From contig NZ_OY776414.1 of the NCBI RefSeq assembly GCF_963675585.1, positions 2,831,001 through 2,895,000 of the forward strand: DNA of 64,000 bases, in the 5' to 3' direction. Each line of letters starts with the position of its first letter. The stretch's first letter is position 1. The notes beneath the pieces were generated by a model. It searched no databases, had not been told where the DNA came from, and saw only the letters and a program-made list of their open reading frames with translations. This stretch comes from an uncultured Draconibacterium sp. (GTDB taxonomy: Bacteria; Bacteroidota; Bacteroidia; Bacteroidales; Prolixibacteraceae). This document shows, piece after piece, positions 1 to 64,000 of this stretch. The translations under genes were made by a program, and so were the position numbers.

Positions 1-638
1 ATGTTATAAAGCGGTTTTAGGGTTGTGAACGACAAAACATAAGGTGGTCTTATGGAACTGTTATATGGCAAATCTTTGTATACCCCGGTTACCTTTAGCG
101 GAACCTTTTTTTCGAGCATCACGGTTTCGTTCAGCACATTGGTTTTGTTGAATAACTTCATGGCCAGTGTTTCCGACAGAACAACGGAATACGGCTGGAG
201 TAAAGCATCTGTTTTATCGCCTTGGATGAACTGATAAGTAAATACATCAAAATAACAGGAGTCGGCTGCAATTCCTCCCACTTCATTTACAAGATGTTCG
301 TTATCTGTTCCCAGATAAGCCGTATTCTGCTCATAAATAACGGTTAGCTTCTCAAATTCGGGATACTTTCCTTCAATAAGCTGGGCAGTTATTGCACGTG
401 TATGCGGAGAGATATTATTACCGGCAGTAGCATAAAGAGCGTTAGTAACGTAACGTTGCAAACGATAAGTCTGTTTGTAATTGTCGTTGCTTTTGTCCCA
501 GTTTAATTCGTACTGAATAAACAGTGCAATTAATATAAATGAAGCAAAGCCAACTGTCAATCCCAGAATATTAGCAACAGAATAAACTTTATTCCGCATT
601 AATTTTCGGTACGACAATTTCAACATAAGAGAATTCAT
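1..638 (-). CDS. FtsX/MacB-type ABC permease P10 (partial, C-terminus beyond window)
   Basis: The reading frame is open from an ATG at 638 to the left edge, giving the first 212 residues. It starts MNSLMLKLSYRKLMRNK, has a membrane segment at about residues 20-40, then a periplasmic MacB_PCD-type domain with the motif SVVLSETLAMKLF. The permease core and tail lie outside the window. It follows P9 after a 306-bp gap, by far the largest gap in the array, and that gap carries a sigma-54-like promoter and two palindromes. P10 therefore probably starts a second transcription unit. The family call is secure; the substrate is unknown. Confidence 0.85.
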   Translation of the reverse strand, partial: MNSLMLKLSYRKLMRNKVYSVANILGLTVGFASFILIALFIQYELNWDKSNDNYKQTYRLQRYVTNALYATAGNNISPHTRAITAQLIEGKYPEFEKLTVIYEQNTAYLGTDNEHLVNEVGGIAADSCYFDVFTYQFIQGDKTDALLQPYSVVLSETLAMKLFNKTNVLNETVMLEKKVPLKVTGVYKDLPYNSSIRPPYVLSFTTLKPLYN

Positions 639-695
639 AACACAAGATTGTTTTCTATTAAAACAAGAATAAAATTTTCATAGGTAAAATTTCTA

Positions 696-711
696 TACAA
701 TTGCAGTGCCT
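696..711 (-). promoter_or_regulatory. sigma-54-like -24/-12 promoter of P10
   Basis: On the minus strand the bases read AGGCAC-TGCAA-TTGTA, against the sigma-54 consensus TGGCAC-N5-TTGCW. The -24 GG is intact and the -12 has GT in place of GC. The predicted transcript start near 685 leaves a leader of about 47 nt before the P10 ATG. Support comes mainly from the palindromes about 90 and 110 bp upstream. Confidence 0.4.
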
Positions 712-765
712 TTATACGCAAAACACTAATATACTTACACTTAACAAAAACACAATCACAACAAC

Positions 766-804
766 TGTAAAAAACATTTACACTGTGTGTAAAAAACATT
801 TACC
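766..804 (-). promoter_or_regulatory. tandem operator TGTAAA-N5-TTTACA (two sites)
   Basis: Two 17-nt palindromes with a 22-bp period, so on the same helix face: 766-782 is a perfect TGTAAA-N5-TTTACA and 788-804 differs in the last base. The same motif occurs once upstream of the tolC-like gene at 26797-26813. Their centres are about 89 and 111 bp upstream of the predicted P10 start, a normal distance for enhancer sites of sigma-54 activators. The likely binder is the response regulator at 27690-29051 (inference). Confidence 0.55.
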
Positions 805-859
805 TGCTCTAAGCACCAATCTCACCCTTAAGCCATATCTCCGATTTGTGATAGAGGAT

Positions 860-880
860 TTATTCGTATCGAAGTGCTTC
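860..880 (-). pseudogene. ghost permease tail (EALRYE-stop) after P9
   Basis: Read on the minus strand these 21 bases encode E-A-L-R-Y-E followed by TAA, the exact ending of the permeases, yet they lie 64 bp beyond the true P9 stop at 945. No long open frame leads into it. It looks like the original end of a permease left behind when an upstream copy of the tail took over. Confidence 0.6.
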
Positions 881-920
881 TATCCCGATACACTTCCGAC
901 CAAAGGCACGGAACAAGTTC

Positions 921-944
921 CGCTATCGAGGATCTTCGCTCTCC
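921..944 (-). repeat. post-stop repeat element, copy 3 (after P9)
   Basis: These bases are nearly identical to 15465-15489 and 10616-10640. All three sit directly against a permease stop codon, so the homogenised 3' tract runs past the coding end here. A one-base deletion next to the stop gives P9 TGA where P3 and P5 have TAG. Confidence 0.6.
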
Positions 945-3317
945 TCATTCATATCGGAGAGCTTCGACAGGATTTCGCGTAGCTGCCCTCCAGCTTTGCC
1001 AACTCACCGTCAATAACGCGATTCCCAATGCCAACACACCGGCAAGTGCAAAAATCCACCAACTCAATGTTGTCTTGTACGCAAAATTTTCGAGCCATTT
1101 TTTCATCGCATAGTATGCAACAGGCGTAGCAAGTACAAATGCAATTGCTACCCACTTCACAAAGTCTTTATTCAGCATGGTTAATATTTCGGATATTTTT
1201 GCACCGTTTACTTTTCGGATGCCGATTTCTTTTGTGCGCTGCTCCATCACAAAAAAGGTTAAGCCAATCAATCCAAGGCACGAAAGAATTAGTGAAACTA
1301 TTGTTGTATACATCAGAAACTTCTGAAACCGGGCTTCTTTGATATACATCGCTTCATATTTTTGATCGAGAAATTGGTATTCCAGCGGAAAATCGGGAGA
1401 AAACCGATCCCAAAGTAGTTTTACCTCCTTCATGGTTGTGTTGAAAGAAGCAAGATTTTGGGTATTGATTTTCATATAGATTACATCGTCGCAATCGCCG
1501 GAGCACCGAAAACCCGCCGCCCTCACAGGCACATGAAACGATTCGAAATTATAATCATCAACAACCCCGATAATGTTGCCATGACATGATTCCTGATAGG
1601 CAATCCGGGTACCTGCTAACTGGTCAATACTAAAATCAGCTTTAGCCGTTTTATTGATTATAAAATCTTTATTGGTTTTTGAATTCTCATTGAATCCATT
1701 TCCTTCATTCAATCGCACTCCAAAAAAATCGAAGAAATTGGCGGCAACCGAAAGCTTCGAAAACTGCACATCGTATTTATCGCCATGATTAACGATATTC
1801 ATTCCCCAATTCTGGTCGTTGGCAATTAAAACACTTTCGGAAAAAGTAATTTCGCTGATCCCTGGAATTTGTAATATTTCATTTCGGAATGCATTTATCT
1901 GTGTATAAATTGCATTGTTGGTGTTAGCATAAATAATGTTTTCCTTGGCAAAGCCGGCATCTCTGTTCTGCATATAAGTGTTTTGGCGGTTAATTACCAG
2001 AATTGAAGTAATCAGCGCAATGGAAACCACAAACTGAAAAACCAGCAAACTGTTACGCGCCCAGTTATTTCCTTTTGAAGAAATGTTTTTACGAATCAGA
2101 AGTGTCACTGGTTTTTTCCCAAAGATTACCCCCGGAATAATACCTGTTAAAAATACCATCGCAGCAGCAATACAGAAAAGAAGAAGTAAAAAGTTTCCCG
2201 AAAATACTTCAGAAAAAGTAAACCAGGAACCTGTAATTCTATTGAAAGCCGGCAACAGTATAAGAATTAAACTAAATGATGCAGCTATTGTAATCAGTAA
2301 CATGAGTACCGACTCGGTAGTTACCATTTCAATTATTCTCCGCCTACTGCTACCCATCGTTTTGTAAATACCAACATTCTTGTATCTTTTTTCGCGTTGG
2401 GCGGTAATCATATTCACATAATTCACAAACGATAAAAGCAAAATAAGCAGGCCCACAATTCCAATAACTGAAACAGTAAATCGGTTTCCAGTTTTTAAAA
2501 TGCCTATTTCATGGAAGTCGAAATAAGCATCCTGAAAAGGAAACAGCCCGTATTTAATGCTTTCCTTATAATTTTCGGGTAATACGGCCAGATCTATATT
2601 CGACAATTTATCTTTTATAATTTGTTCTGAAACACTTTCGTTTATGCGGCCAAAAGCCTTGTAGTTTCTCGATCCCCAGCTTTTCATGTTATCAACATAC
2701 CAGTCGATTAAATAATTGGTTTGAAACGACAACACTGCGTCGAATTCCCACGAGCTGGATTGCGGAAGGTCTTCGATAACCGCGGTAACTTCTAATTCGA
2801 TACCCGATAAATAGGATGCATTGTAAGTAACTGTATTTCCAATTGGGTTTTCCTTCCCGAATATTTTTTCGGCCAACGATTGTGTTAGTACAATTTTATT
2901 GGAAGCATTTAGTCCGTTCTTTGGATCACCCAACACCGGATTAAACTGAAAAACCCTAAAAAAACAAGAGTCGGCAGTAAGCATTTTTTCAACTTTAAAA
3001 CTCTTCTGGTTTTTAGCCAGAAATACCTGCGGCGACCAATCATTTGTACAGTAAGTGATATTCTGAATTTCGGGAACTTCCGTTTTAACATGGTTGACCA
3101 TATTTTGCGAGAAATAGGGTTCATTGTTGTCGGTAAGAACATAGATGTTATTAAGATCGGGAATGAATTTATCCGTATTCTTTTCTTTTAAAACAAAAAG
3201 AAAAACAAGCATACTAACCGTAATCCCAACTGTTAAGCCAACCAAATTAAAAATCGTTACAGTTTTGTTCTTAAACAAGGAACGAAATGTGATTTTAATG
3301 TTTTTCAAAAATTCCAT
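945..3317 (-). CDS. FtsX/MacB-type ABC permease P9
   Basis: 790 residues, starting MEFLKNIKITFRSL. It has a membrane segment at about 20-42, a periplasmic MacB_PCD-like domain to about 270, a first FtsX core with the cytoplasmic coupling motif KNVGIYKTMGSS, a second periplasmic domain, and a second core with KEIGIRKVNGA from residue 696. The last 95 residues belong to the shared tail seen in P2 and P4-P7. The gap to P8 upstream is 78 bp and contains another ghost tail. No ATP-binding domain is present, so it must use a separate ATPase, presumably the one at 22697-23395. Confidence 0.9.
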   Translation of the reverse strand: MEFLKNIKITFRSLFKNKTVTIFNLVGLTVGITVSMLVFLFVLKEKNTDKFIPDLNNIYVLTDNNEPYFSQNMVNHVKTEVPEIQNITYCTNDWSPQVFLAKNQKSFKVEKMLTADSCFFRVFQFNPVLGDPKNGLNASNKIVLTQSLAEKIFGKENPIGNTVTYNASYLSGIELEVTAVIEDLPQSSSWEFDAVLSFQTNYLIDWYVDNMKSWGSRNYKAFGRINESVSEQIIKDKLSNIDLAVLPENYKESIKYGLFPFQDAYFDFHEIGILKTGNRFTVSVIGIVGLLILLLSFVNYVNMITAQREKRYKNVGIYKTMGSSRRRIIEMVTTESVLMLLITIAASFSLILILLPAFNRITGSWFTFSEVFSGNFLLLLFCIAAAMVFLTGIIPGVIFGKKPVTLLIRKNISSKGNNWARNSLLVFQFVVSIALITSILVINRQNTYMQNRDAGFAKENIIYANTNNAIYTQINAFRNEILQIPGISEITFSESVLIANDQNWGMNIVNHGDKYDVQFSKLSVAANFFDFFGVRLNEGNGFNENSKTNKDFIINKTAKADFSIDQLAGTRIAYQESCHGNIIGVVDDYNFESFHVPVRAAGFRCSGDCDDVIYMKINTQNLASFNTTMKEVKLLWDRFSPDFPLEYQFLDQKYEAMYIKEARFQKFLMYTTIVSLILSCLGLIGLTFFVMEQRTKEIGIRKVNGAKISEILTMLNKDFVKWVAIAFVLATPVAYYAMKKWLENFAYKTTLSWWIFALAGVLALGIALLTVSWQSWRAATRNPVEALRYE

Positions 3318-3331
3318 TTTATCTACTATTA

Positions 3332-3352
3332 TTATTCATATCTCCAGGCTTC
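3332..3352 (-). pseudogene. ghost permease tail (EAWRYE-stop) after P8
   Basis: The minus strand reads E-A-W-R-Y-E-TAA 43 bp beyond the P8 stop and 15 bp before the P9 start codon. It keeps the family ending with one substitution (L to W) and has no open frame of useful length in front of it. Confidence 0.5.
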
Positions 3353-3395
3353 CATACAGACAAAACACTGTTTGTCAGCATCTCCACATTTCCCA

Positions 3396-5726
3396 CTATT
3401 CATACCTGAGTGCTTCCACCGGATTTCGTGTAGCTGCCCGCCAACTCTGCCAACTCACGGTTAGCAGCGCAATGGCCAATGCCAGCACTCCTGCCAAAGC
3501 AAATATCCACCAGCTTAAAGTAGTTTTATAGGCAAAGTTTTCGAGCCACCGGGTAGTGAATATCACTCCAACAGGAATGGCAATAAATAACGAAAGCAAT
3601 ACCCACCGCAAAAATTCGCGGTTAATCAGGCTTACTATTTCCTGCGATCCGGCCCCGTTCACTTTTCGTATACCAATTTCTTTAATCCGGTTCGAAGTAT
3701 TTAATATGGCCTGCCCAAATATACCCAGACAGGAAATCACTATGGCCAGAATGGCAAATGTGGAAACCATTTTGGCAAGCTGCTCTTCTTTTTTATACAT
3801 CGAATCGAACCATGTATCATAAAAAGCATAATTTATGGGCACATTCGGTTCAACTTCATTCCAGGTGTTTTTAATGAAATCCATGGCTTCGGCAACATTA
3901 GTACCCGACAAACGCACGGTTAAAAAGCTTTTCTGAAAATCCTGGTATGAAATAACAAGTGGTTCAATTTCATCGTACATGGCTCCGAAATGAAAGTCCT
4001 TAATTACTCCAACCACTTGCAGTCCGTTGTATTTTTCGCCTCTTGCAAAACGTTTATCCTGCCAGGTACCCCAACCAAATTTTTTCATGGCCGTTTCGTT
4101 TACCAGGCAGGCTTTTTCATTTTCGCTGCTAAAAAAATCTCTTCCTTCAAGGATTTCGAAACCAAATGTTTTTATTACATCCTCATCGGCTCCAATAACA
4201 GAAACGCCACGATTGTAATCTTTCGCATCGAATCCGGCACTTCTCCCCCAATTAATTTCACCCGGAATTCCCGACGAATATCCGGCACTAAGGACATAAG
4301 GACTTTGCAACAATTCCTTTTTCAATACATCAAAGTTGGTAGCGCGATAAGTGGTAAGTTTTAACAGATAACTTTCTTTAAATCCCAAATCGGCATGTTT
4401 AACAAACGAAAGCTGTTTAAAAATGGTAATTACGCAGATAATAAGAACAACCGAAACCGCAAATTGAAAGGTAGTTAAAACGTTTTTCAGCATAAAATTA
4501 TCACCAACTTTTAATAGCCTTTTCTGAAAAAGATCCGGTGGATTATACGAAGTGATGATAAGTGCAGGAAAAAAACCGTTAATCAATCCCAAAACCAGGA
4601 TAAAAAGCCCGGCATAAACAAAGTAAATAGGTTTTAACAGTTCGAAGAGATTAATGTGCAGATTGAAAGTGGAGCGAAAAAATGGTAAGCCGAAATACGT
4701 AATTATACAGGCGAAGATGATTGAAATAAACGTAACAACAACCGACTCCACAAGAAAAGAACGGATTAACATTGGTTGCGATGCGCCAATGGTTTTACGC
4801 AAACCTACCTCCTTTATACGTTTTTTGTGCTGGGCAATGCTCAGATTTATGTAGTTGATTGATGCAAGTAAAAGCGTTATTAAAGCAATCGCCGACAACA
4901 ATTTTACCAGCCTTAAATTTCCTTGCTTTAAATCGTTATTAACCGTATTGTTATGCAAATAAATATCCTTGAAAGGCTGAAGTTTCACCTCCTTCAGAAA
5001 CTTATCTTCCTTAGCCAGTTGCGCATTTACTTTTTCAGTAACAACGTCAATATCCGTTTTATTATCAAGGGTTAGAAAGATATTTCTTTTGTACTCGCAT
5101 TTACCGTTTTCGCAATGACTCTCAGAATGTGTATTTACTTCATAGCTTTCATTTCTAATGAAATCGGCTTTTATACTCGATCGTTCCGGAAAATCCTGAA
5201 ATACGGCGGAAACGGTATATTCGTCCTTATTATAAAGAACAACTTTTTCGCCAATGGGATTTTGGATTCCAAATAATTTCTGCGATATACTTTCAGAAAT
5301 GGCCAGCGAATTCTTTTTGTCGTCAAAGGGTTCTTTTGGGTTTCCAAACAGCAGTGGAAATGAAAAAACCTCAAAAAAGTTATTATCAACCGAAGCGTTG
5401 TATTGAACGTCGATTATTTGTTGATTAAACCGAATTGGAGAATTACCTTCACGAAGTAAAACATGGCAATACTTTCCAACCTCAGGAATTTCCTTTAAAA
5501 TTTCATCTTTGATGGTGTAATCAACCTGTGCCTGGTTATTATCCGTATTCACCACCCGATAAATTTTATCGTAGTTTTCATGAAACTTATCGTAGCTCGA
5601 CTCGTGCAAAACATAAACTGCAATAATTGCACAAATACTGAGGCTAAAAGCAAAACCAACAATATTTATCACAAATGTTGTTTTGTCTTTTACAAGGCTT
5701 CGGAATATTAATTTTATATTGGTCAT
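3396..5726 (-). CDS. FtsX/MacB-type ABC permease P8
   Basis: 776 residues, starting MTNIKLIFRSLVKDK. Membrane segment at about 18-40; periplasmic domain with AISESISQKLFG; first coupling motif KEVGLRKTIGASQ; second coupling motif KEIGIRKVNGAGS. The tail is a mosaic. Residues after the second coupling motif (QEIVSLINREFLRWVLLS) are unlike the other copies, then from WLENFAYKTTLSWW onward (48 residues) it is near-identical to the shared tail. The switch point inside one gene is the clearest sign of partial gene conversion. The gap to P7 upstream is only 22 bp. Confidence 0.9.
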   Translation of the reverse strand: MTNIKLIFRSLVKDKTTFVINIVGFAFSLSICAIIAVYVLHESSYDKFHENYDKIYRVVNTDNNQAQVDYTIKDEILKEIPEVGKYCHVLLREGNSPIRFNQQIIDVQYNASVDNNFFEVFSFPLLFGNPKEPFDDKKNSLAISESISQKLFGIQNPIGEKVVLYNKDEYTVSAVFQDFPERSSIKADFIRNESYEVNTHSESHCENGKCEYKRNIFLTLDNKTDIDVVTEKVNAQLAKEDKFLKEVKLQPFKDIYLHNNTVNNDLKQGNLRLVKLLSAIALITLLLASINYINLSIAQHKKRIKEVGLRKTIGASQPMLIRSFLVESVVVTFISIIFACIITYFGLPFFRSTFNLHINLFELLKPIYFVYAGLFILVLGLINGFFPALIITSYNPPDLFQKRLLKVGDNFMLKNVLTTFQFAVSVVLIICVITIFKQLSFVKHADLGFKESYLLKLTTYRATNFDVLKKELLQSPYVLSAGYSSGIPGEINWGRSAGFDAKDYNRGVSVIGADEDVIKTFGFEILEGRDFFSSENEKACLVNETAMKKFGWGTWQDKRFARGEKYNGLQVVGVIKDFHFGAMYDEIEPLVISYQDFQKSFLTVRLSGTNVAEAMDFIKNTWNEVEPNVPINYAFYDTWFDSMYKKEEQLAKMVSTFAILAIVISCLGIFGQAILNTSNRIKEIGIRKVNGAGSQEIVSLINREFLRWVLLSLFIAIPVGVIFTTRWLENFAYKTTLSWWIFALAGVLALAIALLTVSWQSWRAATRNPVEALRYE

Positions 5727-5748
5727 GTTGTACTATTTATAAAGTTTC

Positions 5749-8124
5749 TTATTCATACCGAAGTGCTTCCACCGGATTCCGCGTAGCCGCCCGCCAGCTC
5801 TGCCAGCTCACCGTCAACAATGCAATTCCCAGAGCCAGTATTCCGGCTAAGGCAAATATCCACCAACTTAAATTGGTTTTGTAGGCAAAGTTTTCGAGCC
5901 ATTTATCCATTGCGTAATATGAAATTGGAGTGGCAATTACAAAAGCGATCGCCACCCATTTTATAAAGTCTTTATTTAGCAAGGCAAGTATTTCTGAAAC
6001 CTTGGCGCCGTTAACTTTTCGGATGCCAATTTCTTTGATTCGCATTTCGGATATAAAAATGACCGTACTCAATAATCCCAGGCAACCAATAAACACTGAT
6101 AGAATCGTCGCCAGTAGAAATATCTTACTAAACTTTTGGTCTTCTTTGTACAGCTCATCCAAAGTTTGATCCAGAAAATGGTATTCAAAAGGCCAGTCAC
6201 CACTAAAAGTATCCCAAACCGTTTCAATTTTAGTCATTGCTGATTGTAACTGTATTTTATCCGACACATTTAAATTTAGGTAAGCAATGCTTAAATTCTC
6301 CGGTTCGGAACAAATAAACCCTATCGGGCTTATGGCGTGGTGTAGCGACTGAAAATTGAAGTCTTTCACTACTCCGATTATTTTGCCTGATGCGTCGTCG
6401 TATGACGTTATCCTGGCTTCTGTAATGTTTTTAATTCCAAACTCATTTACTGCAAACTGGTTAAAAATGTGTTCGTGTTCGCGAATGGATGACGATCTAA
6501 AACCTTCACCTTCCACAATATCGAGTCCAAAGAAGTCAAAGAAATTTTCCTCAACCATCATGGCTTCATAACTGATTCGTTTATTTTCTCCGGCATTGTT
6601 TAACGACATGCCCCATCCCATATCCGATTTGCCCAAGGGATGCGAGGCCAATGTAATTGCCGACACTTCAGAAATGGAAGCCAATTCCTGTTTTATTGCC
6701 TTAGTTTGTTTGTTCATATCATTTCGCAGAGGCAGGTACAAAATATTGTCCTTTTTAAACCCCATTGTTTGGTTATGCATGTACATATTTTGTTTGTATA
6801 CAACCATTGAACCAATCACCAAAACAATAGAAAGCGTAAACTGAACCACCAACAAGGCATTACGCAGGTTCTCCTTTTTTCCGGCCAGTGTGCTGTTCTT
6901 TAATGCCTCATATGGTTTTACCCGCTGAAAATACAGGCTAATAAAAATAGTAGATAGAAAAAGTCCCAGAGCAATTACAATTGTTCCGACAATTAATGTA
7001 TTTATATCGAGTAACCCGGAAATACTGAACTCGGTACCAAATAAATTATTTAACCAGGGCAATGACAAACCAACTAAAACAATTGCCACGCCGAATGTAA
7101 TAATCAGTACTGGAAGCACTTCCGAAATCATACGAACAAATGAATCCCACCCATTGGCACCCAGCGTTTTGTGTATACCAATATTTTTGGTTTGTTTAAT
7201 TTTTTGAGCCGTGTTCAGATTAATAAAATTGATAATGGCCAGTAAAAAAACGATAAACATTATGGTTCCCAGCGTTCTAACCTGATTTAAACTTCCGTGC
7301 GACACCACGTTATCCTTTCCTGATTCAGAAAAATACAACGAAGAATAGGGTTTTAGAAAAATCTCTCCTTTGTCGGTTTTTGCCCAATCGGGAGCTGCTG
7401 CCTGAAAGGCTGAATTCAATTTTGCCTCAAGTCCGGCTATCGGGTTATTGGGTTGAAGTGAAATAAAAACTTCGTATCTCGCATTCCCCCAATGATCTGA
7501 ATCATACCAGGATACATAATAATTTAAAGCTTCAACCGGAATGATAGCATCGAACCTCATCATGGCTTCCTGTGGTGTATCTTTAATAACAGCAGCTACA
7601 GTTAAATCCATCACCCCAAAATCAGCTGTCATAAAACGTATTCCTTTACCTACCACATCGGTTTTACCAAAAACCTTTTCAGCTTCAGTTTCTGTAAGTA
7701 CAATGTTATCCTTTACGGCCAAAACATCACTCAAATCTCCAACAATTGTTTCGTGATTGAAAACATCAAAAAAATGGTCATCTGCAACCATTATTTTTCC
7801 GGTTTGGTATTGTTGCTGCCCCACTTCATAAAAACTTGTTTTAGACCAATTTGGATGCAGTTTGGTCATACTTTTAATTTCGGGGAATTTATTGTCGAAT
7901 TCCTTTAAACTTCGCGACGACCAGTAGGTACCTTCTGCCGATTTTAAACGATATATATTCTCGAAATTAGTGATTGTTTTCCCTCTTCTCATCTCGGTGA
8001 GAATGAATGTGCTAAGAAAAAGAACTATCGCAAAAGCAACACTTAGTCCCAATACATTGAGCAATAACTGACGATTACCTTTAAACAGTTGTCTTACGAT
8101 TAATTTTATTGAATGTTTTAACAT
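5749..8124 (-). CDS. FtsX/MacB-type ABC permease P7
   Basis: 791 residues, starting MLKHSIKLIVRQLF. Membrane segment at about 20-42; first periplasmic domain with NIVLTETEAEKVFG; first coupling motif KNIGIHKTLGANG; second periplasmic domain; second coupling motif KEIGIRKVNGAKV; full shared tail of 95 residues ending EALRYE-TAA. Bases 5892-5973 match 81 of 82 with 10784-10865 in P5, including silent positions, whereas the flanking tail DNA differs at many silent sites. Confidence 0.9.
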   Translation of the reverse strand: MLKHSIKLIVRQLFKGNRQLLLNVLGLSVAFAIVLFLSTFILTEMRRGKTITNFENIYRLKSAEGTYWSSRSLKEFDNKFPEIKSMTKLHPNWSKTSFYEVGQQQYQTGKIMVADDHFFDVFNHETIVGDLSDVLAVKDNIVLTETEAEKVFGKTDVVGKGIRFMTADFGVMDLTVAAVIKDTPQEAMMRFDAIIPVEALNYYVSWYDSDHWGNARYEVFISLQPNNPIAGLEAKLNSAFQAAAPDWAKTDKGEIFLKPYSSLYFSESGKDNVVSHGSLNQVRTLGTIMFIVFLLAIINFINLNTAQKIKQTKNIGIHKTLGANGWDSFVRMISEVLPVLIITFGVAIVLVGLSLPWLNNLFGTEFSISGLLDINTLIVGTIVIALGLFLSTIFISLYFQRVKPYEALKNSTLAGKKENLRNALLVVQFTLSIVLVIGSMVVYKQNMYMHNQTMGFKKDNILYLPLRNDMNKQTKAIKQELASISEVSAITLASHPLGKSDMGWGMSLNNAGENKRISYEAMMVEENFFDFFGLDIVEGEGFRSSSIREHEHIFNQFAVNEFGIKNITEARITSYDDASGKIIGVVKDFNFQSLHHAISPIGFICSEPENLSIAYLNLNVSDKIQLQSAMTKIETVWDTFSGDWPFEYHFLDQTLDELYKEDQKFSKIFLLATILSVFIGCLGLLSTVIFISEMRIKEIGIRKVNGAKVSEILALLNKDFIKWVAIAFVIATPISYYAMDKWLENFAYKTNLSWWIFALAGILALGIALLTVSWQSWRAATRNPVEALRYE

Positions 8125-8201
8125 CGTTTTAATTTTTATTGGTTAGTCACCAGTCTTAAATTGTCATTTATTTAAAACTTTCGATGAACGTCAATCCATA
8201 A

Positions 8202-10580
8202 TTATTCATACCTCAGCGCCTCTACCGGGTTTCGCGTTGCGGCCCGCCAGCTTTGCCAGCTCACCGTCAACAATGCAATTCCCAAAGCCAGCACTCCAGC
8301 CAAAGCAAAAATCCACCAACTGAGTGTGGTTTTGTAGGCAAAATTTTCGAGCCACTTGTGCATGGCGTAGTATGCTACTGGAGTGGCAATTGCGAAAGCA
8401 ACCAATACCCATTTTACAATACTATTATTTAGAATAAGCATTACTTCAGAAATTTTAGCACCGTTAATTTTTCGAATCCCGATTTCTTTCTTTCGTTGTA
8501 AGGCCGAAAAAGAAATTAGACCAAAAAGACCTAAGCAAGCTATAAATATGGCGATCAGGGTAAATATTTTTATCAATGAACTGAATTCAGTTTCGGCTTG
8601 ATATAGTTCTTCAAAACGTTCATCCAGAAAATGATATTCGAAAGGTACATCGGGAGAGAACTCCTTCCATGTGCTTTCAATTGTGGCAATTGTATTTTCC
8701 AGATCCAAGCCCGACACTTTAATGTTAATGCAAGTGTTCCATGGCAAATAACAAAGCATTGATGGTTCAATTTCGTGGTGCAAAGAGCTTATATGAAAGT
8801 CCTTAATTATACCAACAATCGTAATGTCATCACCCAAAAAAGTTACAATTGAGCCAATTGGCTCTTCAAGTTCCATCTGCTTAACAAAACGTTCATTTAC
8901 CAACGCAGTGTTATTTAAGTCATTTCCGATAATTTTTGAGAAATTTCGGCCTGCAATAAGTTCAACACCAAATGTTTCGAGAAAATCAGGATCGACCGTT
9001 GTTGCTTTATAATTTCTGAATTCACCATTAACTTTATGCTTGGAACCAATATTCAGATGCCCCACAAAGGTTCCATTTGTACGTGCAACATTTTGAATCG
9101 ATGGATTTGCCAATAATGATTCCCGAAATGCCTGATATTGTTCATTTATACTGGCACCTCCTGACAGGTAAATTAGGTGTTCTTTGTCGAATCCCAGATT
9201 TTTAGATTTAATATAGTTGGCTTGTTTCGAGAAAGTTAAAACGGCTACTGTTAGGAAAATCGAAACAACAAACTGAGTTGTGATTAATACATGTTTTAAC
9301 CTATTTCCTTTCGTTCCTTTGTTGAATTCATTTTTTATACTCTGTACTGGCTTGAGTTTTGTGAGGAACCAGGCAGGATATAATCCTGAAATGAACCCAA
9401 TAAAAATTAGGCCTCCGATGAGGAATGCCAGTGCTTTGAAAGTTTCACCGGGAGCAACCACGGATTTAAATCCGATAAAGTTGAACAAATAAGGGTAAAT
9501 GAAAAGAACAATAATTACTGCAATAATACCGGCAATTGAAGTGATTAAGATTGACTCAGTTATAAATTGTTTGAATAAAGTACCTTTATCAGAACCGATT
9601 ATTTTTCGAATTCCTATTTCTTTTAAACGGGTGCTGGAAATAGCCAGTGATAAATTAATGTAGTTAATAATGGCTATGATTAAAATAACCAGTCCGATAA
9701 GTAGTATCAGGTAAACAGAAAAGCGTTTGTTGCTACCATGAAAATGTACTTCTTTTAATGGAACAAAGTTTAATTTGTATTCCGCTGCACGCTGACTGCC
9801 TTTATCTACCTGCCAACGTTCAGCCATCAAATTTGACCAACATTCAGGTGTTTCATTGTTGAGTTGATTTACAGTTTCAGGTGAAGAAATTTTAACATAG
9901 CTGCCAAATCCCCAGTTGACCCAATCTTCGCTAATGTTTCCGTTTCTAATGTGGTGATAAGTTATGGTTGACATTGAAATTATTCCGTTGTAAGGAATTG
10001 ATGAATTGGTAGGCGAGTCCTCAATTACACCACTTACGGTGAATGTATATTTTGCACTGGGGTAGTCACTTAAATAGGTGATTTGCTTTCCTGTTGGGTT
10101 TTCATTGCCAAATATTTTTCGAGACAAACGCTCTGACAAAATTATTGAATTTGGAGTTTTGAGAGCGTTTTGGGAATCGCCAAACAACATTTTAAAATCA
10201 AAGAAGTTGAAGAAACTGCTGTCAGCAAAAATGAAATTATCAGTTCTGATCGTTTCTTTTTCGTATTCTAAATAACCTTTATTTCCTCCACCATACCATT
10301 CATCTACACGAACAACATCTTCAATTCCAGCAATATTATCCTTTAAAAATAAAGCAACAGCCGGAGGTAAAGATCCATTATCGCCAAGATAAACCTTGTA
10401 TATATTGTTCTGCTGTTTGTGAAAGCGATCGAAACTGAATTGATGGTTTGCGTATCGTGCTATTAGTATAAAAACAGCGATGCCAATTGCTAGTCCGATA
10501 ATGTTAATCGAAGAATGAAGCTTATTGCGCAAGATGGTTCGCAGAATTATTTTATGATTTATATTTCTTAATGAGTTCAT
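8202..10580 (-). CDS. FtsX/MacB-type ABC permease P6
   Basis: 792 residues, the longest of the set, starting MNSLRNINHKIILRTI. Membrane segment at about 25-43; periplasmic domain with SIILSERLSRKIFG; canonical first coupling motif KEIGIRKIIGSDKG; second coupling motif KEIGIRKINGAKI; shared tail from there to the stop, with some private changes just after the motif (MLILNNSIVKW). The gap to P5 upstream is 60 bp. The canonical KEIGIRK in both halves suggests a standard pair of ATPase contacts. Confidence 0.9.
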   Translation of the reverse strand: MNSLRNINHKIILRTILRNKLHSSINIIGLAIGIAVFILIARYANHQFSFDRFHKQQNNIYKVYLGDNGSLPPAVALFLKDNIAGIEDVVRVDEWYGGGNKGYLEYEKETIRTDNFIFADSSFFNFFDFKMLFGDSQNALKTPNSIILSERLSRKIFGNENPTGKQITYLSDYPSAKYTFTVSGVIEDSPTNSSIPYNGIISMSTITYHHIRNGNISEDWVNWGFGSYVKISSPETVNQLNNETPECWSNLMAERWQVDKGSQRAAEYKLNFVPLKEVHFHGSNKRFSVYLILLIGLVILIIAIINYINLSLAISSTRLKEIGIRKIIGSDKGTLFKQFITESILITSIAGIIAVIIVLFIYPYLFNFIGFKSVVAPGETFKALAFLIGGLIFIGFISGLYPAWFLTKLKPVQSIKNEFNKGTKGNRLKHVLITTQFVVSIFLTVAVLTFSKQANYIKSKNLGFDKEHLIYLSGGASINEQYQAFRESLLANPSIQNVARTNGTFVGHLNIGSKHKVNGEFRNYKATTVDPDFLETFGVELIAGRNFSKIIGNDLNNTALVNERFVKQMELEEPIGSIVTFLGDDITIVGIIKDFHISSLHHEIEPSMLCYLPWNTCINIKVSGLDLENTIATIESTWKEFSPDVPFEYHFLDERFEELYQAETEFSSLIKIFTLIAIFIACLGLFGLISFSALQRKKEIGIRKINGAKISEVMLILNNSIVKWVLVAFAIATPVAYYAMHKWLENFAYKTTLSWWIFALAGVLALGIALLTVSWQSWRAATRNPVEALRYE

Positions 10581-10615
10581 TTTATTGGCTGTATTTAATT
10601 TAATTCTTCTCGCTT

Positions 10616-10640
10616 CGCTATCGTGGATTTCCGCTCTCCT
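10616..10640 (-). repeat. post-stop repeat element, copy 2 (after P5)
   Basis: A 25-bp stretch abutting the P5 stop codon and matching the equivalent stretch after P3 (15465-15489) and P9 (921-944) with only a few differences. No coding role is evident. Confidence 0.6.
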
Positions 10641-12983
10641 CTATTCGTACCGCAACGCCTCAACAGGATTTCTTGTAGCGGCCCGCCAGCTTTGCCAGCT
10701 AACGGTTAACAGTGCAATTCCCAAAGCCAACACCCCGGCTAAGGCAAATATCCACCAACTTAAAGTTGTTTTATAGGCAAAACTTTCGAGCCATTTATCC
10801 ATAGCGTAATATGAAATTGGAGTGGCAATTACAAAAGCGATCGCCACCCATTTTATAAAGTCTTTGTTCAGCATCATTAAAACTTCAGAAACTTTGGCTC
10901 CGTTAACTTTGCGGATGCCGATTTCTTTAATCCTTCCGTTAATGGTAAAAAGCACCAGCCCTACCAGGCCGATACACGAAATGAGAATATTCACAATAGA
11001 AAACAGGGCCGATAATTTGGAGAACTGCACTTCCTTTTTGTAATAGGTGGCAACCCTGTCGTTGGCAAAGGAATAACGGAAAGGGCTACCGGGTTTTACG
11101 TTTTTAATTATGTTTTCAATAAATTGAATTGAACTTTGCAAGTCGCCTGGGTTTAACCTGATGTTTGCAATCCACAGTGCTTCCGCGGGATCGCACAACA
11201 AGGCAACGGGCTGAATATGCGTTTGAACCGGTTCGAAATTAAAATCCTCGACAACGCCAATTATGGGATGATTATTCAGTTTCTCCTGAAGAGGATTTTC
11301 CATTTCCAAAGTTTTAGCCAGTGTTTGATTGATGATATAAGCTTTTGATATTTCATCGGTTTTCAACTCGCTGGTAAAATCCCGACCTTCCACAATTTTA
11401 TAGTGCATTGTTTTTACATAATCGACATCGGAAGGAATTTGACGGTACAAAAGTTTTTTACCGTTTATGTCAACAAAATTGCCCCGACGGACATCGCCAA
11501 AAATTCCTGCTGAAAAAGATACATTCTGAATGCGGGAATCTGCCATCAGTTTTTCTTTCAATACATCGGCTTCAGAAGTTGTTAAATTGTACGATATCAA
11601 ATCAACATAAACCAGCAAATCTTTGTCGAACCCTAAATTTTTATGGTTGATGAAGTTTACCTGCTTTTTAATGGTTATGGCCGACACGATAAAAAGTATG
11701 GCGATAAAAAACTGGACAATTATGAGCGGTCTATTTAAGAGACCTGAAGAGCGGTTTCCTGAATGTTTCATTTTAATTATTGCAGTGGAAGGAGCTTTTT
11801 TGAAATGGTGTGCCGGTACCATTGCTGAAATCAGTGCGGTCAATAACAGAATACCAAAAGCGATACTTAAATTGGTTCCCGTCAACAAAGACGAAAAATG
11901 ATATTCTTCAGCTAAAATATTTTGAAATGGCTGAATTATCAGAATCACAATTGCTGCAGCTATCCCGATTGAAACCATAAAATAGAGCAGGGTTTCCACA
12001 ACCGATTGGATTATAATTTGTCCGGGTTTGGCACCAAGTATTTTCCGGATGCCAAAGCCAAACAGGTTATTTAACGTTACTGCCGAATTCAAATTAATGT
12101 AGTTAATTATGCTGATGGTTAGCAAGCCGAGAGCGATAGACAATAAAAGAATTACGATTGATTTTTCTCCTTTATGAATCCACCTGTCGCGGTTGTTGTA
12201 CCCAAAATAAATGTCGTTCATCGGTTGCAGTTTCATGTCCTGTTGAAACGATTTTTCTTTACAGAATCCGGCAATTTTGTTCTCGATTGACGCAACATCA
12301 ACATTGGGTTTGAACATGATGTAGGTATGAAAAGAACCATTGTCGCGAATGAAAAAATCATCGGAAGGCCTGCCCGTGTACCCATTCCAAAGATAAGCCA
12401 GCAGCTGGAAAGGCAGGATGGCATCGACAGTAAAAGTTGAATTGGCAGGAAGATCTTCAATAATTCCGGTAACCGTTAAATCACAAAGATCATTGTATCG
12501 TAATACCTTACCAAGTGGATTTTTATCACCAAATATTTTCTTTGAAATGCTTTTTGTTAATACAATCGAAAGGGGACTTATCAGAGCTTCTTTTTCTGTT
12601 CCGGCAACCAGTTTAAAATCGAACATTTTAAAAACAGTGGAATCAAAACACATGTCGTACGGAATATCGACAACAGAATTTTCATATTTATAAAAACCAT
12701 GTCCATTGTGCCTCACCCGCGTTACCTCTTCAATTTCGGGGAAAGCACTTTTTAATTCACCGGCCAGCAGCGGGTTTGTAAAAGCAGTACCGTCGCCGGC
12801 ATCAACAACCCGGTAAATCCGGTCTTTATTCTGGTGAAAATCATCGACATGAAATTCATTGTACACATACAAAAGTAAAAGCGACGACAAGGCAAAAGCT
12901 GTTGACAAACCAACAACATTAATCATTGTATAGCTCCTGTATTTTAGTGCTTTCCGATAAATTCTTTTTAAGTTATTCAGCAT
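10641..12983 (-). CDS. FtsX/MacB-type ABC permease P5
   Basis: 780 residues, starting MLNNLKRIYRKALKYRS. Membrane segment at about 18-38; first periplasmic domain with SIVLTKSISKKIFG; first coupling segment degenerate (FGFGIRKILGAKPG, missing the usual KE); second coupling motif KEIGIRKVNGAKV; full shared tail with one private change (LESFAYK). It shares a nearly identical 82-bp block with P7. The gap to P4 upstream is 73 bp and contains a ghost tail. Confidence 0.9.
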   Translation of the reverse strand: MLNNLKRIYRKALKYRSYTMINVVGLSTAFALSSLLLLYVYNEFHVDDFHQNKDRIYRVVDAGDGTAFTNPLLAGELKSAFPEIEEVTRVRHNGHGFYKYENSVVDIPYDMCFDSTVFKMFDFKLVAGTEKEALISPLSIVLTKSISKKIFGDKNPLGKVLRYNDLCDLTVTGIIEDLPANSTFTVDAILPFQLLAYLWNGYTGRPSDDFFIRDNGSFHTYIMFKPNVDVASIENKIAGFCKEKSFQQDMKLQPMNDIYFGYNNRDRWIHKGEKSIVILLLSIALGLLTISIINYINLNSAVTLNNLFGFGIRKILGAKPGQIIIQSVVETLLYFMVSIGIAAAIVILIIQPFQNILAEEYHFSSLLTGTNLSIAFGILLLTALISAMVPAHHFKKAPSTAIIKMKHSGNRSSGLLNRPLIIVQFFIAILFIVSAITIKKQVNFINHKNLGFDKDLLVYVDLISYNLTTSEADVLKEKLMADSRIQNVSFSAGIFGDVRRGNFVDINGKKLLYRQIPSDVDYVKTMHYKIVEGRDFTSELKTDEISKAYIINQTLAKTLEMENPLQEKLNNHPIIGVVEDFNFEPVQTHIQPVALLCDPAEALWIANIRLNPGDLQSSIQFIENIIKNVKPGSPFRYSFANDRVATYYKKEVQFSKLSALFSIVNILISCIGLVGLVLFTINGRIKEIGIRKVNGAKVSEVLMMLNKDFIKWVAIAFVIATPISYYAMDKWLESFAYKTTLSWWIFALAGVLALGIALLTVSWQSWRAATRNPVEALRYE

Positions 12984-13008
12984 GATTTTTCTTCTTCAAT
13001 TTGTTTTG

Positions 13009-13029
13009 TTATTCGTATCTCATCGCCAC
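13009..13029 (-). pseudogene. ghost permease tail (VAMRYE-stop) after P4
   Basis: The minus strand reads V-A-M-R-Y-E-TAA 27 bp beyond the P4 stop. The RYE-stop ending is the family signature. An 8-bp inverted repeat (ATCCCGAT/ATCGGGAT, 13031-13052) lies between the ghost and the working stop. Confidence 0.45.
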
Positions 13030-13056
13030 AATCCCGATGCTTCAATCGGGATTTCG

Positions 13057-15399
13057 TCACTCATATCTGAGTGCCTCAACAGGATTCCGTGTAGCAGCCC
13101 GCCAACTCTGCCAACTCACTGTTAACAGTGCGATTCCCAATGCCAATACTCCTGATAATGCAAATATCCACCAACTTAAATTGGTTTTATAGGCGAAATT
13201 TTCCAGCCATTTATTCATGGCGTAGTATGCAATTGGCGTGGCAACAACAAAAGCAATTCCCACCCCAATCACAAAATCTTTATTTAACAGCGTTAATATT
13301 TCTGATATTTTAGCACCATTTACTTTGCGGATGCCGATTTCTTTGGTGCGCAGTTCCAACACAAAAAGAGATAATCCAACTAATCCTAAAATAGCAATGA
13401 ATATAGCCAATACCATAAAAGAGGTGAATATTGTTTTGGTGTACTTTTCCGATTGGTACAACCGTTCAAATCGCTCATCAATAAACTGATAGGAAAATGG
13501 AGAACCTGACAAGTCAAAATCTTGCCACGTATTTTTTATAAACGTTATTGTATTTGCTATGTCAGTTTGATTTGTTCGTATTGAAATGCGATTATAACTA
13601 AAAGGGTCTTTATATAAGATAATTGGGAATACAGCATTGTGTAACGATTCGTAATTGAAGTTTTCCAACACGCCAACTATTCTGCCTTTTTCATTTCCAT
13701 ATTCAACAAACTGCCCGATTGCCGCTTCGGGCGATTCCCAGCCAATTTTCTCCACTGCCGAACGATTCACCAAATATTCCTTCACTTCCTTAGTTTGACT
13801 GCTAATATTATTTCCGGCAATCAGTTTCATTTCGTAGGTTGGAACAAAATGTTCGTCACCCCGAATATTGGCTACCCTAAAACCAAGAGGTTCCATTTTT
13901 CCATTATTGGAAACTTTCATTGCGTTACTGTCATCAAGACGTTGCGATGGTATTCTTTTAGAACCGGTTACATCAATAATGTTCGGGTTTTTAGTTAACT
14001 GATCGCGAAACACATCAAGCTTTTCAATATGATTAGGCGATGCGCTCACTGAAATCACATTCTCCTGATTAAGCCCAAGATTTTTCGTCTGCAAATAGTC
14101 TAATTGTCTATTTACTGTCAGGAATGACACAATCAGAGCAATTGAAACAAAAAACTGGAAAATAACCATCCCGTTACGAAAAGACATTTTACCGTTTGAG
14201 GAAAGATACTTTTTACCTGAAAGCAATATTTTAGCCGGATATACCACCGATACCAGTCCAATAAAAATTGAGAGTGTGAAAAATACAGCTATCAGAGTTA
14301 GATTTTGGCGCACAGAAAATGCCAGGTTACTGTTAAAAAGATTCGCAAGATAAGGAATAGCCAAACCAACAAGAATGAGGGCAACACTTAAAGAAATAAT
14401 ACAAAATAAGACTGATTCAAGCACTAATAAGGATAGGATCTGTTTACGTGTTGCTCCAATAATTTTTTTAATCTGAATTTCTTTAATCCGTTTGCTGTAA
14501 ATAGCAGTATTCAGGTTGATGTAGTTGATGCTTCCCAAAAGCAGGATCAAGATTGCAATGGATAACAACACATAAATACTTGAACGGCTTCCATACCAGT
14601 TGAAATGGATATCCGATAATTTTTCCATCCTTATTTTTGTCCAACTTGTTCCATTTTCAAATTGTTTGTTGATGAATGCATCGAGGCGGGAATCCAGTTG
14701 TTGAGGCGGATCCAGCACCAATGCATATGTTTCGTAATTATTACTACCCCAGTCGTTTAACTCACTTTCACCTACTGCATTTGCATAGGTAGAAAAAGAA
14801 ATAAAGATTTCAGGTCGGAAATGGTTGTTTTGCTCCCAGTCGTTGAACACACCGGTAACTTTTAAATTATAACTGTTGCCATTTTCATCGAAAAATTCTA
14901 TTGTTTTACCAACCGCATATTCGTTATTAAAATACTTATTTGCAATCGATGCAGAGACCACAGCTGTTAGTGGTTCGTTTAGTAAATTGTTTTCAATAGA
15001 AAGCCCTTCGAAAGAGAAAATATTCAGAATATCGGGTTCGGCAAAACAAACGTCCGGTTCTGTTACCTTTTGATCGTTCAAACGAAAAAGCATTCCGGTA
15101 TGAGATACCCGTGCTATATTTTCAATCTCCGAGAATTCGTCTTTCAATAATGGCGCAATGGGAGGCGCAACATAGGGCAAATGAAGATTCTCGGTTCCAT
15201 TATTATCGTAAAAATACCGATGAACGCGGTAAATTTGGTTCGCATTTGTGTGAAACCGATCGTAACTCAATTCATTTTTTATCCAAAGACCAATAAAAAC
15301 TACGCAAGCAAAACCAATTACCAGCCCGGTAAAATTGATGGAGTTATACAACGGATTTCGTTTAATAAAGCGGATAATATTTGTGCGATTTTTTTTCAT
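13057..15399 (-). CDS. FtsX/MacB-type ABC permease P4
   Basis: 780 residues from the ATG at 15399 (MKKNRTNIIRFIKRNP). An upstream TTG at 15429 would add ten lysine-rich residues and is less likely. Membrane segment at about 20-40; periplasmic domain with TAVVSASIANKYF; first coupling motif KEIQIKKIIGATR; second coupling motif KEIGIRKVNGAKI; shared tail with small private changes (DFVIGVGIAF, ALSGVLALG). It ends in TGA. Confidence 0.88.
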   Translation of the reverse strand: MKKNRTNIIRFIKRNPLYNSINFTGLVIGFACVVFIGLWIKNELSYDRFHTNANQIYRVHRYFYDNNGTENLHLPYVAPPIAPLLKDEFSEIENIARVSHTGMLFRLNDQKVTEPDVCFAEPDILNIFSFEGLSIENNLLNEPLTAVVSASIANKYFNNEYAVGKTIEFFDENGNSYNLKVTGVFNDWEQNNHFRPEIFISFSTYANAVGESELNDWGSNNYETYALVLDPPQQLDSRLDAFINKQFENGTSWTKIRMEKLSDIHFNWYGSRSSIYVLLSIAILILLLGSINYINLNTAIYSKRIKEIQIKKIIGATRKQILSLLVLESVLFCIISLSVALILVGLAIPYLANLFNSNLAFSVRQNLTLIAVFFTLSIFIGLVSVVYPAKILLSGKKYLSSNGKMSFRNGMVIFQFFVSIALIVSFLTVNRQLDYLQTKNLGLNQENVISVSASPNHIEKLDVFRDQLTKNPNIIDVTGSKRIPSQRLDDSNAMKVSNNGKMEPLGFRVANIRGDEHFVPTYEMKLIAGNNISSQTKEVKEYLVNRSAVEKIGWESPEAAIGQFVEYGNEKGRIVGVLENFNYESLHNAVFPIILYKDPFSYNRISIRTNQTDIANTITFIKNTWQDFDLSGSPFSYQFIDERFERLYQSEKYTKTIFTSFMVLAIFIAILGLVGLSLFVLELRTKEIGIRKVNGAKISEILTLLNKDFVIGVGIAFVVATPIAYYAMNKWLENFAYKTNLSWWIFALSGVLALGIALLTVSWQSWRAATRNPVEALRYE

Positions 15400-15464
15400 T
15401 TTAATTTTTTTTATCTGTACTTTTTTCAAAACGTAATAATTAATTGCCTGTTAAAAACAAGTAT

Positions 15465-15489
15465 CGCTATCGATGATCTTCGCTCTCCT
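15465..15489 (-). repeat. post-stop repeat element, copy 1 (after P3)
   Basis: A 25-bp stretch directly after the P3 stop, repeated after P5 and P9. P3 has the shortest shared coding tract (13 residues), yet it still carries this element. This suggests the exchanged segment is centred on the stop codon. Confidence 0.6.
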
Positions 15490-17838
15490 CTATTCGTATC
15501 GAAGTGCTTCCACCGGGTTCCGCGTTGCAGCTTTGTAAGCCAGGAAACCACTTGAAATAATAATAATCAGAATTGACCCGATTGCAACCAGAAGAACATC
15601 CCAAACAGTAGCCTGGTATTTATAAGCACCAGGTGTTAATCGTTGAAGTATTGGAAAAACCGGTACAACATTTAGAATAGCAATTAAAAGAAGTACGATT
15701 AACTTATTGGTAGTCAGCAAAAACATTTGGATTGTTTTCGCACCGTGCACTTTTCGAACGCCTATTTCTTTTATTTTTTGCTGTGTCAAGAAAACGACCA
15801 ATCCAAATATTCCAACAAGAGCAATTATGATAGCCAGAATGGTAAAAAAACCGGATGTATTTCTCACATTGGTCCAGATTTCAAGAACTTTACGATTACT
15901 GTCTTCTTCAAATTCATAAATATTGAAAATCGAGTTAGGGAAAAATCCGGCAAGCGTGTTTTTAACCTCTCTTTTTGACTGGTTGATTTTTTCGGAATTC
16001 ACTAAAAAAGTAAAACATGTTGACTGATCAAGATTTCCGTCATGTAACAATAAAACATAGGGTTCTATAAAAGTATTTAAATTCCCCTGATTGAAATCTT
16101 TCAGAACACCAATTACCTCATATTTTTTACCGCCGTCTTGAATCCACTTTCCGATAGCATTTTTCCATCCAAATTTTCGAACAGCTGTTTCGTTAACCAG
16201 GCATTTATTTACATCAGTTGTGTATTCACGCGAAAAGTTACGGCCTTTAAGCAGGGTAAAATTGTAGGTGTTTATAAAATCGAAACACGCCTTGTTATAC
16301 TGAACAGGGGTTAGTTCATCGTTCGGGCCTGCTTCATAAAAAACAGTTGTATTCCAACTGTGATGTAAAGGTGTATTCCCCGACACACTTACATTTTTAA
16401 TATCCGGATTGCTCAATAATTCGTTTCTTAAAACATCGTATGAAACGTGACTGTTATTCGATGGTATCCGGGTGTGTAAAAGATATTCTTTATCAAACCC
16501 AACTTCCTTGTTTTCCAGAAAATTAACCTGCCGGTACATCCAAATACTTGATCCGAACAAAATGGTTGAAAGTATAAATTGAACATAAACCATAACCATC
16601 ATCCCGTAAGATTTTCTTTTTGTTCCGGGAAAATGGCCCTGCCCTTTTAGCATTTTTATTGGATTGTATCCGGCAGCAATATATGCGGGGTAAATTCCGG
16701 CTAAAAAACCTGCAATAATAATAATTCCCAGTGTTAAAATTATCAAACCCGCGTCATTCAAAACTGAGAGTGTAATTTCTCGTTTAACCACTGTACTGAA
16801 AAACGGCAGGCAAATAAAAGTTAGTGCCAGAGCTATAATAAAAGCCAATACTGATATAATGATTGATTCGGATAAAAATTGCCAGCGAATTTTTTGTTTA
16901 CTGCTTCCATTTGTTTTTCTAATACCAATTTCTTTGGAACGTTTAGTCGACATTGAGGTGGAAAGATTCATAAAATTAACTTTAGCTAAAAGCAAAATGA
17001 GAACACCCATTAAAGAGTAGAAAAACACAATGCTTTTTGAATTTCCTGAACCGTCGGGTTCGAGATGAATCTTTTTTAGTGGATGCAGATACAATTCGGA
17101 TTTATTTAACGGAAGATGATCTTTGTAGATATTTCGAATTTGATAATCTACTGCTGAAACTAATGCACCGGGTCTTAGTAACACATAGGTCATGAAGGAT
17201 GTATTTCCCCATTCATTCGCATTTTTATCACTTTCCTTTATTATTGAACGAATATAAGCAGCTGTAATATGCGAATTGGCTGGAATGTCTTCCATTATTC
17301 CTGTAACCAGCAGTTCGTTTTTTTCTTTATCGTAAATGATCTCGCCAACAGCGTTTTTACCAGGGAAAAACTTTTGCGCCATTGATTGCGATAAAACAAT
17401 AGAATTGGGCTGATCAAGTACATCCACTTTATTTCCTTGTATTAATTTGAAGGAAAAAATGTCAAAAACATCGCTGGAGGCTGATGCACCAAATTGTTCA
17501 ATAAACGTTAATTCAGGTGAAGATGAAAAAATCCTGTTCTTTTCAGTATCTATTGAGATAACTTCTTCAACTTCCGGAAGATTATTTTTCATATAACCGG
17601 AAACAGGAAAGGATGTTAAGGTATTAACGTCTAGTTTGTCTCCTTTTTTATATTCCTGAACCCTGTAAATCCTGTCGAAATTCGTATTAAAAGCATCCCA
17701 GTTTTTTTCGTATTCTACATATTTCACAATTAGTATGAATGCCGTAATTCCTAAGGATAACCCAACAATCTGAATAAAAGAGAGAAGCCTGTTTCGTCTA
17801 ATATTTCGAAGCGCAATATTTATAAAGTGTCTAAGCAT
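15490..17838 (-). CDS. FtsX/MacB-type ABC permease P3 (divergent tail)
   Basis: 782 residues, starting MLRHFINIALRNIRRN. Membrane segment at about 18-40; periplasmic domain with SIVLSQSMAQKFF; first coupling motif KEIGIRKTNGSSK; second coupling motif KEIGVRKVHGAKT. Its last two membrane segments (LIVLLLIAILNVVPVF and the one after) are unrelated in detail to the shared tail. Only the final 13 residues, AATRNPVEALRYE, match, and these match exactly. That abrupt switch makes it the shortest example of tail replacement in the array. Confidence 0.9.
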   Translation of the reverse strand: MLRHFINIALRNIRRNRLLSFIQIVGLSLGITAFILIVKYVEYEKNWDAFNTNFDRIYRVQEYKKGDKLDVNTLTSFPVSGYMKNNLPEVEEVISIDTEKNRIFSSSPELTFIEQFGASASSDVFDIFSFKLIQGNKVDVLDQPNSIVLSQSMAQKFFPGKNAVGEIIYDKEKNELLVTGIMEDIPANSHITAAYIRSIIKESDKNANEWGNTSFMTYVLLRPGALVSAVDYQIRNIYKDHLPLNKSELYLHPLKKIHLEPDGSGNSKSIVFFYSLMGVLILLLAKVNFMNLSTSMSTKRSKEIGIRKTNGSSKQKIRWQFLSESIIISVLAFIIALALTFICLPFFSTVVKREITLSVLNDAGLIILTLGIIIIAGFLAGIYPAYIAAGYNPIKMLKGQGHFPGTKRKSYGMMVMVYVQFILSTILFGSSIWMYRQVNFLENKEVGFDKEYLLHTRIPSNNSHVSYDVLRNELLSNPDIKNVSVSGNTPLHHSWNTTVFYEAGPNDELTPVQYNKACFDFINTYNFTLLKGRNFSREYTTDVNKCLVNETAVRKFGWKNAIGKWIQDGGKKYEVIGVLKDFNQGNLNTFIEPYVLLLHDGNLDQSTCFTFLVNSEKINQSKREVKNTLAGFFPNSIFNIYEFEEDSNRKVLEIWTNVRNTSGFFTILAIIIALVGIFGLVVFLTQQKIKEIGVRKVHGAKTIQMFLLTTNKLIVLLLIAILNVVPVFPILQRLTPGAYKYQATVWDVLLVAIGSILIIIISSGFLAYKAATRNPVEALRYE

Positions 17839-17873
17839 AATTTTTATTTTTTCTTTCGCTTTACAATAAACGA

Positions 17874-20222
17874 TTACTCATATCTGAGTGCTTCCACCGG
17901 GTTCCGCGTGGCTGCCCACCAGCTTTGCCAACTCACCGTTAACAAGGCAATTCCCAGTGCCAGCGCTCCGGCCAGGGCAAAAATCCACCAGCTTAAAGCG
18001 GTTTTATAGGCGAAGTTTTCGAGCCATTTATTCATGGCGTAGAATGCAATTGGTGTGGCAATAACAAATGCTAAAGCCACCCATTTTACAAAGTCTTTGT
18101 TGAGCATGCTTAGTATTTCTGAAACTTTTGCGCCGTTTACTTTGCGGATGCCGATTTCTTTAATCCTGCGTTGGCTCGCAAAAATTGACATGGCCAGAAT
18201 TCCCATGGCACAAATAATTATTGCACTTATTGAAAACAAGGAGAATGTTCGACGAAAACGAAGCTCAGACTCGTACATATTTTTAACGGCAGAATCGAGG
18301 AAGCTAATTTCAACAGGAAATGCCGGCGAAAGTTTCGATGTAATTGACTGAATATTTTTCAGCGTTAAAGGCAGGGATTTAAAATTTCCGGACTGAATGT
18401 TTACTATACAATACGAAGCATACCCCTGGTTTATAATTGCCAGTGGTTCGATTGGTTTTTCAAGCGATTTAAAATGAAAATCTTTGATCACTCCAATTAT
18501 TTCATAATCAGTACCCGGCTGCATCGCAAAAGTTCCGCCAATTGGATTTTCTATCTTAAATTCTTTCAAAAATGTTTCGTTCACAATTACCTTATCCTTG
18601 TCAGTGTCAGAACCATCGGAATAGAGTTCTCCCATCACTATTTCTAAACCCATCATCGGAAAGAATTCAGCATCGGCACTAAAGGTGGTGAAATGAACCT
18701 CCTTCTGTTCGCCATTCAGGTTTAATTTGATTCCCCAACTCGACAATTGTTTTCCCGGATAGAATTGTGAAAGAGAAACATTTTGGACGCCGGATATTTT
18801 CTTAAACTCATCTTTAATAATGTCTTTTTTAAGTTGTGGCGTAAGCTTAACTGCAATTGTATTGTCCTGATTAAAGACAAGATTGTTACTTCCAAAATCA
18901 AGCTGTTTGTATATTAGCGTTGTAAATGCAATCAATACAATAGAAATCACATATTGCAGGGTAATCAATCCGTTTCGCAAGTACGTTTTTTTTGAATTTT
19001 GATCGATTGATTTTTTAAGATTGTTGACTGCCTTTGACGATGAAATGCGTAACCCGGGGATCAAACTTAAAATCAGACTAAAAACCAGTGTAGCAGCAAA
19101 TAAAATGAAAAAAAGTTTAGCACTGGACATAAGTTTTGTACTGAATTGAATACCGGTATAGCTTTGAATAAGCGGTGTTACTAAGGTCGTAATAATTACG
19201 GCTAAAATTACAGCTGCGATAAACAACAGAAAGGTTTCGCTCAGCACCCTGCGGAAAATGATGGTACGTGTGGCTCCAATAACCTTTAAAACACCTGTTT
19301 GTTTTATCTTCTCCATCCATTGCGACGAAGAGATATTTATAAAATTAACCAATGCAATTAGCAGAATAAGGCCGGCTACAAATAATAGAATTAAAGCTTT
19401 GTTTTTATCTCCCATCCGAACATGCTGAGCTCCGAACGTTTGCAAATTGGAGAAATAAACATCCTTCAATTTTATGAGGTGAATCTCTCCAATCCATTTT
19501 TGAAATTCATTGGGAAATACCGAAAAGATGGTTTTAGCAACCTGGTTCTGATCTGCATTTTCGCCCAATAACAAAAAAGTTTGAAAATTAGACCAGCCCC
19601 ATTCTTTAAATTCCCCTTCGCTGGGTTGAAGAATTTTTCGGGTTTCGATGGAAGTAACGGCACTAAAATCGAGAAACGAATTTCCGGTGGGCTTTTCAAT
19701 AACTGCAGAAACGATTAACAATTTTTCATTGTTGTATTTTATTGTTTTCCCAACGGCGGAATTGCGCCCAAAAAGTTTATTGGCCAGCGGTTTGGTTATA
19801 ACAACCGACATTGGACTAGTAAGAGCCGTAGCACAATCTCCTTCAATCGTTTTGTAATTAAAAAAGCTAAAAAACTCAGGATCAGAAAAAATCAGGTCGG
19901 AGGTAATCGGCTCACCACCTTCTGTTTGAAAAACCGGAGTTTGCCATGTACCGGCCACTCGAATGGCCGCTTCCACACCGGGAACTTCCATATCGATATG
20001 CGGTTTTAACACCGCCGGGGTATTCATGCCAGCTCCGGGTTTTCCGATAAGATAAATCCGATCTCCGTTAACATGGTGCGTGTCGGTGCTTAATTCGTTG
20101 TAACAATAAACCGACAAGATGATTACACAAACAAGACTAATTGCCAATCCAAACAAATTGATCAGGCTGATTATCGGTTTGCGCACAAAATTTCTGATTA
20201 TTGGTTTTAATATATTATTCAT
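17874..20222 (-). CDS. FtsX/MacB-type ABC permease P2
   Basis: 782 residues, starting MNNILKPIIRNFVRKP. Membrane segment at about 18-40; periplasmic domain with SVVITKPLANKLFG; degenerate first coupling segment KQTGVLKVIGATR; second coupling motif KEIGIRKVNGAKV; full shared tail with private changes TALSWW and SWQSWWAATRN. It lies 35 bp upstream of P3 and 69 bp downstream of P1, consistent with one long transcript. Confidence 0.9.
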   Translation of the reverse strand: MNNILKPIIRNFVRKPIISLINLFGLAISLVCVIILSVYCYNELSTDTHHVNGDRIYLIGKPGAGMNTPAVLKPHIDMEVPGVEAAIRVAGTWQTPVFQTEGGEPITSDLIFSDPEFFSFFNYKTIEGDCATALTSPMSVVITKPLANKLFGRNSAVGKTIKYNNEKLLIVSAVIEKPTGNSFLDFSAVTSIETRKILQPSEGEFKEWGWSNFQTFLLLGENADQNQVAKTIFSVFPNEFQKWIGEIHLIKLKDVYFSNLQTFGAQHVRMGDKNKALILLFVAGLILLIALVNFINISSSQWMEKIKQTGVLKVIGATRTIIFRRVLSETFLLFIAAVILAVIITTLVTPLIQSYTGIQFSTKLMSSAKLFFILFAATLVFSLILSLIPGLRISSSKAVNNLKKSIDQNSKKTYLRNGLITLQYVISIVLIAFTTLIYKQLDFGSNNLVFNQDNTIAVKLTPQLKKDIIKDEFKKISGVQNVSLSQFYPGKQLSSWGIKLNLNGEQKEVHFTTFSADAEFFPMMGLEIVMGELYSDGSDTDKDKVIVNETFLKEFKIENPIGGTFAMQPGTDYEIIGVIKDFHFKSLEKPIEPLAIINQGYASYCIVNIQSGNFKSLPLTLKNIQSITSKLSPAFPVEISFLDSAVKNMYESELRFRRTFSLFSISAIIICAMGILAMSIFASQRRIKEIGIRKVNGAKVSEILSMLNKDFVKWVALAFVIATPIAFYAMNKWLENFAYKTALSWWIFALAGALALGIALLTVSWQSWWAATRNPVEALRYE

Positions 20223-20237
20223 TGTACTGTTTTTTAG

Positions 20238-20258
20238 TTATTCATAACGCAAGGCTTC
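20238..20258 (-). pseudogene. ghost permease tail (EALRYE-stop) after P1
   Basis: The minus strand reads E-A-L-R-Y-E-TAA 33 bp beyond the P1 stop and 15 bp before the P2 start. All six residues match the working tails, although the codons differ from the P1 stop region. No long frame feeds into it. Confidence 0.6.
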
Positions 20259-20291
20259 CTCCCTATCGCTTTACGATCAACGATCTCAGAA

Positions 20292-22640
20292 TTACTCGTA
20301 TCTGAGTGCTTCAACCGGATTACGGGTTGCCGCCCGCCAGCTTTGCCAGCTCACTGCCATAAATGCTATTAACAATGCGAAAGCCGCACTTATCAGAAAA
20401 TATATAGGAGAAATAGATACCCGGTTTACAAAATGTTGCAACCATTGATGCATGGTAAAATAACTGCCAATAAAAGCTATAACAATGGCAATAAGAACCA
20501 GGATAAACGTTTCTTTTAACAGCTCTCGTACAACCTGTGTTTCGGTACTGCCAATTACCTTCCGTATTCCTATCTCTTTTCTTCGTCGGTTTACATTTAG
20601 CACCGAAAGCGCCATTAAACCAATAAAACTGATGATGATAGCCAGTCCGGCACCGGTGGTAACCAGTTTTATCATACGCTCTTCGTTGGTGTATTTATTG
20701 GCATAAACATCGGTCAACTGAAACTTACTTATTATAAGTTCCGGCGAATAACTTTTAATCACCTCATCAATTTGGGCCAGCTGCGCAGAAGTAGTTCCTG
20801 CTTTTGTACGCACATAAATGTTGTTTACATTGTTGCGGTAATTTGTAATAACTAGCGGTGCAATTGGAGCTCCCGGATGGTCGATGTAGTAAAAATCCTT
20901 TGCAATTGCAATTACGGTTAAAGGTTCATCAAACATATCTACCAGGCTGCCAACTTTCACCTCAGACCCCAGCATTTTTGCCGCTGCCTGGTTCAGAATT
21001 ACTGCCCTTTTATCTGATTCAGACTTATTAAAATACCGGCCGTCAACCAATTCAAGTTGCATGGTTTTTGCAAATCCGGGATGTACACGGTATTCATCGA
21101 TACCTTTAAAATTACCGGAATCGCCGTATTTTTTTATTCCCTGACCGCTTGAGCCTTGTCCCATCGCATGATCGGAAGCAGCCACATCTTCAACAAATGC
21201 CAGTTGCGACAATTTCTCAGCGATTGACGATGCGCTTCTTCGTACCTCGTTATTCAAATTGGTGATGCCAATTACATTCTCGGGATTAAAACCAAGTGGT
21301 ACCTCCTTCAAATAATTCACCTGGACAAAAACAATTACAAGTGCACTAATCAGAAAAACCGAAATAGAAAACTGTGAAATAACTGCAATACGCGACAATG
21401 TGCTTTTACGTTTTACTTTCGAAGACTTTCCTTTGAGCGCGTTTACCAGGTTTAGTTTCGACAAATAATAGCTTGGATAAGCTCCCGAAACCAGTATTAA
21501 AACAGTCAGAACTGCCAGAACCAACAAAATTCCGGATAAAGAAAACATGTCTGAGAGTTCGATCTGGCTTTTCATTAATCGCGCAAATGCGGGCTGAACA
21601 AGTGCCGTAATTCCCAAAGCCAACATAAACGACAAAATGCTTATTACTGATGTTTCGGTGAAGAACAAACGCGAGAGTGTACTTTGCGTTGCTCCCAGCG
21701 ATTTTCGTGAAGCAATTTCGGCAATTCGTTTTTCGCCATGCAAAACATACAAATTAATGTAATTTACCATGGCAATAAGCAGCACCAAAAAGGCAATGCC
21801 TGCAATAATAAAAACATGCGTTAAATTTGCTTTTGGAGAAAGGTCGAAATCAACAACGGTATGAAGGTGCAGGTCTGACAGTAATTCTGTTCCTGTTTCC
21901 ACAGAAAGGTTAAATGGTTCTCCCCAGGGTTTCATTTCCTCGTTATTTGCTGCAGCTATTTTCTCGCTAACCACAGCTAAATTGGTATTCTCGTCAATTC
22001 GGAAATATGTATAAAGTTCCAGTCCTCCCCAGTTTTCGGGATGAACTGTTTGCATCGATACCAACAAGTCGAAATTAAAGTGTGTGTTATTGGGCAAGTC
22101 ATTAATTACACCTGTTACAGTAGCCGCCTCTTCCGATACGTTAAAAACCTTACCAACACAATCAACAGTATTGAATACTTTTAATGCCGTCGACCGGGTA
22201 ATCACCACATTGTTTTCAAGCTGCAAAGCATCGCTGCTGTTTCCCTGCAGCAGCTCGAGTCCAAACACATCAAAAAACTCCTTATCGGCATACAACAGAT
22301 GCATGTTGGGAAATTTTTGCTTCTCATATTCCGCAGTAGTATTCCAGCCGTTATAAATCTGAGTGGCCGATCTTATTTCCGGAACCCGCAATGGAATTTC
22401 GGTATAAGCCTGGCGCAAACAAATGGCATAATTGGTAATGTTTCCATTTTCGGTAACTGCATTGTAAAGTCGAAGAACATTGTTTTTTGTTTGAAAATGC
22501 TGATCGTAACTTAACTCGTGTTTAAGGTAAACCGCCAACAGCAATACTGCGCTTAATCCGACAGCTAATCCGGGAAGGTTTACAAAAACCAACAAGGGAT
22601 TTCGCCGAAACATTCTGAATATAAATCGTAAATCTTTCAT
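20292..22640 (-). CDS. FtsX/MacB-type ABC permease P1 (partly divergent tail)
   Basis: 782 residues, starting MKDLRFIFRMFRRNP, first permease after the ATPase (56-bp gap). Membrane segment at about 17-39; periplasmic domain with NVVITRSTALKVF; first coupling segment AEIASRKSLGATQ; second coupling motif KEIGIRKVIGSTE. The last membrane segments (IYFLISAAFALLIAFMA) are private. Only the final 20 residues, VSWQSWRAATRNPVEALRYE, are shared with the other copies. It may be the founding partner of the ATPase, judged only from its position. Confidence 0.9.
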   Translation of the reverse strand: MKDLRFIFRMFRRNPLLVFVNLPGLAVGLSAVLLLAVYLKHELSYDQHFQTKNNVLRLYNAVTENGNITNYAICLRQAYTEIPLRVPEIRSATQIYNGWNTTAEYEKQKFPNMHLLYADKEFFDVFGLELLQGNSSDALQLENNVVITRSTALKVFNTVDCVGKVFNVSEEAATVTGVINDLPNNTHFNFDLLVSMQTVHPENWGGLELYTYFRIDENTNLAVVSEKIAAANNEEMKPWGEPFNLSVETGTELLSDLHLHTVVDFDLSPKANLTHVFIIAGIAFLVLLIAMVNYINLYVLHGEKRIAEIASRKSLGATQSTLSRLFFTETSVISILSFMLALGITALVQPAFARLMKSQIELSDMFSLSGILLVLAVLTVLILVSGAYPSYYLSKLNLVNALKGKSSKVKRKSTLSRIAVISQFSISVFLISALVIVFVQVNYLKEVPLGFNPENVIGITNLNNEVRRSASSIAEKLSQLAFVEDVAASDHAMGQGSSGQGIKKYGDSGNFKGIDEYRVHPGFAKTMQLELVDGRYFNKSESDKRAVILNQAAAKMLGSEVKVGSLVDMFDEPLTVIAIAKDFYYIDHPGAPIAPLVITNYRNNVNNIYVRTKAGTTSAQLAQIDEVIKSYSPELIISKFQLTDVYANKYTNEERMIKLVTTGAGLAIIISFIGLMALSVLNVNRRRKEIGIRKVIGSTETQVVRELLKETFILVLIAIVIAFIGSYFTMHQWLQHFVNRVSISPIYFLISAAFALLIAFMAVSWQSWRAATRNPVEALRYE

Positions 22641-22696
22641 GGCATATTTGTTTATTTAGGTATTCACTTAAAGTGAATACCTAAATATTCAGAATG

Positions 22697-23395
22697 TTAT
22701 AACAAGATCTCTCCCATTTGCTTTTTAACTTCTTCGGTAATAATCTGTCCGTCGAACAAATTAACAACACGGTGCGCAAATTCCGAGTCGTGCAGCGAGT
22801 GTGTTACCATTACAATGGTGGTTCCTTCGCGATTTAGTTCGGTGAGCAGGTTCATTACTTCCAATCCGTTTTTAGAGTCGAGGTTACCTGTTGGCTCATC
22901 GGCGAGGATCAATTTAGGGTTGGCAACTACAGCACGGGCAATGGCCACACGCTGTTGCTGACCACCTGAAAGTTGTTGAGGAAAGTGTTTTTTACGATGT
23001 GCAATTTTCATACGTTCCAATACTTTTTCAACCATTTCCTTTCTTTCTTTGGCTTTCAGTTTTAAATAGATAAGCGGAAGTTCCACATTTTCGTACACAT
23101 TTAATTCATCAATAAGATTAAAACTCTGAAATACAAAACCAATGTTTCCCTTACGCAAAAGTGTGCGGTTGCGTTCTTTTAAACCACCTACTTCTTCGCC
23201 ATCAAAATGATAGGTTCCACCGCTTGGATTATCGAGCAAGCCGATGATATTTAACAAGGTTGATTTTCCACAACCCGACGGTCCCATAATGGCAACAAAT
23301 TCGCCTTTCTGAATGTGAAGATCCACTTTGTTTAAAGCACTGGTTTCAATCTCTTCAGTGCGGAATACTTTTGTTAATTCTCTCGTCTTTATCAT
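22697..23395 (-). CDS. ABC transporter ATPase, MacB/LolD type
   Basis: 232 residues, the usual length for a stand-alone ATPase of this class. Walker A GPSGCGKST at 38-46, Q-loop FVFQSFNL near 87-94, signature LSGGQQQR at 142-149, Walker B LILADE at 162-167, D-loop NLD at 171-173, switch histidine H199. It is the only ATP-binding protein in the locus, so it presumably energises all ten permeases as homodimers. In MacB-type systems ATP hydrolysis drives periplasmic movements rather than transport through the membrane (family knowledge). It lies between the four-helix-bundle gene and P1 on the same strand. Confidence 0.95.
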   Translation of the reverse strand: MIKTRELTKVFRTEEIETSALNKVDLHIQKGEFVAIMGPSGCGKSTLLNIIGLLDNPSGGTYHFDGEEVGGLKERNRTLLRKGNIGFVFQSFNLIDELNVYENVELPLIYLKLKAKERKEMVEKVLERMKIAHRKKHFPQQLSGGQQQRVAIARAVVANPKLILADEPTGNLDSKNGLEVMNLLTELNREGTTIVMVTHSLHDSEFAHRVVNLFDGQIITEEVKKQMGEILL

Positions 23396-23497
23396 GATAT
23401 TTTTGTTTTGTTATATAATCAATTAGCTAAGTGCAGAGAGCATGGCGCATGGCAAAAAGAACAAAAATTATATGCCGCTGTAATTTACCTTGCTCAG

Positions 23498-23521
23498 AGC
23501 GCTTTTCACTTCGCGCTATGC
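23498..23521. repeat. 24-bp direct repeat, copy A
   Basis: Matches 23945-23968 at 23 of 24 bases. Each copy contains a 5-bp inverted repeat, AGCGC/GCGCT. The two copies bracket the four-helix-bundle gene, and copy A overlaps its stop codon. Confidence 0.65.
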
Positions 23522-23878
23522 GCTCAGTATCTTCTTTCTGAAATTTGTTATTTTTCTACTCAATTTATCCATGTCATCCAGCTTTTTGTTTAGCTCATCT
23601 TCTGTAATAAATTTTCTGCGAAAAGCGACATATGTAATGTTGACAGTTTCAAAAACTGAACGTCGGGCAAACTTTAAAAAATTAGCAAAATCCTTGTCAG
23701 AAAAAGAGCCTGCACCTTCAGCAATGTTATTAGAAATACTTAATGAAGCAGCCCTTAATTGTTCGGCCGCTCGAAAATGTTTTGCCTGCTCGAGGATTTC
23801 TGCTAAATCGTATAGATCATCATTTAACACAATAGCCTCTTTCCAAATATCTAAATCCATAAAACGAAAATGTGCCAT
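23516..23878 (-). CDS. four-helix-bundle protein (S23/IVS-encoded family)
   Basis: 120 residues, nearly all helical, with the family motif SISNNIAEGAG at about 48-58 and the N-terminal pattern MDLDIWKEAIVL. The family was first found in intervening sequences of 23S rRNA genes and forms small pentameric bundles; its role is unclear. Here there is no rRNA nearby. The gene sits between the adaptor and ATPase genes of the exporter, with gaps of 93 and 120 bp, inside a 24-bp direct repeat. It looks like an inserted cassette, not a transporter subunit. Confidence 0.85.
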   Translation of the reverse strand: MAHFRFMDLDIWKEAIVLNDDLYDLAEILEQAKHFRAAEQLRAASLSISNNIAEGAGSFSDKDFANFLKFARRSVFETVNITYVAFRRKFITEDELNKKLDDMDKLSRKITNFRKKILSA

Positions 23879-23944
23879 ATCGAAATATTTTAATTCAAAT
23901 CAATTTGTTTTAAATTACACAGTTGAATGTTCTACGAATCGCTT

Positions 23945-23968
23945 AGCGCTTTCCACTTCGCGCTATGC
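23945..23968. repeat. 24-bp direct repeat, copy B
   Basis: Second copy of the repeat at 23498-23521, located 3 bp beyond the stop codon of the adaptor gene. The 447-bp spacing covers the whole four-helix-bundle gene. Confidence 0.65.
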
Positions 23969-23971
23969 TTT

Positions 23972-25228
23972 CTACTTGAACACAATTTTGTCGTTATCGC
24001 CAAACAGGTCATAACTCGAAGTGATTACTTTTTCACCTCCGCTAAGTCCTTCCAATACTTCGTAATACTGCGGATTTTGTTTTCCAATCCGAATGCTTTG
24101 TTTGCTTGCTTCGGTTTCGTTGTCGTTTAACACATATACCCACTGGCCGCCTGTACTCTGAAAAAATCCACCTTTTGGTATCAATACTGCTTTTTCGGGC
24201 TGCCCCAACTCCAATTTAGTGTGATAAGTTTGCCCGGTACGAATGTTATCAGGTTTTTCTCCTTCAAAAATCATATCAATTTCAAACTGACCTTCGCGCA
24301 CTTCGGGATACACTTTTTTTACCCTCAAATTATAATCCACACCACCACGGTCGAAAGAAGAACTCAGGTCGCGACGAACCCGGTCGATGTAATGTTCGTC
24401 GATAAGCGCGTTAATTTTAAAGTCGGTTAAAATATTCACCATTCCAATCCGTTGTCCGCGGGCGATTGACTCCCCGATTTCGGCATTAAGTAAACCTAGC
24501 TGCCCGTCAGCCGGAGCCTTAACATTCAGGTTATCCAAACGTCTTCTGGCCATTTCCAGGTTCTGTCTCATGTTTTCCAGACTCTCGTCCATATTCATTT
24601 TCTGATTTGAACGAAAAATAGAGTCCTGAACAAATTTTTGATAGGTCAACTCTTTCTCGCTCAACGAAAGCTCATAATCTTCTTTCGCCTGCATGTACTC
24701 TTCTTTTGCAATCAAATCTTCCGTAAACAGCGCTTCATACTGCTTGTATTTTCTTTCGGCTTGCTTTACCTGCAAATCTATTTCGAGTTTCGAACGCCGG
24801 TTGTAAATCTGTTGTTGATCAATATTAATTTGGGTATTTCGTAATTCGTTGGCATGGTATGCCAGTTGCGACTCACTGTTCATGATCTGTGTATTCAGGT
24901 CGTTGTTCTTTAAACGCAGAATTACATCTCCCTTTTTAACCATTTCACCTTCTTCAATAAAAATCTCTTCTACTTTTCCTCCTTCTTCCACATCAAGGTA
25001 AATGGTATAAATGGGTTCGACGCGGCCAATCACAGTTATGTAGTCATTAAAAAGGCCGTTTTCCACAGTACTAATACTTAGTTTGTCTTTTTCGGCCCTA
25101 TACACCGAGCCACTGCTTCCCAAGGCCATATTATAAATTGCAAAAGCAACTGCCACCCCCACCACAATCCAAATAATGTGCTTTAGTTTTAAGCCTTTTT
25201 TCTTTTCGATTACTTTGTCCATTCCCAT
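23972..25228 (-). CDS. HlyD/MacA-type periplasmic adaptor
   Basis: 418 residues. Short cytoplasmic start, one membrane segment at about 18-38 (HIIWIVVGVAVAFAIYN), a lipoyl-like half (VEEIFIEEGEMVKKGD), a long coiled-coil hairpin at about 105-240, the second lipoyl half, then beta-barrel and membrane-proximal domains. The family bridges inner-membrane MacB-type permeases to a TolC channel. Two in-frame ATGs lie two codons apart (25228 and 25222); either could be the start. It follows the TolC-like gene by about 100 bp and is the only adaptor in the locus, so it must serve several permeases if all are active. Confidence 0.93.
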   Translation of the reverse strand: MGMDKVIEKKKGLKLKHIIWIVVGVAVAFAIYNMALGSSGSVYRAEKDKLSISTVENGLFNDYITVIGRVEPIYTIYLDVEEGGKVEEIFIEEGEMVKKGDVILRLKNNDLNTQIMNSESQLAYHANELRNTQINIDQQQIYNRRSKLEIDLQVKQAERKYKQYEALFTEDLIAKEEYMQAKEDYELSLSEKELTYQKFVQDSIFRSNQKMNMDESLENMRQNLEMARRRLDNLNVKAPADGQLGLLNAEIGESIARGQRIGMVNILTDFKINALIDEHYIDRVRRDLSSSFDRGGVDYNLRVKKVYPEVREGQFEIDMIFEGEKPDNIRTGQTYHTKLELGQPEKAVLIPKGGFFQSTGGQWVYVLNDNETEASKQSIRIGKQNPQYYEVLEGLSGGEKVITSSYDLFGDNDKIVFK

Positions 25229-25329
25229 ATCGATGGTATTTTTGAAATTTTTTATTCTATTTCTTTTCTAATATTCTCTTCAATCTTTCTTAGTCATTCT
25301 TCATTGGTTTTCTTCCTAACGACCAATGC

Positions 25330-26679
25330 CTAATGACTTTCTTCCAATTGCCAGAAACGTGTTCCTTTGTAGAATTCCAGCACTTTTATTTTAATTTCCC
25401 ACTGCGTGCGCGAGCGTAATACCTGGCTTTGTGTATTGGCGAGGCGGTTTTTTGCAAGGTAGTAGTCGTTAATGTCCATCAACCCCTGCTCAAATTTCTT
25501 TTCGGCAGCCCGAAAAGCCAAAGCATCTACCTCGCTACGTTTCATATACTGATTGTACTCTTTATACAAGGCTTCCAGCTCGGTAAGGTTATTTACCATT
25601 TCAAAAAACATTTTCTGTTTTTCGTCTTCCAGGTTGGTTTTTACCCGCTCAATTTCGAGTTTTGCCTTTTTTATATCCGAACGATTTGCCCACCTGTTAA
25701 AAATCGGGATGCTTAAAGAGGCACCTAAATATTGACTTTTGTTGTTTTTAAACTGATCGCGAAATCCAATCGTTTCTCCAATATCGTTCACATTGGTTTC
25801 GTAAAAGCCGGTGTTTATCGAGCCTGATGCCCACAACGATGGATACAGTTGCGAGCGACTAAGAGCGAGGCCTTTTTCGGTGGCTTTCAAATTGGCTTCA
25901 ATAGACTGATAATAGGGCGACCAACTGGTATATTGGTTGAACAATTGCTGGGGTTGATCAACCACTTCGTTAAACACCAAAATGGAGTCATCCATCAATT
26001 CCATCTCATCGCGCGACACAAAATTCATGAGCTGCTTAAGTTGTAATGTAACGGTCTCAACTTTATTTTCAATTGTAATTTTGTTCAGCTCCTCGCTCTC
26101 AAGATTGGCACGCATTTCAAGTAAATCAGTTTTGGCTTTCAAACCCACATCTACCATCTTTTCTGTTGTTTTTAAACTAAGCCTTGAGGCTTCAACCTGC
26201 TCAATGGCAATTTCCAGCATTCCTTTGTAATACACCACATCGTAAAATGCGATCATTACTCCAAATGCCAAATCATCGCCGGCATTAATTCGCATGTACT
26301 CGGAAGCTTCCTTTTTAAACTGCTGGTATTTCATGTGATTTTGAATTCTAAAACCATCGAATACTGCGATTGAAGAGGATAAAGAATACGAATTATTAAA
26401 GAACTCGGTATTTACATAGCCGTTTGTATTTGGATCAATAGATCGCCCAAAACTTAATCCGGCACTGGTTGATCCGCTCACTCCGGGCAACATATTTCTT
26501 TTTGATTGCCTTACATCTTCCAAAGCGAGCTTTTCCAAAATCTCGTATTCCTTCAGATTAATGTTGTTTTCGATGGCATACGAAATACACTGTGTAAGTG
26601 TCCAGGTTTGTTGGCTCCAAACCGAGAATTGAAAAGCCAAACTAAAAATGAGAATTAAATAAATACGTGTTTTAAACAT
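25330..26679 (-). CDS. TolC-family outer-membrane efflux protein
   Basis: 449 residues from the ATG at 26679. A TTG 17 codons upstream gives a longer frame, but the signal peptide begins at this ATG (MFKTRIYLILIFSLAFQ, cleavage near WSQ-QTW). Two outer-membrane-efflux repeats follow, with long alpha-helical stretches and the typical start TLTQCISYAIENNINLKE. It forms the exit duct for the adaptor encoded next. It is the first gene of the exporter transcript and has a sigma-54-like promoter candidate and an operator palindrome upstream. Confidence 0.93.
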   Translation of the reverse strand: MFKTRIYLILIFSLAFQFSVWSQQTWTLTQCISYAIENNINLKEYEILEKLALEDVRQSKRNMLPGVSGSTSAGLSFGRSIDPNTNGYVNTEFFNNSYSLSSSIAVFDGFRIQNHMKYQQFKKEASEYMRINAGDDLAFGVMIAFYDVVYYKGMLEIAIEQVEASRLSLKTTEKMVDVGLKAKTDLLEMRANLESEELNKITIENKVETVTLQLKQLMNFVSRDEMELMDDSILVFNEVVDQPQQLFNQYTSWSPYYQSIEANLKATEKGLALSRSQLYPSLWASGSINTGFYETNVNDIGETIGFRDQFKNNKSQYLGASLSIPIFNRWANRSDIKKAKLEIERVKTNLEDEKQKMFFEMVNNLTELEALYKEYNQYMKRSEVDALAFRAAEKKFEQGLMDINDYYLAKNRLANTQSQVLRSRTQWEIKIKVLEFYKGTRFWQLEESH

Positions 26680-26705
26680 TTTCTGAATATTGTTTCGTTG
26701 ACTTA

Positions 26706-26722
26706 TCCTATAATGATGCCAC
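26706..26722 (-). promoter_or_regulatory. weak sigma-54-like promoter of the exporter operon
   Basis: The minus strand reads TGGCATC-ATTA-TAGGA. The -24 half is good, while the -12 half has GG in place of GC and matches only 3 of 5 positions. The start site would be near 26695, leaving about 16 nt before the tolC-like ATG. The palindrome at 26797-26813 is about 110 bp upstream, the same spacing as at P10, which is the main reason for listing it. Confidence 0.3.
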
Positions 26723-26796
26723 AAATACAAACTCCTAATAATATGACACTTAACACATCTCCCGAAATGTATACGTTAAATTTATTTACAGATAAT

Positions 26797-26813
26797 TGTA
26801 AAATATTTTTACA
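26797..26813 (-). promoter_or_regulatory. operator TGTAAA-N5-TTTACA upstream of tolC-like gene
   Basis: A perfect 17-nt palindrome identical in both half-sites to the one at 766-782. An extra TTTACA half-site lies just outside it at 26785-26790. Position and motif sharing suggest an enhancer site for the adjacent sigma-54 response regulator. Confidence 0.55.
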
Positions 26814-26896
26814 GACGATTGGAAATGGTTTGGGCTTAATCTAATTTTGGATTGGAGAAACATAGGCTTACAGCCCGAAAAACATTTACTTGGAAA

Positions 26897-26977
26897 CGCC
26901 ACGAAATGGCAACTTAATTCAGCCCAAGACAAGGTCTTGGGGACAAGCGATTAACAAAACAGCGCCCTGCAAGGGCA
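26897..26977 (+). repeat. REP-like palindrome unit upstream of RAYT
   Basis: Three small hairpins in a row: GCCA/TGGC (26898-26910), CCCAAGAC/GTCTTGGG (26923-26941) and GCCCT/AGGGC (26964-26976). The first 28 bases match 25 of 28 with the unit at 27591-27618, and the third hairpin recurs at 27662-27674. The unit ends 16 bp before the RAYT start codon. Confidence 0.7.
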
Positions 26978-26993
26978 GATTAAATACCACAAC

Positions 26994-27449
26994 ATGGCAC
27001 AGTCTCTTTCAAAATTATTTACACACATCATATTTCACACAAAAAACAATGATGTCAAAATAAAAAGAGAAGATTCCTCTGAATTATATGCTTATATGGG
27101 AGCCATAATAAATGATAATGATTCAATTCCAATACTTATAAATGGCGTTGAAGATCATGTTCATATTCTTTGTGTGATGTCGAAGAATATTGCTCTTGCA
27201 AAATTGATTGAAGAAATCAAACGTCACAGCAGCAGATGGATCAAAACAAAGGGAGATTATTATAAACATTTTGCGTGGCAAGGAGGTTATGGTGGATTTT
27301 CTGTCAGTCCTTCTATACATAACAAAACCAAAACATACATCGAGAAACAAGAAGAGCATCCCAGAAAGATGAATTTTAAAGAAGAATATTTATTGTTTTT
27401 AAAAGAATATGAAATTGAATATGATGAAAAATACCTTTGGAGAGATTGA
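26994..27449 (+). CDS. REP-associated tyrosine transposase (RAYT), IS200/IS605 TnpA-like
   Basis: 151 residues of the Y1 transposase fold. The metal-binding HUH motif is visible as GVEDHVHIL at about residues 47-55, and the likely catalytic tyrosine is in KTYIEKQEEHP near residue 121. The family nicks single-stranded DNA at hairpins. It is a single-copy gene flanked on both sides by REP-like palindromes, not by the ends of a complete IS200 element, which fits a domesticated RAYT. It separates the exporter operon from the two-component genes. Confidence 0.88.
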   Translation: MAQSLSKLFTHIIFHTKNNDVKIKREDSSELYAYMGAIINDNDSIPILINGVEDHVHILCVMSKNIALAKLIEEIKRHSSRWIKTKGDYYKHFAWQGGYGGFSVSPSIHNKTKTYIEKQEEHPRKMNFKEEYLLFLKEYEIEYDEKYLWRD

Positions 27450-27456
27450 CCTTAAG

Positions 27457-27481
27457 CAGGGCTTTCAGCCCGATTTTTTTT
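27457..27481 (+). terminator. REP-derived hairpin terminator after RAYT
   Basis: GGGCT-TTC-AGCCC (27459-27471) followed by GA and eight T residues, starting 9 bp after the RAYT stop. A rho-independent terminator built from a palindrome of the same type as the surrounding repeats. Confidence 0.7.
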
Positions 27482-27589
27482 GTGTTGCGATTAATTCCCG
27501 GGGCGTTGCCGCCGGGCTAAAATAATTTGTGCTTTCACCCCGAAAAAATAAAAAGTGGTTTTATAACACAAAATAAGATTAACGCATCA

Positions 27590-27675
27590 CGCCACGAAGT
27601 GGCAACTCATTTCAGCCCGAAGCAACGCGTCGGGAACATTTAAAAGAACAACAAGAACAGCGCCCTGAAAGGGCA
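27590..27675 (+). repeat. REP-like palindrome unit downstream of RAYT
   Basis: Same layout as the upstream unit: GCCAC/GTGGC (27591-27603), CCCGA/TCGGG (27616-27634) and GCCCT/AGGGC (27662-27674). The last hairpin ends 15 bp before the start codon of the response regulator, so it lies in that gene's leader and could affect translation initiation. Confidence 0.7.
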
Positions 27676-27689
27676 AATCAAAAAAGCTC

Positions 27690-29051
27690 ATGCCAAAAGG
27701 AAATATTTTAATCGTTGACGACAACAAAAGCATTATAAGTACACTGGAAATTTTATTGGGACCTGAGTTTGATACCGTAAAAGGAATAACCAATCCGAAC
27801 CAAATTCCAACTGAACTTCGAACCGGTAATTTCAACCTGGTAATTTTAGATATGAATTTTAAAGCCGGTATTAATTCGGGCAACGAAGGATTGTTCTGGC
27901 TTAAAGAAATTAAAAAAAGCTATCCCAACATTTCTGTTGTACTGATTACAGCCTACAGCGAGGTTGAATTAGCTGTAAAAGCACTGAAACAAGGTGCCAC
28001 CGATTTTGTACCCAAACCCTGGGAGAACAGCAAATTACTGGCTACTGTAAAATCTGCGATTCAACTCAACTATTCAAAAATGGAGGTTGGGTATTTAAAG
28101 CAAAAGGAAAAGGATTTAAAACAGGAACTCAACCGCGATCAGAAATACATAATGGGATCGTCGTCGCAGTTAATGCAGGTAATGAATGTGGTTCGGAAAG
28201 TAGCCAAAACCAATGCAAACATATTGATTACCGGAGAAAATGGTACGGGAAAAGAGTTGATAGCCCGCGAGATACACCGCTTATCGTTGCGCCGTTCAGA
28301 GGTAATGGTGAGTGTGGATATGGGCGCCATAAGCGAAACCCTTTTTGAAAGCGAACTTTTTGGTCATGTGAAAGGTGCTTTTACCGACGCTCGTGAAAAC
28401 CGTGCCGGCAAGTTTGAAACAGCCAATAAAGGCACGTTGTTTCTTGATGAAATCGGAAACTTATCCTTTCATCTGCAGGCCAAATTGCTGGCAGCCATTC
28501 AAAATCGCGAATTTATGCGTTTAGGTTCCGACAAATCAATTCCGGTTGACATCCGATTGGTTTGCGCAACCAACAAAAACCTGGAGCAAATGGTTGCCGA
28601 AGGTCTTTTCCGTGAAGACCTTTTATACCGTATTAACACCATTCAAATTGAAATTCCACCACTGCGCAACCGGGGAAACGACATCATTCTACTGGCCGAT
28701 TTCTTTTTAAAAAAATACGCTTCGAAATACGATAAACATGGACTAAAAATAAACCAGCCGGCCCAGGAGAAATTGCTAAATTATCCCTGGCCGGGAAATA
28801 TCAGGGAGTTGCAACATACCATTGAAAAGGCGGTAATATTAAGCGATTCAACGGTATTAAAACCTGAAGATTTTTTCTTTAAACAGATTTTATCTGCTAA
28901 ATTCGATGAGCCTTTAACCATTGAAGAAATGGAAAAAAGAATGATTCTTTCTGCCATTGAAAAAAATGCAGGGAATATGAGTCTTGCCGCAGAAAAGCTT
29001 GGAATAACACGACAGACCTTGTACAATAAAATTAAAAAATACGGAATATGA
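27690..29051 (+). CDS. sigma-54-dependent response regulator (NtrC family)
   Basis: 453 residues. Receiver domain at about 1-125 with acidic residues in IVDDNKS, phosphorylation aspartate in VILDMNF and lysine in VPKPW. AAA+ domain with Walker A GENGTGKE, sigma-54 contact loop GAFTDA (variant of GAFTGA, common in response regulators) and Walker B TLFLDEIG. C-terminal Fis-type helix-turn-helix AAEKLGITRQTLYNKIKK. Its stop overlaps the kinase start by 4 bp (ATGA), so the pair is co-translated. It probably activates the divergent exporter promoters through TGTAAA-N5-TTTACA (inference). Confidence 0.95.
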   Translation: MPKGNILIVDDNKSIISTLEILLGPEFDTVKGITNPNQIPTELRTGNFNLVILDMNFKAGINSGNEGLFWLKEIKKSYPNISVVLITAYSEVELAVKALKQGATDFVPKPWENSKLLATVKSAIQLNYSKMEVGYLKQKEKDLKQELNRDQKYIMGSSSQLMQVMNVVRKVAKTNANILITGENGTGKELIAREIHRLSLRRSEVMVSVDMGAISETLFESELFGHVKGAFTDARENRAGKFETANKGTLFLDEIGNLSFHLQAKLLAAIQNREFMRLGSDKSIPVDIRLVCATNKNLEQMVAEGLFREDLLYRINTIQIEIPPLRNRGNDIILLADFFLKKYASKYDKHGLKINQPAQEKLLNYPWPGNIRELQHTIEKAVILSDSTVLKPEDFFFKQILSAKFDEPLTIEEMEKRMILSAIEKNAGNMSLAAEKLGITRQTLYNKIKKYGI

Positions 29052-30400
29052 TTAGCAAAAATCTGTACCTGCAAATTCTTGTTCGTGTTTTAATTTTAGT
29101 TGCTTCTGCACTGTTTTTGGGTTGGACTATTTTCGAAGAAAAAGCCTACATTCTGGCTTCTATTCCTGCCATCTTTCTGCTGATTTCAACCTTCAATCTC
29201 GTTTATTTTTTAAACCGCATAAACCGACGCATATTTTACTTTTTCGATGCCATAAAAAACGAAGACAGCACACTTTCCTTTCCTAAAAACATCAACAACA
29301 AAATCATTAGCGATTTGAATACCAGCCTGGTTAAGGTAAATAAACAAATCCAGCAAATTCACATTGAAAACCGCCAGCAGGAACAATATTTTCAGGCCTT
29401 GCTGGAACATGCTGCAACCGGGATGTTTACCTTTAACAAAAAGGGTTTTATTCTGCATTCGAACAACCTGGCAAAGCAACTTTTTGCTGTCGATGTACTA
29501 ACACATGTTAACCAGTTGCGGCGCATCGATAACAAGTTGTATCAGATGGTAAAAGACATTCGTCCCTCGGAACAGCGACTGGTAACGCTGAATACAAAAC
29601 GCGGCATCCTTCAGATGTTATTAAAATCGAATTCGTTTATTGCCGACAAAGAAGAACTTATGCTGATTTCGGTTCATGACATTAAAAACGAGCTGGATGA
29701 AAAAGAGCTTGATTCGTGGAGAAAGCTGATCCGCGTAATGATGCATGAAATCATGAATTCAATCACTCCGATCACCTCATTATCTGAAAGTTTAGCCGGT
29801 TATTTTTATTCCGAGGGGAAATTAAAATCGCCTGAGCAGATAAATGAAAAAACGATAGATACAACCATTCGTGGACTTGAAGTAATCCGCGAGCAGGGAA
29901 AAGTTTTAATTTCATTTGTCGAATCGTATCGCAAACTGACCCGGCTTCCGCTTCCTGAAAAGAAAATATTTCAGGTTAAAAATTTACTCGACAACATGCG
30001 CATCTTGTCGTCGTCGTTTGAAAATGCAGACCATATTGCGTTGAGTTGCGAAGTACAACCGGATTCGCTTGAAATTTTAGCCGATGAAAAACAAATTTCG
30101 CAGGTACTACTAAACCTGGTTAAAAATGCCTTTCAATCGAATGCCGAAAACGAGAATGCGACCGTTAAAATAATAGCACACATTGAGGAAAACGGGCACC
30201 CCGAAATTAAGGTTATCGACAATGGCCCCGGAATCCCGGACGATTTGATGGATAAAATATTTGTTCCGTTTTTTACCACAAAAGATGCCGGTTCGGGAAT
30301 AGGATTAAGTATTTCGAGACAAATTATGCAAATGCACGGTGGAAGCTTAAAAATTGTTTCAATTCCTCACAAATCAACCCAGGCTATACTTACTTTCTAG
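29048..30400 (+). CDS. sensor histidine kinase (NtrB/AtoS-like partner)
   Basis: 450 residues. Two closely spaced membrane segments at about 10-30 and 34-52 leave almost no periplasmic loop, so the signal is probably sensed in the membrane or cytoplasm. A PAS-like region (about 115-200) is followed by the phosphoacceptor histidine in MMHEIMNSITP, then the ATPase with N-box NLVKNAFQSN, G1 DNGPGIP and G2 GSGIGLSIS. It phosphorylates the regulator encoded just upstream. A lack of periplasmic domain suits sensing of envelope or membrane stress (inference). Confidence 0.93.
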   Translation: MISKNLYLQILVRVLILVASALFLGWTIFEEKAYILASIPAIFLLISTFNLVYFLNRINRRIFYFFDAIKNEDSTLSFPKNINNKIISDLNTSLVKVNKQIQQIHIENRQQEQYFQALLEHAATGMFTFNKKGFILHSNNLAKQLFAVDVLTHVNQLRRIDNKLYQMVKDIRPSEQRLVTLNTKRGILQMLLKSNSFIADKEELMLISVHDIKNELDEKELDSWRKLIRVMMHEIMNSITPITSLSESLAGYFYSEGKLKSPEQINEKTIDTTIRGLEVIREQGKVLISFVESYRKLTRLPLPEKKIFQVKNLLDNMRILSSSFENADHIALSCEVQPDSLEILADEKQISQVLLNLVKNAFQSNAENENATVKIIAHIEENGHPEIKVIDNGPGIPDDLMDKIFVPFFTTKDAGSGIGLSISRQIMQMHGGSLKIVSIPHKSTQAILTF

Positions 30401-30627
30401 TTTTCAATTTTATACAGATTTTGGCTTATTACGATAAAAAAAGATATAGTAAAATACAGAATTGTAATTCATTATTTATATTGTTTTTTTTAGCCTGATT
30501 AATAAACTATGGAACAAGCTTTTACCTTTTTTAACGTAAGAAAAATCTTCTAAAATTTGCGTATATCAAAGCTTACAGCTACATTTGGTTATACAATACG
30601 AGTTCATTTATATAGAAAAAGATATTT

Positions 30628-30821
30628 TCCGCATTGATTTTAAGTTGGTAAACTCAACAGAAAAATTTAAACCGAGAAAGCTCTTTAATGGTTGCTAAAG
30701 CAGGCCTTGTAGTCCCGATTTTTCGGGATGAGTCTTCGGACCGGTGGAAGTTTGATCAGCCGGGCACTCAAATCCTGTTATACAGGGGTTTTACACAAAC
30801 TAATCAATGCGGATTTTTTTT
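30628..30821 (+). ncRNA. candidate structured RNA, 6S-like outline
   Basis: A perfect 12-bp stem closes the element (30628-30639 with 30802-30813) and is followed at once by eight T residues. Inside are AAACC/GGTTT (30669-30673, 30787-30791), CTTTA/TAAAG (30683-30700), TCCCGA/TCGGGA (30713-30728), a UUCG tetraloop hairpin GTC-TTCG-GAC (30732-30741) and CCTG/CAGG (30774-30786). Length, long-range closing stem and intergenic site resemble 6S RNA, but I could not match conserved 6S sequence. The U-tract fixes the plus strand. It could be another sRNA. Confidence 0.5.
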
Positions 30822-30905
30822 GCCCAAAAATTGGATTTATATTTTCTCTCTTTTGGCGTGAATGTCAGCAATCTACATCATTCTAACGCATGATGACAAA
30901 ACAAT

Positions 30906-32495
30906 TTACCTGAACCGTTTCACCCACAGAAACAACACCAATAAAACACTTACAAACAAAGCTCCACGCGCAATGCAGTCGCCATGTTGCACGTAAAATG
31001 TAATTTTGTGGTTCACATTAACCGAGCCGTTGATCGCTGCTTCTTCCCACCAGGGAGTTGGATTAAACACATTGCCACGTTGGTCGATAAAACAAGACGT
31101 TCCGGTATTGGCGGCGCGTGCTATACTTCGTCGGGTTTCCACTGCACGAAGTTGAGAAAACAATAAATGCTGTTTATAGCCACGGGAATTTTTCCACCAC
31201 CCATCATTTGTGATAACAAAAATAATTCCGGCACCTTTTTTCACATATTCGGTAAGGTATTCACCAAAAACCGATTCAAAACAAATTACCGGTGCCACCG
31301 GTGTTCCATCTTTTGCAACAAAATTTATGGGCTCAGCCTGTGTCCCCAGAGTTCCATAGGCGCCTCCCAAATCGATAACCATATCTTTTACAAAAGGAAT
31401 GTAGCGCAAGAAGGGTGTTTTTTCAACTCCCATTACCAGTTTCGATTTATGATATACCTGATAGTCTCCCGACTTGCTTAAAAACAAAGCAGTATTATAA
31501 CGATCGTAAAGTATTCCATCTTTGTTACGGGCAGTTTTGCTTGCAGATTGTTTGTCCGGAAAAACCTTAAACGATGATACTCCAAAAAGTAGTTCTGCTT
31601 TTGGATAGGTATTCATAAATGAATCGAGCTGAAGAATAAAATCGTTTGATTTAAAATGATCTTCATTCCAAAACCATTGATTTTCAAATACCGTTTCAGG
31701 GCCTACAATAAAATCAGTTTCATTGCCGGTAACTGTTTTGGCGAGGCGTAAAAAATTGCTAAGCTTTTCACATTCGGCATCCATGTCAAATTGTTCGGAA
31801 TACGGATCTACATTGGGCTGAACAATAGCAACCTGTATCGGATTCCCGGTTTCAACATACGAATAAAACATACGATAAGAAATGGCCAATGGAGCCAACA
31901 ACAAAATACTAAAGACCACCGAGTTTATCCTTAAGCGCTTTGTGAAATTCTTTTGCCAAACATCGTACGTAATACGGAAAAACAACACATTTAAAAGCAA
32001 TACCCACAGCGTTCCTCCAAATGTTCCGGTATATTCATACCACTGTATTGTTTTTATTTGATTTGCCAATACACTCCCCATTTGCAAACAAGGCCATTCA
32101 ATGTCCCAGTTAAACTGTAAATATTCCAGCGAAATCCATAAAACAACCAACAAGATATACCCCAAACGCGAAGAATACCGGCGGCGTACCCAATGTGCAT
32201 ACCACCAGATAAGCGACATAAAAAAGGCATTTAAAACCATTGCCATTCCCACGCCGCTTATGGAAACTTTGGCCATCCACCAGGCCGACAGAATATTCCA
32301 GATAAGAACCGCCAGAAAAACATGCCCCCAGAATGAAACAATGGGAAAGGCTTTCTTAAAGCTTACAAAAAATTCGTCGAGAATAAGCAGCGGAATAAAA
32401 GCAACAAATAAGATCCACCCGGGAAATCCCAACCAGGGTAAACTGAGCAAAACACCCGATAAAATGCTTAACAGAAAGCGGTGTAATCTTGTCAA
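30906..32495 (-). CDS. lnt: apolipoprotein N-acyltransferase
   Basis: 529 residues. About six membrane segments in the first 210 residues are followed by a periplasmic carbon-nitrogen-hydrolase domain and a final membrane segment. The catalytic triad is visible: glutamate in VGPETVF, lysine in YHKSKLVMGVE, cysteine in PVICFESVF. It adds the third acyl chain to lipoproteins. The start is a TTG at 32495, since a stop codon lies four codons upstream and no ATG is near. It begins 12 bp after the nucleotidase gene, so they are co-transcribed. Confidence 0.93.
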   Translation of the reverse strand: MTRLHRFLLSILSGVLLSLPWLGFPGWILFVAFIPLLILDEFFVSFKKAFPIVSFWGHVFLAVLIWNILSAWWMAKVSISGVGMAMVLNAFFMSLIWWYAHWVRRRYSSRLGYILLVVLWISLEYLQFNWDIEWPCLQMGSVLANQIKTIQWYEYTGTFGGTLWVLLLNVLFFRITYDVWQKNFTKRLRINSVVFSILLLAPLAISYRMFYSYVETGNPIQVAIVQPNVDPYSEQFDMDAECEKLSNFLRLAKTVTGNETDFIVGPETVFENQWFWNEDHFKSNDFILQLDSFMNTYPKAELLFGVSSFKVFPDKQSASKTARNKDGILYDRYNTALFLSKSGDYQVYHKSKLVMGVEKTPFLRYIPFVKDMVIDLGGAYGTLGTQAEPINFVAKDGTPVAPVICFESVFGEYLTEYVKKGAGIIFVITNDGWWKNSRGYKQHLLFSQLRAVETRRSIARAANTGTSCFIDQRGNVFNPTPWWEEAAINGSVNVNHKITFYVQHGDCIARGALFVSVLLVLFLWVKRFR

Positions 32496-32507
32496 AACAA
32501 AAGTATT

Positions 32508-33422
32508 TTAGGTCTCAAGCAGTTGCGACGATGTAACAACTTGTTTGTTTTTTGACCGTTCGAAAACAAAATCGATTTTACCAACAACCAAACCGCCCCA
32601 CCAGGCCTGATTTACAATTACAGGTTTTCCAACTTTGTTTTTCTCAACAATGGGTTCGGCCAAATAACTGTGCGTATGGCCTCCAATTATTAAGTCGGTC
32701 ATGGAAGTTTCGGCGGCCAAAACCATATCGCTAACCTGCTTGTCGCGGTATTTTAATCCCAAATGCGAGAGACAAATTACCAAATCGCACTTCTTTTGGT
32801 TTTTCAAAAAATCTTCCATTTTGTGCGCTGCTGCAATCGGATCGTTGTAAACTGTATTGCCATACTGTTTCTTTCCTACCAGTCCGTCCAGCTCTATACC
32901 CACAGCATAAATTCCTATTTTAATGCCCGAACGTTTAAATATTTTATAAGGCTCAAATGCCCCGTTTAAAATAGTATCCGAAAAATCGTAATTAGAAGTT
33001 ATTAAAGGAAATTTTGCATGTGGCAGCGGATCTTTAATTCCTTGTAATCCGTTGTCAAACTCATGGTTTCCGATGGTTCCCGTGTCGTAACCAACTTCGC
33101 TCATAAGTTTTAACATTAACTCTCCTTTAAAGTAGTTAAAAAAGGGAGTTCCCTGGAACATGTCGCCCGCATCGAGCAACAGGGTATTTGGATTTTCGAC
33201 ACGTTGCTTTTTTACCAACTCCGAAATACGAGCTAATCCGCCTTTATTGGCATAACGTTCGTTTGTTCCGGTAAAAGGTTCAATGTGGCAATGCATATCG
33301 TTGGTATGCAAAATAGTTATGGATGTAAAATCGTCGCTGGCCAGCAAATCAAAAGGAAGAGCACTTAAACTCACTCCCGCTGCTCCTATCAAACCATTTC
33401 GTATAAATCTTCTCCTATTCAT
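32508..33422 (-). CDS. 5'-nucleotidase-type metallophosphoesterase (catalytic half)
   Basis: 304 residues. A twin-arginine-like leader (NRRRFIRNGLIGAAG) is followed by the metal-binding motifs HTNDMH, DAGDMFQG, GNHEFDNG, SHLG and GGHTHSYL. This is the N-terminal catalytic half of UshA-type nucleotidases, without the C-terminal substrate-binding half. That half is encoded by the gene immediately upstream, which overlaps it by 8 bp. It likely hydrolyses nucleotides or UDP-sugars in the periplasm. Confidence 0.9.
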   Translation of the reverse strand: MNRRRFIRNGLIGAAGVSLSALPFDLLASDDFTSITILHTNDMHCHIEPFTGTNERYANKGGLARISELVKKQRVENPNTLLLDAGDMFQGTPFFNYFKGELMLKLMSEVGYDTGTIGNHEFDNGLQGIKDPLPHAKFPLITSNYDFSDTILNGAFEPYKIFKRSGIKIGIYAVGIELDGLVGKKQYGNTVYNDPIAAAHKMEDFLKNQKKCDLVICLSHLGLKYRDKQVSDMVLAAETSMTDLIIGGHTHSYLAEPIVEKNKVGKPVIVNQAWWGGLVVGKIDFVFERSKNKQVVTSSQLLET

Positions 33423-34179
33423 AACTTATCCTCCCATCCGGTTTTACCAATATTGTCTCGTTATCCTTTTGCTTTTGTTCCAAATATGCAATCAGAACGT
33501 CTCTGATTTTTGCTCCACTGTTTATTAATTGCTCAGGATTTTGAAATGCATTTAAGCCATCGCCTCCGGCAGCCACATAATCGTTGGTTACCACACAATA
33601 CGATTTTTCGGCTTTTATAACTTCTCCGTTTATGGTTGCATTGGCGGCTTTGTTGTCTTTAATTTTAAAACGGGCGCCTCCTAAACTGTCGCCTCCTTTT
33701 TCGGCAACATAATCTAAAAACTCCTGCATTTTGCTGCCATTAATAACAACATACACCATTTCGTTTTCAAAAGGCATAATTTCATATATATTCCCAACCG
33801 TTATATTCCCTTTTGGGAGTGTGCTGCGTATTCCACCGTAGTTAAAAAACGACACCACCGGAACAACATCAAGTCCTTGATTTTTTGCTTCTATTCCACC
33901 TTGTTCCAGTAATAAGTCGGCCAAAAAATTGGTTAAATTACTCTCAGGCTTATTTTTAACCATTTCCTCATTCGAAAACGAAATAACCCGGTTCATGTCT
34001 TTTTCAAGTAATTGTTTGTACGGAAGATATAAGTTTACAATACTGCTGTCCAATACTCCCGCGTCTTCTGACACCGAAATATTTTTTGTTTCATAACTTT
34101 CCTGAACAAAATACGTTTTACACGAAACTGAAATCAAAACCCAAGTTATCAACAATGCGTAGCTGAAAGATTGTCGCAT
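33415..34179 (-). CDS. 5'-nucleotidase C-terminal domain lipoprotein
   Basis: 254 residues. A lipoprotein signal peptide (ITWVLISVSC-K, lipobox cysteine at about 20) is followed by a 5_nucleotid_C domain with GGIRSTLPKGNITVGNIYEIMPF. This is the substrate-binding half of UshA-type enzymes. It is translated first and overlaps the catalytic-half gene by 8 bp, so gene order is the reverse of domain order in the single-chain enzyme. The two chains probably assemble into one enzyme, anchored by the lipid on this half (inference). Confidence 0.88.
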   Translation of the reverse strand: MRQSFSYALLITWVLISVSCKTYFVQESYETKNISVSEDAGVLDSSIVNLYLPYKQLLEKDMNRVISFSNEEMVKNKPESNLTNFLADLLLEQGGIEAKNQGLDVVPVVSFFNYGGIRSTLPKGNITVGNIYEIMPFENEMVYVVINGSKMQEFLDYVAEKGGDSLGGARFKIKDNKAANATINGEVIKAEKSYCVVTNDYVAAGGDGLNAFQNPEQLINSGAKIRDVLIAYLEQKQKDNETILVKPDGRISYE

Positions 34180-34253
34180 AAATAAAAAAATGTTTTAATG
34201 TTTAAATCTATTTTAGCATGATAGTTGTTTACAATAACACAATTTGTACAATC

Positions 34254-35306
34254 ATGTTCGTTTCAAACTTACATATAAAATTTATTGCCAAAGTTATTTT
34301 TGTAATTTTTTTAGTAAGCATAACATTTCCATTGTATGTATCAGCACAAAACAAAGAAGTAGTTGCTGAAAAAGGTGATGGGATTTACCGTTTGCTTACC
34401 AGGTACGGCGTTTCTGTGAGCGAGCACATGGACGATTTTATTGCCTTAAATAAAACTTCGCTGGGAAAGGATAACTCGCTAATTGCCGGCGTAAAATACA
34501 AACTCCCCGCAGTTGCCGAAACCAAAGCTACACCGGATGTTTCCGTTACCCCGGCAAAAGCCAAAGGAAAAACAGTACATTATGCAATTTTTGGATCGGA
34601 GTATGCCGACATTGAAATTACCAGCAACGATTTGGGGGGTGCTGTTTATTATATGGTTGGCGGACATGGCGGTCCCGACCCGGGTGCTGTTGGCAAGTAC
34701 AACGGATTTCAGGTTTGTGAGGACGAATATGCTTACGATGTTACACTTCGCCTGGCCCGAAACCTGATTTCGGAAGGAGCTACCGTTTACCTGATTACCC
34801 GCGACAAAAACGATGGAATAAGAGATGCACAAAATTTGAAAGCCGATAAAGATGAAGTGTGTTATCCCAATTTAACCATTCCATTGAACCATACCCGAAG
34901 ATTACATCAGCGCACCGATGCGGTGAATAAATTATACAAACAACACAAAGGATCGTTTCAACGCATGGTGGCCATTCATGTAGATTCGAGAGGTGTTCGT
35001 GAAAATATCGACATATTTTTTTACCACGACAAACGAAGCGAAACCGGTGAAAAAGCTTGTAAAATACTACGCGATACCATTGAAGAAAAATACCGCGAAC
35101 ATCAACCCAACCGTGGCTACACGGGCACAGTATCTACCCGGCCTTTATATGTGGTAAAAAATACCTGGCCCACCGCAGTTTTTATCGAGCTGGGAAATAT
35201 GAACCACCAACGCGATGTAAAACGTTTGGTACTTCCCGACAACCGCCAGGCAGTGGCCAACTGGCTAACAGCCGGGCTAATCAAAGATTTTAAAACGAAT
35301 AAGTAG
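34254..35306 (+). CDS. N-acetylmuramoyl-L-alanine amidase with LysM-like N-terminus
   Basis: 350 residues from the ATG at 34254, which gives a clean signal peptide (MFVSNLHIKFIAKVIF, cleavage near VSAQN); an ATG at 34218 would add 12 residues. A LysM-like segment (GDGIYRLLTRYGVSVSE) precedes an Amidase_3 domain. Zinc ligands are visible as H in GGHGGPDPG, E in CEDEYAYD and H in AIHVDS, with the catalytic glutamate in FIELGNM. It cleaves peptide stems from peptidoglycan in the periplasm. Monocistronic. Confidence 0.9.
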   Translation: MFVSNLHIKFIAKVIFVIFLVSITFPLYVSAQNKEVVAEKGDGIYRLLTRYGVSVSEHMDDFIALNKTSLGKDNSLIAGVKYKLPAVAETKATPDVSVTPAKAKGKTVHYAIFGSEYADIEITSNDLGGAVYYMVGGHGGPDPGAVGKYNGFQVCEDEYAYDVTLRLARNLISEGATVYLITRDKNDGIRDAQNLKADKDEVCYPNLTIPLNHTRRLHQRTDAVNKLYKQHKGSFQRMVAIHVDSRGVRENIDIFFYHDKRSETGEKACKILRDTIEEKYREHQPNRGYTGTVSTRPLYVVKNTWPTAVFIELGNMNHQRDVKRLVLPDNRQAVANWLTAGLIKDFKTNK

Positions 35307-35387
35307 GAGAATTGAAAGATAATCGCATTCTGCGAGTTACGAATTGCATTAAATCATTCTGAACAAGTCGAAAAAAAGAATCAAATT

Positions 35388-37349
35388 CTATTCTACTTTA
35401 GGCAACAGAATTGAAAATGTACTTCCTTTTTTAGGAGTGCTGCTTACTTCAATCCTGGTTCCAAGTTTTTCCGCAAATTCCTGACACAGGATAAGTCCAA
35501 TACCATTTCCTTTTTCATTGGCTGTTCCCGCATTCGATTCAGCTTTATCTAAAAAAAACAAAGTTTGAAGTTTCTCCGGGCTCATACCCAAACCCGTGTC
35601 GGCAACTTGCAATTTAAAATATTTCTTTCCGCTTTTAGTTACATTTTCTGCCGAAAGGCGAACAACTCCACCTGGGCTGGTAAACTTTATAGCATTGGAT
35701 ATCAGATTCCTGCAAATAGTATCCAATAAATTTATGTCGGTTATTATCTTTGAGTTTACATCAATATCATTGATTAGTTCAATCCTTTTAAGTTGAGCCG
35801 AATTGGCATAATTACGCACCAAATTCTGGGCTTGCTCAAATAAATCTACTTCTACTGTATTAATTTCTGTTTTTCCGGATTGAGACATCGACCACTTCAA
35901 TAAATTCTCAAGTAACTCATAAATGTTTTCAGAAGATGCCTGCAAACTTCCCAATAGTTCCTTCCGTGTAACTGCATCCATACTTTCATCCGCATCCAAA
36001 ACCATTTCAATAACTGTTTTGTGTGATCCAAGTGGTCCCCTTAAATCGTGAGCGATTATTGAAAAAAACTTATTTTTTGCTTCGTTTATCTCCATAAGCC
36101 GCTTCTCCGACTCAATTAGTAACTGCTCCTGCTTTTTACTTTCTGTTATATCATAAGCATTGTATATAGCAGCATTACTATCCTTGTAGCTCAGGCGGGC
36201 AGAAAACCAATGTTCCTCATCACCAATCATAACGGAATATTCAATTACCACCAGTTTCTTTTCTGAAATGCATTCATTAATAGCCTTTCTGAAAAATTCT
36301 GCCTTCTCTCTATCAAAAATATCATCCAGGTTTTTACCCACCAATTCTTCCTTCGGCTGAACTAGTAGTTCCTCATTCATGGAATTTATTTTTACGTAAT
36401 CTCCGGCACCATTAAATTCTATGATAATACTGTCTAAAGAATCAAAAACGGCTTTGAGCTCTTTTTCGCTTGTTTTTACTCTAAGCCATGTTCTTGCTAT
36501 TAACCATATTAAAACACTTATAAGTAATGCACTCATCAACAACATATTCATCAGTGTTTTGTCCTGATTGAGATATTGTTTCCATCCTTTTAGCGGAACA
36601 GCAGCTAAAACCCAATTACCGATGGGCAGTTCAATAGATACACTTACCGGATTACTATTGAATACCTCATCTTCACCCCAAAAAGCGACGCCTTCATTCC
36701 CCAAGCCGTCGTATCCCCGAAGAGCAAACTTATATTTGGATTCAGATTCTTTTATTTCAGCCTCCTCCAAAAGACCATCTTTGCTGATTACAATATCAGT
36801 AACTCCCCAGAATTTGTTAGCTCCTTGCACCGTTTTATCAAAAATTGGAGTATAACTAATAAAGGCAACTCCCCCCTCCACCAATTCTACCGGTCCGGCA
36901 ATAAAAGTTAATTGAGTTTGTATTGTTTTCTCAACTATTTCCTTTCGCTTAGGATGGTCGAGCAAATTTAATCCGATTGCTGCCTCGTGCCCTTCTCTCG
37001 GAAAAATTGCATTTATAACACAATTTTTCGACAAAGCCATTGTACTGATAACCGTATCGTTTTGTATATATTCCTGTGCTAGTTTAGCGAATTCCTCATC
37101 GGTGATATCAGGTTTTAAAGCAACATAAGCAGCAACGCCGCGCGTGTAAAAAATCCGGGAATAGAGTGCCTTTTCCAGATTCGACTTTTTACCGGTCAGA
37201 TAATCAAGCATCTCTGTCCGAACATCTTTTTCCCATTGTCCTTTTTTAAAACGAGTAAATGCGTAAGTGGCCAATACCAAAACGATAAAAACAAATGTGG
37301 CCAGCAAGGCAGGCTGTAATTTCAAAAAAACGGATTTATTATTTTTCAT
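35388..37349 (-). CDS. CHASE-domain hybrid-less sensor histidine kinase
   Basis: 653 residues from the ATG at 37349 (a TTG two codons upstream is an alternative). Membrane segment at about 12-32, periplasmic CHASE domain at about 65-250 (RGVAAYVALKPDITDEEFAKLA), second membrane segment at about 268-290, PAS domain at about 295-410, phosphoacceptor histidine in FSIIAHDLRGPLGS, ATPase with NLISNAIKFTSP, DTGLGMSP and GNGIGLILC. No response regulator is adjacent, so it is an orphan kinase. The ligand is unknown; CHASE domains bind small molecules such as cytokinin-like compounds or peptides. Confidence 0.92.
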   Translation of the reverse strand: MKNNKSVFLKLQPALLATFVFIVLVLATYAFTRFKKGQWEKDVRTEMLDYLTGKKSNLEKALYSRIFYTRGVAAYVALKPDITDEEFAKLAQEYIQNDTVISTMALSKNCVINAIFPREGHEAAIGLNLLDHPKRKEIVEKTIQTQLTFIAGPVELVEGGVAFISYTPIFDKTVQGANKFWGVTDIVISKDGLLEEAEIKESESKYKFALRGYDGLGNEGVAFWGEDEVFNSNPVSVSIELPIGNWVLAAVPLKGWKQYLNQDKTLMNMLLMSALLISVLIWLIARTWLRVKTSEKELKAVFDSLDSIIIEFNGAGDYVKINSMNEELLVQPKEELVGKNLDDIFDREKAEFFRKAINECISEKKLVVIEYSVMIGDEEHWFSARLSYKDSNAAIYNAYDITESKKQEQLLIESEKRLMEINEAKNKFFSIIAHDLRGPLGSHKTVIEMVLDADESMDAVTRKELLGSLQASSENIYELLENLLKWSMSQSGKTEINTVEVDLFEQAQNLVRNYANSAQLKRIELINDIDVNSKIITDINLLDTICRNLISNAIKFTSPGGVVRLSAENVTKSGKKYFKLQVADTGLGMSPEKLQTLFFLDKAESNAGTANEKGNGIGLILCQEFAEKLGTRIEVSSTPKKGSTFSILLPKVE

Positions 37350-37551
37350 TGCCAACTATGGTTGAATTGATGCTTGGTTTTATCACTTGTGAATATAGAA
37401 ATTTTTGTCAGACTATAGGTATAGCCATTGTTATGTTTTTGTTCTGTAAAGTAAAACGCTGAAAAAACATAACTTTTAAAAATGAGCTAAAGGACTTAAT
37501 TTCGCAGTGCAATTTGATGAACCTGTACAATAATTGGTTGTTTTAAATAAT

Positions 37552-37929
37552 ATGAACAAGCATCATCCGGTAGTACTTTTTGATGGCATTTGCAATTTGT
37601 GTAACGGGACAGTTTCTTTTATTTTGAAAAAGGATAAAAAGAATCAATTCCGGTTTTTAGCCATACAATCGAAAGAAGGTAAAATAATGCTGGAGAATTA
37701 TCCGCTTCCTTTCGAAAACGACTCTGTAATATTGATTTATAAGGGATGCGCTTTTATCGAATCGGATGCGGCGCTTGAAATTGCAAAACTACTCTCCGCC
37801 CCCTGGAAATGGTTTGTTATTTTCGAGTGTGTACCTAAAAAATGGAGAGACAAAATGTACCGATGGATTGCAAAAAACCGGTATAGCTGGTTTGGCAAAA
37901 AAGACAGTTGTGATTTGGGCGATGAATGA
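37552..37929 (+). CDS. DUF393 (DCC family) thiol-disulfide oxidoreductase-like protein
   Basis: 125 residues from the ATG at 37552, chosen over a TTG at 37534 because family members begin just before VVLFDGICNLCNG. The DxxCxxC signature is intact (DGICNLC at about 11-17). The family is thioredoxin-like and found in many Bacteroidota; its substrate is unknown. It stands alone between two minus-strand genes. Confidence 0.88.
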   Translation: MNKHHPVVLFDGICNLCNGTVSFILKKDKKNQFRFLAIQSKEGKIMLENYPLPFENDSVILIYKGCAFIESDAALEIAKLLSAPWKWFVIFECVPKKWRDKMYRWIAKNRYSWFGKKDSCDLGDE

Positions 37930-38030
37930 AAAACAGTGTTCAAACCACACTATCTGAGTCTTTCACCCCTCTGCCTTCTGCCTTCTAACTTCAAACTCCT
38001 TACTCCTAACTTATTACTTCATTCTCTCTT

Positions 38031-38570
38031 TTAAAACTCAAAATCGCCACTTTCAAAGTCTTTGTACAACTTAGAAAGTACACTCAGCCATTTGCTAATT
38101 CTTTTAATGGCCTCGGTTGTATCGATTGATATGTTTTTTTGTTGCATTTTTAGCAAAAGAAATCCATAAATGGCAGTAATACCAAGCTCCACATCATTCT
38201 TTGCATTTGGGTTTTTGGCTTTTAATTCATTCACCAGGCCGGCAACTGTTTTAAAAGTCTGAACATACATTTTATCTTCTTCGGTTTCCATTAGTTTTAA
38301 ATGAAAATCGTTTACATCGGCAATCAAATTTGTAAGAAACTGCAAATGGCCGTGCTGCTGTATATTTTCCTTTTCCATCATCACCACAAGGTTTTTGTAC
38401 CAATCGGCAATGGCGGCAGAAGTTTTTTCATCGGCTTTGTAGTTGGCCACAAGTCTCTCTTCAATCAAATTCATATCAAGTTTAAATGCACGAATTAAAT
38501 CCTCAACCTGATAGAGATATAAAATGTATTCGGTTATATTTTCTTTGCGTTTTTGTTTTGCTACTAACAT
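38031..38570 (-). CDS. DUF4924 family protein
   Basis: 179 residues, all-helical, no signal peptide or membrane segment. The opening (VAKQKRKENITEYILYLYQ) matches the Bacteroidota-specific DUF4924 family as I remember it. No function is known. It lies upstream of a repeat-rich gap and the S4/Hsp15 gene on the same strand. Confidence 0.75.
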   Translation of the reverse strand: MLVAKQKRKENITEYILYLYQVEDLIRAFKLDMNLIEERLVANYKADEKTSAAIADWYKNLVVMMEKENIQQHGHLQFLTNLIADVNDFHLKLMETEEDKMYVQTFKTVAGLVNELKAKNPNAKNDVELGITAIYGFLLLKMQQKNISIDTTEAIKRISKWLSVLSKLYKDFESGDFEF

Positions 38571-38584
38571 CCTGAAAATTATGA

Positions 38585-38672
38585 AATTGATAAACTGTTA
38601 AATTGCTATGTTGTGATGCTGTGATGCTGTGTTGTTGTAATGCTGTTTTGTTGTGTTGTTGTGATGCCGTTT
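38585..38672. repeat. low-complexity tgttgtgatgctg-type repeat
   Basis: Loosely repeated units of TGTTGT and GATGCTG fill the gap between the S4/Hsp15 gene and the DUF4924 gene. No gene or hairpin is evident. Confidence 0.5.
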
Positions 38673-38722
38673 TTCTTTAACAATAAACTGTGACTGAGAC
38701 TGAAAACTGCAAACTAATAAAT

Positions 38723-39100
38723 TTACAAATCAAAAAAATCGTCGAGTTCGCGGCGATCTTTTTTGGTTGGACGCCCGGTTCCCTTGTCGCGCACACTCCA
38801 GCGCATGTGCTTTTGCATTTCAAGTATATCGAGTTCTTCGGCAGGAGTAACGTCTTCCACAAAATCGGTAATAAGTTTAGCTCCCATGCGTTTTTCTGCA
38901 AGGCCTGTTACTTTCAAACTTTTTGTAATCGGAGCCTTTCGTACTTTAACTACTTCGCCAATTTGTACAGTTCGCGATGCTTTTACCGGAAGTTCGCCAA
39001 CCGAAACATGCCCTTTTTTACATGCTTCGGTTGCCTGGCTCCGGGTTTTATAAACGCGCACAGCCCACAACCACTTATCTATTCGCACACTGTCACCCAT
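38723..39100 (-). CDS. S4-domain RNA-binding protein, Hsp15 family
   Basis: 125 residues. The S4 domain starts at residue 5 (RIDKWLWAVRVYKTRSQA, then GHVSVGELPVK) and is followed by a basic tail (GRPTKKDRRELDDFF). Hsp15 rescues stalled 50S subunits with peptidyl-tRNA attached. That fits its position 4 bp downstream of pth, whose product also recycles peptidyl-tRNA. Confidence 0.88.
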   Translation of the reverse strand: MGDSVRIDKWLWAVRVYKTRSQATEACKKGHVSVGELPVKASRTVQIGEVVKVRKAPITKSLKVTGLAEKRMGAKLITDFVEDVTPAEELDILEMQKHMRWSVRDKGTGRPTKKDRRELDDFFDL

Positions 39101-39104
39101 TGTT

Positions 39105-39668
39105 CTACTTTTTGTTGTGAAAATTCATGGTACGCTCAATGCCAATGGTGCCAAAACTTTTAATGATCTCAATTGAATCATCAATTTTGAAAGGCAACTC
39201 TTTCATTTCTTCGCGTCCCCATTCACCCAAAACATAGTTTACTTGCTGACCTTTGTAAAAATTGTCGCCTATACCAAAACGCAAACGGGCATAATCGTTT
39301 CTGCCCAACACCTGGTTAATGTTTTCCAAACCGTTGTGGCCACCGGCGCCACCTTTGGCTCTTACCCGAAGCGTTCCAAAGGGCAGTGCCAAATCATCAA
39401 CCAACACCAGCATATTTTTTATGTCGATGTTTTCTTTTTGTAACCAGTAATTAACAGCTCGCCCACTCAGGTTCATATACGTTGTTGGTTTTAACAAAAT
39501 AAACGTTTTGGATTTGAACTTATATTCTGCTACAAATCCATAACGCTTATCGTTAAAACTAATATTGGACGCCTCAGCGAGTGCGTCCAATATTTGAAAG
39601 CCAATATTATGGCGAGTATTTTTATATTCTGGTCCTATATTACCGAGACCGGCAATTAAGTACTTCAT
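39105..39668 (-). CDS. pth: peptidyl-tRNA hydrolase
   Basis: 187 residues, normal length. The active-site residues are visible in the opening (GLGNIGPEYKNTRHNIGF: Asn and His), in KPTTYMNLSG and in VDDLALPFG. It frees tRNA from prematurely released peptidyl-tRNA. It follows the L25 gene by 18 bp, an arrangement common in bacteria. Confidence 0.96.
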   Translation of the reverse strand: MKYLIAGLGNIGPEYKNTRHNIGFQILDALAEASNISFNDKRYGFVAEYKFKSKTFILLKPTTYMNLSGRAVNYWLQKENIDIKNMLVLVDDLALPFGTLRVRAKGGAGGHNGLENINQVLGRNDYARLRFGIGDNFYKGQQVNYVLGEWGREEMKELPFKIDDSIEIIKSFGTIGIERTMNFHNKK

Positions 39669-39686
39669 CCAGAAATAATTTTTAGA

Positions 39687-40322
39687 TTATTCTTCGCTTG
39701 CAGCAGCTTCTTCTCCGCCTTCAGCTTCGTCTTCATCATCATCTCCTGCTGCCATTGCTGCACCAGCCGCCGATTTAGCCGCCCTGGTAATTGCAACACT
39801 TACAACAACATTCGATTTAGCATCAAGGAACTCAACATTAGGCACATTTAAATCGGCCACTTTAATACTTTGTCCAATTCCTAACTTAGTTACATTTACA
39901 TCAATTGTATCAGGTACGTCAGTTGCCAAAGCTTTTACTTTTAGTCGGCGTAGGTTGGTATTTAATTTACCCCCCATTTTAATACCTTTCGCCAAACCAG
40001 AAATTTTCAATGGTACGTCGATTTTGATCGTTTTTCCATCCTGAATTTTCAAGAAATCAATGTGTAAAACTTCTTCATTAACCGGATGCCACTGGATATC
40101 CTGCATCATTGCATTGTGTACTTCTCCATCAATGTCAAGTTCCAACAAATATACACTTGGAGTGTAGATCAATTTTCTTAAATCAGCAAAAGGAACTGAA
40201 AAGTGAATTGGTGTTTCGCCACCATACAATACGGCAGGAACGATTTCCTGTGCACGAAGTTTTTTCGAGTCTTTTTTTCCTACCGACTCTCTTTTTTGTC
40301 CTTTTAATACTACTGTTTTCAT
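39687..40322 (-). CDS. rplY: 50S ribosomal protein L25 (CTC/TL5 form)
   Basis: 211 residues: an L25 5S-rRNA-binding domain (about 1-95), the second beta domain of the TL5/CTC form, and a long acidic tail (DDDEDEAEGGEEAAASEE). The tail is typical of the Bacteroidota form. It precedes pth in a likely translation-quality operon with the Hsp15 gene. A small inverted repeat (CCCGA/TCGGG, about 40364-40378) lies upstream. Confidence 0.95.
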   Translation of the reverse strand: MKTVVLKGQKRESVGKKDSKKLRAQEIVPAVLYGGETPIHFSVPFADLRKLIYTPSVYLLELDIDGEVHNAMMQDIQWHPVNEEVLHIDFLKIQDGKTIKIDVPLKISGLAKGIKMGGKLNTNLRRLKVKALATDVPDTIDVNVTKLGIGQSIKVADLNVPNVEFLDAKSNVVVSVAITRAAKSAAGAAMAAGDDDEDEAEGGEEAAASEE

Positions 40323-40440
40323 TTTTAATAATTTACGTTAATAATTATGGTACTCAGCCCTTCCCGATCGAAGTCGGGACAAACAGCATGCATAACTAAA
40401 ATGCGTTCTGCTTACGGAAAAAGCGGTGCAAAAATATAAA

Positions 40441-41376
40441 TTATTTGTAATATAACGAACTAATTGACTGATTTTTATAAACTCTTCTGATGGCCTCACC
40501 AAAGGCTTCAGCTGTAGAGATGTATTTAATCTTATCGCATCCTGTTTTTGGTTGAATTGAATCGGTAAAATAAACCTCTTCCAACTCCGACTTTTCAATG
40601 CGTTCGATGGCCGGCCCCGACAAGGTACCGTGAGCCGCAAAAGCACGCACAGTGCGGGCACCTTTTTTCTTCATCAGGTTAGCCGCTTTTGTAATTGTAC
40701 CTGCAGTATCAATCATGTCATCAACAATAATTACGTCTTTCCCCTGAACATCACCAATAACGGTCATATTCCCCACTTCGTTCGGACGCGCTCTTGTTTT
40801 GTGGCAAATTACAATACCTGTATCCAACATTTTTGCATAGGTATTGGCGCGTTTTGTTCCACCAACATCCGGCGAAGCAATAATAACATTGTCCAATCCC
40901 ATTTTTTCGATAAAAGGAACAAACAAAGTCGACGCAAACAAGTGATCAACCGGAACATTAAAGAAACCTTGTATTTGGTCGGCGTGTAAATCCATGGTAA
41001 TCAGCCTGTCGATACCTGCCGTTGATAAAAGATCCGCTACCAATTTTGCCCCAATCGACACGCGCGGTTTGTCTTTCCGGTCTTGACGAGCGTATCCAAA
41101 ATACGGAACAACTGCAATAACTTTGTACGCACTTGCCCTTTTGGCTGCATCAACCATTAACAACAACTCCAGCAGGTTATCAGCCGAAGGAGGAGTTGAT
41201 TGTACAATAAATACGTGCGAGCCACGGATGGTTTCCTCAAAACAAGGTTCGAATTCGCCATCAGCAAATACCGGACACGATGAAAGTCCAAGATCAACAT
41301 CTAAACTGTCGCAAATTTTTTCAGTTAAATACCGGGTGGTTCTTCCTGTGAAAATCTTTAGCGGGTGAGTTTTCAT
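40441..41376 (-). CDS. prs: ribose-phosphate pyrophosphokinase
   Basis: 311 residues. Class I PRPP synthase with the catalytic region DLHADQIQGFF, the PRPP-binding loop VIVDDMIDTAGTI and the flexible loop with KxR (CHKTRARPNE). It makes PRPP for nucleotide, histidine and tryptophan synthesis in the cytoplasm. The upstream gap of nearly 300 bp may hold a long leader. Confidence 0.96.
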   Translation of the reverse strand: MKTHPLKIFTGRTTRYLTEKICDSLDVDLGLSSCPVFADGEFEPCFEETIRGSHVFIVQSTPPSADNLLELLLMVDAAKRASAYKVIAVVPYFGYARQDRKDKPRVSIGAKLVADLLSTAGIDRLITMDLHADQIQGFFNVPVDHLFASTLFVPFIEKMGLDNVIIASPDVGGTKRANTYAKMLDTGIVICHKTRARPNEVGNMTVIGDVQGKDVIIVDDMIDTAGTITKAANLMKKKGARTVRAFAAHGTLSGPAIERIEKSELEEVYFTDSIQPKTGCDKIKYISTAEAFGEAIRRVYKNQSISSLYYK

Positions 41377-41669
41377 TCGTTTATTTTTTTAATTTTCAAT
41401 GGTAACTCAAGGAACAAACCTGTTAAACGACTAAGCTCTTTTCAGAGATCTTAAGCAGGCTTGTTTCATCTTGTTCAATTTTTAAGACTATTTTGCATGG
41501 AAGATGAATTTAATCCAAAGCATTGTGTTACAACAACAAAGCCAGATAAGGTTTGATTCATCACCATAGTTGTTTATTTGAAATTTAAGGAATCTGATGC
41601 AAAGTTAAAAACTTTAACTGTATGACACTTCATTTTTATTGGTTTTGAATTCACAAGAAGTTAACAGAA
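41377..41669 (-). other. intergenic region upstream of prs
   Basis: 293 bp without a supported gene. On the minus strand, 41607-41600 reads TAACTTTG, an exact Bacteroidota -7 box, which would give prs a leader of about 215 nt. A 30-codon frame inside the leader has no recognisable features and I do not call it. No known riboswitch was recognised. Confidence 0.35.
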
Positions 41670-42266
41670 CTAGTTGTTTTCATTCACACTTTCAATAAAG
41701 TTGAGTATCTCATCTTTACCGGCTCCGGTTTCGGAAGAAGAAATAAAATAACCGGGCATGGTCTCCCAGGTCTCGAACATTTTTTCTTCGTAAGCCTTTA
41801 AATTTGCTTCGAGTTCTTCGGGTCTTAATTTATCTGTTTTGGTAAAAATAATGGAAAACGGAATGCCACTAATTCCAAGCCACTCCATAAATTCAAGGTC
41901 CACCTTTTGAGCTTCGTGTCTCGAATCAATCAAAACAAACAAACAATAAAGATTTTCACGTTTCAGGATGTAGCGTTTTAAAAACTTCTCCCATTTTAAA
42001 CGTTCGGCTTTTGGAACCTTTGCATAACCGTAACCCGGTAAATCCACAAGAAACCATTCTTTATTAATCAGAAAATGATTGATAAGTTGCGTTTTCCCTG
42101 GTCTTCCTGAAGTTTTAGCCAGGTTCTTTTTAGTGGTAAGCATATTAATCAGCGACGACTTTCCAACATTCGACCGACCGATAAAAGCATACTCCGGACG
42201 ATCGGGAGGTGGGCACTTGGCAACATCGCTGTTACTTACAATAAATTGTGCTTCTTTTATTTCCAC
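41670..42266 (-). CDS. engB: ribosome biogenesis GTPase YsxC/EngB
   Basis: 198 residues. G1 [10 protein letters not shown]2 region [13 protein letters not shown]3 [10 protein letters not shown]4 TKTDK and G5-like SSSETG are all present. The protein is needed for 50S assembly. It lies 42 bp downstream of manA on the same strand. Confidence 0.95.
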
Positions 42267-42308
42267 AAAAATGTATTTTGAATGAATTCTGAAGTTAAGA
42301 AATAAATC

Positions 42309-43292
42309 TTATTTTATATAAACCTCCATTATTTTCACACTCTCTGAATTCGGTTTTAACTGAATCAAATCAAGGCTGGCCGGAATTAAAACGGTCTCTC
42401 CCATTTCTATCGTTTCGCTGCCTTCATCGGTTACAATATCAAAACTTCCATCCATTGTCATGTAAATAACAAACGAATCGAGATTATTGTAATCCTTCTC
42501 AATTTCTTCAGTAAATTCAATAATATTTGTGGTAAAATAAGGACAGCTAACCAATTCAACGGCCTTATTTTCTTCTATTGTATAATTTGTTTTGTATTCG
42601 CTGGCATACGAAAAATCAATGGCATCCAGAGCCAAATCGGTGTGCAATTCGCGCTCATTTCCCTTATCGTCTTTTCGGTTGTAATCAAAAATACGATAAG
42701 TAACATCCGAAGTTTGCTGAATTTCGGCAACCAAACATCCTTTTCCAATGGCATGTACACGCCCGGCCGGGATAAAAAACACATCGCCAACTTTAGCCTC
42801 ATCGTAATGCAACAAGTCGGTTAATTTGCCGCCATTAAAATACTCGAGGTATTTTTCTCTTGAAACTTCCTGGTTAAATCCGGAGTTAATCAATGCACCT
42901 TCTTCTGTTCCGGCAACATACCACATTTCGGTTTTGCCGTATGCATTGTGGCGCTTTTTCGACAATTTATCATCAGGATGTACCTGGATGGAAAGATCGT
43001 CCTGCGCATCAATAAATTTAATAAGTAGTGGAAATTCAACACCAAACTTTTCGTAAACTTTGTCGCCCACAAGGTCGCCCATATAGATTTCAATAATCTC
43101 GTTTAGGTCGTTACCGGCTAAAAAGCCGTTACTAACTACCGATATATTTCCTTCTACCCCTGAAAGCTCCCAGCTTTCTCCACAATTGGCAAGGTTTCCA
43201 TAATCCTTATTCAGGATGGTTTTCATTCTGTTTCCACCCCAGATTTTTTCGTGGAAAATTGGGTTAAACTTTATAGGATACAAACCGCTCAT
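42309..43292 (-). CDS. manA: class I mannose-6-phosphate isomerase
   Basis: 327 residues, the short Bacillus/Bacteroidota form. Zinc-binding motifs are visible as QVHPDD and GKTEMWYV, and HAIGKGCLVAEIQQTSDVTY marks the active site. It interconverts fructose-6-phosphate and mannose-6-phosphate for GDP-sugar synthesis. Nearby genes are unrelated housekeeping genes. Confidence 0.93.
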   Translation of the reverse strand: MSGLYPIKFNPIFHEKIWGGNRMKTILNKDYGNLANCGESWELSGVEGNISVVSNGFLAGNDLNEIIEIYMGDLVGDKVYEKFGVEFPLLIKFIDAQDDLSIQVHPDDKLSKKRHNAYGKTEMWYVAGTEEGALINSGFNQEVSREKYLEYFNGGKLTDLLHYDEAKVGDVFFIPAGRVHAIGKGCLVAEIQQTSDVTYRIFDYNRKDDKGNERELHTDLALDAIDFSYASEYKTNYTIEENKAVELVSCPYFTTNIIEFTEEIEKDYNNLDSFVIYMTMDGSFDIVTDEGSETIEMGETVLIPASLDLIQLKPNSESVKIMEVYIK

Positions 43293-43345
43293 TTTAATTT
43301 TTTAATGTTGATTAAAAATAGAGTTATTACTACAGGATACTTTTC

Positions 43346-43645
43346 TTAAAACCTAAAATCGACAGCTGCACGGGCAACAGTTGTTTCGCCAATGCGTGCC
43401 ACAACCTTTTGGTGCTCGGGATGAACGCGGTACGCATCCAAGTCCTCAACACTATCAAAATGCGAAAGCAAAGCCAAATCGTAACTTTTCGATTCCAACT
43501 CGTAATTTTCACCAACTTCAATGTGTTTTGCTTCTGAGATTTTATCTTTTAAGGCGAGTAGTTTGCCTTTTAACTCGGCTATTATTTCAGCCTTTTCTTC
43601 GGCGGGATAGTCCTTCAACTTAAAAAGAACGACGTGATTAATCAT
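43346..43645 (-). CDS. Dabb (stress-responsive A/B barrel) domain protein
   Basis: 99 residues, a full single-domain Dabb protein: MINHVVLFKLK at the start, the central ALLSHFDSVEDLDAYRVHPEH, and the closing VDFRF. The fold is a ferredoxin-like dimer; functions vary and cannot be deduced here. Divergent from udk with a 114-bp gap. Confidence 0.88.
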   Translation of the reverse strand: MINHVVLFKLKDYPAEEKAEIIAELKGKLLALKDKISEAKHIEVGENYELESKSYDLALLSHFDSVEDLDAYRVHPEHQKVVARIGETTVARAAVDFRF

Positions 43646-43759
43646 TGCTGTCTATTTTTTGTAACTTGTGCTTTTATCGCTGCGAAATTAGTGTTTTCTT
43701 AGCGTTTCGTTTTATAATTCTATTTCAATTTTTGAAATATAACATTTAATTAGAGGAAT

Positions 43760-44371
43760 ATGCTGGTAATTGGCATTGCCGGAGGAACCGGTTCAGGCAA
43801 AACGACAGTGGTACAAAAAATAAGCGAAAAGTTTTCGAAAGACGAAGTGGCCATACTCTCTCACGACTCGTACTATTACGACAACAGCGACCTTTCGCTG
43901 GAAGAACGTCGCAAAAAAAACTTTGACCACCCGGCCTCCATCGAGTTTGAATTAATGATTGAACATGTAAAAAAACTCAAAAACGGAGAATCAATTGAGG
44001 AACCTGTTTATTCGTTTATTTCGTGTACACGTGATAAAGAGACAAAAACAATCTTTCCAAAACAGGTACTAATTATTGAGGGAATTTTATGCCTGACAAA
44101 CAAGGCCCTTCGCGATTTAATGGACATAAAAGTGTATGTTGACTGCGACTCTGACATTCGACTTTCGCGTGTTATTCAGCGCGATATTCAGGAACGGGGC
44201 CGCGATGTGGAACAAGTACTTAGCCGTTATAAAAAAACAGTGCGCCCCAGCCACCTGCAATTTATTGAACCAACAAAAGAATATGCCGACATAATTGTTC
44301 CGCAGGGTGGTAAAAATAAAATTGCCATCCAAATTCTTACCAACCACATTTTACAAACCTTAAACAAATAG
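43760..44371 (+). CDS. udk: uridine kinase
   Basis: 203 residues. P-loop GGTGSGKTT, substrate region SHDSYYYD and lid region SRYKKTVRPSHLQFIEPTKEYADIIVPQGG. It phosphorylates uridine and cytidine in pyrimidine salvage. The exonuclease gene starts 1 bp after its stop, so the two are co-translated. Confidence 0.95.
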   Translation: MLVIGIAGGTGSGKTTVVQKISEKFSKDEVAILSHDSYYYDNSDLSLEERRKKNFDHPASIEFELMIEHVKKLKNGESIEEPVYSFISCTRDKETKTIFPKQVLIIEGILCLTNKALRDLMDIKVYVDCDSDIRLSRVIQRDIQERGRDVEQVLSRYKKTVRPSHLQFIEPTKEYADIIVPQGGKNKIAIQILTNHILQTLNK

Positions 44372-44372
44372 C

Positions 44373-45095
44373 ATGTTACGCAACTTAAATATTGAAGAAA
44401 TACTTTTTTTAGACATTGAAACAGTGCCCCTGGCGCCTGAATATGCCGAACTTACAGAAAAGTGGCAACAACTGTGGGAACACAAAATGCAGTTTCAGAT
44501 TAACAACGGCGAGCCCGCTGAAGATTTGTACGAACGTGCCGGGATTTATGCCGAGTTTGGTAAAATAATTTGTATTTCGGTGGGCTATGTAATTCAAAAA
44601 AAAGGGGAACAATATTTTCGCGCAAAATCGTTTTACGGTGATGACGAAAAAAAGCTGATTCAGGAGTTTTTTAATGCTTTAGATGGTTTTGCCCACAAAG
44701 GCAAACGACGGCTGTGTGCACACAACGGACAGGAATTCGATTTTCCGTACATTTCGCGAAGGGCATTGGTAAATGATCTTACACTGCCTAAAATGCTGGA
44801 CATTGCCGGAGCCAAACCCTGGGAAGTAAAAGATATTTTAATCGACACGCTGCAGCTATGGAAATTTGGCGACTACAAACACTATACTTCGTTGTCGCTA
44901 TTATGCGAACTTTTTAATATTCCTACCCCAAAAGACGACATTGACGGAAGCCAGGTAGCTAAAGTATATTGGGAAGATAACGACCTTGACCGCATTATCC
45001 GCTATTGCGAAAAAGATACTCTGGCCGTTGCCAATCTTCTTTTAAAATACAAAGGAGACCAGATTATTCCCTTCGACAGGCTGGAAGTGGTGTAA
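44373..45095 (+). CDS. predicted 3'-5' exonuclease, PolB-like (DEDDy)
   Basis: 240 residues. DEDD motifs are visible: FLDIETVP near residue 14, CAHNGQEFDFPYISRR in the middle and YCEKDTLAVANLLLKY near the end. It resembles the proofreading domain of family B DNA polymerases without the polymerase. Its cellular role is not established. Tightly coupled to udk. Confidence 0.88.
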   Translation: MLRNLNIEEILFLDIETVPLAPEYAELTEKWQQLWEHKMQFQINNGEPAEDLYERAGIYAEFGKIICISVGYVIQKKGEQYFRAKSFYGDDEKKLIQEFFNALDGFAHKGKRRLCAHNGQEFDFPYISRRALVNDLTLPKMLDIAGAKPWEVKDILIDTLQLWKFGDYKHYTSLSLLCELFNIPTPKDDIDGSQVAKVYWEDNDLDRIIRYCEKDTLAVANLLLKYKGDQIIPFDRLEVV

Positions 45096-45176
45096 GAAAA
45101 AAGGCAGAAGGGAGAAGTTAGAAGACAGCATACAACACTTTTGACTTTGTACTTTGAACTTTAAGCTTGAAGCTTT

Positions 45177-45638
45177 CTAGTACTTCATCATACGATCTAT
45201 ATCGCGTTTAGCATCTTTACTTTTTAAGCTTTCGCGTTTATCGTATGTTTTTTTACCGCGGGCAAGTGCAATTTCAAGTTTTGCCAATCCTTTATCGTTT
45301 ACAAAAAGTTTGGTACAAATAATGGTCAAACCCGATTCGCGCACTCTTTTATCCAATTTCAGAATTTCCTTTTTATTCAAAAGCAATTTCCGGTCGCGCT
45401 TAGCCATATGGTTATTACAGGTACCCAGTTCGTATTCGGCAATGTGAAGATTGATTACATAAATCTGCCCATTTATAATCTGGCAATACGAATCGGTCAG
45501 GTTCACTTTTCCATTACGGATTGACTTAATTTCGGTACCAACCAGTTGCATTCCGGCCACAAAACGTTCAATCAACTCGTATTCGAAAGTTGCTTTACGG
45601 TTTTTAATGCTAATATTTTGTTGCGTTTTATGTGCCAT
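45177..45638 (-). CDS. smpB: SsrA-binding protein SmpB
   Basis: 153 residues. Typical beta-barrel core (FEYELIERFVAGMQLVGTEIK, HIAEYELG) and the basic tail RGKKTYDKRESLKSKDAKR, which enters the mRNA channel during trans-translation. The tmRNA itself is not in this window. Confidence 0.96.
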   Translation of the reverse strand: MAHKTQQNISIKNRKATFEYELIERFVAGMQLVGTEIKSIRNGKVNLTDSYCQIINGQIYVINLHIAEYELGTCNNHMAKRDRKLLLNKKEILKLDKRVRESGLTIICTKLFVNDKGLAKLEIALARGKKTYDKRESLKSKDAKRDIDRMMKY

Positions 45639-45647
45639 TATTATTTA

Positions 45648-45705
45648 AAGTCAAAAGTGCAAAGTTAAAAGTCAAAAGTTGAAGGTCAAAAGTTAAAAAA
45701 CAAAG
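45648..45705. repeat. degenerate caaaagttaaaagtc-type repeat
   Basis: Short AAAGTT/AAAAGTC units repeat irregularly between the Yip1 and smpB genes. A related phrase (tttgactttgtactttgaacttt) occurs in the opposite sense at about 45140-45163, on the other side of smpB. No gene is evident. Confidence 0.5.
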
Positions 45706-45751
45706 ATCAATTTTTATTCAATCTTCCTTCAATCAATCTAATTCAATCTAT

Positions 45752-46318
45752 CTAATAATATGCGTTTAACAATTTCGATAATAATATGCTTAAAAAACTA
45801 AATACAAAAAAGTTAACCACAATTGTAATTAAAATGTAGCTGTGTGCTTTATTTTCGGGCAAGGTAACCAGTTCTTTTGCACCTACCCAAAAAAGATAAA
45901 AACTATACATCCCCAAAATATCAACTACGTACAAAAACGGGAATAATCCGGTTATCATTGAAACCAACAACAAAGGAGTGAGAGAATATGCAACCAGTTT
46001 CCGCGCTGTTTGTATGTCTTTTTCACCACCGAAAGTTTTGATCAGTTCATTGGTAAAATACACCCCAATTATGTAGGCCAAAACAAACAGCAGAATCTCG
46101 CGAACAGCTTTTAAAAGTGGATATTCAATAAAGAAATCGGTTCGTTTAAAAAATTCCCCGACAAAAACCACAAGTGCTAATACAAGCAAAAATGGCAACA
46201 AATAGGCAATTATAGTTGTACGATCGCCATCGCTGTTCTTTTTCTCCTGCCAAAACTCAGATGGCTTCAAAATCAACTGTTTTACTTCTGCTACTATTTT
46301 TGAAAACGAAATATCCAT
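45752..46318 (-). CDS. Yip1-family membrane protein
   Basis: 188 residues from the ATG at 46318; a TTG seven codons upstream is a poorer start. Five hydrophobic segments at about 40-60, 75-95, 110-130, 135-155 and 165-185, with the family pattern PSEFWQEKK at the N-terminus. The function of bacterial Yip1-like proteins is unknown. Confidence 0.8.
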   Translation of the reverse strand: MDISFSKIVAEVKQLILKPSEFWQEKKNSDGDRTTIIAYLLPFLLVLALVVFVGEFFKRTDFFIEYPLLKAVREILLFVLAYIIGVYFTNELIKTFGGEKDIQTARKLVAYSLTPLLLVSMITGLFPFLYVVDILGMYSFYLFWVGAKELVTLPENKAHSYILITIVVNFFVFSFLSILLSKLLNAYY

Positions 46319-46436
46319 TCCTTCAAAATTTTGCCGCAAAAATACACTTTTTTAATTTAGCTTTTATTTGAATTCGAAAGATTATACGCGACCAACTCCG
46401 TTGCTTTCTCTGTTTCAAAATGTTGGACACAAATTT

Positions 46437-48467
46437 TCAGACCTGTTCTTTTCGTTTTTTCTCCTGAACCAAATTCTGCAAAGCAAACATTTCATCGCGC
46501 AATCGGGCGGCCTCAATAAAATCGAGATCTTTAGCCGCAGCCTGCATTTGTTTTTTTGTTTTTTCAATGGCTTTTTCCAAACCGGCAACACTCATATACT
46601 GTACAACCGGATCAGCAGCAATATCAGGCTGTCCCATTCCGCCCTCGTACTCGGGCTTTTTATCGCTACGGTATTCGTAACCAATTATTTCGCGGGTTGG
46701 CTTAATTATTTGTTGTGGAGTTATGTTGTTCTCTTCGTTGTATTTTAATTGTTTTTCGCGGCGGTAATTGGTTGAATCAATGGTTTTTTGCATCGATTTG
46801 GTAACTTTATCCGCATACATAATTACCATTCCATTTACATTTCGTGCCGCACGCCCGGCTGTTTGAGTAAGCGAACGCTCAGACCGTAAAAATCCTTCTT
46901 TATCAGCATCTAAAATAGCCACCAGCGATACTTCAGGCAAGTCTAATCCTTCGCGTAAAAGGTTGATTCCAACCAAAACATCAAATTCTCCGTTTCGCAG
47001 TTGTTCCAAAATTTCAATTCGTTCCATTGTATCAACATCCGAATGAATGTATCGGGTTTTTACTCCCATATTTACAAGGTATTTCGAAAGTTCTTCGGCC
47101 ATTCTTTTGGTAAGCGTGGTAACCAAAACACGTTCATTTTTTTCGATACGTAAGTTAATTTCGTGCATTAAATCATCAATTTGATTTGCACTGGGGCGCA
47201 CATCAATTACCGGATCGAGTAATCCGGTTGGACGTATTATTTGCTCCACAACTACCCCTTCGCATTTTTCCAGTTCGTAATCGGCGGGAGTGGCACTCAC
47301 ATAAATGGTTTGTTTTACCAAGCCCTCAAACTCCTCAAATTTTAGGGGACGGTTGTCGATTGCTGCCGGAAGTCTGAAACCAAATTCAACCAGGTTTGTT
47401 TTACGCGAATTATCGCCACCATACATGGCTCTGATCTGCGAAATCGTTACGTGACTTTCGTCGATAACACATAAAAAATCTTCCGGAAAATAATCGAGCA
47501 AACAGAAAGGCCGCGAACCGGGTTCTCTCCCATCAAAATAACGCGAATAATTCTCAATACCCGGACAATAGCCCAGTTCCCGCATCATTTCCATGTCGTA
47601 TTCGGTACGTTCTAAAATACGTTTTGCTTCCAGTGGTTTGCCTATTTCTTTAAAAAAATCAACCTGTTTCACCAGGTCATCCTGAATTTGTCGGATTGAA
47701 GATTGCATTCGGTCTTTTGTGGTAACAAAAATGTTTGCCGGGTAAATTATTATTTCATCCAGCGACTGAATGGTGTGTCCGGTTTCAGGATCAAAACTTG
47801 CAATTTCTTCAATTTCGTCGCCCCAAAGTGTAATACGCACCCCTTCATCGGCATAAGCCGGATAAATATCCACAGTATCTCCTTTTACCCTGAAATTTCC
47901 ACGTTGAAAGTCTACTTCACTTCGAGAATAAAGCGCATCAACCAACTGCCGCAGCATTGCATTTCGCGACACATTTTGCCCCACTTTTAATTCGGTTATA
48001 TTCTCATGAAAATCCTGCGGATTCCCGATTCCATACAAACACGACACCGACGAAACAACAATAACATCGCGTCTTCCCGACAACAATGCAGAAGTTGCAC
48101 TCAATCTTAGTTTTTCAATGTCCTTATTTATCGAAAGATCTTTTTCAATATAGGTATCGGTAGTGGGCAAGTAAGCTTCAGGCTGATAATAATCGTAATA
48201 CGACACAAAATATTCGACAGCATTTTCGGGGAAAAACTGTTTCATTTCGCTGTAAAGCTGAGCGGCAAGTGTTTTATTGTGACTTAAAACCAAAGTTGGA
48301 CGTTTTACCTCCTTAATCACATTGGCAACAGTAAATGTTTTTCCCGACCCGGTTACGCCCAGCAAAGTCTGAAATCGTTCGCCACTTTCAACACCGGCAG
48401 CAAGCTGTTTTATTGCTTCCGGCTGATCGCCAGTGGGTTGATAATCTGATACTACTTTAAAATCCAT
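46437..48467 (-). CDS. uvrB: excinuclease ABC subunit B
   Basis: 676 residues, full length. Walker A GVTGSGKT at about 39-46, beta-hairpin YYDYYQPEAYLP, helicase motif DESH, motif VI region QTAGRAARN, and a C-terminal UVR domain (EKTKKQMQAAAKDLDFIEAARLRDE) that contacts UvrC. It verifies damage and loads UvrC in nucleotide excision repair. Confidence 0.97.
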   Translation of the reverse strand: MDFKVVSDYQPTGDQPEAIKQLAAGVESGERFQTLLGVTGSGKTFTVANVIKEVKRPTLVLSHNKTLAAQLYSEMKQFFPENAVEYFVSYYDYYQPEAYLPTTDTYIEKDLSINKDIEKLRLSATSALLSGRRDVIVVSSVSCLYGIGNPQDFHENITELKVGQNVSRNAMLRQLVDALYSRSEVDFQRGNFRVKGDTVDIYPAYADEGVRITLWGDEIEEIASFDPETGHTIQSLDEIIIYPANIFVTTKDRMQSSIRQIQDDLVKQVDFFKEIGKPLEAKRILERTEYDMEMMRELGYCPGIENYSRYFDGREPGSRPFCLLDYFPEDFLCVIDESHVTISQIRAMYGGDNSRKTNLVEFGFRLPAAIDNRPLKFEEFEGLVKQTIYVSATPADYELEKCEGVVVEQIIRPTGLLDPVIDVRPSANQIDDLMHEINLRIEKNERVLVTTLTKRMAEELSKYLVNMGVKTRYIHSDVDTMERIEILEQLRNGEFDVLVGINLLREGLDLPEVSLVAILDADKEGFLRSERSLTQTAGRAARNVNGMVIMYADKVTKSMQKTIDSTNYRREKQLKYNEENNITPQQIIKPTREIIGYEYRSDKKPEYEGGMGQPDIAADPVVQYMSVAGLEKAIEKTKKQMQAAAKDLDFIEAARLRDEMFALQNLVQEKKRKEQV

Positions 48468-48537
48468 TAGGCGAATATAGGCAAAATTGAAGTGAAAATT
48501 AATCCTTACTTTCTGTTCCGTACTATACTATTTTTTC

Positions 48538-48545
48538 TATTTTTG
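48538..48545 (+). promoter_or_regulatory. Bacteroidota -7 box upstream of the barrel/lipoprotein pair
   Basis: TATTTTTG matches TAnnTTTG exactly, 68 bp before the start codon. No clear -33 TTTG is seen at the right spacing, and the surroundings are T-rich, so chance is possible. Confidence 0.35.
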
Positions 48546-48613
48546 CTTTTAACCATTAAATAGCAATAATTGAGTAAGTGTTTGGACGCCTTCTCAATTG
48601 AAATACATAAAAT

Positions 48614-49318
48614 ATGAATTGGATTAATCGAATAGGTTTAATCGCAGTGCTGATGTGCACAATTTCTTTCGCCCGGGCTCAGGGAACTGAATCAACGAAT
48701 TACAGGAATACCACAAACAGAGGACTTTATCTTGGTGCTTCTGCTTCTACCAATGGCTGGGGATTTAATGCGCGATATGCTTTAAACGACAAGTTTTCGC
48801 TGAAAACCGGTTACGAAAACTTATCATTATCATATACGTTTAACTTTAACGAATACGAAATAGAATACGATGCCGATCTGGATTTTAAAACCGGAGGAAT
48901 TTTGGCGCTGCTAGATTTTAGTTATACACGAAATTTGTATTTGTCAGGAGGTTTAGTTTTTACGGCATTTAATGCTGAAGTTAATGGAAATGCAGTTAGT
49001 GATTTACACTACGGAGACATAGTTATTCCGGCTGAAGACATTGGTACATTTAAATTTGTTGCAGAACCCGGTCTAAAAGTTTCGCCATACATTGGCGCAG
49101 GTTACCAGGCATTTATGGGAAAACGTGACGGAGTGGTATTTAATTTCGAAACCGGACTTTATTATATGGGAGCACCTGATTTTACAATTGAAGCAGACGG
49201 ACTGCTGGCACCAACCGGCGATCCGGCATTTGGGCAGGAAGAATACCTGGAAAGCCAGTTTGATGCCTACAAAATTTATCCTGTTATTAAGTTAAATCTG
49301 GCTTTCAAGATTTTTTAA
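48614..49318 (+). CDS. outer-membrane beta-barrel protein
   Basis: 234 residues. Signal peptide (MNWINRIGLIAVLMCTISF, cleavage at ARAQ-GT), then alternating strands rich in aromatic residues (GLYLGASASTNGWGFNARYAL, KTGYENLSLSYTFNF) and a C-terminal strand ending LAFKIF. This pattern fits a small barrel of OmpA/porin-like type. No named family was recognised. It is followed after 18 bp by a lipoprotein gene. Confidence 0.75.
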   Translation: MNWINRIGLIAVLMCTISFARAQGTESTNYRNTTNRGLYLGASASTNGWGFNARYALNDKFSLKTGYENLSLSYTFNFNEYEIEYDADLDFKTGGILALLDFSYTRNLYLSGGLVFTAFNAEVNGNAVSDLHYGDIVIPAEDIGTFKFVAEPGLKVSPYIGAGYQAFMGKRDGVVFNFETGLYYMGAPDFTIEADGLLAPTGDPAFGQEEYLESQFDAYKIYPVIKLNLAFKIF

Positions 49319-49336
49319 CCTTTAAATTCATTGACT

Positions 49337-50959
49337 ATGAAAAATAATGTAAATAATTGGAAACTTGTATTGTTCGCAATACTGATAAGCATATTTTCGG
49401 GATGTGGAGAAATGTTAGATGATCCAACAATTGACAAAAAAACAGGAGAAGACATCAATTTGCTAATTGTTGATTTTAACTTTTTTACCACACGGGTAAA
49501 CTACAAACTTGTTGATGTATCGGACAATTCGCTGGTTACATCGCCAGCAAAAATTTGGTTTACCGGAGCAAATTCAAATGACGTTGTAAACTTTGCCGGC
49601 GAAAAGAACGAAACTTATACAACTTCTCAAGGTTCCATGGAATTGACCTTCGATCCGAATGTACCTGTTTCTGCAAGTTCGCCTCTTGAAATAACCGTTC
49701 ATGTTGAGGTAGCCGGCTACCAGGACTTTTCGCAAGGAATTCAGATTAACAGTGAAGGGAAAAAAACCTTTGAACTTTTATTGACAAAAGAAAGCAGCGG
49801 CAATGATGATGTTTTAACCGGAACCGAAGATGACGACTCGTTTGTATTTTCAATTGCAGGAATGATGAAATCGGCTGCGGTGGAACAATCATACGCTATT
49901 TCATATAAAATTACCAAAAGCGATGTATTAAAGTTTAAGGATTATTACGGGCAACTCATATTTTTGAACGAGGCTGAAATGATGGAAGCCTACAACAACG
50001 ATCCGGAGCACTTTTTATTAATGACAGTAAAAAAATACAATCAACATCCGCTAACTATTGACCGTTTACTTGTTGACGGAACAAGCCAGATGGTATCGTT
50101 TCAGAAACTGGAAACGGGAACTATTCTTGATCTTAGTCTTGGCGGCCGAAAAGTAACCAATTTAAATGGTGGCGTTATTACCCAATCAGGAACTTACACC
50201 GGGCAACCACAACCGGATGTATTCGGTTTTGCTGCATTTAATACCGATGCCTGGGAAATTTTAGGTACAACGATAAACCACAGCACTTTAAACTCAAAAT
50301 ATACTTTAAGCAGCGCTTCTCTTGAAGTTCTGTGTGCAACAGGTGCCAGTATCAAGTTTGCTTCAAATGCAATTAGCAGCTTTTCAATTGATGCCGATTT
50401 TTACGATGAAAACGAGGATCTTATCATTACAAAAAATTTCAAAGGAGATTTCCCTGAAACATTTATTTTGGAAAATGTTCCGGCTAATAGTGCCACAGCT
50501 GTTTTCCGCACAAATAATCCTGCATTTAAAACCATACCATCGTTGGCAATTGAGACATTATGCAGCGGTACATACGAAGTGGATGTGGAAGCAGCCGATG
50601 GATATGAGGAATATCAAATTGCTCTAAAAGCTTTATGCTCCGACAACAAATCGGTTGCTGTAGCACCAACTTACAGTGGTGAAGTAAGAATTGTAAACTC
50701 TGGCGATCCGTGGCAGGGAGTTGACATGAAAGGAGGAATTGTGAATATTCTGGCCAAGCCGGATCAGGAATACGAAATGCGCTTGCTTTGGAACGACGAA
50801 TACGAAACCACCACATTCTCAACTAAGTTTGATTCAAATGGTGATTACATTAATACCACAGGTTTGGATATAACCACAGAAGTAATGGATGATGGTCGGA
50901 CCAGAATAAAAGTGGAGCACGTTTTTAAACAAAGTATTTGTGACGATATGGGCTGGTAA
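49337..50959 (+). CDS. hypothetical lipoprotein, secreted beta-rich
   Basis: 540 residues from the ATG at 49337; the TTG two codons earlier is not needed. Lipobox ISIFSGC-GEM puts the lipidated cysteine at about residue 23. The body is beta-rich with Ig-like stretches (for example SPLEITVHVEVAGYQDF) and four or more cysteines in the C-terminal third (LCATG, TLCSGTYE, ALCSDNK, SICDDMGW). No family recognised. It is paired with the barrel gene and the two are probably co-expressed at the outer membrane. Confidence 0.8.
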   Translation: MKNNVNNWKLVLFAILISIFSGCGEMLDDPTIDKKTGEDINLLIVDFNFFTTRVNYKLVDVSDNSLVTSPAKIWFTGANSNDVVNFAGEKNETYTTSQGSMELTFDPNVPVSASSPLEITVHVEVAGYQDFSQGIQINSEGKKTFELLLTKESSGNDDVLTGTEDDDSFVFSIAGMMKSAAVEQSYAISYKITKSDVLKFKDYYGQLIFLNEAEMMEAYNNDPEHFLLMTVKKYNQHPLTIDRLLVDGTSQMVSFQKLETGTILDLSLGGRKVTNLNGGVITQSGTYTGQPQPDVFGFAAFNTDAWEILGTTINHSTLNSKYTLSSASLEVLCATGASIKFASNAISSFSIDADFYDENEDLIITKNFKGDFPETFILENVPANSATAVFRTNNPAFKTIPSLAIETLCSGTYEVDVEAADGYEEYQIALKALCSDNKSVAVAPTYSGEVRIVNSGDPWQGVDMKGGIVNILAKPDQEYEMRLLWNDEYETTTFSTKFDSNGDYINTTGLDITTEVMDDGRTRIKVEHVFKQSICDDMGW

Positions 50960-50980
50960 AACAAAGTGATTAGTCAGTGG

Positions 50981-51037
50981 TCAGTGGTCATTTTTATTGC
51001 AGAACTTACAAGTTTGAGCGATAAAAATGGCCACTGA
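50981..51037. terminator. inverted repeat between convergent genes
   Basis: 20-bp arms 50981-51000 and 51018-51037 pair with two G-U wobbles and a 17-nt loop. It lies between two convergent genes and probably ends transcription from both sides, although there is no strong T-run. Confidence 0.5.
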
Positions 51038-51102
51038 TTATTTATAAAAAACGAAAGGTCCGGAACTACTTCATTTCCTGAAAAACCAATTCACTTGTAC
51101 GA

Positions 51103-51711
51103 TTAAATGGGTTGACCTATGGTTACATCATAAAAATCGGTAACCAATGTTGCCATCATTCCTCCGGCACGGGCTGCCTGCATTCCGGGCTCGCCATCTT
51201 CAAAAACCTGGCAAAATTCGGGAGCAACTCCCATTTTAGCAGCACACATCAAAAATGTTTCGGGGTCTGGTTTCGAATGCTGCACATCTTCCGCTGAAAC
51301 TAAAATATCAAAATACTTATCGAGGCCCAATATTTCCATTGTTTTCCAGGCCAGGCGATGATAACCCCCGGTACCAATTGCCATGGGTAATTTGCCATAA
51401 TATTGTTTTGCCAACTCAACCACCGGCTCAATTGGTTTCATTTTATGCATAATCTTTTCGTACTCAGCTTCCTTAAAATGTCCCACTTCTTCAGGGTGCA
51501 TTTGAGTACCAAAAATCTCGTTCAGTTTTGCAATCGTACCCACAGCAGGAATTCCGGCCAAAGAAGCAAAAAGCTCTGGCGAAAAATCGATACCGTAATC
51601 AATCAGAATATTTTTATAAGCCCAGTAATGAACCGGCATTGTGTCGGCCAGAGTTCCATCTAAATCAAAAATTAAGGCTTTCGCCTTTGGATTTACTTCT
51701 AATTTTTTCAC
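51103..51711 (-). CDS. HAD-family phosphatase, beta-phosphoglucomutase-like
   Basis: 202 residues. Nucleophile aspartate in IFDLDGTLADT, cap domain at about 18-85, motif II threonine in IGTGG, lysine in HSKPDPETF, motif IV in FEDGEPGMQAA. The start is GTG at 51711, with no ATG before the upstream stop. The substrate is probably a sugar phosphate or similar small phosphate ester; it cannot be fixed from sequence alone. Confidence 0.88.
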   Translation of the reverse strand: MKKLEVNPKAKALIFDLDGTLADTMPVHYWAYKNILIDYGIDFSPELFASLAGIPAVGTIAKLNEIFGTQMHPEEVGHFKEAEYEKIMHKMKPIEPVVELAKQYYGKLPMAIGTGGYHRLAWKTMEILGLDKYFDILVSAEDVQHSKPDPETFLMCAAKMGVAPEFCQVFEDGEPGMQAARAGGMMATLVTDFYDVTIGQPI

Positions 51712-51820
51712 ATCAATAACATTTCTCGAATCGAAATTAGTCTTTTATTTTTCGCTTTCTTTACACTGTTTTTAGTTTTAATAAATATTTCAAACTTTGT
51801 TGCCGTTAAATTAATATTCC

Positions 51821-52240
51821 ATGAACGATTCATTCTTATACACCATCCCTCAGTGGTTTGTTTTTGCTGGGCTTTTTATGATTATTTATGGTTGGGTTGA
51901 AAGCAAAAAATCGTTTCGCCTGATCGGAATTTCCATATTTATATTGTTGGGAATTTATTCGCTGGCGATCCTGCTTGGCGACTACCTGACAATTGGCAAC
52001 TATTTAACACCCGAAGAAGTTGTTAGTGAAGAACTTGATGGCGATATATTAAATGAAGTTCCGTTTCAGGCCAAATTACTACCGGCTTACTGGAGCTTTC
52101 TTCTTTCATCGGTTTTGGCCATTCCCAGTCTACTACTCGACTGGAAAGACAAAAAATACGCACGAACCTTTATTGTTATTACCGGGCTGGTTGCCTTAAT
52201 TGGTTTCTTTGTTGTAGTGGGTACAATTCGGAGTATGTAA
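51821..52240 (+). CDS. small integral membrane protein, unknown
   Basis: 139 residues with four hydrophobic segments at about 9-27, 32-52, 86-104 and 114-135. The loop between the second and third is acidic (TPEEVVSEELDGD). No family recognised. It stands 140 bp before the aminotransferase gene. Confidence 0.7.
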   Translation: MNDSFLYTIPQWFVFAGLFMIIYGWVESKKSFRLIGISIFILLGIYSLAILLGDYLTIGNYLTPEEVVSEELDGDILNEVPFQAKLLPAYWSFLLSSVLAIPSLLLDWKDKKYARTFIVITGLVALIGFFVVVGTIRSM

Positions 52241-52380
52241 AACCAAACGCGCCTTTCTGCTTTCAATATGTTAGCATTTTATCAAAAATAGAATCAAGTT
52301 GCAAACAACTATGCGCAAATAAATTACCAATTTTCTATCTTGCGCAAAATTACAGTTATAACAGATTTAAACTATTTATT

Positions 52381-53673
52381 ATGAATCCACAGGCAGCTGA
52401 ATTAAACAGCGTTATTCAAGAAAAGAGCCCGGTTGTTTTTGACCTTCTTTCTGAAAGAGGTAAAAATATTTTCTTTCCTAAAAAGGGAATTTTAGGACAA
52501 ACCGCCGAAGCAAAGGGAACAAAGATAAACGCTACAATTGGAGCCGCTATCGAAGATGATGGTACGCCAATGCGTTTGGAAGCTGTGGCTTCAAAGATCA
52601 ATTTAGATCCGGCACTGGTTTTTCCTTACGCGCCAAGCTTTGGTCGTCCTGACATTCGTGCCAAATGGAAAACAATGATTTACGAAAAAAATCCATCGCT
52701 GAATGGTGTTGAATTGAGTTTACCCGTTGTAACCAATGCACTTACACACGGAATTAGCATGGCAGGTTATATGTTTGCCGATGCAGCTGACGAGATTATT
52801 GTTCCCGATCTATTTTGGGGAAATTACAACCTGACACTTACCAATGCATACGGTTGTGCTCTTGTAAAATTTAACCTGTTTAAAAACGGCAATTTCGATT
52901 TGGAAGCTTTTGAAGCAAAGCTGAACGAAGGTGGTATTGGGAAAAAAGTTGTCATCTTAAACTTCCCCAATAATCCCTCGGGTTACACGCCTACAAACGA
53001 AGAACAAGATGCCATTGTTGCTATCATAAAAAAAGCAGCAGAAGCAGGAAATAAGATTGTTGCAATTACCGACGATGCTTATTTTGGATTGGTATACGAA
53101 GAAGGAATTGCACAGGAAAGTATTTTTGCTCCTTTAAGTCAGTTACACGAAAATGTTTTGGCTGTTAAAATTGATGGCGCCACAAAAGAAGATTACGTTT
53201 GGGGTTTCCGTGTTGGTTTTATTACCTACGGAATAAAAGGTGGCGATGCAGCTCTTTATAGTGCGCTTGAGTCCAAAACTGCCGGAGCCATTCGTGGAAA
53301 CATCTCGAATGCAGCAAATATTTCACAATCGTTATTGCTTACTGCTTTCGAAAGTGAAGAATATGCAAGTCAGAAAGAAGCCAAATATACGATTATGAAA
53401 AATCGTTACGATGCTGTAAAAGAAGCTTTAACTGAAGAGAAATACAAAGAATACTTTGAAGCGATTCCATATAACTCGGGCTATTTTATGTGTGTTCAGT
53501 TGGCCGATGGTTTGGTAGGTGACGAAGTTCGCCAGGTATTGATTGAAAAATACAGCATTGGTCTAATTGCTTTAGGAAACGTACTTCGCGTAGCCTATTC
53601 AGCAGTTGCGGCCAGCGACGTTAAAGAAATGTTTGAAGGCATTTATTTGGCATGTAAAGACTGTAAAAAGTAA
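52381..53673 (+). CDS. PLP-dependent aminotransferase, class I/II
   Basis: 430 residues. Substrate and cofactor motifs are visible: NFPNNPSGY in the middle, TDDAYFGLVY for the PLP ring contact, and the Schiff-base lysine in KIDGATKEDYVWGFRVGF. The substrate is unknown; it resembles the aspartate-aminotransferase superfamily forms common in Bacteroidota. It ends in a strong terminator. Confidence 0.9.
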   Translation: MNPQAAELNSVIQEKSPVVFDLLSERGKNIFFPKKGILGQTAEAKGTKINATIGAAIEDDGTPMRLEAVASKINLDPALVFPYAPSFGRPDIRAKWKTMIYEKNPSLNGVELSLPVVTNALTHGISMAGYMFADAADEIIVPDLFWGNYNLTLTNAYGCALVKFNLFKNGNFDLEAFEAKLNEGGIGKKVVILNFPNNPSGYTPTNEEQDAIVAIIKKAAEAGNKIVAITDDAYFGLVYEEGIAQESIFAPLSQLHENVLAVKIDGATKEDYVWGFRVGFITYGIKGGDAALYSALESKTAGAIRGNISNAANISQSLLLTAFESEEYASQKEAKYTIMKNRYDAVKEALTEEKYKEYFEAIPYNSGYFMCVQLADGLVGDEVRQVLIEKYSIGLIALGNVLRVAYSAVAASDVKEMFEGIYLACKDCKK

Positions 53674-53699
53674 GAAACAACACAATCAAAATATAGTAA

Positions 53700-53737
53700 G
53701 AAAGCCGTTTCATTTTTATTGAAACGGCTTTCTTTTT
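53700..53737 (+). terminator. rho-independent terminator after the aminotransferase
   Basis: A perfect 13-bp stem (53700-53712 with 53720-53732, loop of 7) followed by five T residues, 26 bp after the stop codon. The stem is symmetric enough to act on the opposite strand too. Confidence 0.85.
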
Positions 53738-53837
53738 GCACTAAACTATCATAAGTGCTGTCATTACGAATAAAATGAGAAATCTGGAGCACTTGTGAAA
53801 AAATCAGATTTGCACTGCACCTTTTTCGAAATAAGAG

Positions 53838-54461
53838 CTAAAACATATTTTTCAATTCCTCAAACTTTATCATTTCCACACCAAGTTTCTTCCAATTCTC
53901 AAATGGCAAAGGAATATTGGGTAGTTCTTTAATTGCATCTTCAACAACATACACTTTTTCAACCCTTTTTGCCAAGCCAAGCACAGCATCGTTTACACAT
54001 ACATTGGTAGTTACGCCATAAACTACCACAACTTTTGGAGCAAGTATTTCTACAATTGATTCGGTGTGCGGGTTACCGGCAAAAACGTCAAAAGCATCTT
54101 TTCGAATCACAATGTTTCGTTTCGTTTTCACTTCATCCAAAGTCAGGTAAACTTTATCCCAGTCAAAAGTCACCGGATCATCAGGATCTGTTTCTATTAC
54201 ATACCCTGCTCCTCGCGTATTTGCCATACAGTGTTCCGGGAAAGTGGATATAAAATCAGGCGCATCAGATAGTTCTGCCGAATTCGTATAGTGAAAATCG
54301 GCTGTATTTATCACTCTATAATTTTTTTTAGCTGCCAGCTTTGTTAATGCATTCCAGGTTGCTTTTAACTTTTCGGCTCCCGGCACATAAAGTTTGCCTG
54401 CAGGCTCAACAAAGTCGAACTGTGTATCAACATTCCAGAAAAGCACATCTGTGTTGGTCAT
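53838..54461 (-). CDS. isochorismatase-family cysteine hydrolase (nicotinamidase-like)
   Basis: 207 residues. The triad is visible: aspartate in NVDTQFDF, lysine in VIRKDAFDVF, cysteine in YGVTTNVCVNDAV. The family hydrolyses amides such as nicotinamide or isochorismate-type vinyl ethers. Metal ligands of true nicotinamidase (DxHxxN-like, here TADFHYTNSAE) are partly recognisable, so nicotinamidase is possible. Confidence 0.86.
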   Translation of the reverse strand: MTNTDVLFWNVDTQFDFVEPAGKLYVPGAEKLKATWNALTKLAAKKNYRVINTADFHYTNSAELSDAPDFISTFPEHCMANTRGAGYVIETDPDDPVTFDWDKVYLTLDEVKTKRNIVIRKDAFDVFAGNPHTESIVEILAPKVVVVYGVTTNVCVNDAVLGLAKRVEKVYVVEDAIKELPNIPLPFENWKKLGVEMIKFEELKNMF

Positions 54462-54649
54462 AATTATAGTTTTATACCACTAAAATTATTTAAAAAAACT
54501 TTAATGCAGACTGAATTCTTCGCTTTTCAGTTAAATTAGCGAACAAAATATCACCCAAAGTGTAATTAAAAGAGTCAATACTTTACTGACAATTTGCTTA
54601 ATAGTATGAATTATCCCCAAAAAAAATTATGGGTTAAAAAAATAAAAAT

Positions 54650-57463
54650 ATGAAGAGAAACCTATTTACTTTATTGGCAATACTTTGTGTTGCACCTTTT
54701 ATTTCTTTCGCACAAGGAATGTTAGATCAGCCGGTTCCGGTTGATGCTGCTGTTCGGATGGGCAAGTTAGCAAACGGAATGACTTATTTTATCCGTCACA
54801 ACGAAGAGCCAAAAGAACGCGTTAGTTTTTATATGATTCAAAATGTTGGAGCCCTGCTCGAAGAGGACAATCAAAATGGATTGGCTCACTTTTTAGAGCA
54901 TATGGCATTTAACGGTACTGAAAATTATCCGGAAAAAGGATTTTTAGATTACCTCGAAAAAAATGGCGTTGCATTCGGCCGAAATATTAATGCCTACACA
55001 TCCTTTAACGAAACCGTTTATAACTTAAGCGATGTTCCGTCTACCCGTGAAGGATTAATCGACTCGTGCTTGCTGGTACTTCACGACTGGTCTGATTTTC
55101 TTCTTTTAACTGATGAAGAAATTGATGCAGAACGTGGCGTAATTTCGGAAGAGTGGAGAACTCGCCGCAATGCAAGTTTCAGAATGAGAAGCGTTTGGTT
55201 CCCGGTGGTTTTTGAAGGATCGAAATGGGCAGAACGTGATATTATCGGAGATTTAGACATTATTAAAAACTTCGAACCGGAAACATTAAGAAAGTTTTAC
55301 CACGATTGGTACCGCACCGATTTGCAGGCAATTGCTGTAGTTGGCGACATTGATGTAGACCAGGTTGAAGTAAAAATTCAGGAAATGTTTTCTAAAATTC
55401 CGGCAGTGGAAAATGAAAATCCACGTCCTGTTTTTGAAATACCTGAACACGACGAAACAAAGTTTGTATTGGCAACCGACAAAGAAGCCACAAATTCGTC
55501 GATTCAAATTATGATCAAGCACAAAGCCACGGCTCCTGCAGATAAAAACATTGGCTATTTACGCGACGATTACATTGCCAATTTGTTTAATCAAATGACC
55601 CGCGACCGCATCCAGGAATTGCTTCAAAAAGGAAATCCACCATTTATAAACGGAGGCGTTTCCGTTGGAGGATTTGTTCGTGGTTACGATGCTGCTTATA
55701 TTACTGCTACAGCCAATCCGAACATGGAAGATGTTGGCCTAAAGGCAATTTACACCGAAACACAACGTCTGGTTCGGCATGGTTTTACGGAAGGCGAACT
55801 AAACCGAGCAAAAGTAAACCTGCTTACCGCAATGGAAAGTGCTTACAAACAGCGCGACAAAATTTCAAACGACCAGTATGTGAGTGGTATTCAGGAATAC
55901 TTCTTAACAGGCGAGCCTTTAACCGATGCTGAATTTGACTGGCAATTCGGGCAGGCAATTCTTGAGACCATTTCGTTGGTAGATGTAAATGCAATGGCAA
56001 CAGATATGTTGGTTGATAAAAACCGGGTAATTCTGATAACCGGCCCCGAAGAAGGCGTAACACATTTAAATGAAACCGATGCTTTGGCGATACTTTCGGA
56101 AGTAGAAGAATCGGAAATTGAACCTTACGAAGATACTGCTGAAGCAGCTTCGTTAATTGAAGGAGAATTGCCGGGAGCCGAAATTGTGTCGGTAAAAACA
56201 CTGGACGAGCTAAATGCCGTTGAATGGAAGCTGGCAAACAATGCAACTGTGGTTTTCAAAAAAGTTGATTACGAAAAAGATCAGGTTAACTTAAAAGCCT
56301 ACAGTCCGGGCGGAACTTCGTTGTTTAGCACCGATGACTTACAAACCGCGAGTATGGTAGCTACATTTATGGATGCTTTTGGTGTTGGTGATTTTGATGC
56401 AATCGCGCTGAAAAAAATGCTGACAGGTAAAAAAGTAGGATTATCGGTAAACATAGGTGACCTTTCTGAAGAATTTAACGGTAGCAGCACCCCAAAAGAT
56501 TTTGAGACAATGATGCAACTTTTGTACCTGCAGTTTTCAAATCCGCGTTTCGATCAGGAAGCCTACGAAGCTTTAAAAAGCCGTTATGTAGCCTATTTGT
56601 CTAACATGGCGAACAATCCGAAAAAGATTATGAGTGACTCGATTAGTTTGATTGTTACCGATCATAACGAACGCACAAAACTCATGAGTGCAACGATGTT
56701 TGATGAAATCTCATTTGAAAAAATGGAAGAACTGTATAACGATCGTTTTACCGATGTTGGCGACTTTACATTTTTTATTGTTGGAAATATTGAGGAAGAA
56801 GTTGCAAAAGAAATGGCTGTAAAATACATTGGCTCGCTAGCTGATTCGCCACGGGAAGAAGACTGGGTAGATCACAATGTGAATATGCCAAAAGGAACAA
56901 CAGAGAAAAAAATTGAAGTTCCGCTGGAAACTGAAAAAGCCAATGTAAACGTGTTTGTACGCCAGGAAATGGATTACACCGCGGAAAGCAATCTGAAACT
57001 ACAGATTTTAAAAGAAATTCTTAATTTACGCTACACTGAAGAAATTCGTGAAAAAGAGGGTGGTACTTACGGTGTTGGTTTGGGTGCTGCTTCACGCAAA
57101 TTTCCAACAGCGCGAAAAACCCTTCAAATGGTATTTGATGCCGATCCTGAAAAAGCTGACCACCTGAAATCAATCCTTTTCAGAGAAATTGATAAGATTG
57201 TTGAAAACGGACCAACACAAGTTGATTTGGACAAAGTGGTTTTAAACATGAAGAAAAACCGCGAGCAAGCCAAAGAGCATAATAAATATTGGCTCAATGT
57301 TTTACACGACGAATATTATTACGGCTTTAACACCGATGCAAAAGAAAACTTCGATGATATTGTAGATGCTATGACAATTGCTCAGGTTCATGAATTTGCA
57401 AAGAAATTTTACACTGGTGCCGATATAGTTGATATCGTATTTTTACCGAAAAAAGCAGAATAA
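54650..57463 (+). CDS. M16-family zinc metalloprotease (PqqL-like)
   Basis: 937 residues. Signal peptide (MKRNLFTLLAILCVAPF, cleavage near SFAQ-G). Inverted zinc motif HxxEH in HFLEHMAFNGTENYP at about residue 84, with the distal glutamate region in ERGVISEEWR. The second half is an inactive M16 repeat, and the full length is that of a one-chain clamshell enzyme. It degrades peptides in the periplasm. Monocistronic, ended by a strong hairpin. Confidence 0.93.
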   Translation: MKRNLFTLLAILCVAPFISFAQGMLDQPVPVDAAVRMGKLANGMTYFIRHNEEPKERVSFYMIQNVGALLEEDNQNGLAHFLEHMAFNGTENYPEKGFLDYLEKNGVAFGRNINAYTSFNETVYNLSDVPSTREGLIDSCLLVLHDWSDFLLLTDEEIDAERGVISEEWRTRRNASFRMRSVWFPVVFEGSKWAERDIIGDLDIIKNFEPETLRKFYHDWYRTDLQAIAVVGDIDVDQVEVKIQEMFSKIPAVENENPRPVFEIPEHDETKFVLATDKEATNSSIQIMIKHKATAPADKNIGYLRDDYIANLFNQMTRDRIQELLQKGNPPFINGGVSVGGFVRGYDAAYITATANPNMEDVGLKAIYTETQRLVRHGFTEGELNRAKVNLLTAMESAYKQRDKISNDQYVSGIQEYFLTGEPLTDAEFDWQFGQAILETISLVDVNAMATDMLVDKNRVILITGPEEGVTHLNETDALAILSEVEESEIEPYEDTAEAASLIEGELPGAEIVSVKTLDELNAVEWKLANNATVVFKKVDYEKDQVNLKAYSPGGTSLFSTDDLQTASMVATFMDAFGVGDFDAIALKKMLTGKKVGLSVNIGDLSEEFNGSSTPKDFETMMQLLYLQFSNPRFDQEAYEALKSRYVAYLSNMANNPKKIMSDSISLIVTDHNERTKLMSATMFDEISFEKMEELYNDRFTDVGDFTFFIVGNIEEEVAKEMAVKYIGSLADSPREEDWVDHNVNMPKGTTEKKIEVPLETEKANVNVFVRQEMDYTAESNLKLQILKEILNLRYTEEIREKEGGTYGVGLGAASRKFPTARKTLQMVFDADPEKADHLKSILFREIDKIVENGPTQVDLDKVVLNMKKNREQAKEHNKYWLNVLHDEYYYGFNTDAKENFDDIVDAMTIAQVHEFAKKFYTGADIVDIVFLPKKAE

Positions 57464-57480
57464 AAATTAGCTACGAAAAC

Positions 57481-57520
57481 AAAAAGCCGGATGTTTTAAT
57501 AACATCCGGCTTTTTGTTTT
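57481..57520 (+). terminator. rho-independent terminator after the M16 protease
   Basis: A perfect 15-bp stem (57481-57495 with 57501-57515), 5-nt loop, then a T-rich tail, 18 bp after the stop codon. Confidence 0.88.
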
Positions 57521-57597
57521 TCCTGTCTCGTCCTGAAATTCCCTGCAGCACAAATTCTTTCGCTTGTATTCTTGAATCCCATTTTGTTACACTACAA

Positions 57598-57645
57598 CTA
57601 AAAAGATCCGATCCTTGTTTGTCAAAATATAAAAGGATCGGATCT
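57598..57645 (-). terminator. rho-independent terminator after dsbD
   Basis: A perfect 13-bp stem (57604-57616 with 57633-57645). On the minus strand it is followed by a run of T, about 60 bp beyond the dsbD stop. It faces the M16 terminator on the other strand. Confidence 0.7.
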
Positions 57646-57704
57646 CTGTGCCTAAATGAAAGAATGTTAGAGGAGGTAGTTGAACAGGAGTAAAATTTAC
57701 CTGT

Positions 57705-59636
57705 TTACTCTTTAAATGCCTCAACTCCCGTCTTTAACCAATCGGCAAAACTTCTTGGATCGGAGTTATAACTGTAACCATCGACCAACTCTTTTTCGGT
57801 GTGATCAACTATTACATAATAAGGTTGTGTATTTCTATTGTACCTCGAAATCTGAAAGTCGGTCCATTTATTTCCTACCGTACGAATTTTCTTACCGGTT
57901 GTCTCTGAGATAAACTGCTCATCTTCCGGAAGTTTCTCACGCAAATCAACATACAATGAAACGATCACGTATTCTTCCAGAAACATATTTTTAACTTCCT
58001 GATCAACCCACACATTGTCTTCCATTTTTCGGCAATTGGTACACCCCTTACCGGTAAAGTCGATAAGTAACGGTTTACCTGTTTCTTTTGCATAGGCCAG
58101 TGCCTTGTCATAATCATCAAACAAAGGTATTCCATGTGGCCCGGTGTGTATACCCAGCGCCATTGTTCCCGTGGTATGACCATCGGTTACGAAACCAGCA
58201 GGTTGCGATTTACCCACGCCCAATGGCGATTCTGCATAATCAACAGGAGGAGGGAAACCACTGATTAACTTAACAGGTGCCCCCCATAATCCGGGAATCA
58301 TATAAATTACAAACGCAAAAACTACCGTTCCCAACACAAAACGCGAAACTGGTAAATGTGTCATTGGTGAATCATGCGGTAATCTAATCTTACCCCATAA
58401 ATAAAGTGCGAGTCCGATAAATATGGCAATCCAGATGGCAAAAAATTCTTCACGCTCGATAATTCGAAGATCAAGAACCATATCGGCAATGGAAAGGAAT
58501 TTAAACGCAAATGCAAATTCAAGAAAACCAAGCACCACTTTAACCGAGTTCAACCAGCCACCAGATTTTGGCAAACTGTTTAGCCAACCGGGGAAAGCAG
58601 CAAATAAAGCAAAAGGAATTGCAAGAGCAGAAGAGAATCCCAACATACCCACTACCGGTGCCATTCCACCACTGCGTGCCGCCTCAACAATTAGGGCACC
58701 AACAATTGGTCCGGTACACGAAAATGAAACCAATGCCAAGGCAAATGCCATAAAAAAGATGCCCAACAAGCCTCCTTTATCCGCTTTTTTATCCACAGCA
58801 TTTACCCAACTACTGGGTAAAACAATTTCGAATGCCCCCATGAACGAAAAAGCAAAAACAAAAAGTAAAAGTGCGAAAAACAGGTTAAACCATGGATTTG
58901 TAGATAAACTATTCAAACTTTCGGCACCAAAAACTGCGGTTACAACAGTTCCTAATATTACATATATTATTATAATTGAAACACCGTACCAAATTCCGTT
59001 TCGAATTCCGGCAGCCTTAGTTTTGCTCTGTTTTGTAAAAAAACTCACCGTCATTGGTATCATCGGAAAAACACATGGTGTCAACAAAGCTGCCATTCCA
59101 CCAAGAAAAGCGATAAAGAAAATACTCCAGTAATTCCGGTCGGAACCAGCTTTTTCCGGAGTAGAAGTCTCTTTAACCTGTGCTGTTTCGCCCTCTAATT
59201 CGAATGAGAATTCTTCATCCATTGGAGGAGTACAAGTTTCGTCGTTACAACTCATAAACTCCAGATAACCTGAAACTTTTCCGGTTCCGTTAACTTTTAC
59301 TTTTTGGGTAAAAACAACTTCTCCTTCAAAATACCGCAAATTCATTTGAAAAGAATTATCAAATGTTTCAATTGATTCTTTGCTGGCATTTACCTCGCCA
59401 ATTAACTCGACATTTTCAAGATTCTCGAAGTTAAAGGATGTTTTAATTGGTCCGCCTTCCGGAAGATCGGTGGAATACAAGTGCCATCCGTTTTCAATTT
59501 CGGCAGTTAAAATAAGCTCAAACTCATTCGCTGAAATTTGCTTCTGCGAAAAACTCCAATTTACAGGATTTACAATTTGTGCGTTTGCAATTACAGCAGC
59601 TACCAGCAAGGTGAAAGTAAATAGTATACGTCTCAT
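57705..59636 (-). CDS. dsbD: thiol:disulfide interchange protein DsbD
   Basis: 643 residues. Signal peptide (MRRILFTFTLLVAAVI, cleavage near ANAQ), periplasmic alpha domain with a cysteine pair (SCNDETC at about 129-135), eight-segment membrane core with cysteines in TPCVFPMIPM and SCTGPIVG, and a C-terminal thioredoxin-like domain with CTNC (FTGKGCTNCRKM). It passes electrons from cytoplasmic thioredoxin to periplasmic substrates. All three redox pairs are present. Confidence 0.94.
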   Translation of the reverse strand: MRRILFTFTLLVAAVIANAQIVNPVNWSFSQKQISANEFELILTAEIENGWHLYSTDLPEGGPIKTSFNFENLENVELIGEVNASKESIETFDNSFQMNLRYFEGEVVFTQKVKVNGTGKVSGYLEFMSCNDETCTPPMDEEFSFELEGETAQVKETSTPEKAGSDRNYWSIFFIAFLGGMAALLTPCVFPMIPMTVSFFTKQSKTKAAGIRNGIWYGVSIIIIYVILGTVVTAVFGAESLNSLSTNPWFNLFFALLLFVFAFSFMGAFEIVLPSSWVNAVDKKADKGGLLGIFFMAFALALVSFSCTGPIVGALIVEAARSGGMAPVVGMLGFSSALAIPFALFAAFPGWLNSLPKSGGWLNSVKVVLGFLEFAFAFKFLSIADMVLDLRIIEREEFFAIWIAIFIGLALYLWGKIRLPHDSPMTHLPVSRFVLGTVVFAFVIYMIPGLWGAPVKLISGFPPPVDYAESPLGVGKSQPAGFVTDGHTTGTMALGIHTGPHGIPLFDDYDKALAYAKETGKPLLIDFTGKGCTNCRKMEDNVWVDQEVKNMFLEEYVIVSLYVDLREKLPEDEQFISETTGKKIRTVGNKWTDFQISRYNRNTQPYYVIVDHTEKELVDGYSYNSDPRSFADWLKTGVEAFKE

Positions 59637-59813
59637 TTTTTCTTGTTTCTAGAAATATTTTATCAATCTGATTTTATGATTTGTGTGATTTTGTTGTCAC
59701 ACTTTACTTATCGTAAAGTTGACCAACCTATTTTTCAACAAATTTATCGTAATGAACAACAATTTGAGTACTTCAGTTTAACAAAACTCGCAACAATAGG
59801 TTTGAAAAAGGGT

Positions 59814-60902
59814 CTAGACCCCCTTTATTTCAGATTGAATCGAATTGTAATAGCGGGAAGCTTCTTTGCGGGTACTCACATTTAACTGCCTGTAAATGTT
59901 ATTAATATGGGTTTTAACCGTACTTAATTCAACAAAAAGTTCCGTTGCAATTTCCTTGTTGGTTTTTCCATTGGCTAAAAGCTTCAGAATTTCCTGTTGT
60001 TTTGTGGTTAAACCGGCATGTAAACTTACCTGAGTTGTTGTTTCGTGCTTCAAATGAACTTTTCTATTCTTATTCAACAATAGCACAACAAGCACCAAAA
60101 GCAAAACAATTAAAATGGCTTCTGCAATTAAGAGTTGGTCTTTCCATTTGGGCTGCACTCCGGGCATTTCACAAACCATTTCGCGAAACCCAACTAAGGT
60201 TTCAAGCAATTCGCCGTACTTTTCGGAATAAAAAGAATTGGGGTATTGCGTTTCCAGTTGTTTCTCAAAATCGAAATAAAACTCACTGTTCTTTAAAAAG
60301 TCAGTATCCTTTTCATCGATGTGATAAAGTGCATACAAGCCAACTAACGAATTGGGTGCGTTTGCAATAAAACTTCGAATATACCGATCAATATCCAGTA
60401 GAAGGAAATCACGTTTGGCAGTAGTAATGTCGGTTTTAAACTGTTCTTTTCGTGCTGCAATTTCTCTATCAAAATCCAGGATCGCAATGTTATCTTCCGA
60501 TCCTGTTATTCGATTTACAGTTAAGGTATTATTGTTAATCTCAGCGTCGATTTCAATTTCAGATTTTGCATCAAGTAAAAGATGCATGTAGTTTCGGTGC
60601 GTGCTGGTATTAAATTCTACCGCGGAATTATCGCCTTTTACCAAATACAATCTGTAAAAGCGTAAATCTTCGGGCACACCCGATGTTTGAATTAAGAACT
60701 GCCCGTCGGGTTGAATAAAAGTTTCTGCAATTATAAATTCAGGCGATGCAACAAACAAGTTTTCAGGAGAGTTTAGGGAGGCTAAGTATACCACCGGTTG
60801 CCAATCGTCCTGCAAACGAATAGTTCCTTTAATCTCCAGTGCCCGAAGCTGAAAAGTTACAATTGTTAGAAAAAAAAGAAAGATCAGATTTTTGGATTTC
60901 AT
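59814..60902 (-). CDS. membrane-tethered LuxR-type transcription regulator
   Basis: 362 residues. Signal peptide or anchor (MKSKNLIFLFFLTIVTFQL), extracytoplasmic beta-rich domain at about 22-140 that resembles DUF4369-like domains, a helical stretch, one membrane segment at about 264-286 (LLIAEAILIVLLLVLVVLLL), then a LuxR helix-turn-helix at about 300-357 (LTTKQQEILKLLANGKTNKE, STVKTHINNIYRQL). The DNA-binding end is therefore cytoplasmic and the sensor is outside. No receiver or kinase is adjacent, so it appears to be a one-component membrane regulator. Confidence 0.85.
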   Translation of the reverse strand: MKSKNLIFLFFLTIVTFQLRALEIKGTIRLQDDWQPVVYLASLNSPENLFVASPEFIIAETFIQPDGQFLIQTSGVPEDLRFYRLYLVKGDNSAVEFNTSTHRNYMHLLLDAKSEIEIDAEINNNTLTVNRITGSEDNIAILDFDREIAARKEQFKTDITTAKRDFLLLDIDRYIRSFIANAPNSLVGLYALYHIDEKDTDFLKNSEFYFDFEKQLETQYPNSFYSEKYGELLETLVGFREMVCEMPGVQPKWKDQLLIAEAILIVLLLVLVVLLLNKNRKVHLKHETTTQVSLHAGLTTKQQEILKLLANGKTNKEIATELFVELSTVKTHINNIYRQLNVSTRKEASRYYNSIQSEIKGV

Positions 60903-60930
60903 TTCTGAATCGTGTAATTACACTACGAAA

Positions 60931-60964
60931 ATAAAAAAAAGCCGCTCAATACGAACGGCTTTCC
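60931..60964 (-). terminator. rho-independent terminator after rng
   Basis: On the minus strand AAAGCCG pairs with CGGCTTT across an 11-nt loop, followed by seven or more T. It starts 4 bp beyond the rng stop and separates it from the LuxR-type gene. Confidence 0.85.
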
Positions 60965-60967
60965 TTT

Positions 60968-62518
60968 TTATAAAATAATTTCTTCCTCATTCTCGTCGAA
61001 AAAATGGTATTCCAAATAGGAATAAGAACTAACAGCTTCAACATCTACCCATTTAAAGAATTTAAGAAACCAATTTCTTTGGATACTTCTAAATCCTTTG
61101 GTTAAATAAGCTGCTACAAAAGGATGAACTTTAAGGTACAATTTTTTCTTGTTCAACTCTTTTAGTGCATATTTTACTTTGCCGTCAATTTCGTCGGCAA
61201 ATAATACTGTAGGCACAATTTTACCTGTTCCTTTACAAGTCGGACAGCTTTCCGCTGTTTCAATATTTTCCTCGGGGCGTACCCGCTGCCTGGTAATTTG
61301 CATCAGGCAAAACTTGCTCAAAGGTAAAATGTTGTGCTTGGTCCTGTCGTCAGCCATAATCTCCTTCATGTGATCATTCACAATCTGGCGATTGGCGGCG
61401 ACATGCATGTCGATGAAATCAATTACAATGATTCCACCCATGTCTCGCAACCGTAATTGTCTTGCTATTTCGTTACATGCTGCCAGGTTAACTTCCAATG
61501 CATTTTTTTCCTGGTCGTTACCGGCACGTGCACGATTACCACTGTTTACATCTATTACATGAAACGCTTCGGTATGCTCTACAATTAAATAGGCACCATC
61601 TTTAAAAGAAACTGTTTTTCCAAACGACGCTTTAATTTGTTTGTCCACCCCATAATGATCGAAAATGGGCTGACGTCCTTTGTAATACTTAACAATTTTT
61701 CTTTTGTCGGCCTGAATACTACCTATGTAATCGGCAATTTCTGTGCTAACCGAATGATCGTTTACAATAATACTGTTAAAGTCAGGATGATAAATATCGC
61801 GCAAAAGGGCTGTTGTACGGTCAATCTCGCCAATAATTAACGAAGGTGCCTGAACCCTGCTCAGCTTTTGAAATATAGTTTCCCATTTTTCGACCAAATG
61901 TCGCAGCTCCTGATCGAGCTCTGCAACTTTTTTTCCTTCGGCTACTGTTCTGATAATAACCCCATATTTTCGGGGTTTAATGCTTTGTACTAATTTTTTT
62001 AACCGGTTTTTTTCTTCGTTGGTTCTAATTTTTTGCGACACTGATATTTTGTCGCTAAATGGCATTAAAACCAGATTCCGGCCTGCAATAGAAATTTCAG
62101 ATGTTAATCGTGGACCTTTTGTTGAAATGGGTTCTTTGGCAACTTGTACCAGAACTTTCTGTCCTACTTTTAACAGTTCGTTTACTTTACCTTCTTTGTT
62201 AATGTCGGGTTCGGAATGAATCCGTGCAATGGAAGAAATTTTATTTTTACGGGACGATGCAATTCTCAGAAATTTATTGAGTGTTGCAAACTGTGGCCCC
62301 ATGTCAAGGTAATGTAAAAAAGCATCTTTACTGTAACCTACGTCGATAAATGCAGCGTTTAAACTGGGCATTATTTTTTTCACTTTGCCGAGATAAATGT
62401 CTCCGACAGCAAATTTTGCCCCGCTTCTTTCCCTACTAAGTTCAACAAGCTTTTTATTTTCCTGTAAGGCAATAACAATTTCGGATGGAGTTACATCAAT
62501 TATTAAATCGCTACTCAC
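60968..62518 (-). CDS. rng: ribonuclease E/G family protein
   Basis: 516 residues, RNase G length. S1-like domain at about 40-125 (GDIYLGKVKKIMPSLNAAF), catalytic core with aspartates in IVIDFIDM and in HVIDVNSG, and the zinc-link cysteines in SCPTCKGTGK. It lacks the C-terminal scaffold of RNase E. The start is GTG at 62518, two codons before an in-frame upstream stop. The leader carries a perfect 17-bp hairpin. Confidence 0.93.
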   Translation of the reverse strand: MSSDLIIDVTPSEIVIALQENKKLVELSRERSGAKFAVGDIYLGKVKKIMPSLNAAFIDVGYSKDAFLHYLDMGPQFATLNKFLRIASSRKNKISSIARIHSEPDINKEGKVNELLKVGQKVLVQVAKEPISTKGPRLTSEISIAGRNLVLMPFSDKISVSQKIRTNEEKNRLKKLVQSIKPRKYGVIIRTVAEGKKVAELDQELRHLVEKWETIFQKLSRVQAPSLIIGEIDRTTALLRDIYHPDFNSIIVNDHSVSTEIADYIGSIQADKRKIVKYYKGRQPIFDHYGVDKQIKASFGKTVSFKDGAYLIVEHTEAFHVIDVNSGNRARAGNDQEKNALEVNLAACNEIARQLRLRDMGGIIVIDFIDMHVAANRQIVNDHMKEIMADDRTKHNILPLSKFCLMQITRQRVRPEENIETAESCPTCKGTGKIVPTVLFADEIDGKVKYALKELNKKKLYLKVHPFVAAYLTKGFRSIQRNWFLKFFKWVDVEAVSSYSYLEYHFFDENEEEIIL

Positions 62519-62565
62519 AACCTTTGATTAATCTTTTAATTTAGTTAATACTATAGTTTATAACA

Positions 62566-62602
62566 GATTAAACCTAAAGCAATACTTGCTTTAGGTTTAA
62601 TC
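62566..62602 (-). promoter_or_regulatory. perfect 17-bp hairpin in the rng leader
   Basis: Arms 62566-62582 and 62586-62602 are perfectly complementary with a 3-nt loop. It sits 48 bp upstream of the rng start and 32 bp beyond the COX24-like gene stop. There is no T-run on either strand, so it is not a standard terminator. Possible roles: RNase-sensitive leader hairpin, attenuator or processing site. Confidence 0.6.
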
Positions 62603-62633
62603 AATATTCTCAAGATTTTATCTGAATAAAACC

Positions 62634-62726
62634 TTATTTCTTCTTCTTGTGCCTGTTCTTACGCAATCTTTTTTTGCGTTTATGAGTGGCCATCTTATGT
62701 CTCTTTCTTTTCTTTCCGCTTGGCAT
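62634..62726 (-). CDS. AURKAIP1/COX24-domain mini-protein (putative ribosomal protein)
   Basis: 30 codons plus stop, encoding MPSGKKRKRHKMATHKRKKR and ten more residues, almost all lysine, arginine or histidine. The KRHKMxTHKRKKRLRKNRHK core matches the AURKAIP1/COX24 family (mitochondrial mS38; bS22 in mycobacterial ribosomes), which sits near the decoding centre. It starts 6 bp after the HU stop on the same strand. Confidence 0.85.
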   Translation of the reverse strand: MPSGKKRKRHKMATHKRKKRLRKNRHKKKK

Positions 62727-62732
62727 AACTCT

Positions 62733-63017
62733 TTATTTTACTTGATTTTTAACTTGTGATACAAATGTTTTCGCTGGTTTAAACGAAGGAATATTGTGTG
62801 CAGGAATAATGATGGTGGTGTTCTTAGAAATATTTCTAGCTGTTTTTTCTGCTCTTTTTTTCACAACAAAACTACCGAAACCTCTCAGGTAAACATTTTT
62901 ACCATCAACCAATGAATCTTTTACGGTTTCCATAAAAGCTTCAACTGTTTTTTGAACAGTTACTTTCTCAATTCCTGTTTCTTTAGAAATTTCATTTACA
63001 ATATCTGCCTTAGTCAT
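62733..63017 (-). CDS. HU-family DNA-binding protein
   Basis: 94 residues. Typical start MTKADIVNEISKETGIEK, arm region LRGFGSFVVKKRAEKTARN and final PAHNIPSFKPAK with a short extension. It bends and compacts DNA as a dimer. Transcribed with the COX24-like gene and probably rng. Confidence 0.94.
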   Translation of the reverse strand: MTKADIVNEISKETGIEKVTVQKTVEAFMETVKDSLVDGKNVYLRGFGSFVVKKRAEKTARNISKNTTIIIPAHNIPSFKPAKTFVSQVKNQVK

Positions 63018-63067
63018 CTCTTAAAATATTTAATTTTCAATGTATTAATCGTTTTTATTCGAGTTTG

Positions 63068-63075
63068 CAAAAATA
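63068..63075 (-). promoter_or_regulatory. Bacteroidota -7 box of the HU gene
   Basis: The minus strand reads TATTTTTG, an exact TAnnTTTG, 50 bp before the HU start. No convincing -33 box. Confidence 0.4.
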
Positions 63076-63112
63076 AAAATAATTATAAAACCGAAAAGCT
63101 TTTCAATTAAAT

Positions 63113-63120
63113 TATTTTTG
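63113..63120 (+). promoter_or_regulatory. Bacteroidota -7 box of mutY
   Basis: TATTTTTG at 33 bp before the mutY ATG fits TAnnTTTG. The region is AT-rich and no -33 box is evident. Confidence 0.35.
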
Positions 63121-63153
63121 TTTTTATCAAGATTCTTAATCAGTTAGCGTAAA

Positions 63154-64000
63154 ATGTACAGTTTTAGTAACAAAATACACAAGTGGTACGAGCAGAATAA
63201 ACGTGATTTACCGTGGAGAAATACTAAAAATCCGTATTTTATTTGGATCTCGGAAATCATTCTGCAACAGACACGTATCGCACAAGGTACGAATTATTAT
63301 CTGCGTTTTATCAAAAACTTTCCGACTGTTTCCGATTTAGCCAACGCACACGAAGATGAAGTGTTAAAATTATGGCAAGGTTTGGGTTATTATTCGCGCG
63401 CAAGGAACTTGCATGCTGCTGCAAAAACAATTGTTAGTTTATACAAGTCTCAATTTCCGGACACATACAATAATATATTAGGCTTAAAAGGAATTGGTCC
63501 ATATACTGCAGCAGCAGTTGCATCTATTGCATTCGATCTCCCCTATCCAGCCGTGGACGGTAATATTTACCGTGTACTCTCGCGTTATTTTGGAATCGAC
63601 ACGCCAATCGACAGTTCTGAAGGGAAAAAGCAGTTTCAGGAATTGGCAGAAGAGCTGATTCAGAACCAACCACCCGGCATGCACAACCAGGCCCTAATGG
63701 AATTTGGCGCGCTGCAATGCATCCCGAAATCGCCGGATTGTAGTCTTTGTCCAATTTCTGAAGGTTGTTATGCATTTATAAATAATAAAATTGAGCAGCT
63801 TCCCACAAAATCAAAAAAAACAAAACAACGCGTGCGTTTTTTTTATTATTACCTGATTGATGACGGAATACATATATATATTAACAGACGTACAACAAAC
63901 GATATCTGGAAGAATTTATATGAACTTCCGCTGCTTGAACAGGAAAAAGAAGCAGAAGACAAAGAGCTGATTCAAAAAACCATTCCTTTTATTAATGGTA
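63154..64000 (+). CDS. mutY: A/G-specific adenine glycosylase (partial, C-terminus beyond window)
   Basis: 282 residues are visible from the ATG at 63154 (MYSFSNKIHKWYEQNKRDLPWR) to the right edge. Catalytic glutamate in WISEIILQQTR, helix-hairpin-helix LKGIGPYTAAAVASIAF, catalytic aspartate in AVDGNIYRVLSR, iron-sulfur cysteines in the spacing C-x6-C-x2-C-x5-C (CIPKSPDCSLCPISEGC). The visible C-terminal part begins the NUDIX-like domain that recognises 8-oxoguanine. It removes adenine paired with 8-oxoG. Confidence 0.95.
   Translation, partial: MYSFSNKIHKWYEQNKRDLPWRNTKNPYFIWISEIILQQTRIAQGTNYYLRFIKNFPTVSDLANAHEDEVLKLWQGLGYYSRARNLHAAAKTIVSLYKSQFPDTYNNILGLKGIGPYTAAAVASIAFDLPYPAVDGNIYRVLSRYFGIDTPIDSSEGKKQFQELAEELIQNQPPGMHNQALMEFGALQCIPKSPDCSLCPISEGCYAFINNKIEQLPTKSKKTKQRVRFFYYYLIDDGIHIYINRRTTNDIWKNLYELPLLEQEKEAEDKELIQKTIPFING

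Follow-up and report, generated by a model that had tools for sequence, protein, structure and literature searches.

Permease arrays in the genus Draconibacterium very probably consist of permease bodies that are exchanged as cassettes by homologous recombination in their shared 3' coding tails, behind a conserved head encoding an outer membrane efflux protein (OEP), a membrane fusion protein (MFP) and an ABC ATPase. Recombination in the tails is clear. There is direct support for where the junctions lie, for the change of the downstream gene that accompanies them, for differences between arrays that amount to body swap, conversion and gene loss, and for the near-saturation of synonymous sites in the tails.

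The permease array and its shared tail

The window, a stretch of 64,000 nucleotides from the genome of an uncultured Draconibacterium sp. (G000), contains nine complete permease ORFs of 776-792 amino acids, which occupy positions 945-22640 on the minus strand (Table 1). They are numbered here by position, from P1 at 945 to P9 at 20292; the initial annotation had numbered them in the order of transcription, so that its P1, P3 and P8 correspond to P9, P7 and P2. The array runs on to the left of the window, where six further permeases lie at C4:2812266-2831638. Three of the nine permeases (P1, P7 and P9) were scanned against Pfam, and all three contain FtsX and MacB_PCD over the cut-offs, as in MacB/YbbP-type permeases, with two FtsX stretches in each. 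Furthermore, P4 matches solved MacB chains by sequence. A simple hydropathy analysis gave seven membrane segments in P1 and eight in each of the other eight. The stand-alone ATPase next to P9 is predicted to serve the array, and the HATPase_c protein encoded beyond the divergent response regulator is probably its partner histidine kinase. Upstream of the OEP gene, simple pattern searches for a sigma-54 promoter yielded a single weak candidate, at 26989, and Rfam gave no match at the gathering threshold within window positions 1-31000.

Table 1. Coordinates, in window positions, of the permease array, its neighbours and features at permease 3' ends
Feature	Position	Strand	Remarks
Permease U6, next in array, truncated at window edge	3..638	-	gene start
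Permease P1	945..3317	-	790 aa; canonical long tail 945-1238
Permease P2	3396..5726	-	776 aa; canonical over final ~48 residues only (about 3396-3542)
Permease P3	5749..8124	-	791 aa; canonical tail 5749-6042
Permease P4	8202..10580	-	792 aa; family f4
Permease P5	10641..12983	-	780 aa
Permease P6	13057..15429	-	790 aa; TTG start in the mechanical ORF list
Permease P7	15490..17838	-	782 aa; family f31; shared tract is the final 13 residues only (15490-15531)
Permease P8	17874..20222	-	782 aa; canonical tail
Permease P9	20292..22640	-	782 aa; family f2; shared tract is the final 20 residues (20292-20354)
Stand-alone ABC ATPase	22697..23395	-	232 aa; Pfam ABC_tran; position conserved
HlyD-type membrane fusion protein	23972..25228	-	
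Outer membrane efflux protein (TolC-type)	25330..26730	-	
Sigma-54-type response regulator, divergent	27690..29051	+	
HATPase_c protein	29048..30400	+	
62-nt run identical in P3 and P5	P3 5912..5973, P5 10804..10865	-	GENECONV-like permutation test
Two-hairpin element, P1 3' end	876..965	-	covariance model R1, E 4.8e-12
Two-hairpin element, P2 3' end	3348..3416	-	E 6.3e-8; degenerate second tail end
Element match, P5 3' end, weak	10597..10661	-	E 0.002
Element match, P6 3' end, weak by model	13025..13077	-	E 0.003; type I hairpin exact
Element match, P7 3' end	15446..15510	-	E 7.4e-6
Element-like stretch, P9 3' end, then second EALRYE-stop	20259..20312	-	no model R1 match

Arrays from 21 genomes, 20 of which were fetched from 36 other genomes of the genus, yielded 293 permeases, defined as ORFs of 730-870 amino acids with two sequence motifs, a definition that misses some real ones, such as a 798-aa permease in both G003 and G036. 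Grouped at 70% body identity, these genes give 145 families, of which 84 are singletons, and the gene order is scrambled. At the head of the array, the arrangement is more constant: in 17 of the 21 genomes, the fetched DNA has OEP, MFP and ATPase genes ahead of the first permease, with a fusion protein and an outer membrane channel accompanying the ATPase as in tripartite efflux systems, and family f2 (the P9 type) provides the first array gene in all 13 genomes where it was found. Relatives of P9 with 88-94% identity include those of Draconibacterium orientale, D. mangrovi, D. sediminis and Sunxiuqinia indica genomes. In G031, 37 permeases were counted in the main fetched stretch, and three contigs of G010 had 28, 9 and 6; the fetched DNA of these two genomes showed neither an OEP nor an MFP of the array type. 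A second ATPase gene, 52-54% identical to that of the head, occurs in or near the fetched array of 12 of the 21 genomes, that of the window included, so that a single ATPase may not serve all permeases. Its copy in the genome of the window lies at C4:2815630-2816298, and in many genomes the gene sits towards the end of the array. The same genome also carries a separate pair of an ATPase and a single permease (C4:2526351-2529525), in which the ATPase has 232 amino acids and ends that resemble those of the array ATPase, while the permease tail is 76% identical to that of P3.

The C-terminus AATRNPVEALRYE is common to all nine permeases, as the initial annotation had reported and the ORF translations confirm. 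The lengths that it gave for the shared tract also hold, at about 13 residues in P7, 20 in P9, 48 in P2 and 95 in the other six, attached to bodies of only 21-32% amino acid identity across all nine genes. The tail of about 95 residues starts two residues ahead of the KEIG coupling motif, which follows the sixth hydropathy segment, and covers the last two hydrophobic segments and the C-terminus. Among the six genes with long tails, amino acid identity over the last 100 columns is 80-94%, and DNA identity over the last 60 codons is 68-91% per 20-codon block (at least 75% in 44 of 45 blocks). Tail matches with E<=1e-10 were obtained in 83 of 148 sampled genomes of the order, counting the genome of the window itself, and the best match outside the genus, in another family of the order (G069), is 90% identical. 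A review on MacB places the major coupling helix between TM2 and TM3 and a minor one, which touches the ATPase, at the C-terminus, and treats YbbP as a fusion of two permease units (PMC5985334). By analogy, the second half of the permease would face the ATPase through its tail, which would comprise the major coupling helix, TM7-TM8 and, at the C-terminus, the minor coupling helix, and so meet a shared ATPase. The tails, that is, probably carry the ATPase-coupling helices.

Recombination junctions across the genus

Orthologous permeases with nearly identical bodies often have tails that are far less alike. In 23 orthologue pairs with canonical tails and bodies at least 96% identical, codon identity was 0.931 in the body and 0.695 in the tail, and the tail was lower by more than 0.1 (corrected) in 19 of the 23 and higher in none. 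An extreme case is the pair G012_2516001/G030_1530374, with codon identity of 0.98 in the body and 0.54 in the tail. For P4, the body is 93-95% identical to orthologues in G013, G030, G024 and G002, and their tails diverge at synonymous sites. The gap between body and tail persists in smaller form down to the 75-85% bin of body identity; below 75%, the tail is no longer more divergent and the gap is gone or reversed after saturation correction. In odd-tailed orthologues, the drop was smaller in the 85-93% bins but clear at 93% and above (11 and 3 pairs), and they thus do not provide a clean negative control. Because breaks were found in four of five odd-tailed pairs of high identity, one of them at -316, the canonical long tail is not required.

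The positions of the junctions were located in several ways. In 10 of 12 hand-chosen pairs, near-identity stops within the tail and the following gap and next gene are unrelated, while in the remaining two it continues throughout. Of 92 canonical orthologue pairs, the 43 whose flanks were at least 0.93 identical were scanned for change points over the last 600 nt (lnLR above 5), and 37 of them had one, representing 21 of 26 families; 36 of these points lie within the last 300 nt and one at -355. Breaks were present in all 27 pairs with a different next gene, in four of seven with the same next gene and in six of nine in which the next gene was not assessable, although orthologue pairs share genes and ancestry, so that these counts do not represent independent events. 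In a scan of entire genes (29 pairs), 60-nt windows of less than 0.88 identity made up 79, 69, 31, 21 and 10% over the last 300 nt and 0-10% further in, apart from 14% in one window near the 5' end. A mirror test examined 78 pairs in which the bodies differ and the next gene is the same. Identity over the last 25 codons was 0.824 in these pairs, against a null of 0.776 from matched random pairs (sd 0.006; largest of 300 nulls, 0.796), with a smaller rise further upstream (0.833 vs 0.815 for codons -50 to -25 and 0.726 vs 0.699 for -97 to -50).

Other parts of the genes were less affected. When thirds of bodies were compared, no clear chimera was found and no pair had one close and one clearly dissimilar third; three pairs were borderline, with 43.9-44.5% in the middle third and 67% in the last. 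The 5' boundary is less regular than the 3' one, as the upstream gap stayed with the downstream body in only 7 of 14 high-identity cases with different upstream genes; in three of the other seven, an inserted two-hairpin element (see below) accounts for the difference.

Single events can be read from the arrays of G003 and G036, long stretches of which share 97.7-98.9% identity. At one position that has the same neighbours on both sides in the two arrays, G003 carries a gene of family f98 and G036 one of f109; the last 189 nt of these genes are identical and the following 207-nt gap is 0.99 identical, as in a body swap. Over 173 nt (-210 to -38), the f46 tail of G003 matches the f45 tail of G036 without a difference, and from -202 to -44 its identity to G003's own f45 tail is 0.994, a pattern that points to conversion by the neighbouring gene. 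Furthermore, the end of the G003 f46 gene is identical over 50 nt to that of the f31 (P7-type) gene of G036, including 43 nt through the stop that comprise the codons of AATRNPVEALRYE-stop and one base, and the DNA downstream of it matches the sequence after G036 f31 at 98.9%. f31 was not found in the fetched G003 array, and a crossover inside the 13-residue tract pointed out by the initial annotation would explain these findings. G036 is taken to be a metagenome bin, and assembly error is therefore a small risk for this pair.

Could these observations arise without exchange of cassettes? Purifying selection alone, which would conserve the tail as the ATPase-facing part of the protein without any recombination, is an unlikely explanation, even though it fits the beginning of the tail at the coupling motif and its extent over the last two hydrophobic segments and the C-terminus. 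In the nine window genes, codon identity at identical residues was 0.474 in the tails, with 0.374 expected at saturation, and 0.425 in the bodies, with 0.413 expected; the small excess in the tails means that some of them share more recent ancestry than their bodies. The synonymous sites of the tails are nevertheless near saturation, and relatives of the tail reach well beyond the genus into other families of the order; hence purifying selection is the main force that keeps the tail protein as it is. This process cannot yield bodies of 0.98 identity joined to tails of 0.54, nor the 173 identical nucleotides of the f46 and f45 tails; selection is refuted as the sole cause, yet it is the best reason for the conservation of the tail at the protein level. 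The argument of the initial annotation that selection alone gives no sharp, gene-specific breakpoints is itself weaker than stated, since the odd tails of P9 and U6 type recur in orthologues of other genomes and those breakpoints are thus largely inherited. From the breakpoints it had inferred repeated gene conversion or tail replacement, and recurrent homogenisation of tails within each genome (concerted evolution) is quite improbable. A GENECONV-like permutation test of the kind it had proposed, conducted over 55 pairs of canonical tails in the array of the window, revealed one significant tract, in which P3 and P5 share 62 identical nucleotides from -225 to -164 relative to the gene end with 47 polymorphic sites (global P < 1/2000). 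This probable gene-conversion tract and the f46/f45 tail of G003 favour homogenisation, as does a thin upper end of within-genome tail similarity (99.9th percentile of 0.78, vs 0.68 between genomes), but none of the remaining pairs reached a global P of 0.05 (next 0.06), and tails on non-orthologous bodies have a mean codon identity of 0.482 within genomes (2363 pairs) and 0.477 between them (27793 pairs). Paralogous tails are not clearly closer within a genome, which largely refutes general homogenisation, while single conversions exist. Junctions that fall in tails and rarely in bodies and the P3/P5 and f46 conversions sustain part of the inference; as a general account it fails, because synonymous sites of the tails are not homogenised (0.47 vs 0.37 expected). 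Both observations that the initial annotation had set against its own inference were largely made, namely high synonymous divergence in the tails of the window and similar tails elsewhere (the 90% relative in G069 and the 76% match in the single permease of the same genome). The comparison of arrays that it had suggested, carried out here with 21 genomes, places the junctions in the tails and indicates that whole-gene exchange is a commoner process than tail-only copying, although the break in four of seven pairs that keep the same next gene shows that change of the tail alone is not rare.

Site-specific exchange of cassettes, either integron-like or by a recombinase acting on the tails, would account for the cassette-like gene order and for the insertion of a small element at one site at the tail end. 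It is very unlikely as the cause of the tail junctions, whose change points are spread over about 300 nt, and the integron integrase IntI (TIGR02249) was over its curated cut-off in none of 37 genomes, the weaker matches in all 37 being as expected of other tyrosine recombinases. Assembly error by mis-joining of reads at similar tails can be invoked with hardly any plausibility. Some of the genomes (G036 and G005) are taken to be metagenome bins, but the pattern also occurs in pairs with G006, G009 and G002, which are taken to be D. orientale, D. mangrovi and D. sediminis, and tails of different genes mostly diverge at 10-25% of sites, which makes them ill suited to mis-joining.

A two-hairpin element at permease 3' ends

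A small element at permease ends represents a finding separate from tail recombination. It consists of about 50-65 nt with two hairpins, is inserted ahead of the last seven codons and re-encodes EALRYE-stop. Among 139 inter-permease gaps no shorter than 30 nt, 33 contain a second tail end, either EALRYE-stop or a close variant, which is usually preceded by a palindromic stretch, compared with an average of 0.015 in shuffled gaps and none on the other strand. Comparison of filled and empty sites before f10, f17 and f3 genes revealed 48-64 nt inserted immediately ahead of the EALRYE-stop codons, so that the element supplies its own copy and the old gene end is left behind. The f17 case is the clearest, since all four genomes have f2 upstream; in the f10 case, the upstream genes differ. 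Up to three tandem copies were observed, after G006_1848672.

Nucleotides of the gene end pair with nucleotides after the stop. In helix 1, changes on both sides were found in four of seven pairs among 15 sequences, which were picked for a visible hairpin 1, a choice that favours covariation; none of 500 shuffles attained the covariation score of the whole structure, and 27 of the 500 reached the count of both-side changes. Genes of the same hairpin subtype are 0.951 identical over the last 21 nt and 0.799 just before, a sharp boundary, although the subtype was partly defined from those 21 nt. A test of stem length was mildly above its control, with at least six pairs in 54 of 293 genes vs 33.

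At E<=0.01, a covariance model has matches in 25 of the 37 genomes examined in the genus, and under stricter filters (E<=0.001) only in the window's own genome among 119 sampled genomes of the order. Of 87 matches in the genus, 66 are in fetched arrays; 59 begin 18-27 nt before the stop of an ORF ending in L[RQK]xE, five are further copies just after such a stop and two are neither. Dispersed copies throughout the genome are not the pattern, as 64 of the 66 array matches and all five that were inspected among the 21 elsewhere lie at or just after permease ends, although the model spans the coding end and draws on some of the same sites, which favours such matches, and the sequences used to build it are counted among them. 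The pattern of hairpin 2 alone, in its type II form (seven genomes), had all 11 of its matches inside array coordinates. The type I hairpin (ATCCCGAT..ATCGGGAT) proved to be a dispersed repeat, with only 5 of 29 matches in arrays.

Between the OEP gene and the response regulator gene lies an ORF for a Y1-type transposase of 151 amino acids (26994-27449, plus strand), near relatives of which occur at the heads of the G003 and G008 arrays. It was considered as the mover of the element and is at most a lead, as the palindromes seen by eye around this copy are different ones and Y1_Tnp is present in 35 of 37 genomes, some of which (G012 and G034, for example) lack the element. In the arrays of G005 and G006, a 671-nt gap with another Y1-type transposase gene directly follows a permease stop.

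Proposed cassette exchange and its relation to known systems

The favoured reading, exchange of cassettes through recombination in the tails, envisages an array of exchangeable permease genes behind a fixed efflux machine composed of outer membrane protein, fusion protein and ATPase, with the shared 3' coding tail as the main site at which homologous recombination, presumably of RecA type, would join cassettes. A crossover between two tails, which are mostly 75-90% identical in DNA, would keep one body and bring in the 3' part of the other tail, the gap behind it and the next gene. Whole permeases would thereby be inserted, deleted or replaced with the C-terminus intact, and sometimes a segment of the tail alone would be copied. 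Donor DNA from other strains would lead to replacement and insertion, and recombination within one array to deletion and conversion. With junctions at the coupling motif or beyond it, each product retains a complete body and a complete tail; any body would then be expected to work with the resident engine, since the tail that is kept would meet the shared ATPase, and the variable periplasmic parts would set the substrate range. Conservation of the tail and recombination in it may each be the cause of the other.

In its broader form, this proposal describes an integrase-free cassette system, in which the tail itself is the recombination site that trades a genus-wide pool of bodies into arrays of about 20, perhaps nearly 40, genes on one efflux engine, together with a two-hairpin element specialised in inserting before the last seven codons and re-encoding them, leaving the protein intact. 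We consider the chances of this combined claim to be evenly balanced. If true, an exporter could acquire new front ends and still match its ATPase, changing front parts could be fitted to one fixed pump engine, and the part that must fit the engine would double as the site of recombination. The proposal predicts that permease bodies are interchangeable on one engine. An element of this kind would be unusual as well, as an insertion that spares its host gene by carrying the missing codons.

No description of such permease arrays was found among the matches listed in a search of open-licence PubMed Central papers. The closest relatives in architecture are the MacAB-TolC and YbbAP-type systems (type VII ABC), which share FtsX and MacB_PCD, a separate ATPase, a HlyD-type fusion protein and an adjoining outer membrane efflux protein; here, in contrast, a single OEP-MFP-ATPase head stands before extended rows of divergent permeases. 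A study of 2025 reported that sigma-54 control is enriched for an antimicrobial-peptide ABC permease COG in Bacteroidia (PMC12316311), which fits the divergent sigma-54-type regulator beside the array. The two-hairpin element resembles REP elements, small palindromic units downstream of genes that are associated with RAYT transposases and, in the case of the GTAG REPs, often supply a stop codon with their ends (PMC3733652). Unlike REP elements, it occurs where genes of one family end and re-encodes seven of their codons.

Msp2 of Anaplasma uses one expression site, whereas many complete genes stand in one row here. The likeness lies in the shuffling of gene-family members by recombination, which for Msp2 involves functional pseudogenes (PMC2789410). 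The nearest parallel in process is offered by the Rhs genes, which are diversified through C-terminal displacement by homologous recombination; there, a constant coding part is decoupled from a variable one and recombination yields new combinations (PMC2935791). The re-sorting of constant and variable parts by recombination is, thus, a kind of process already known from Rhs, although in the permease arrays the constant part is 3' and the variable part 5', and the products are inner-membrane permeases.
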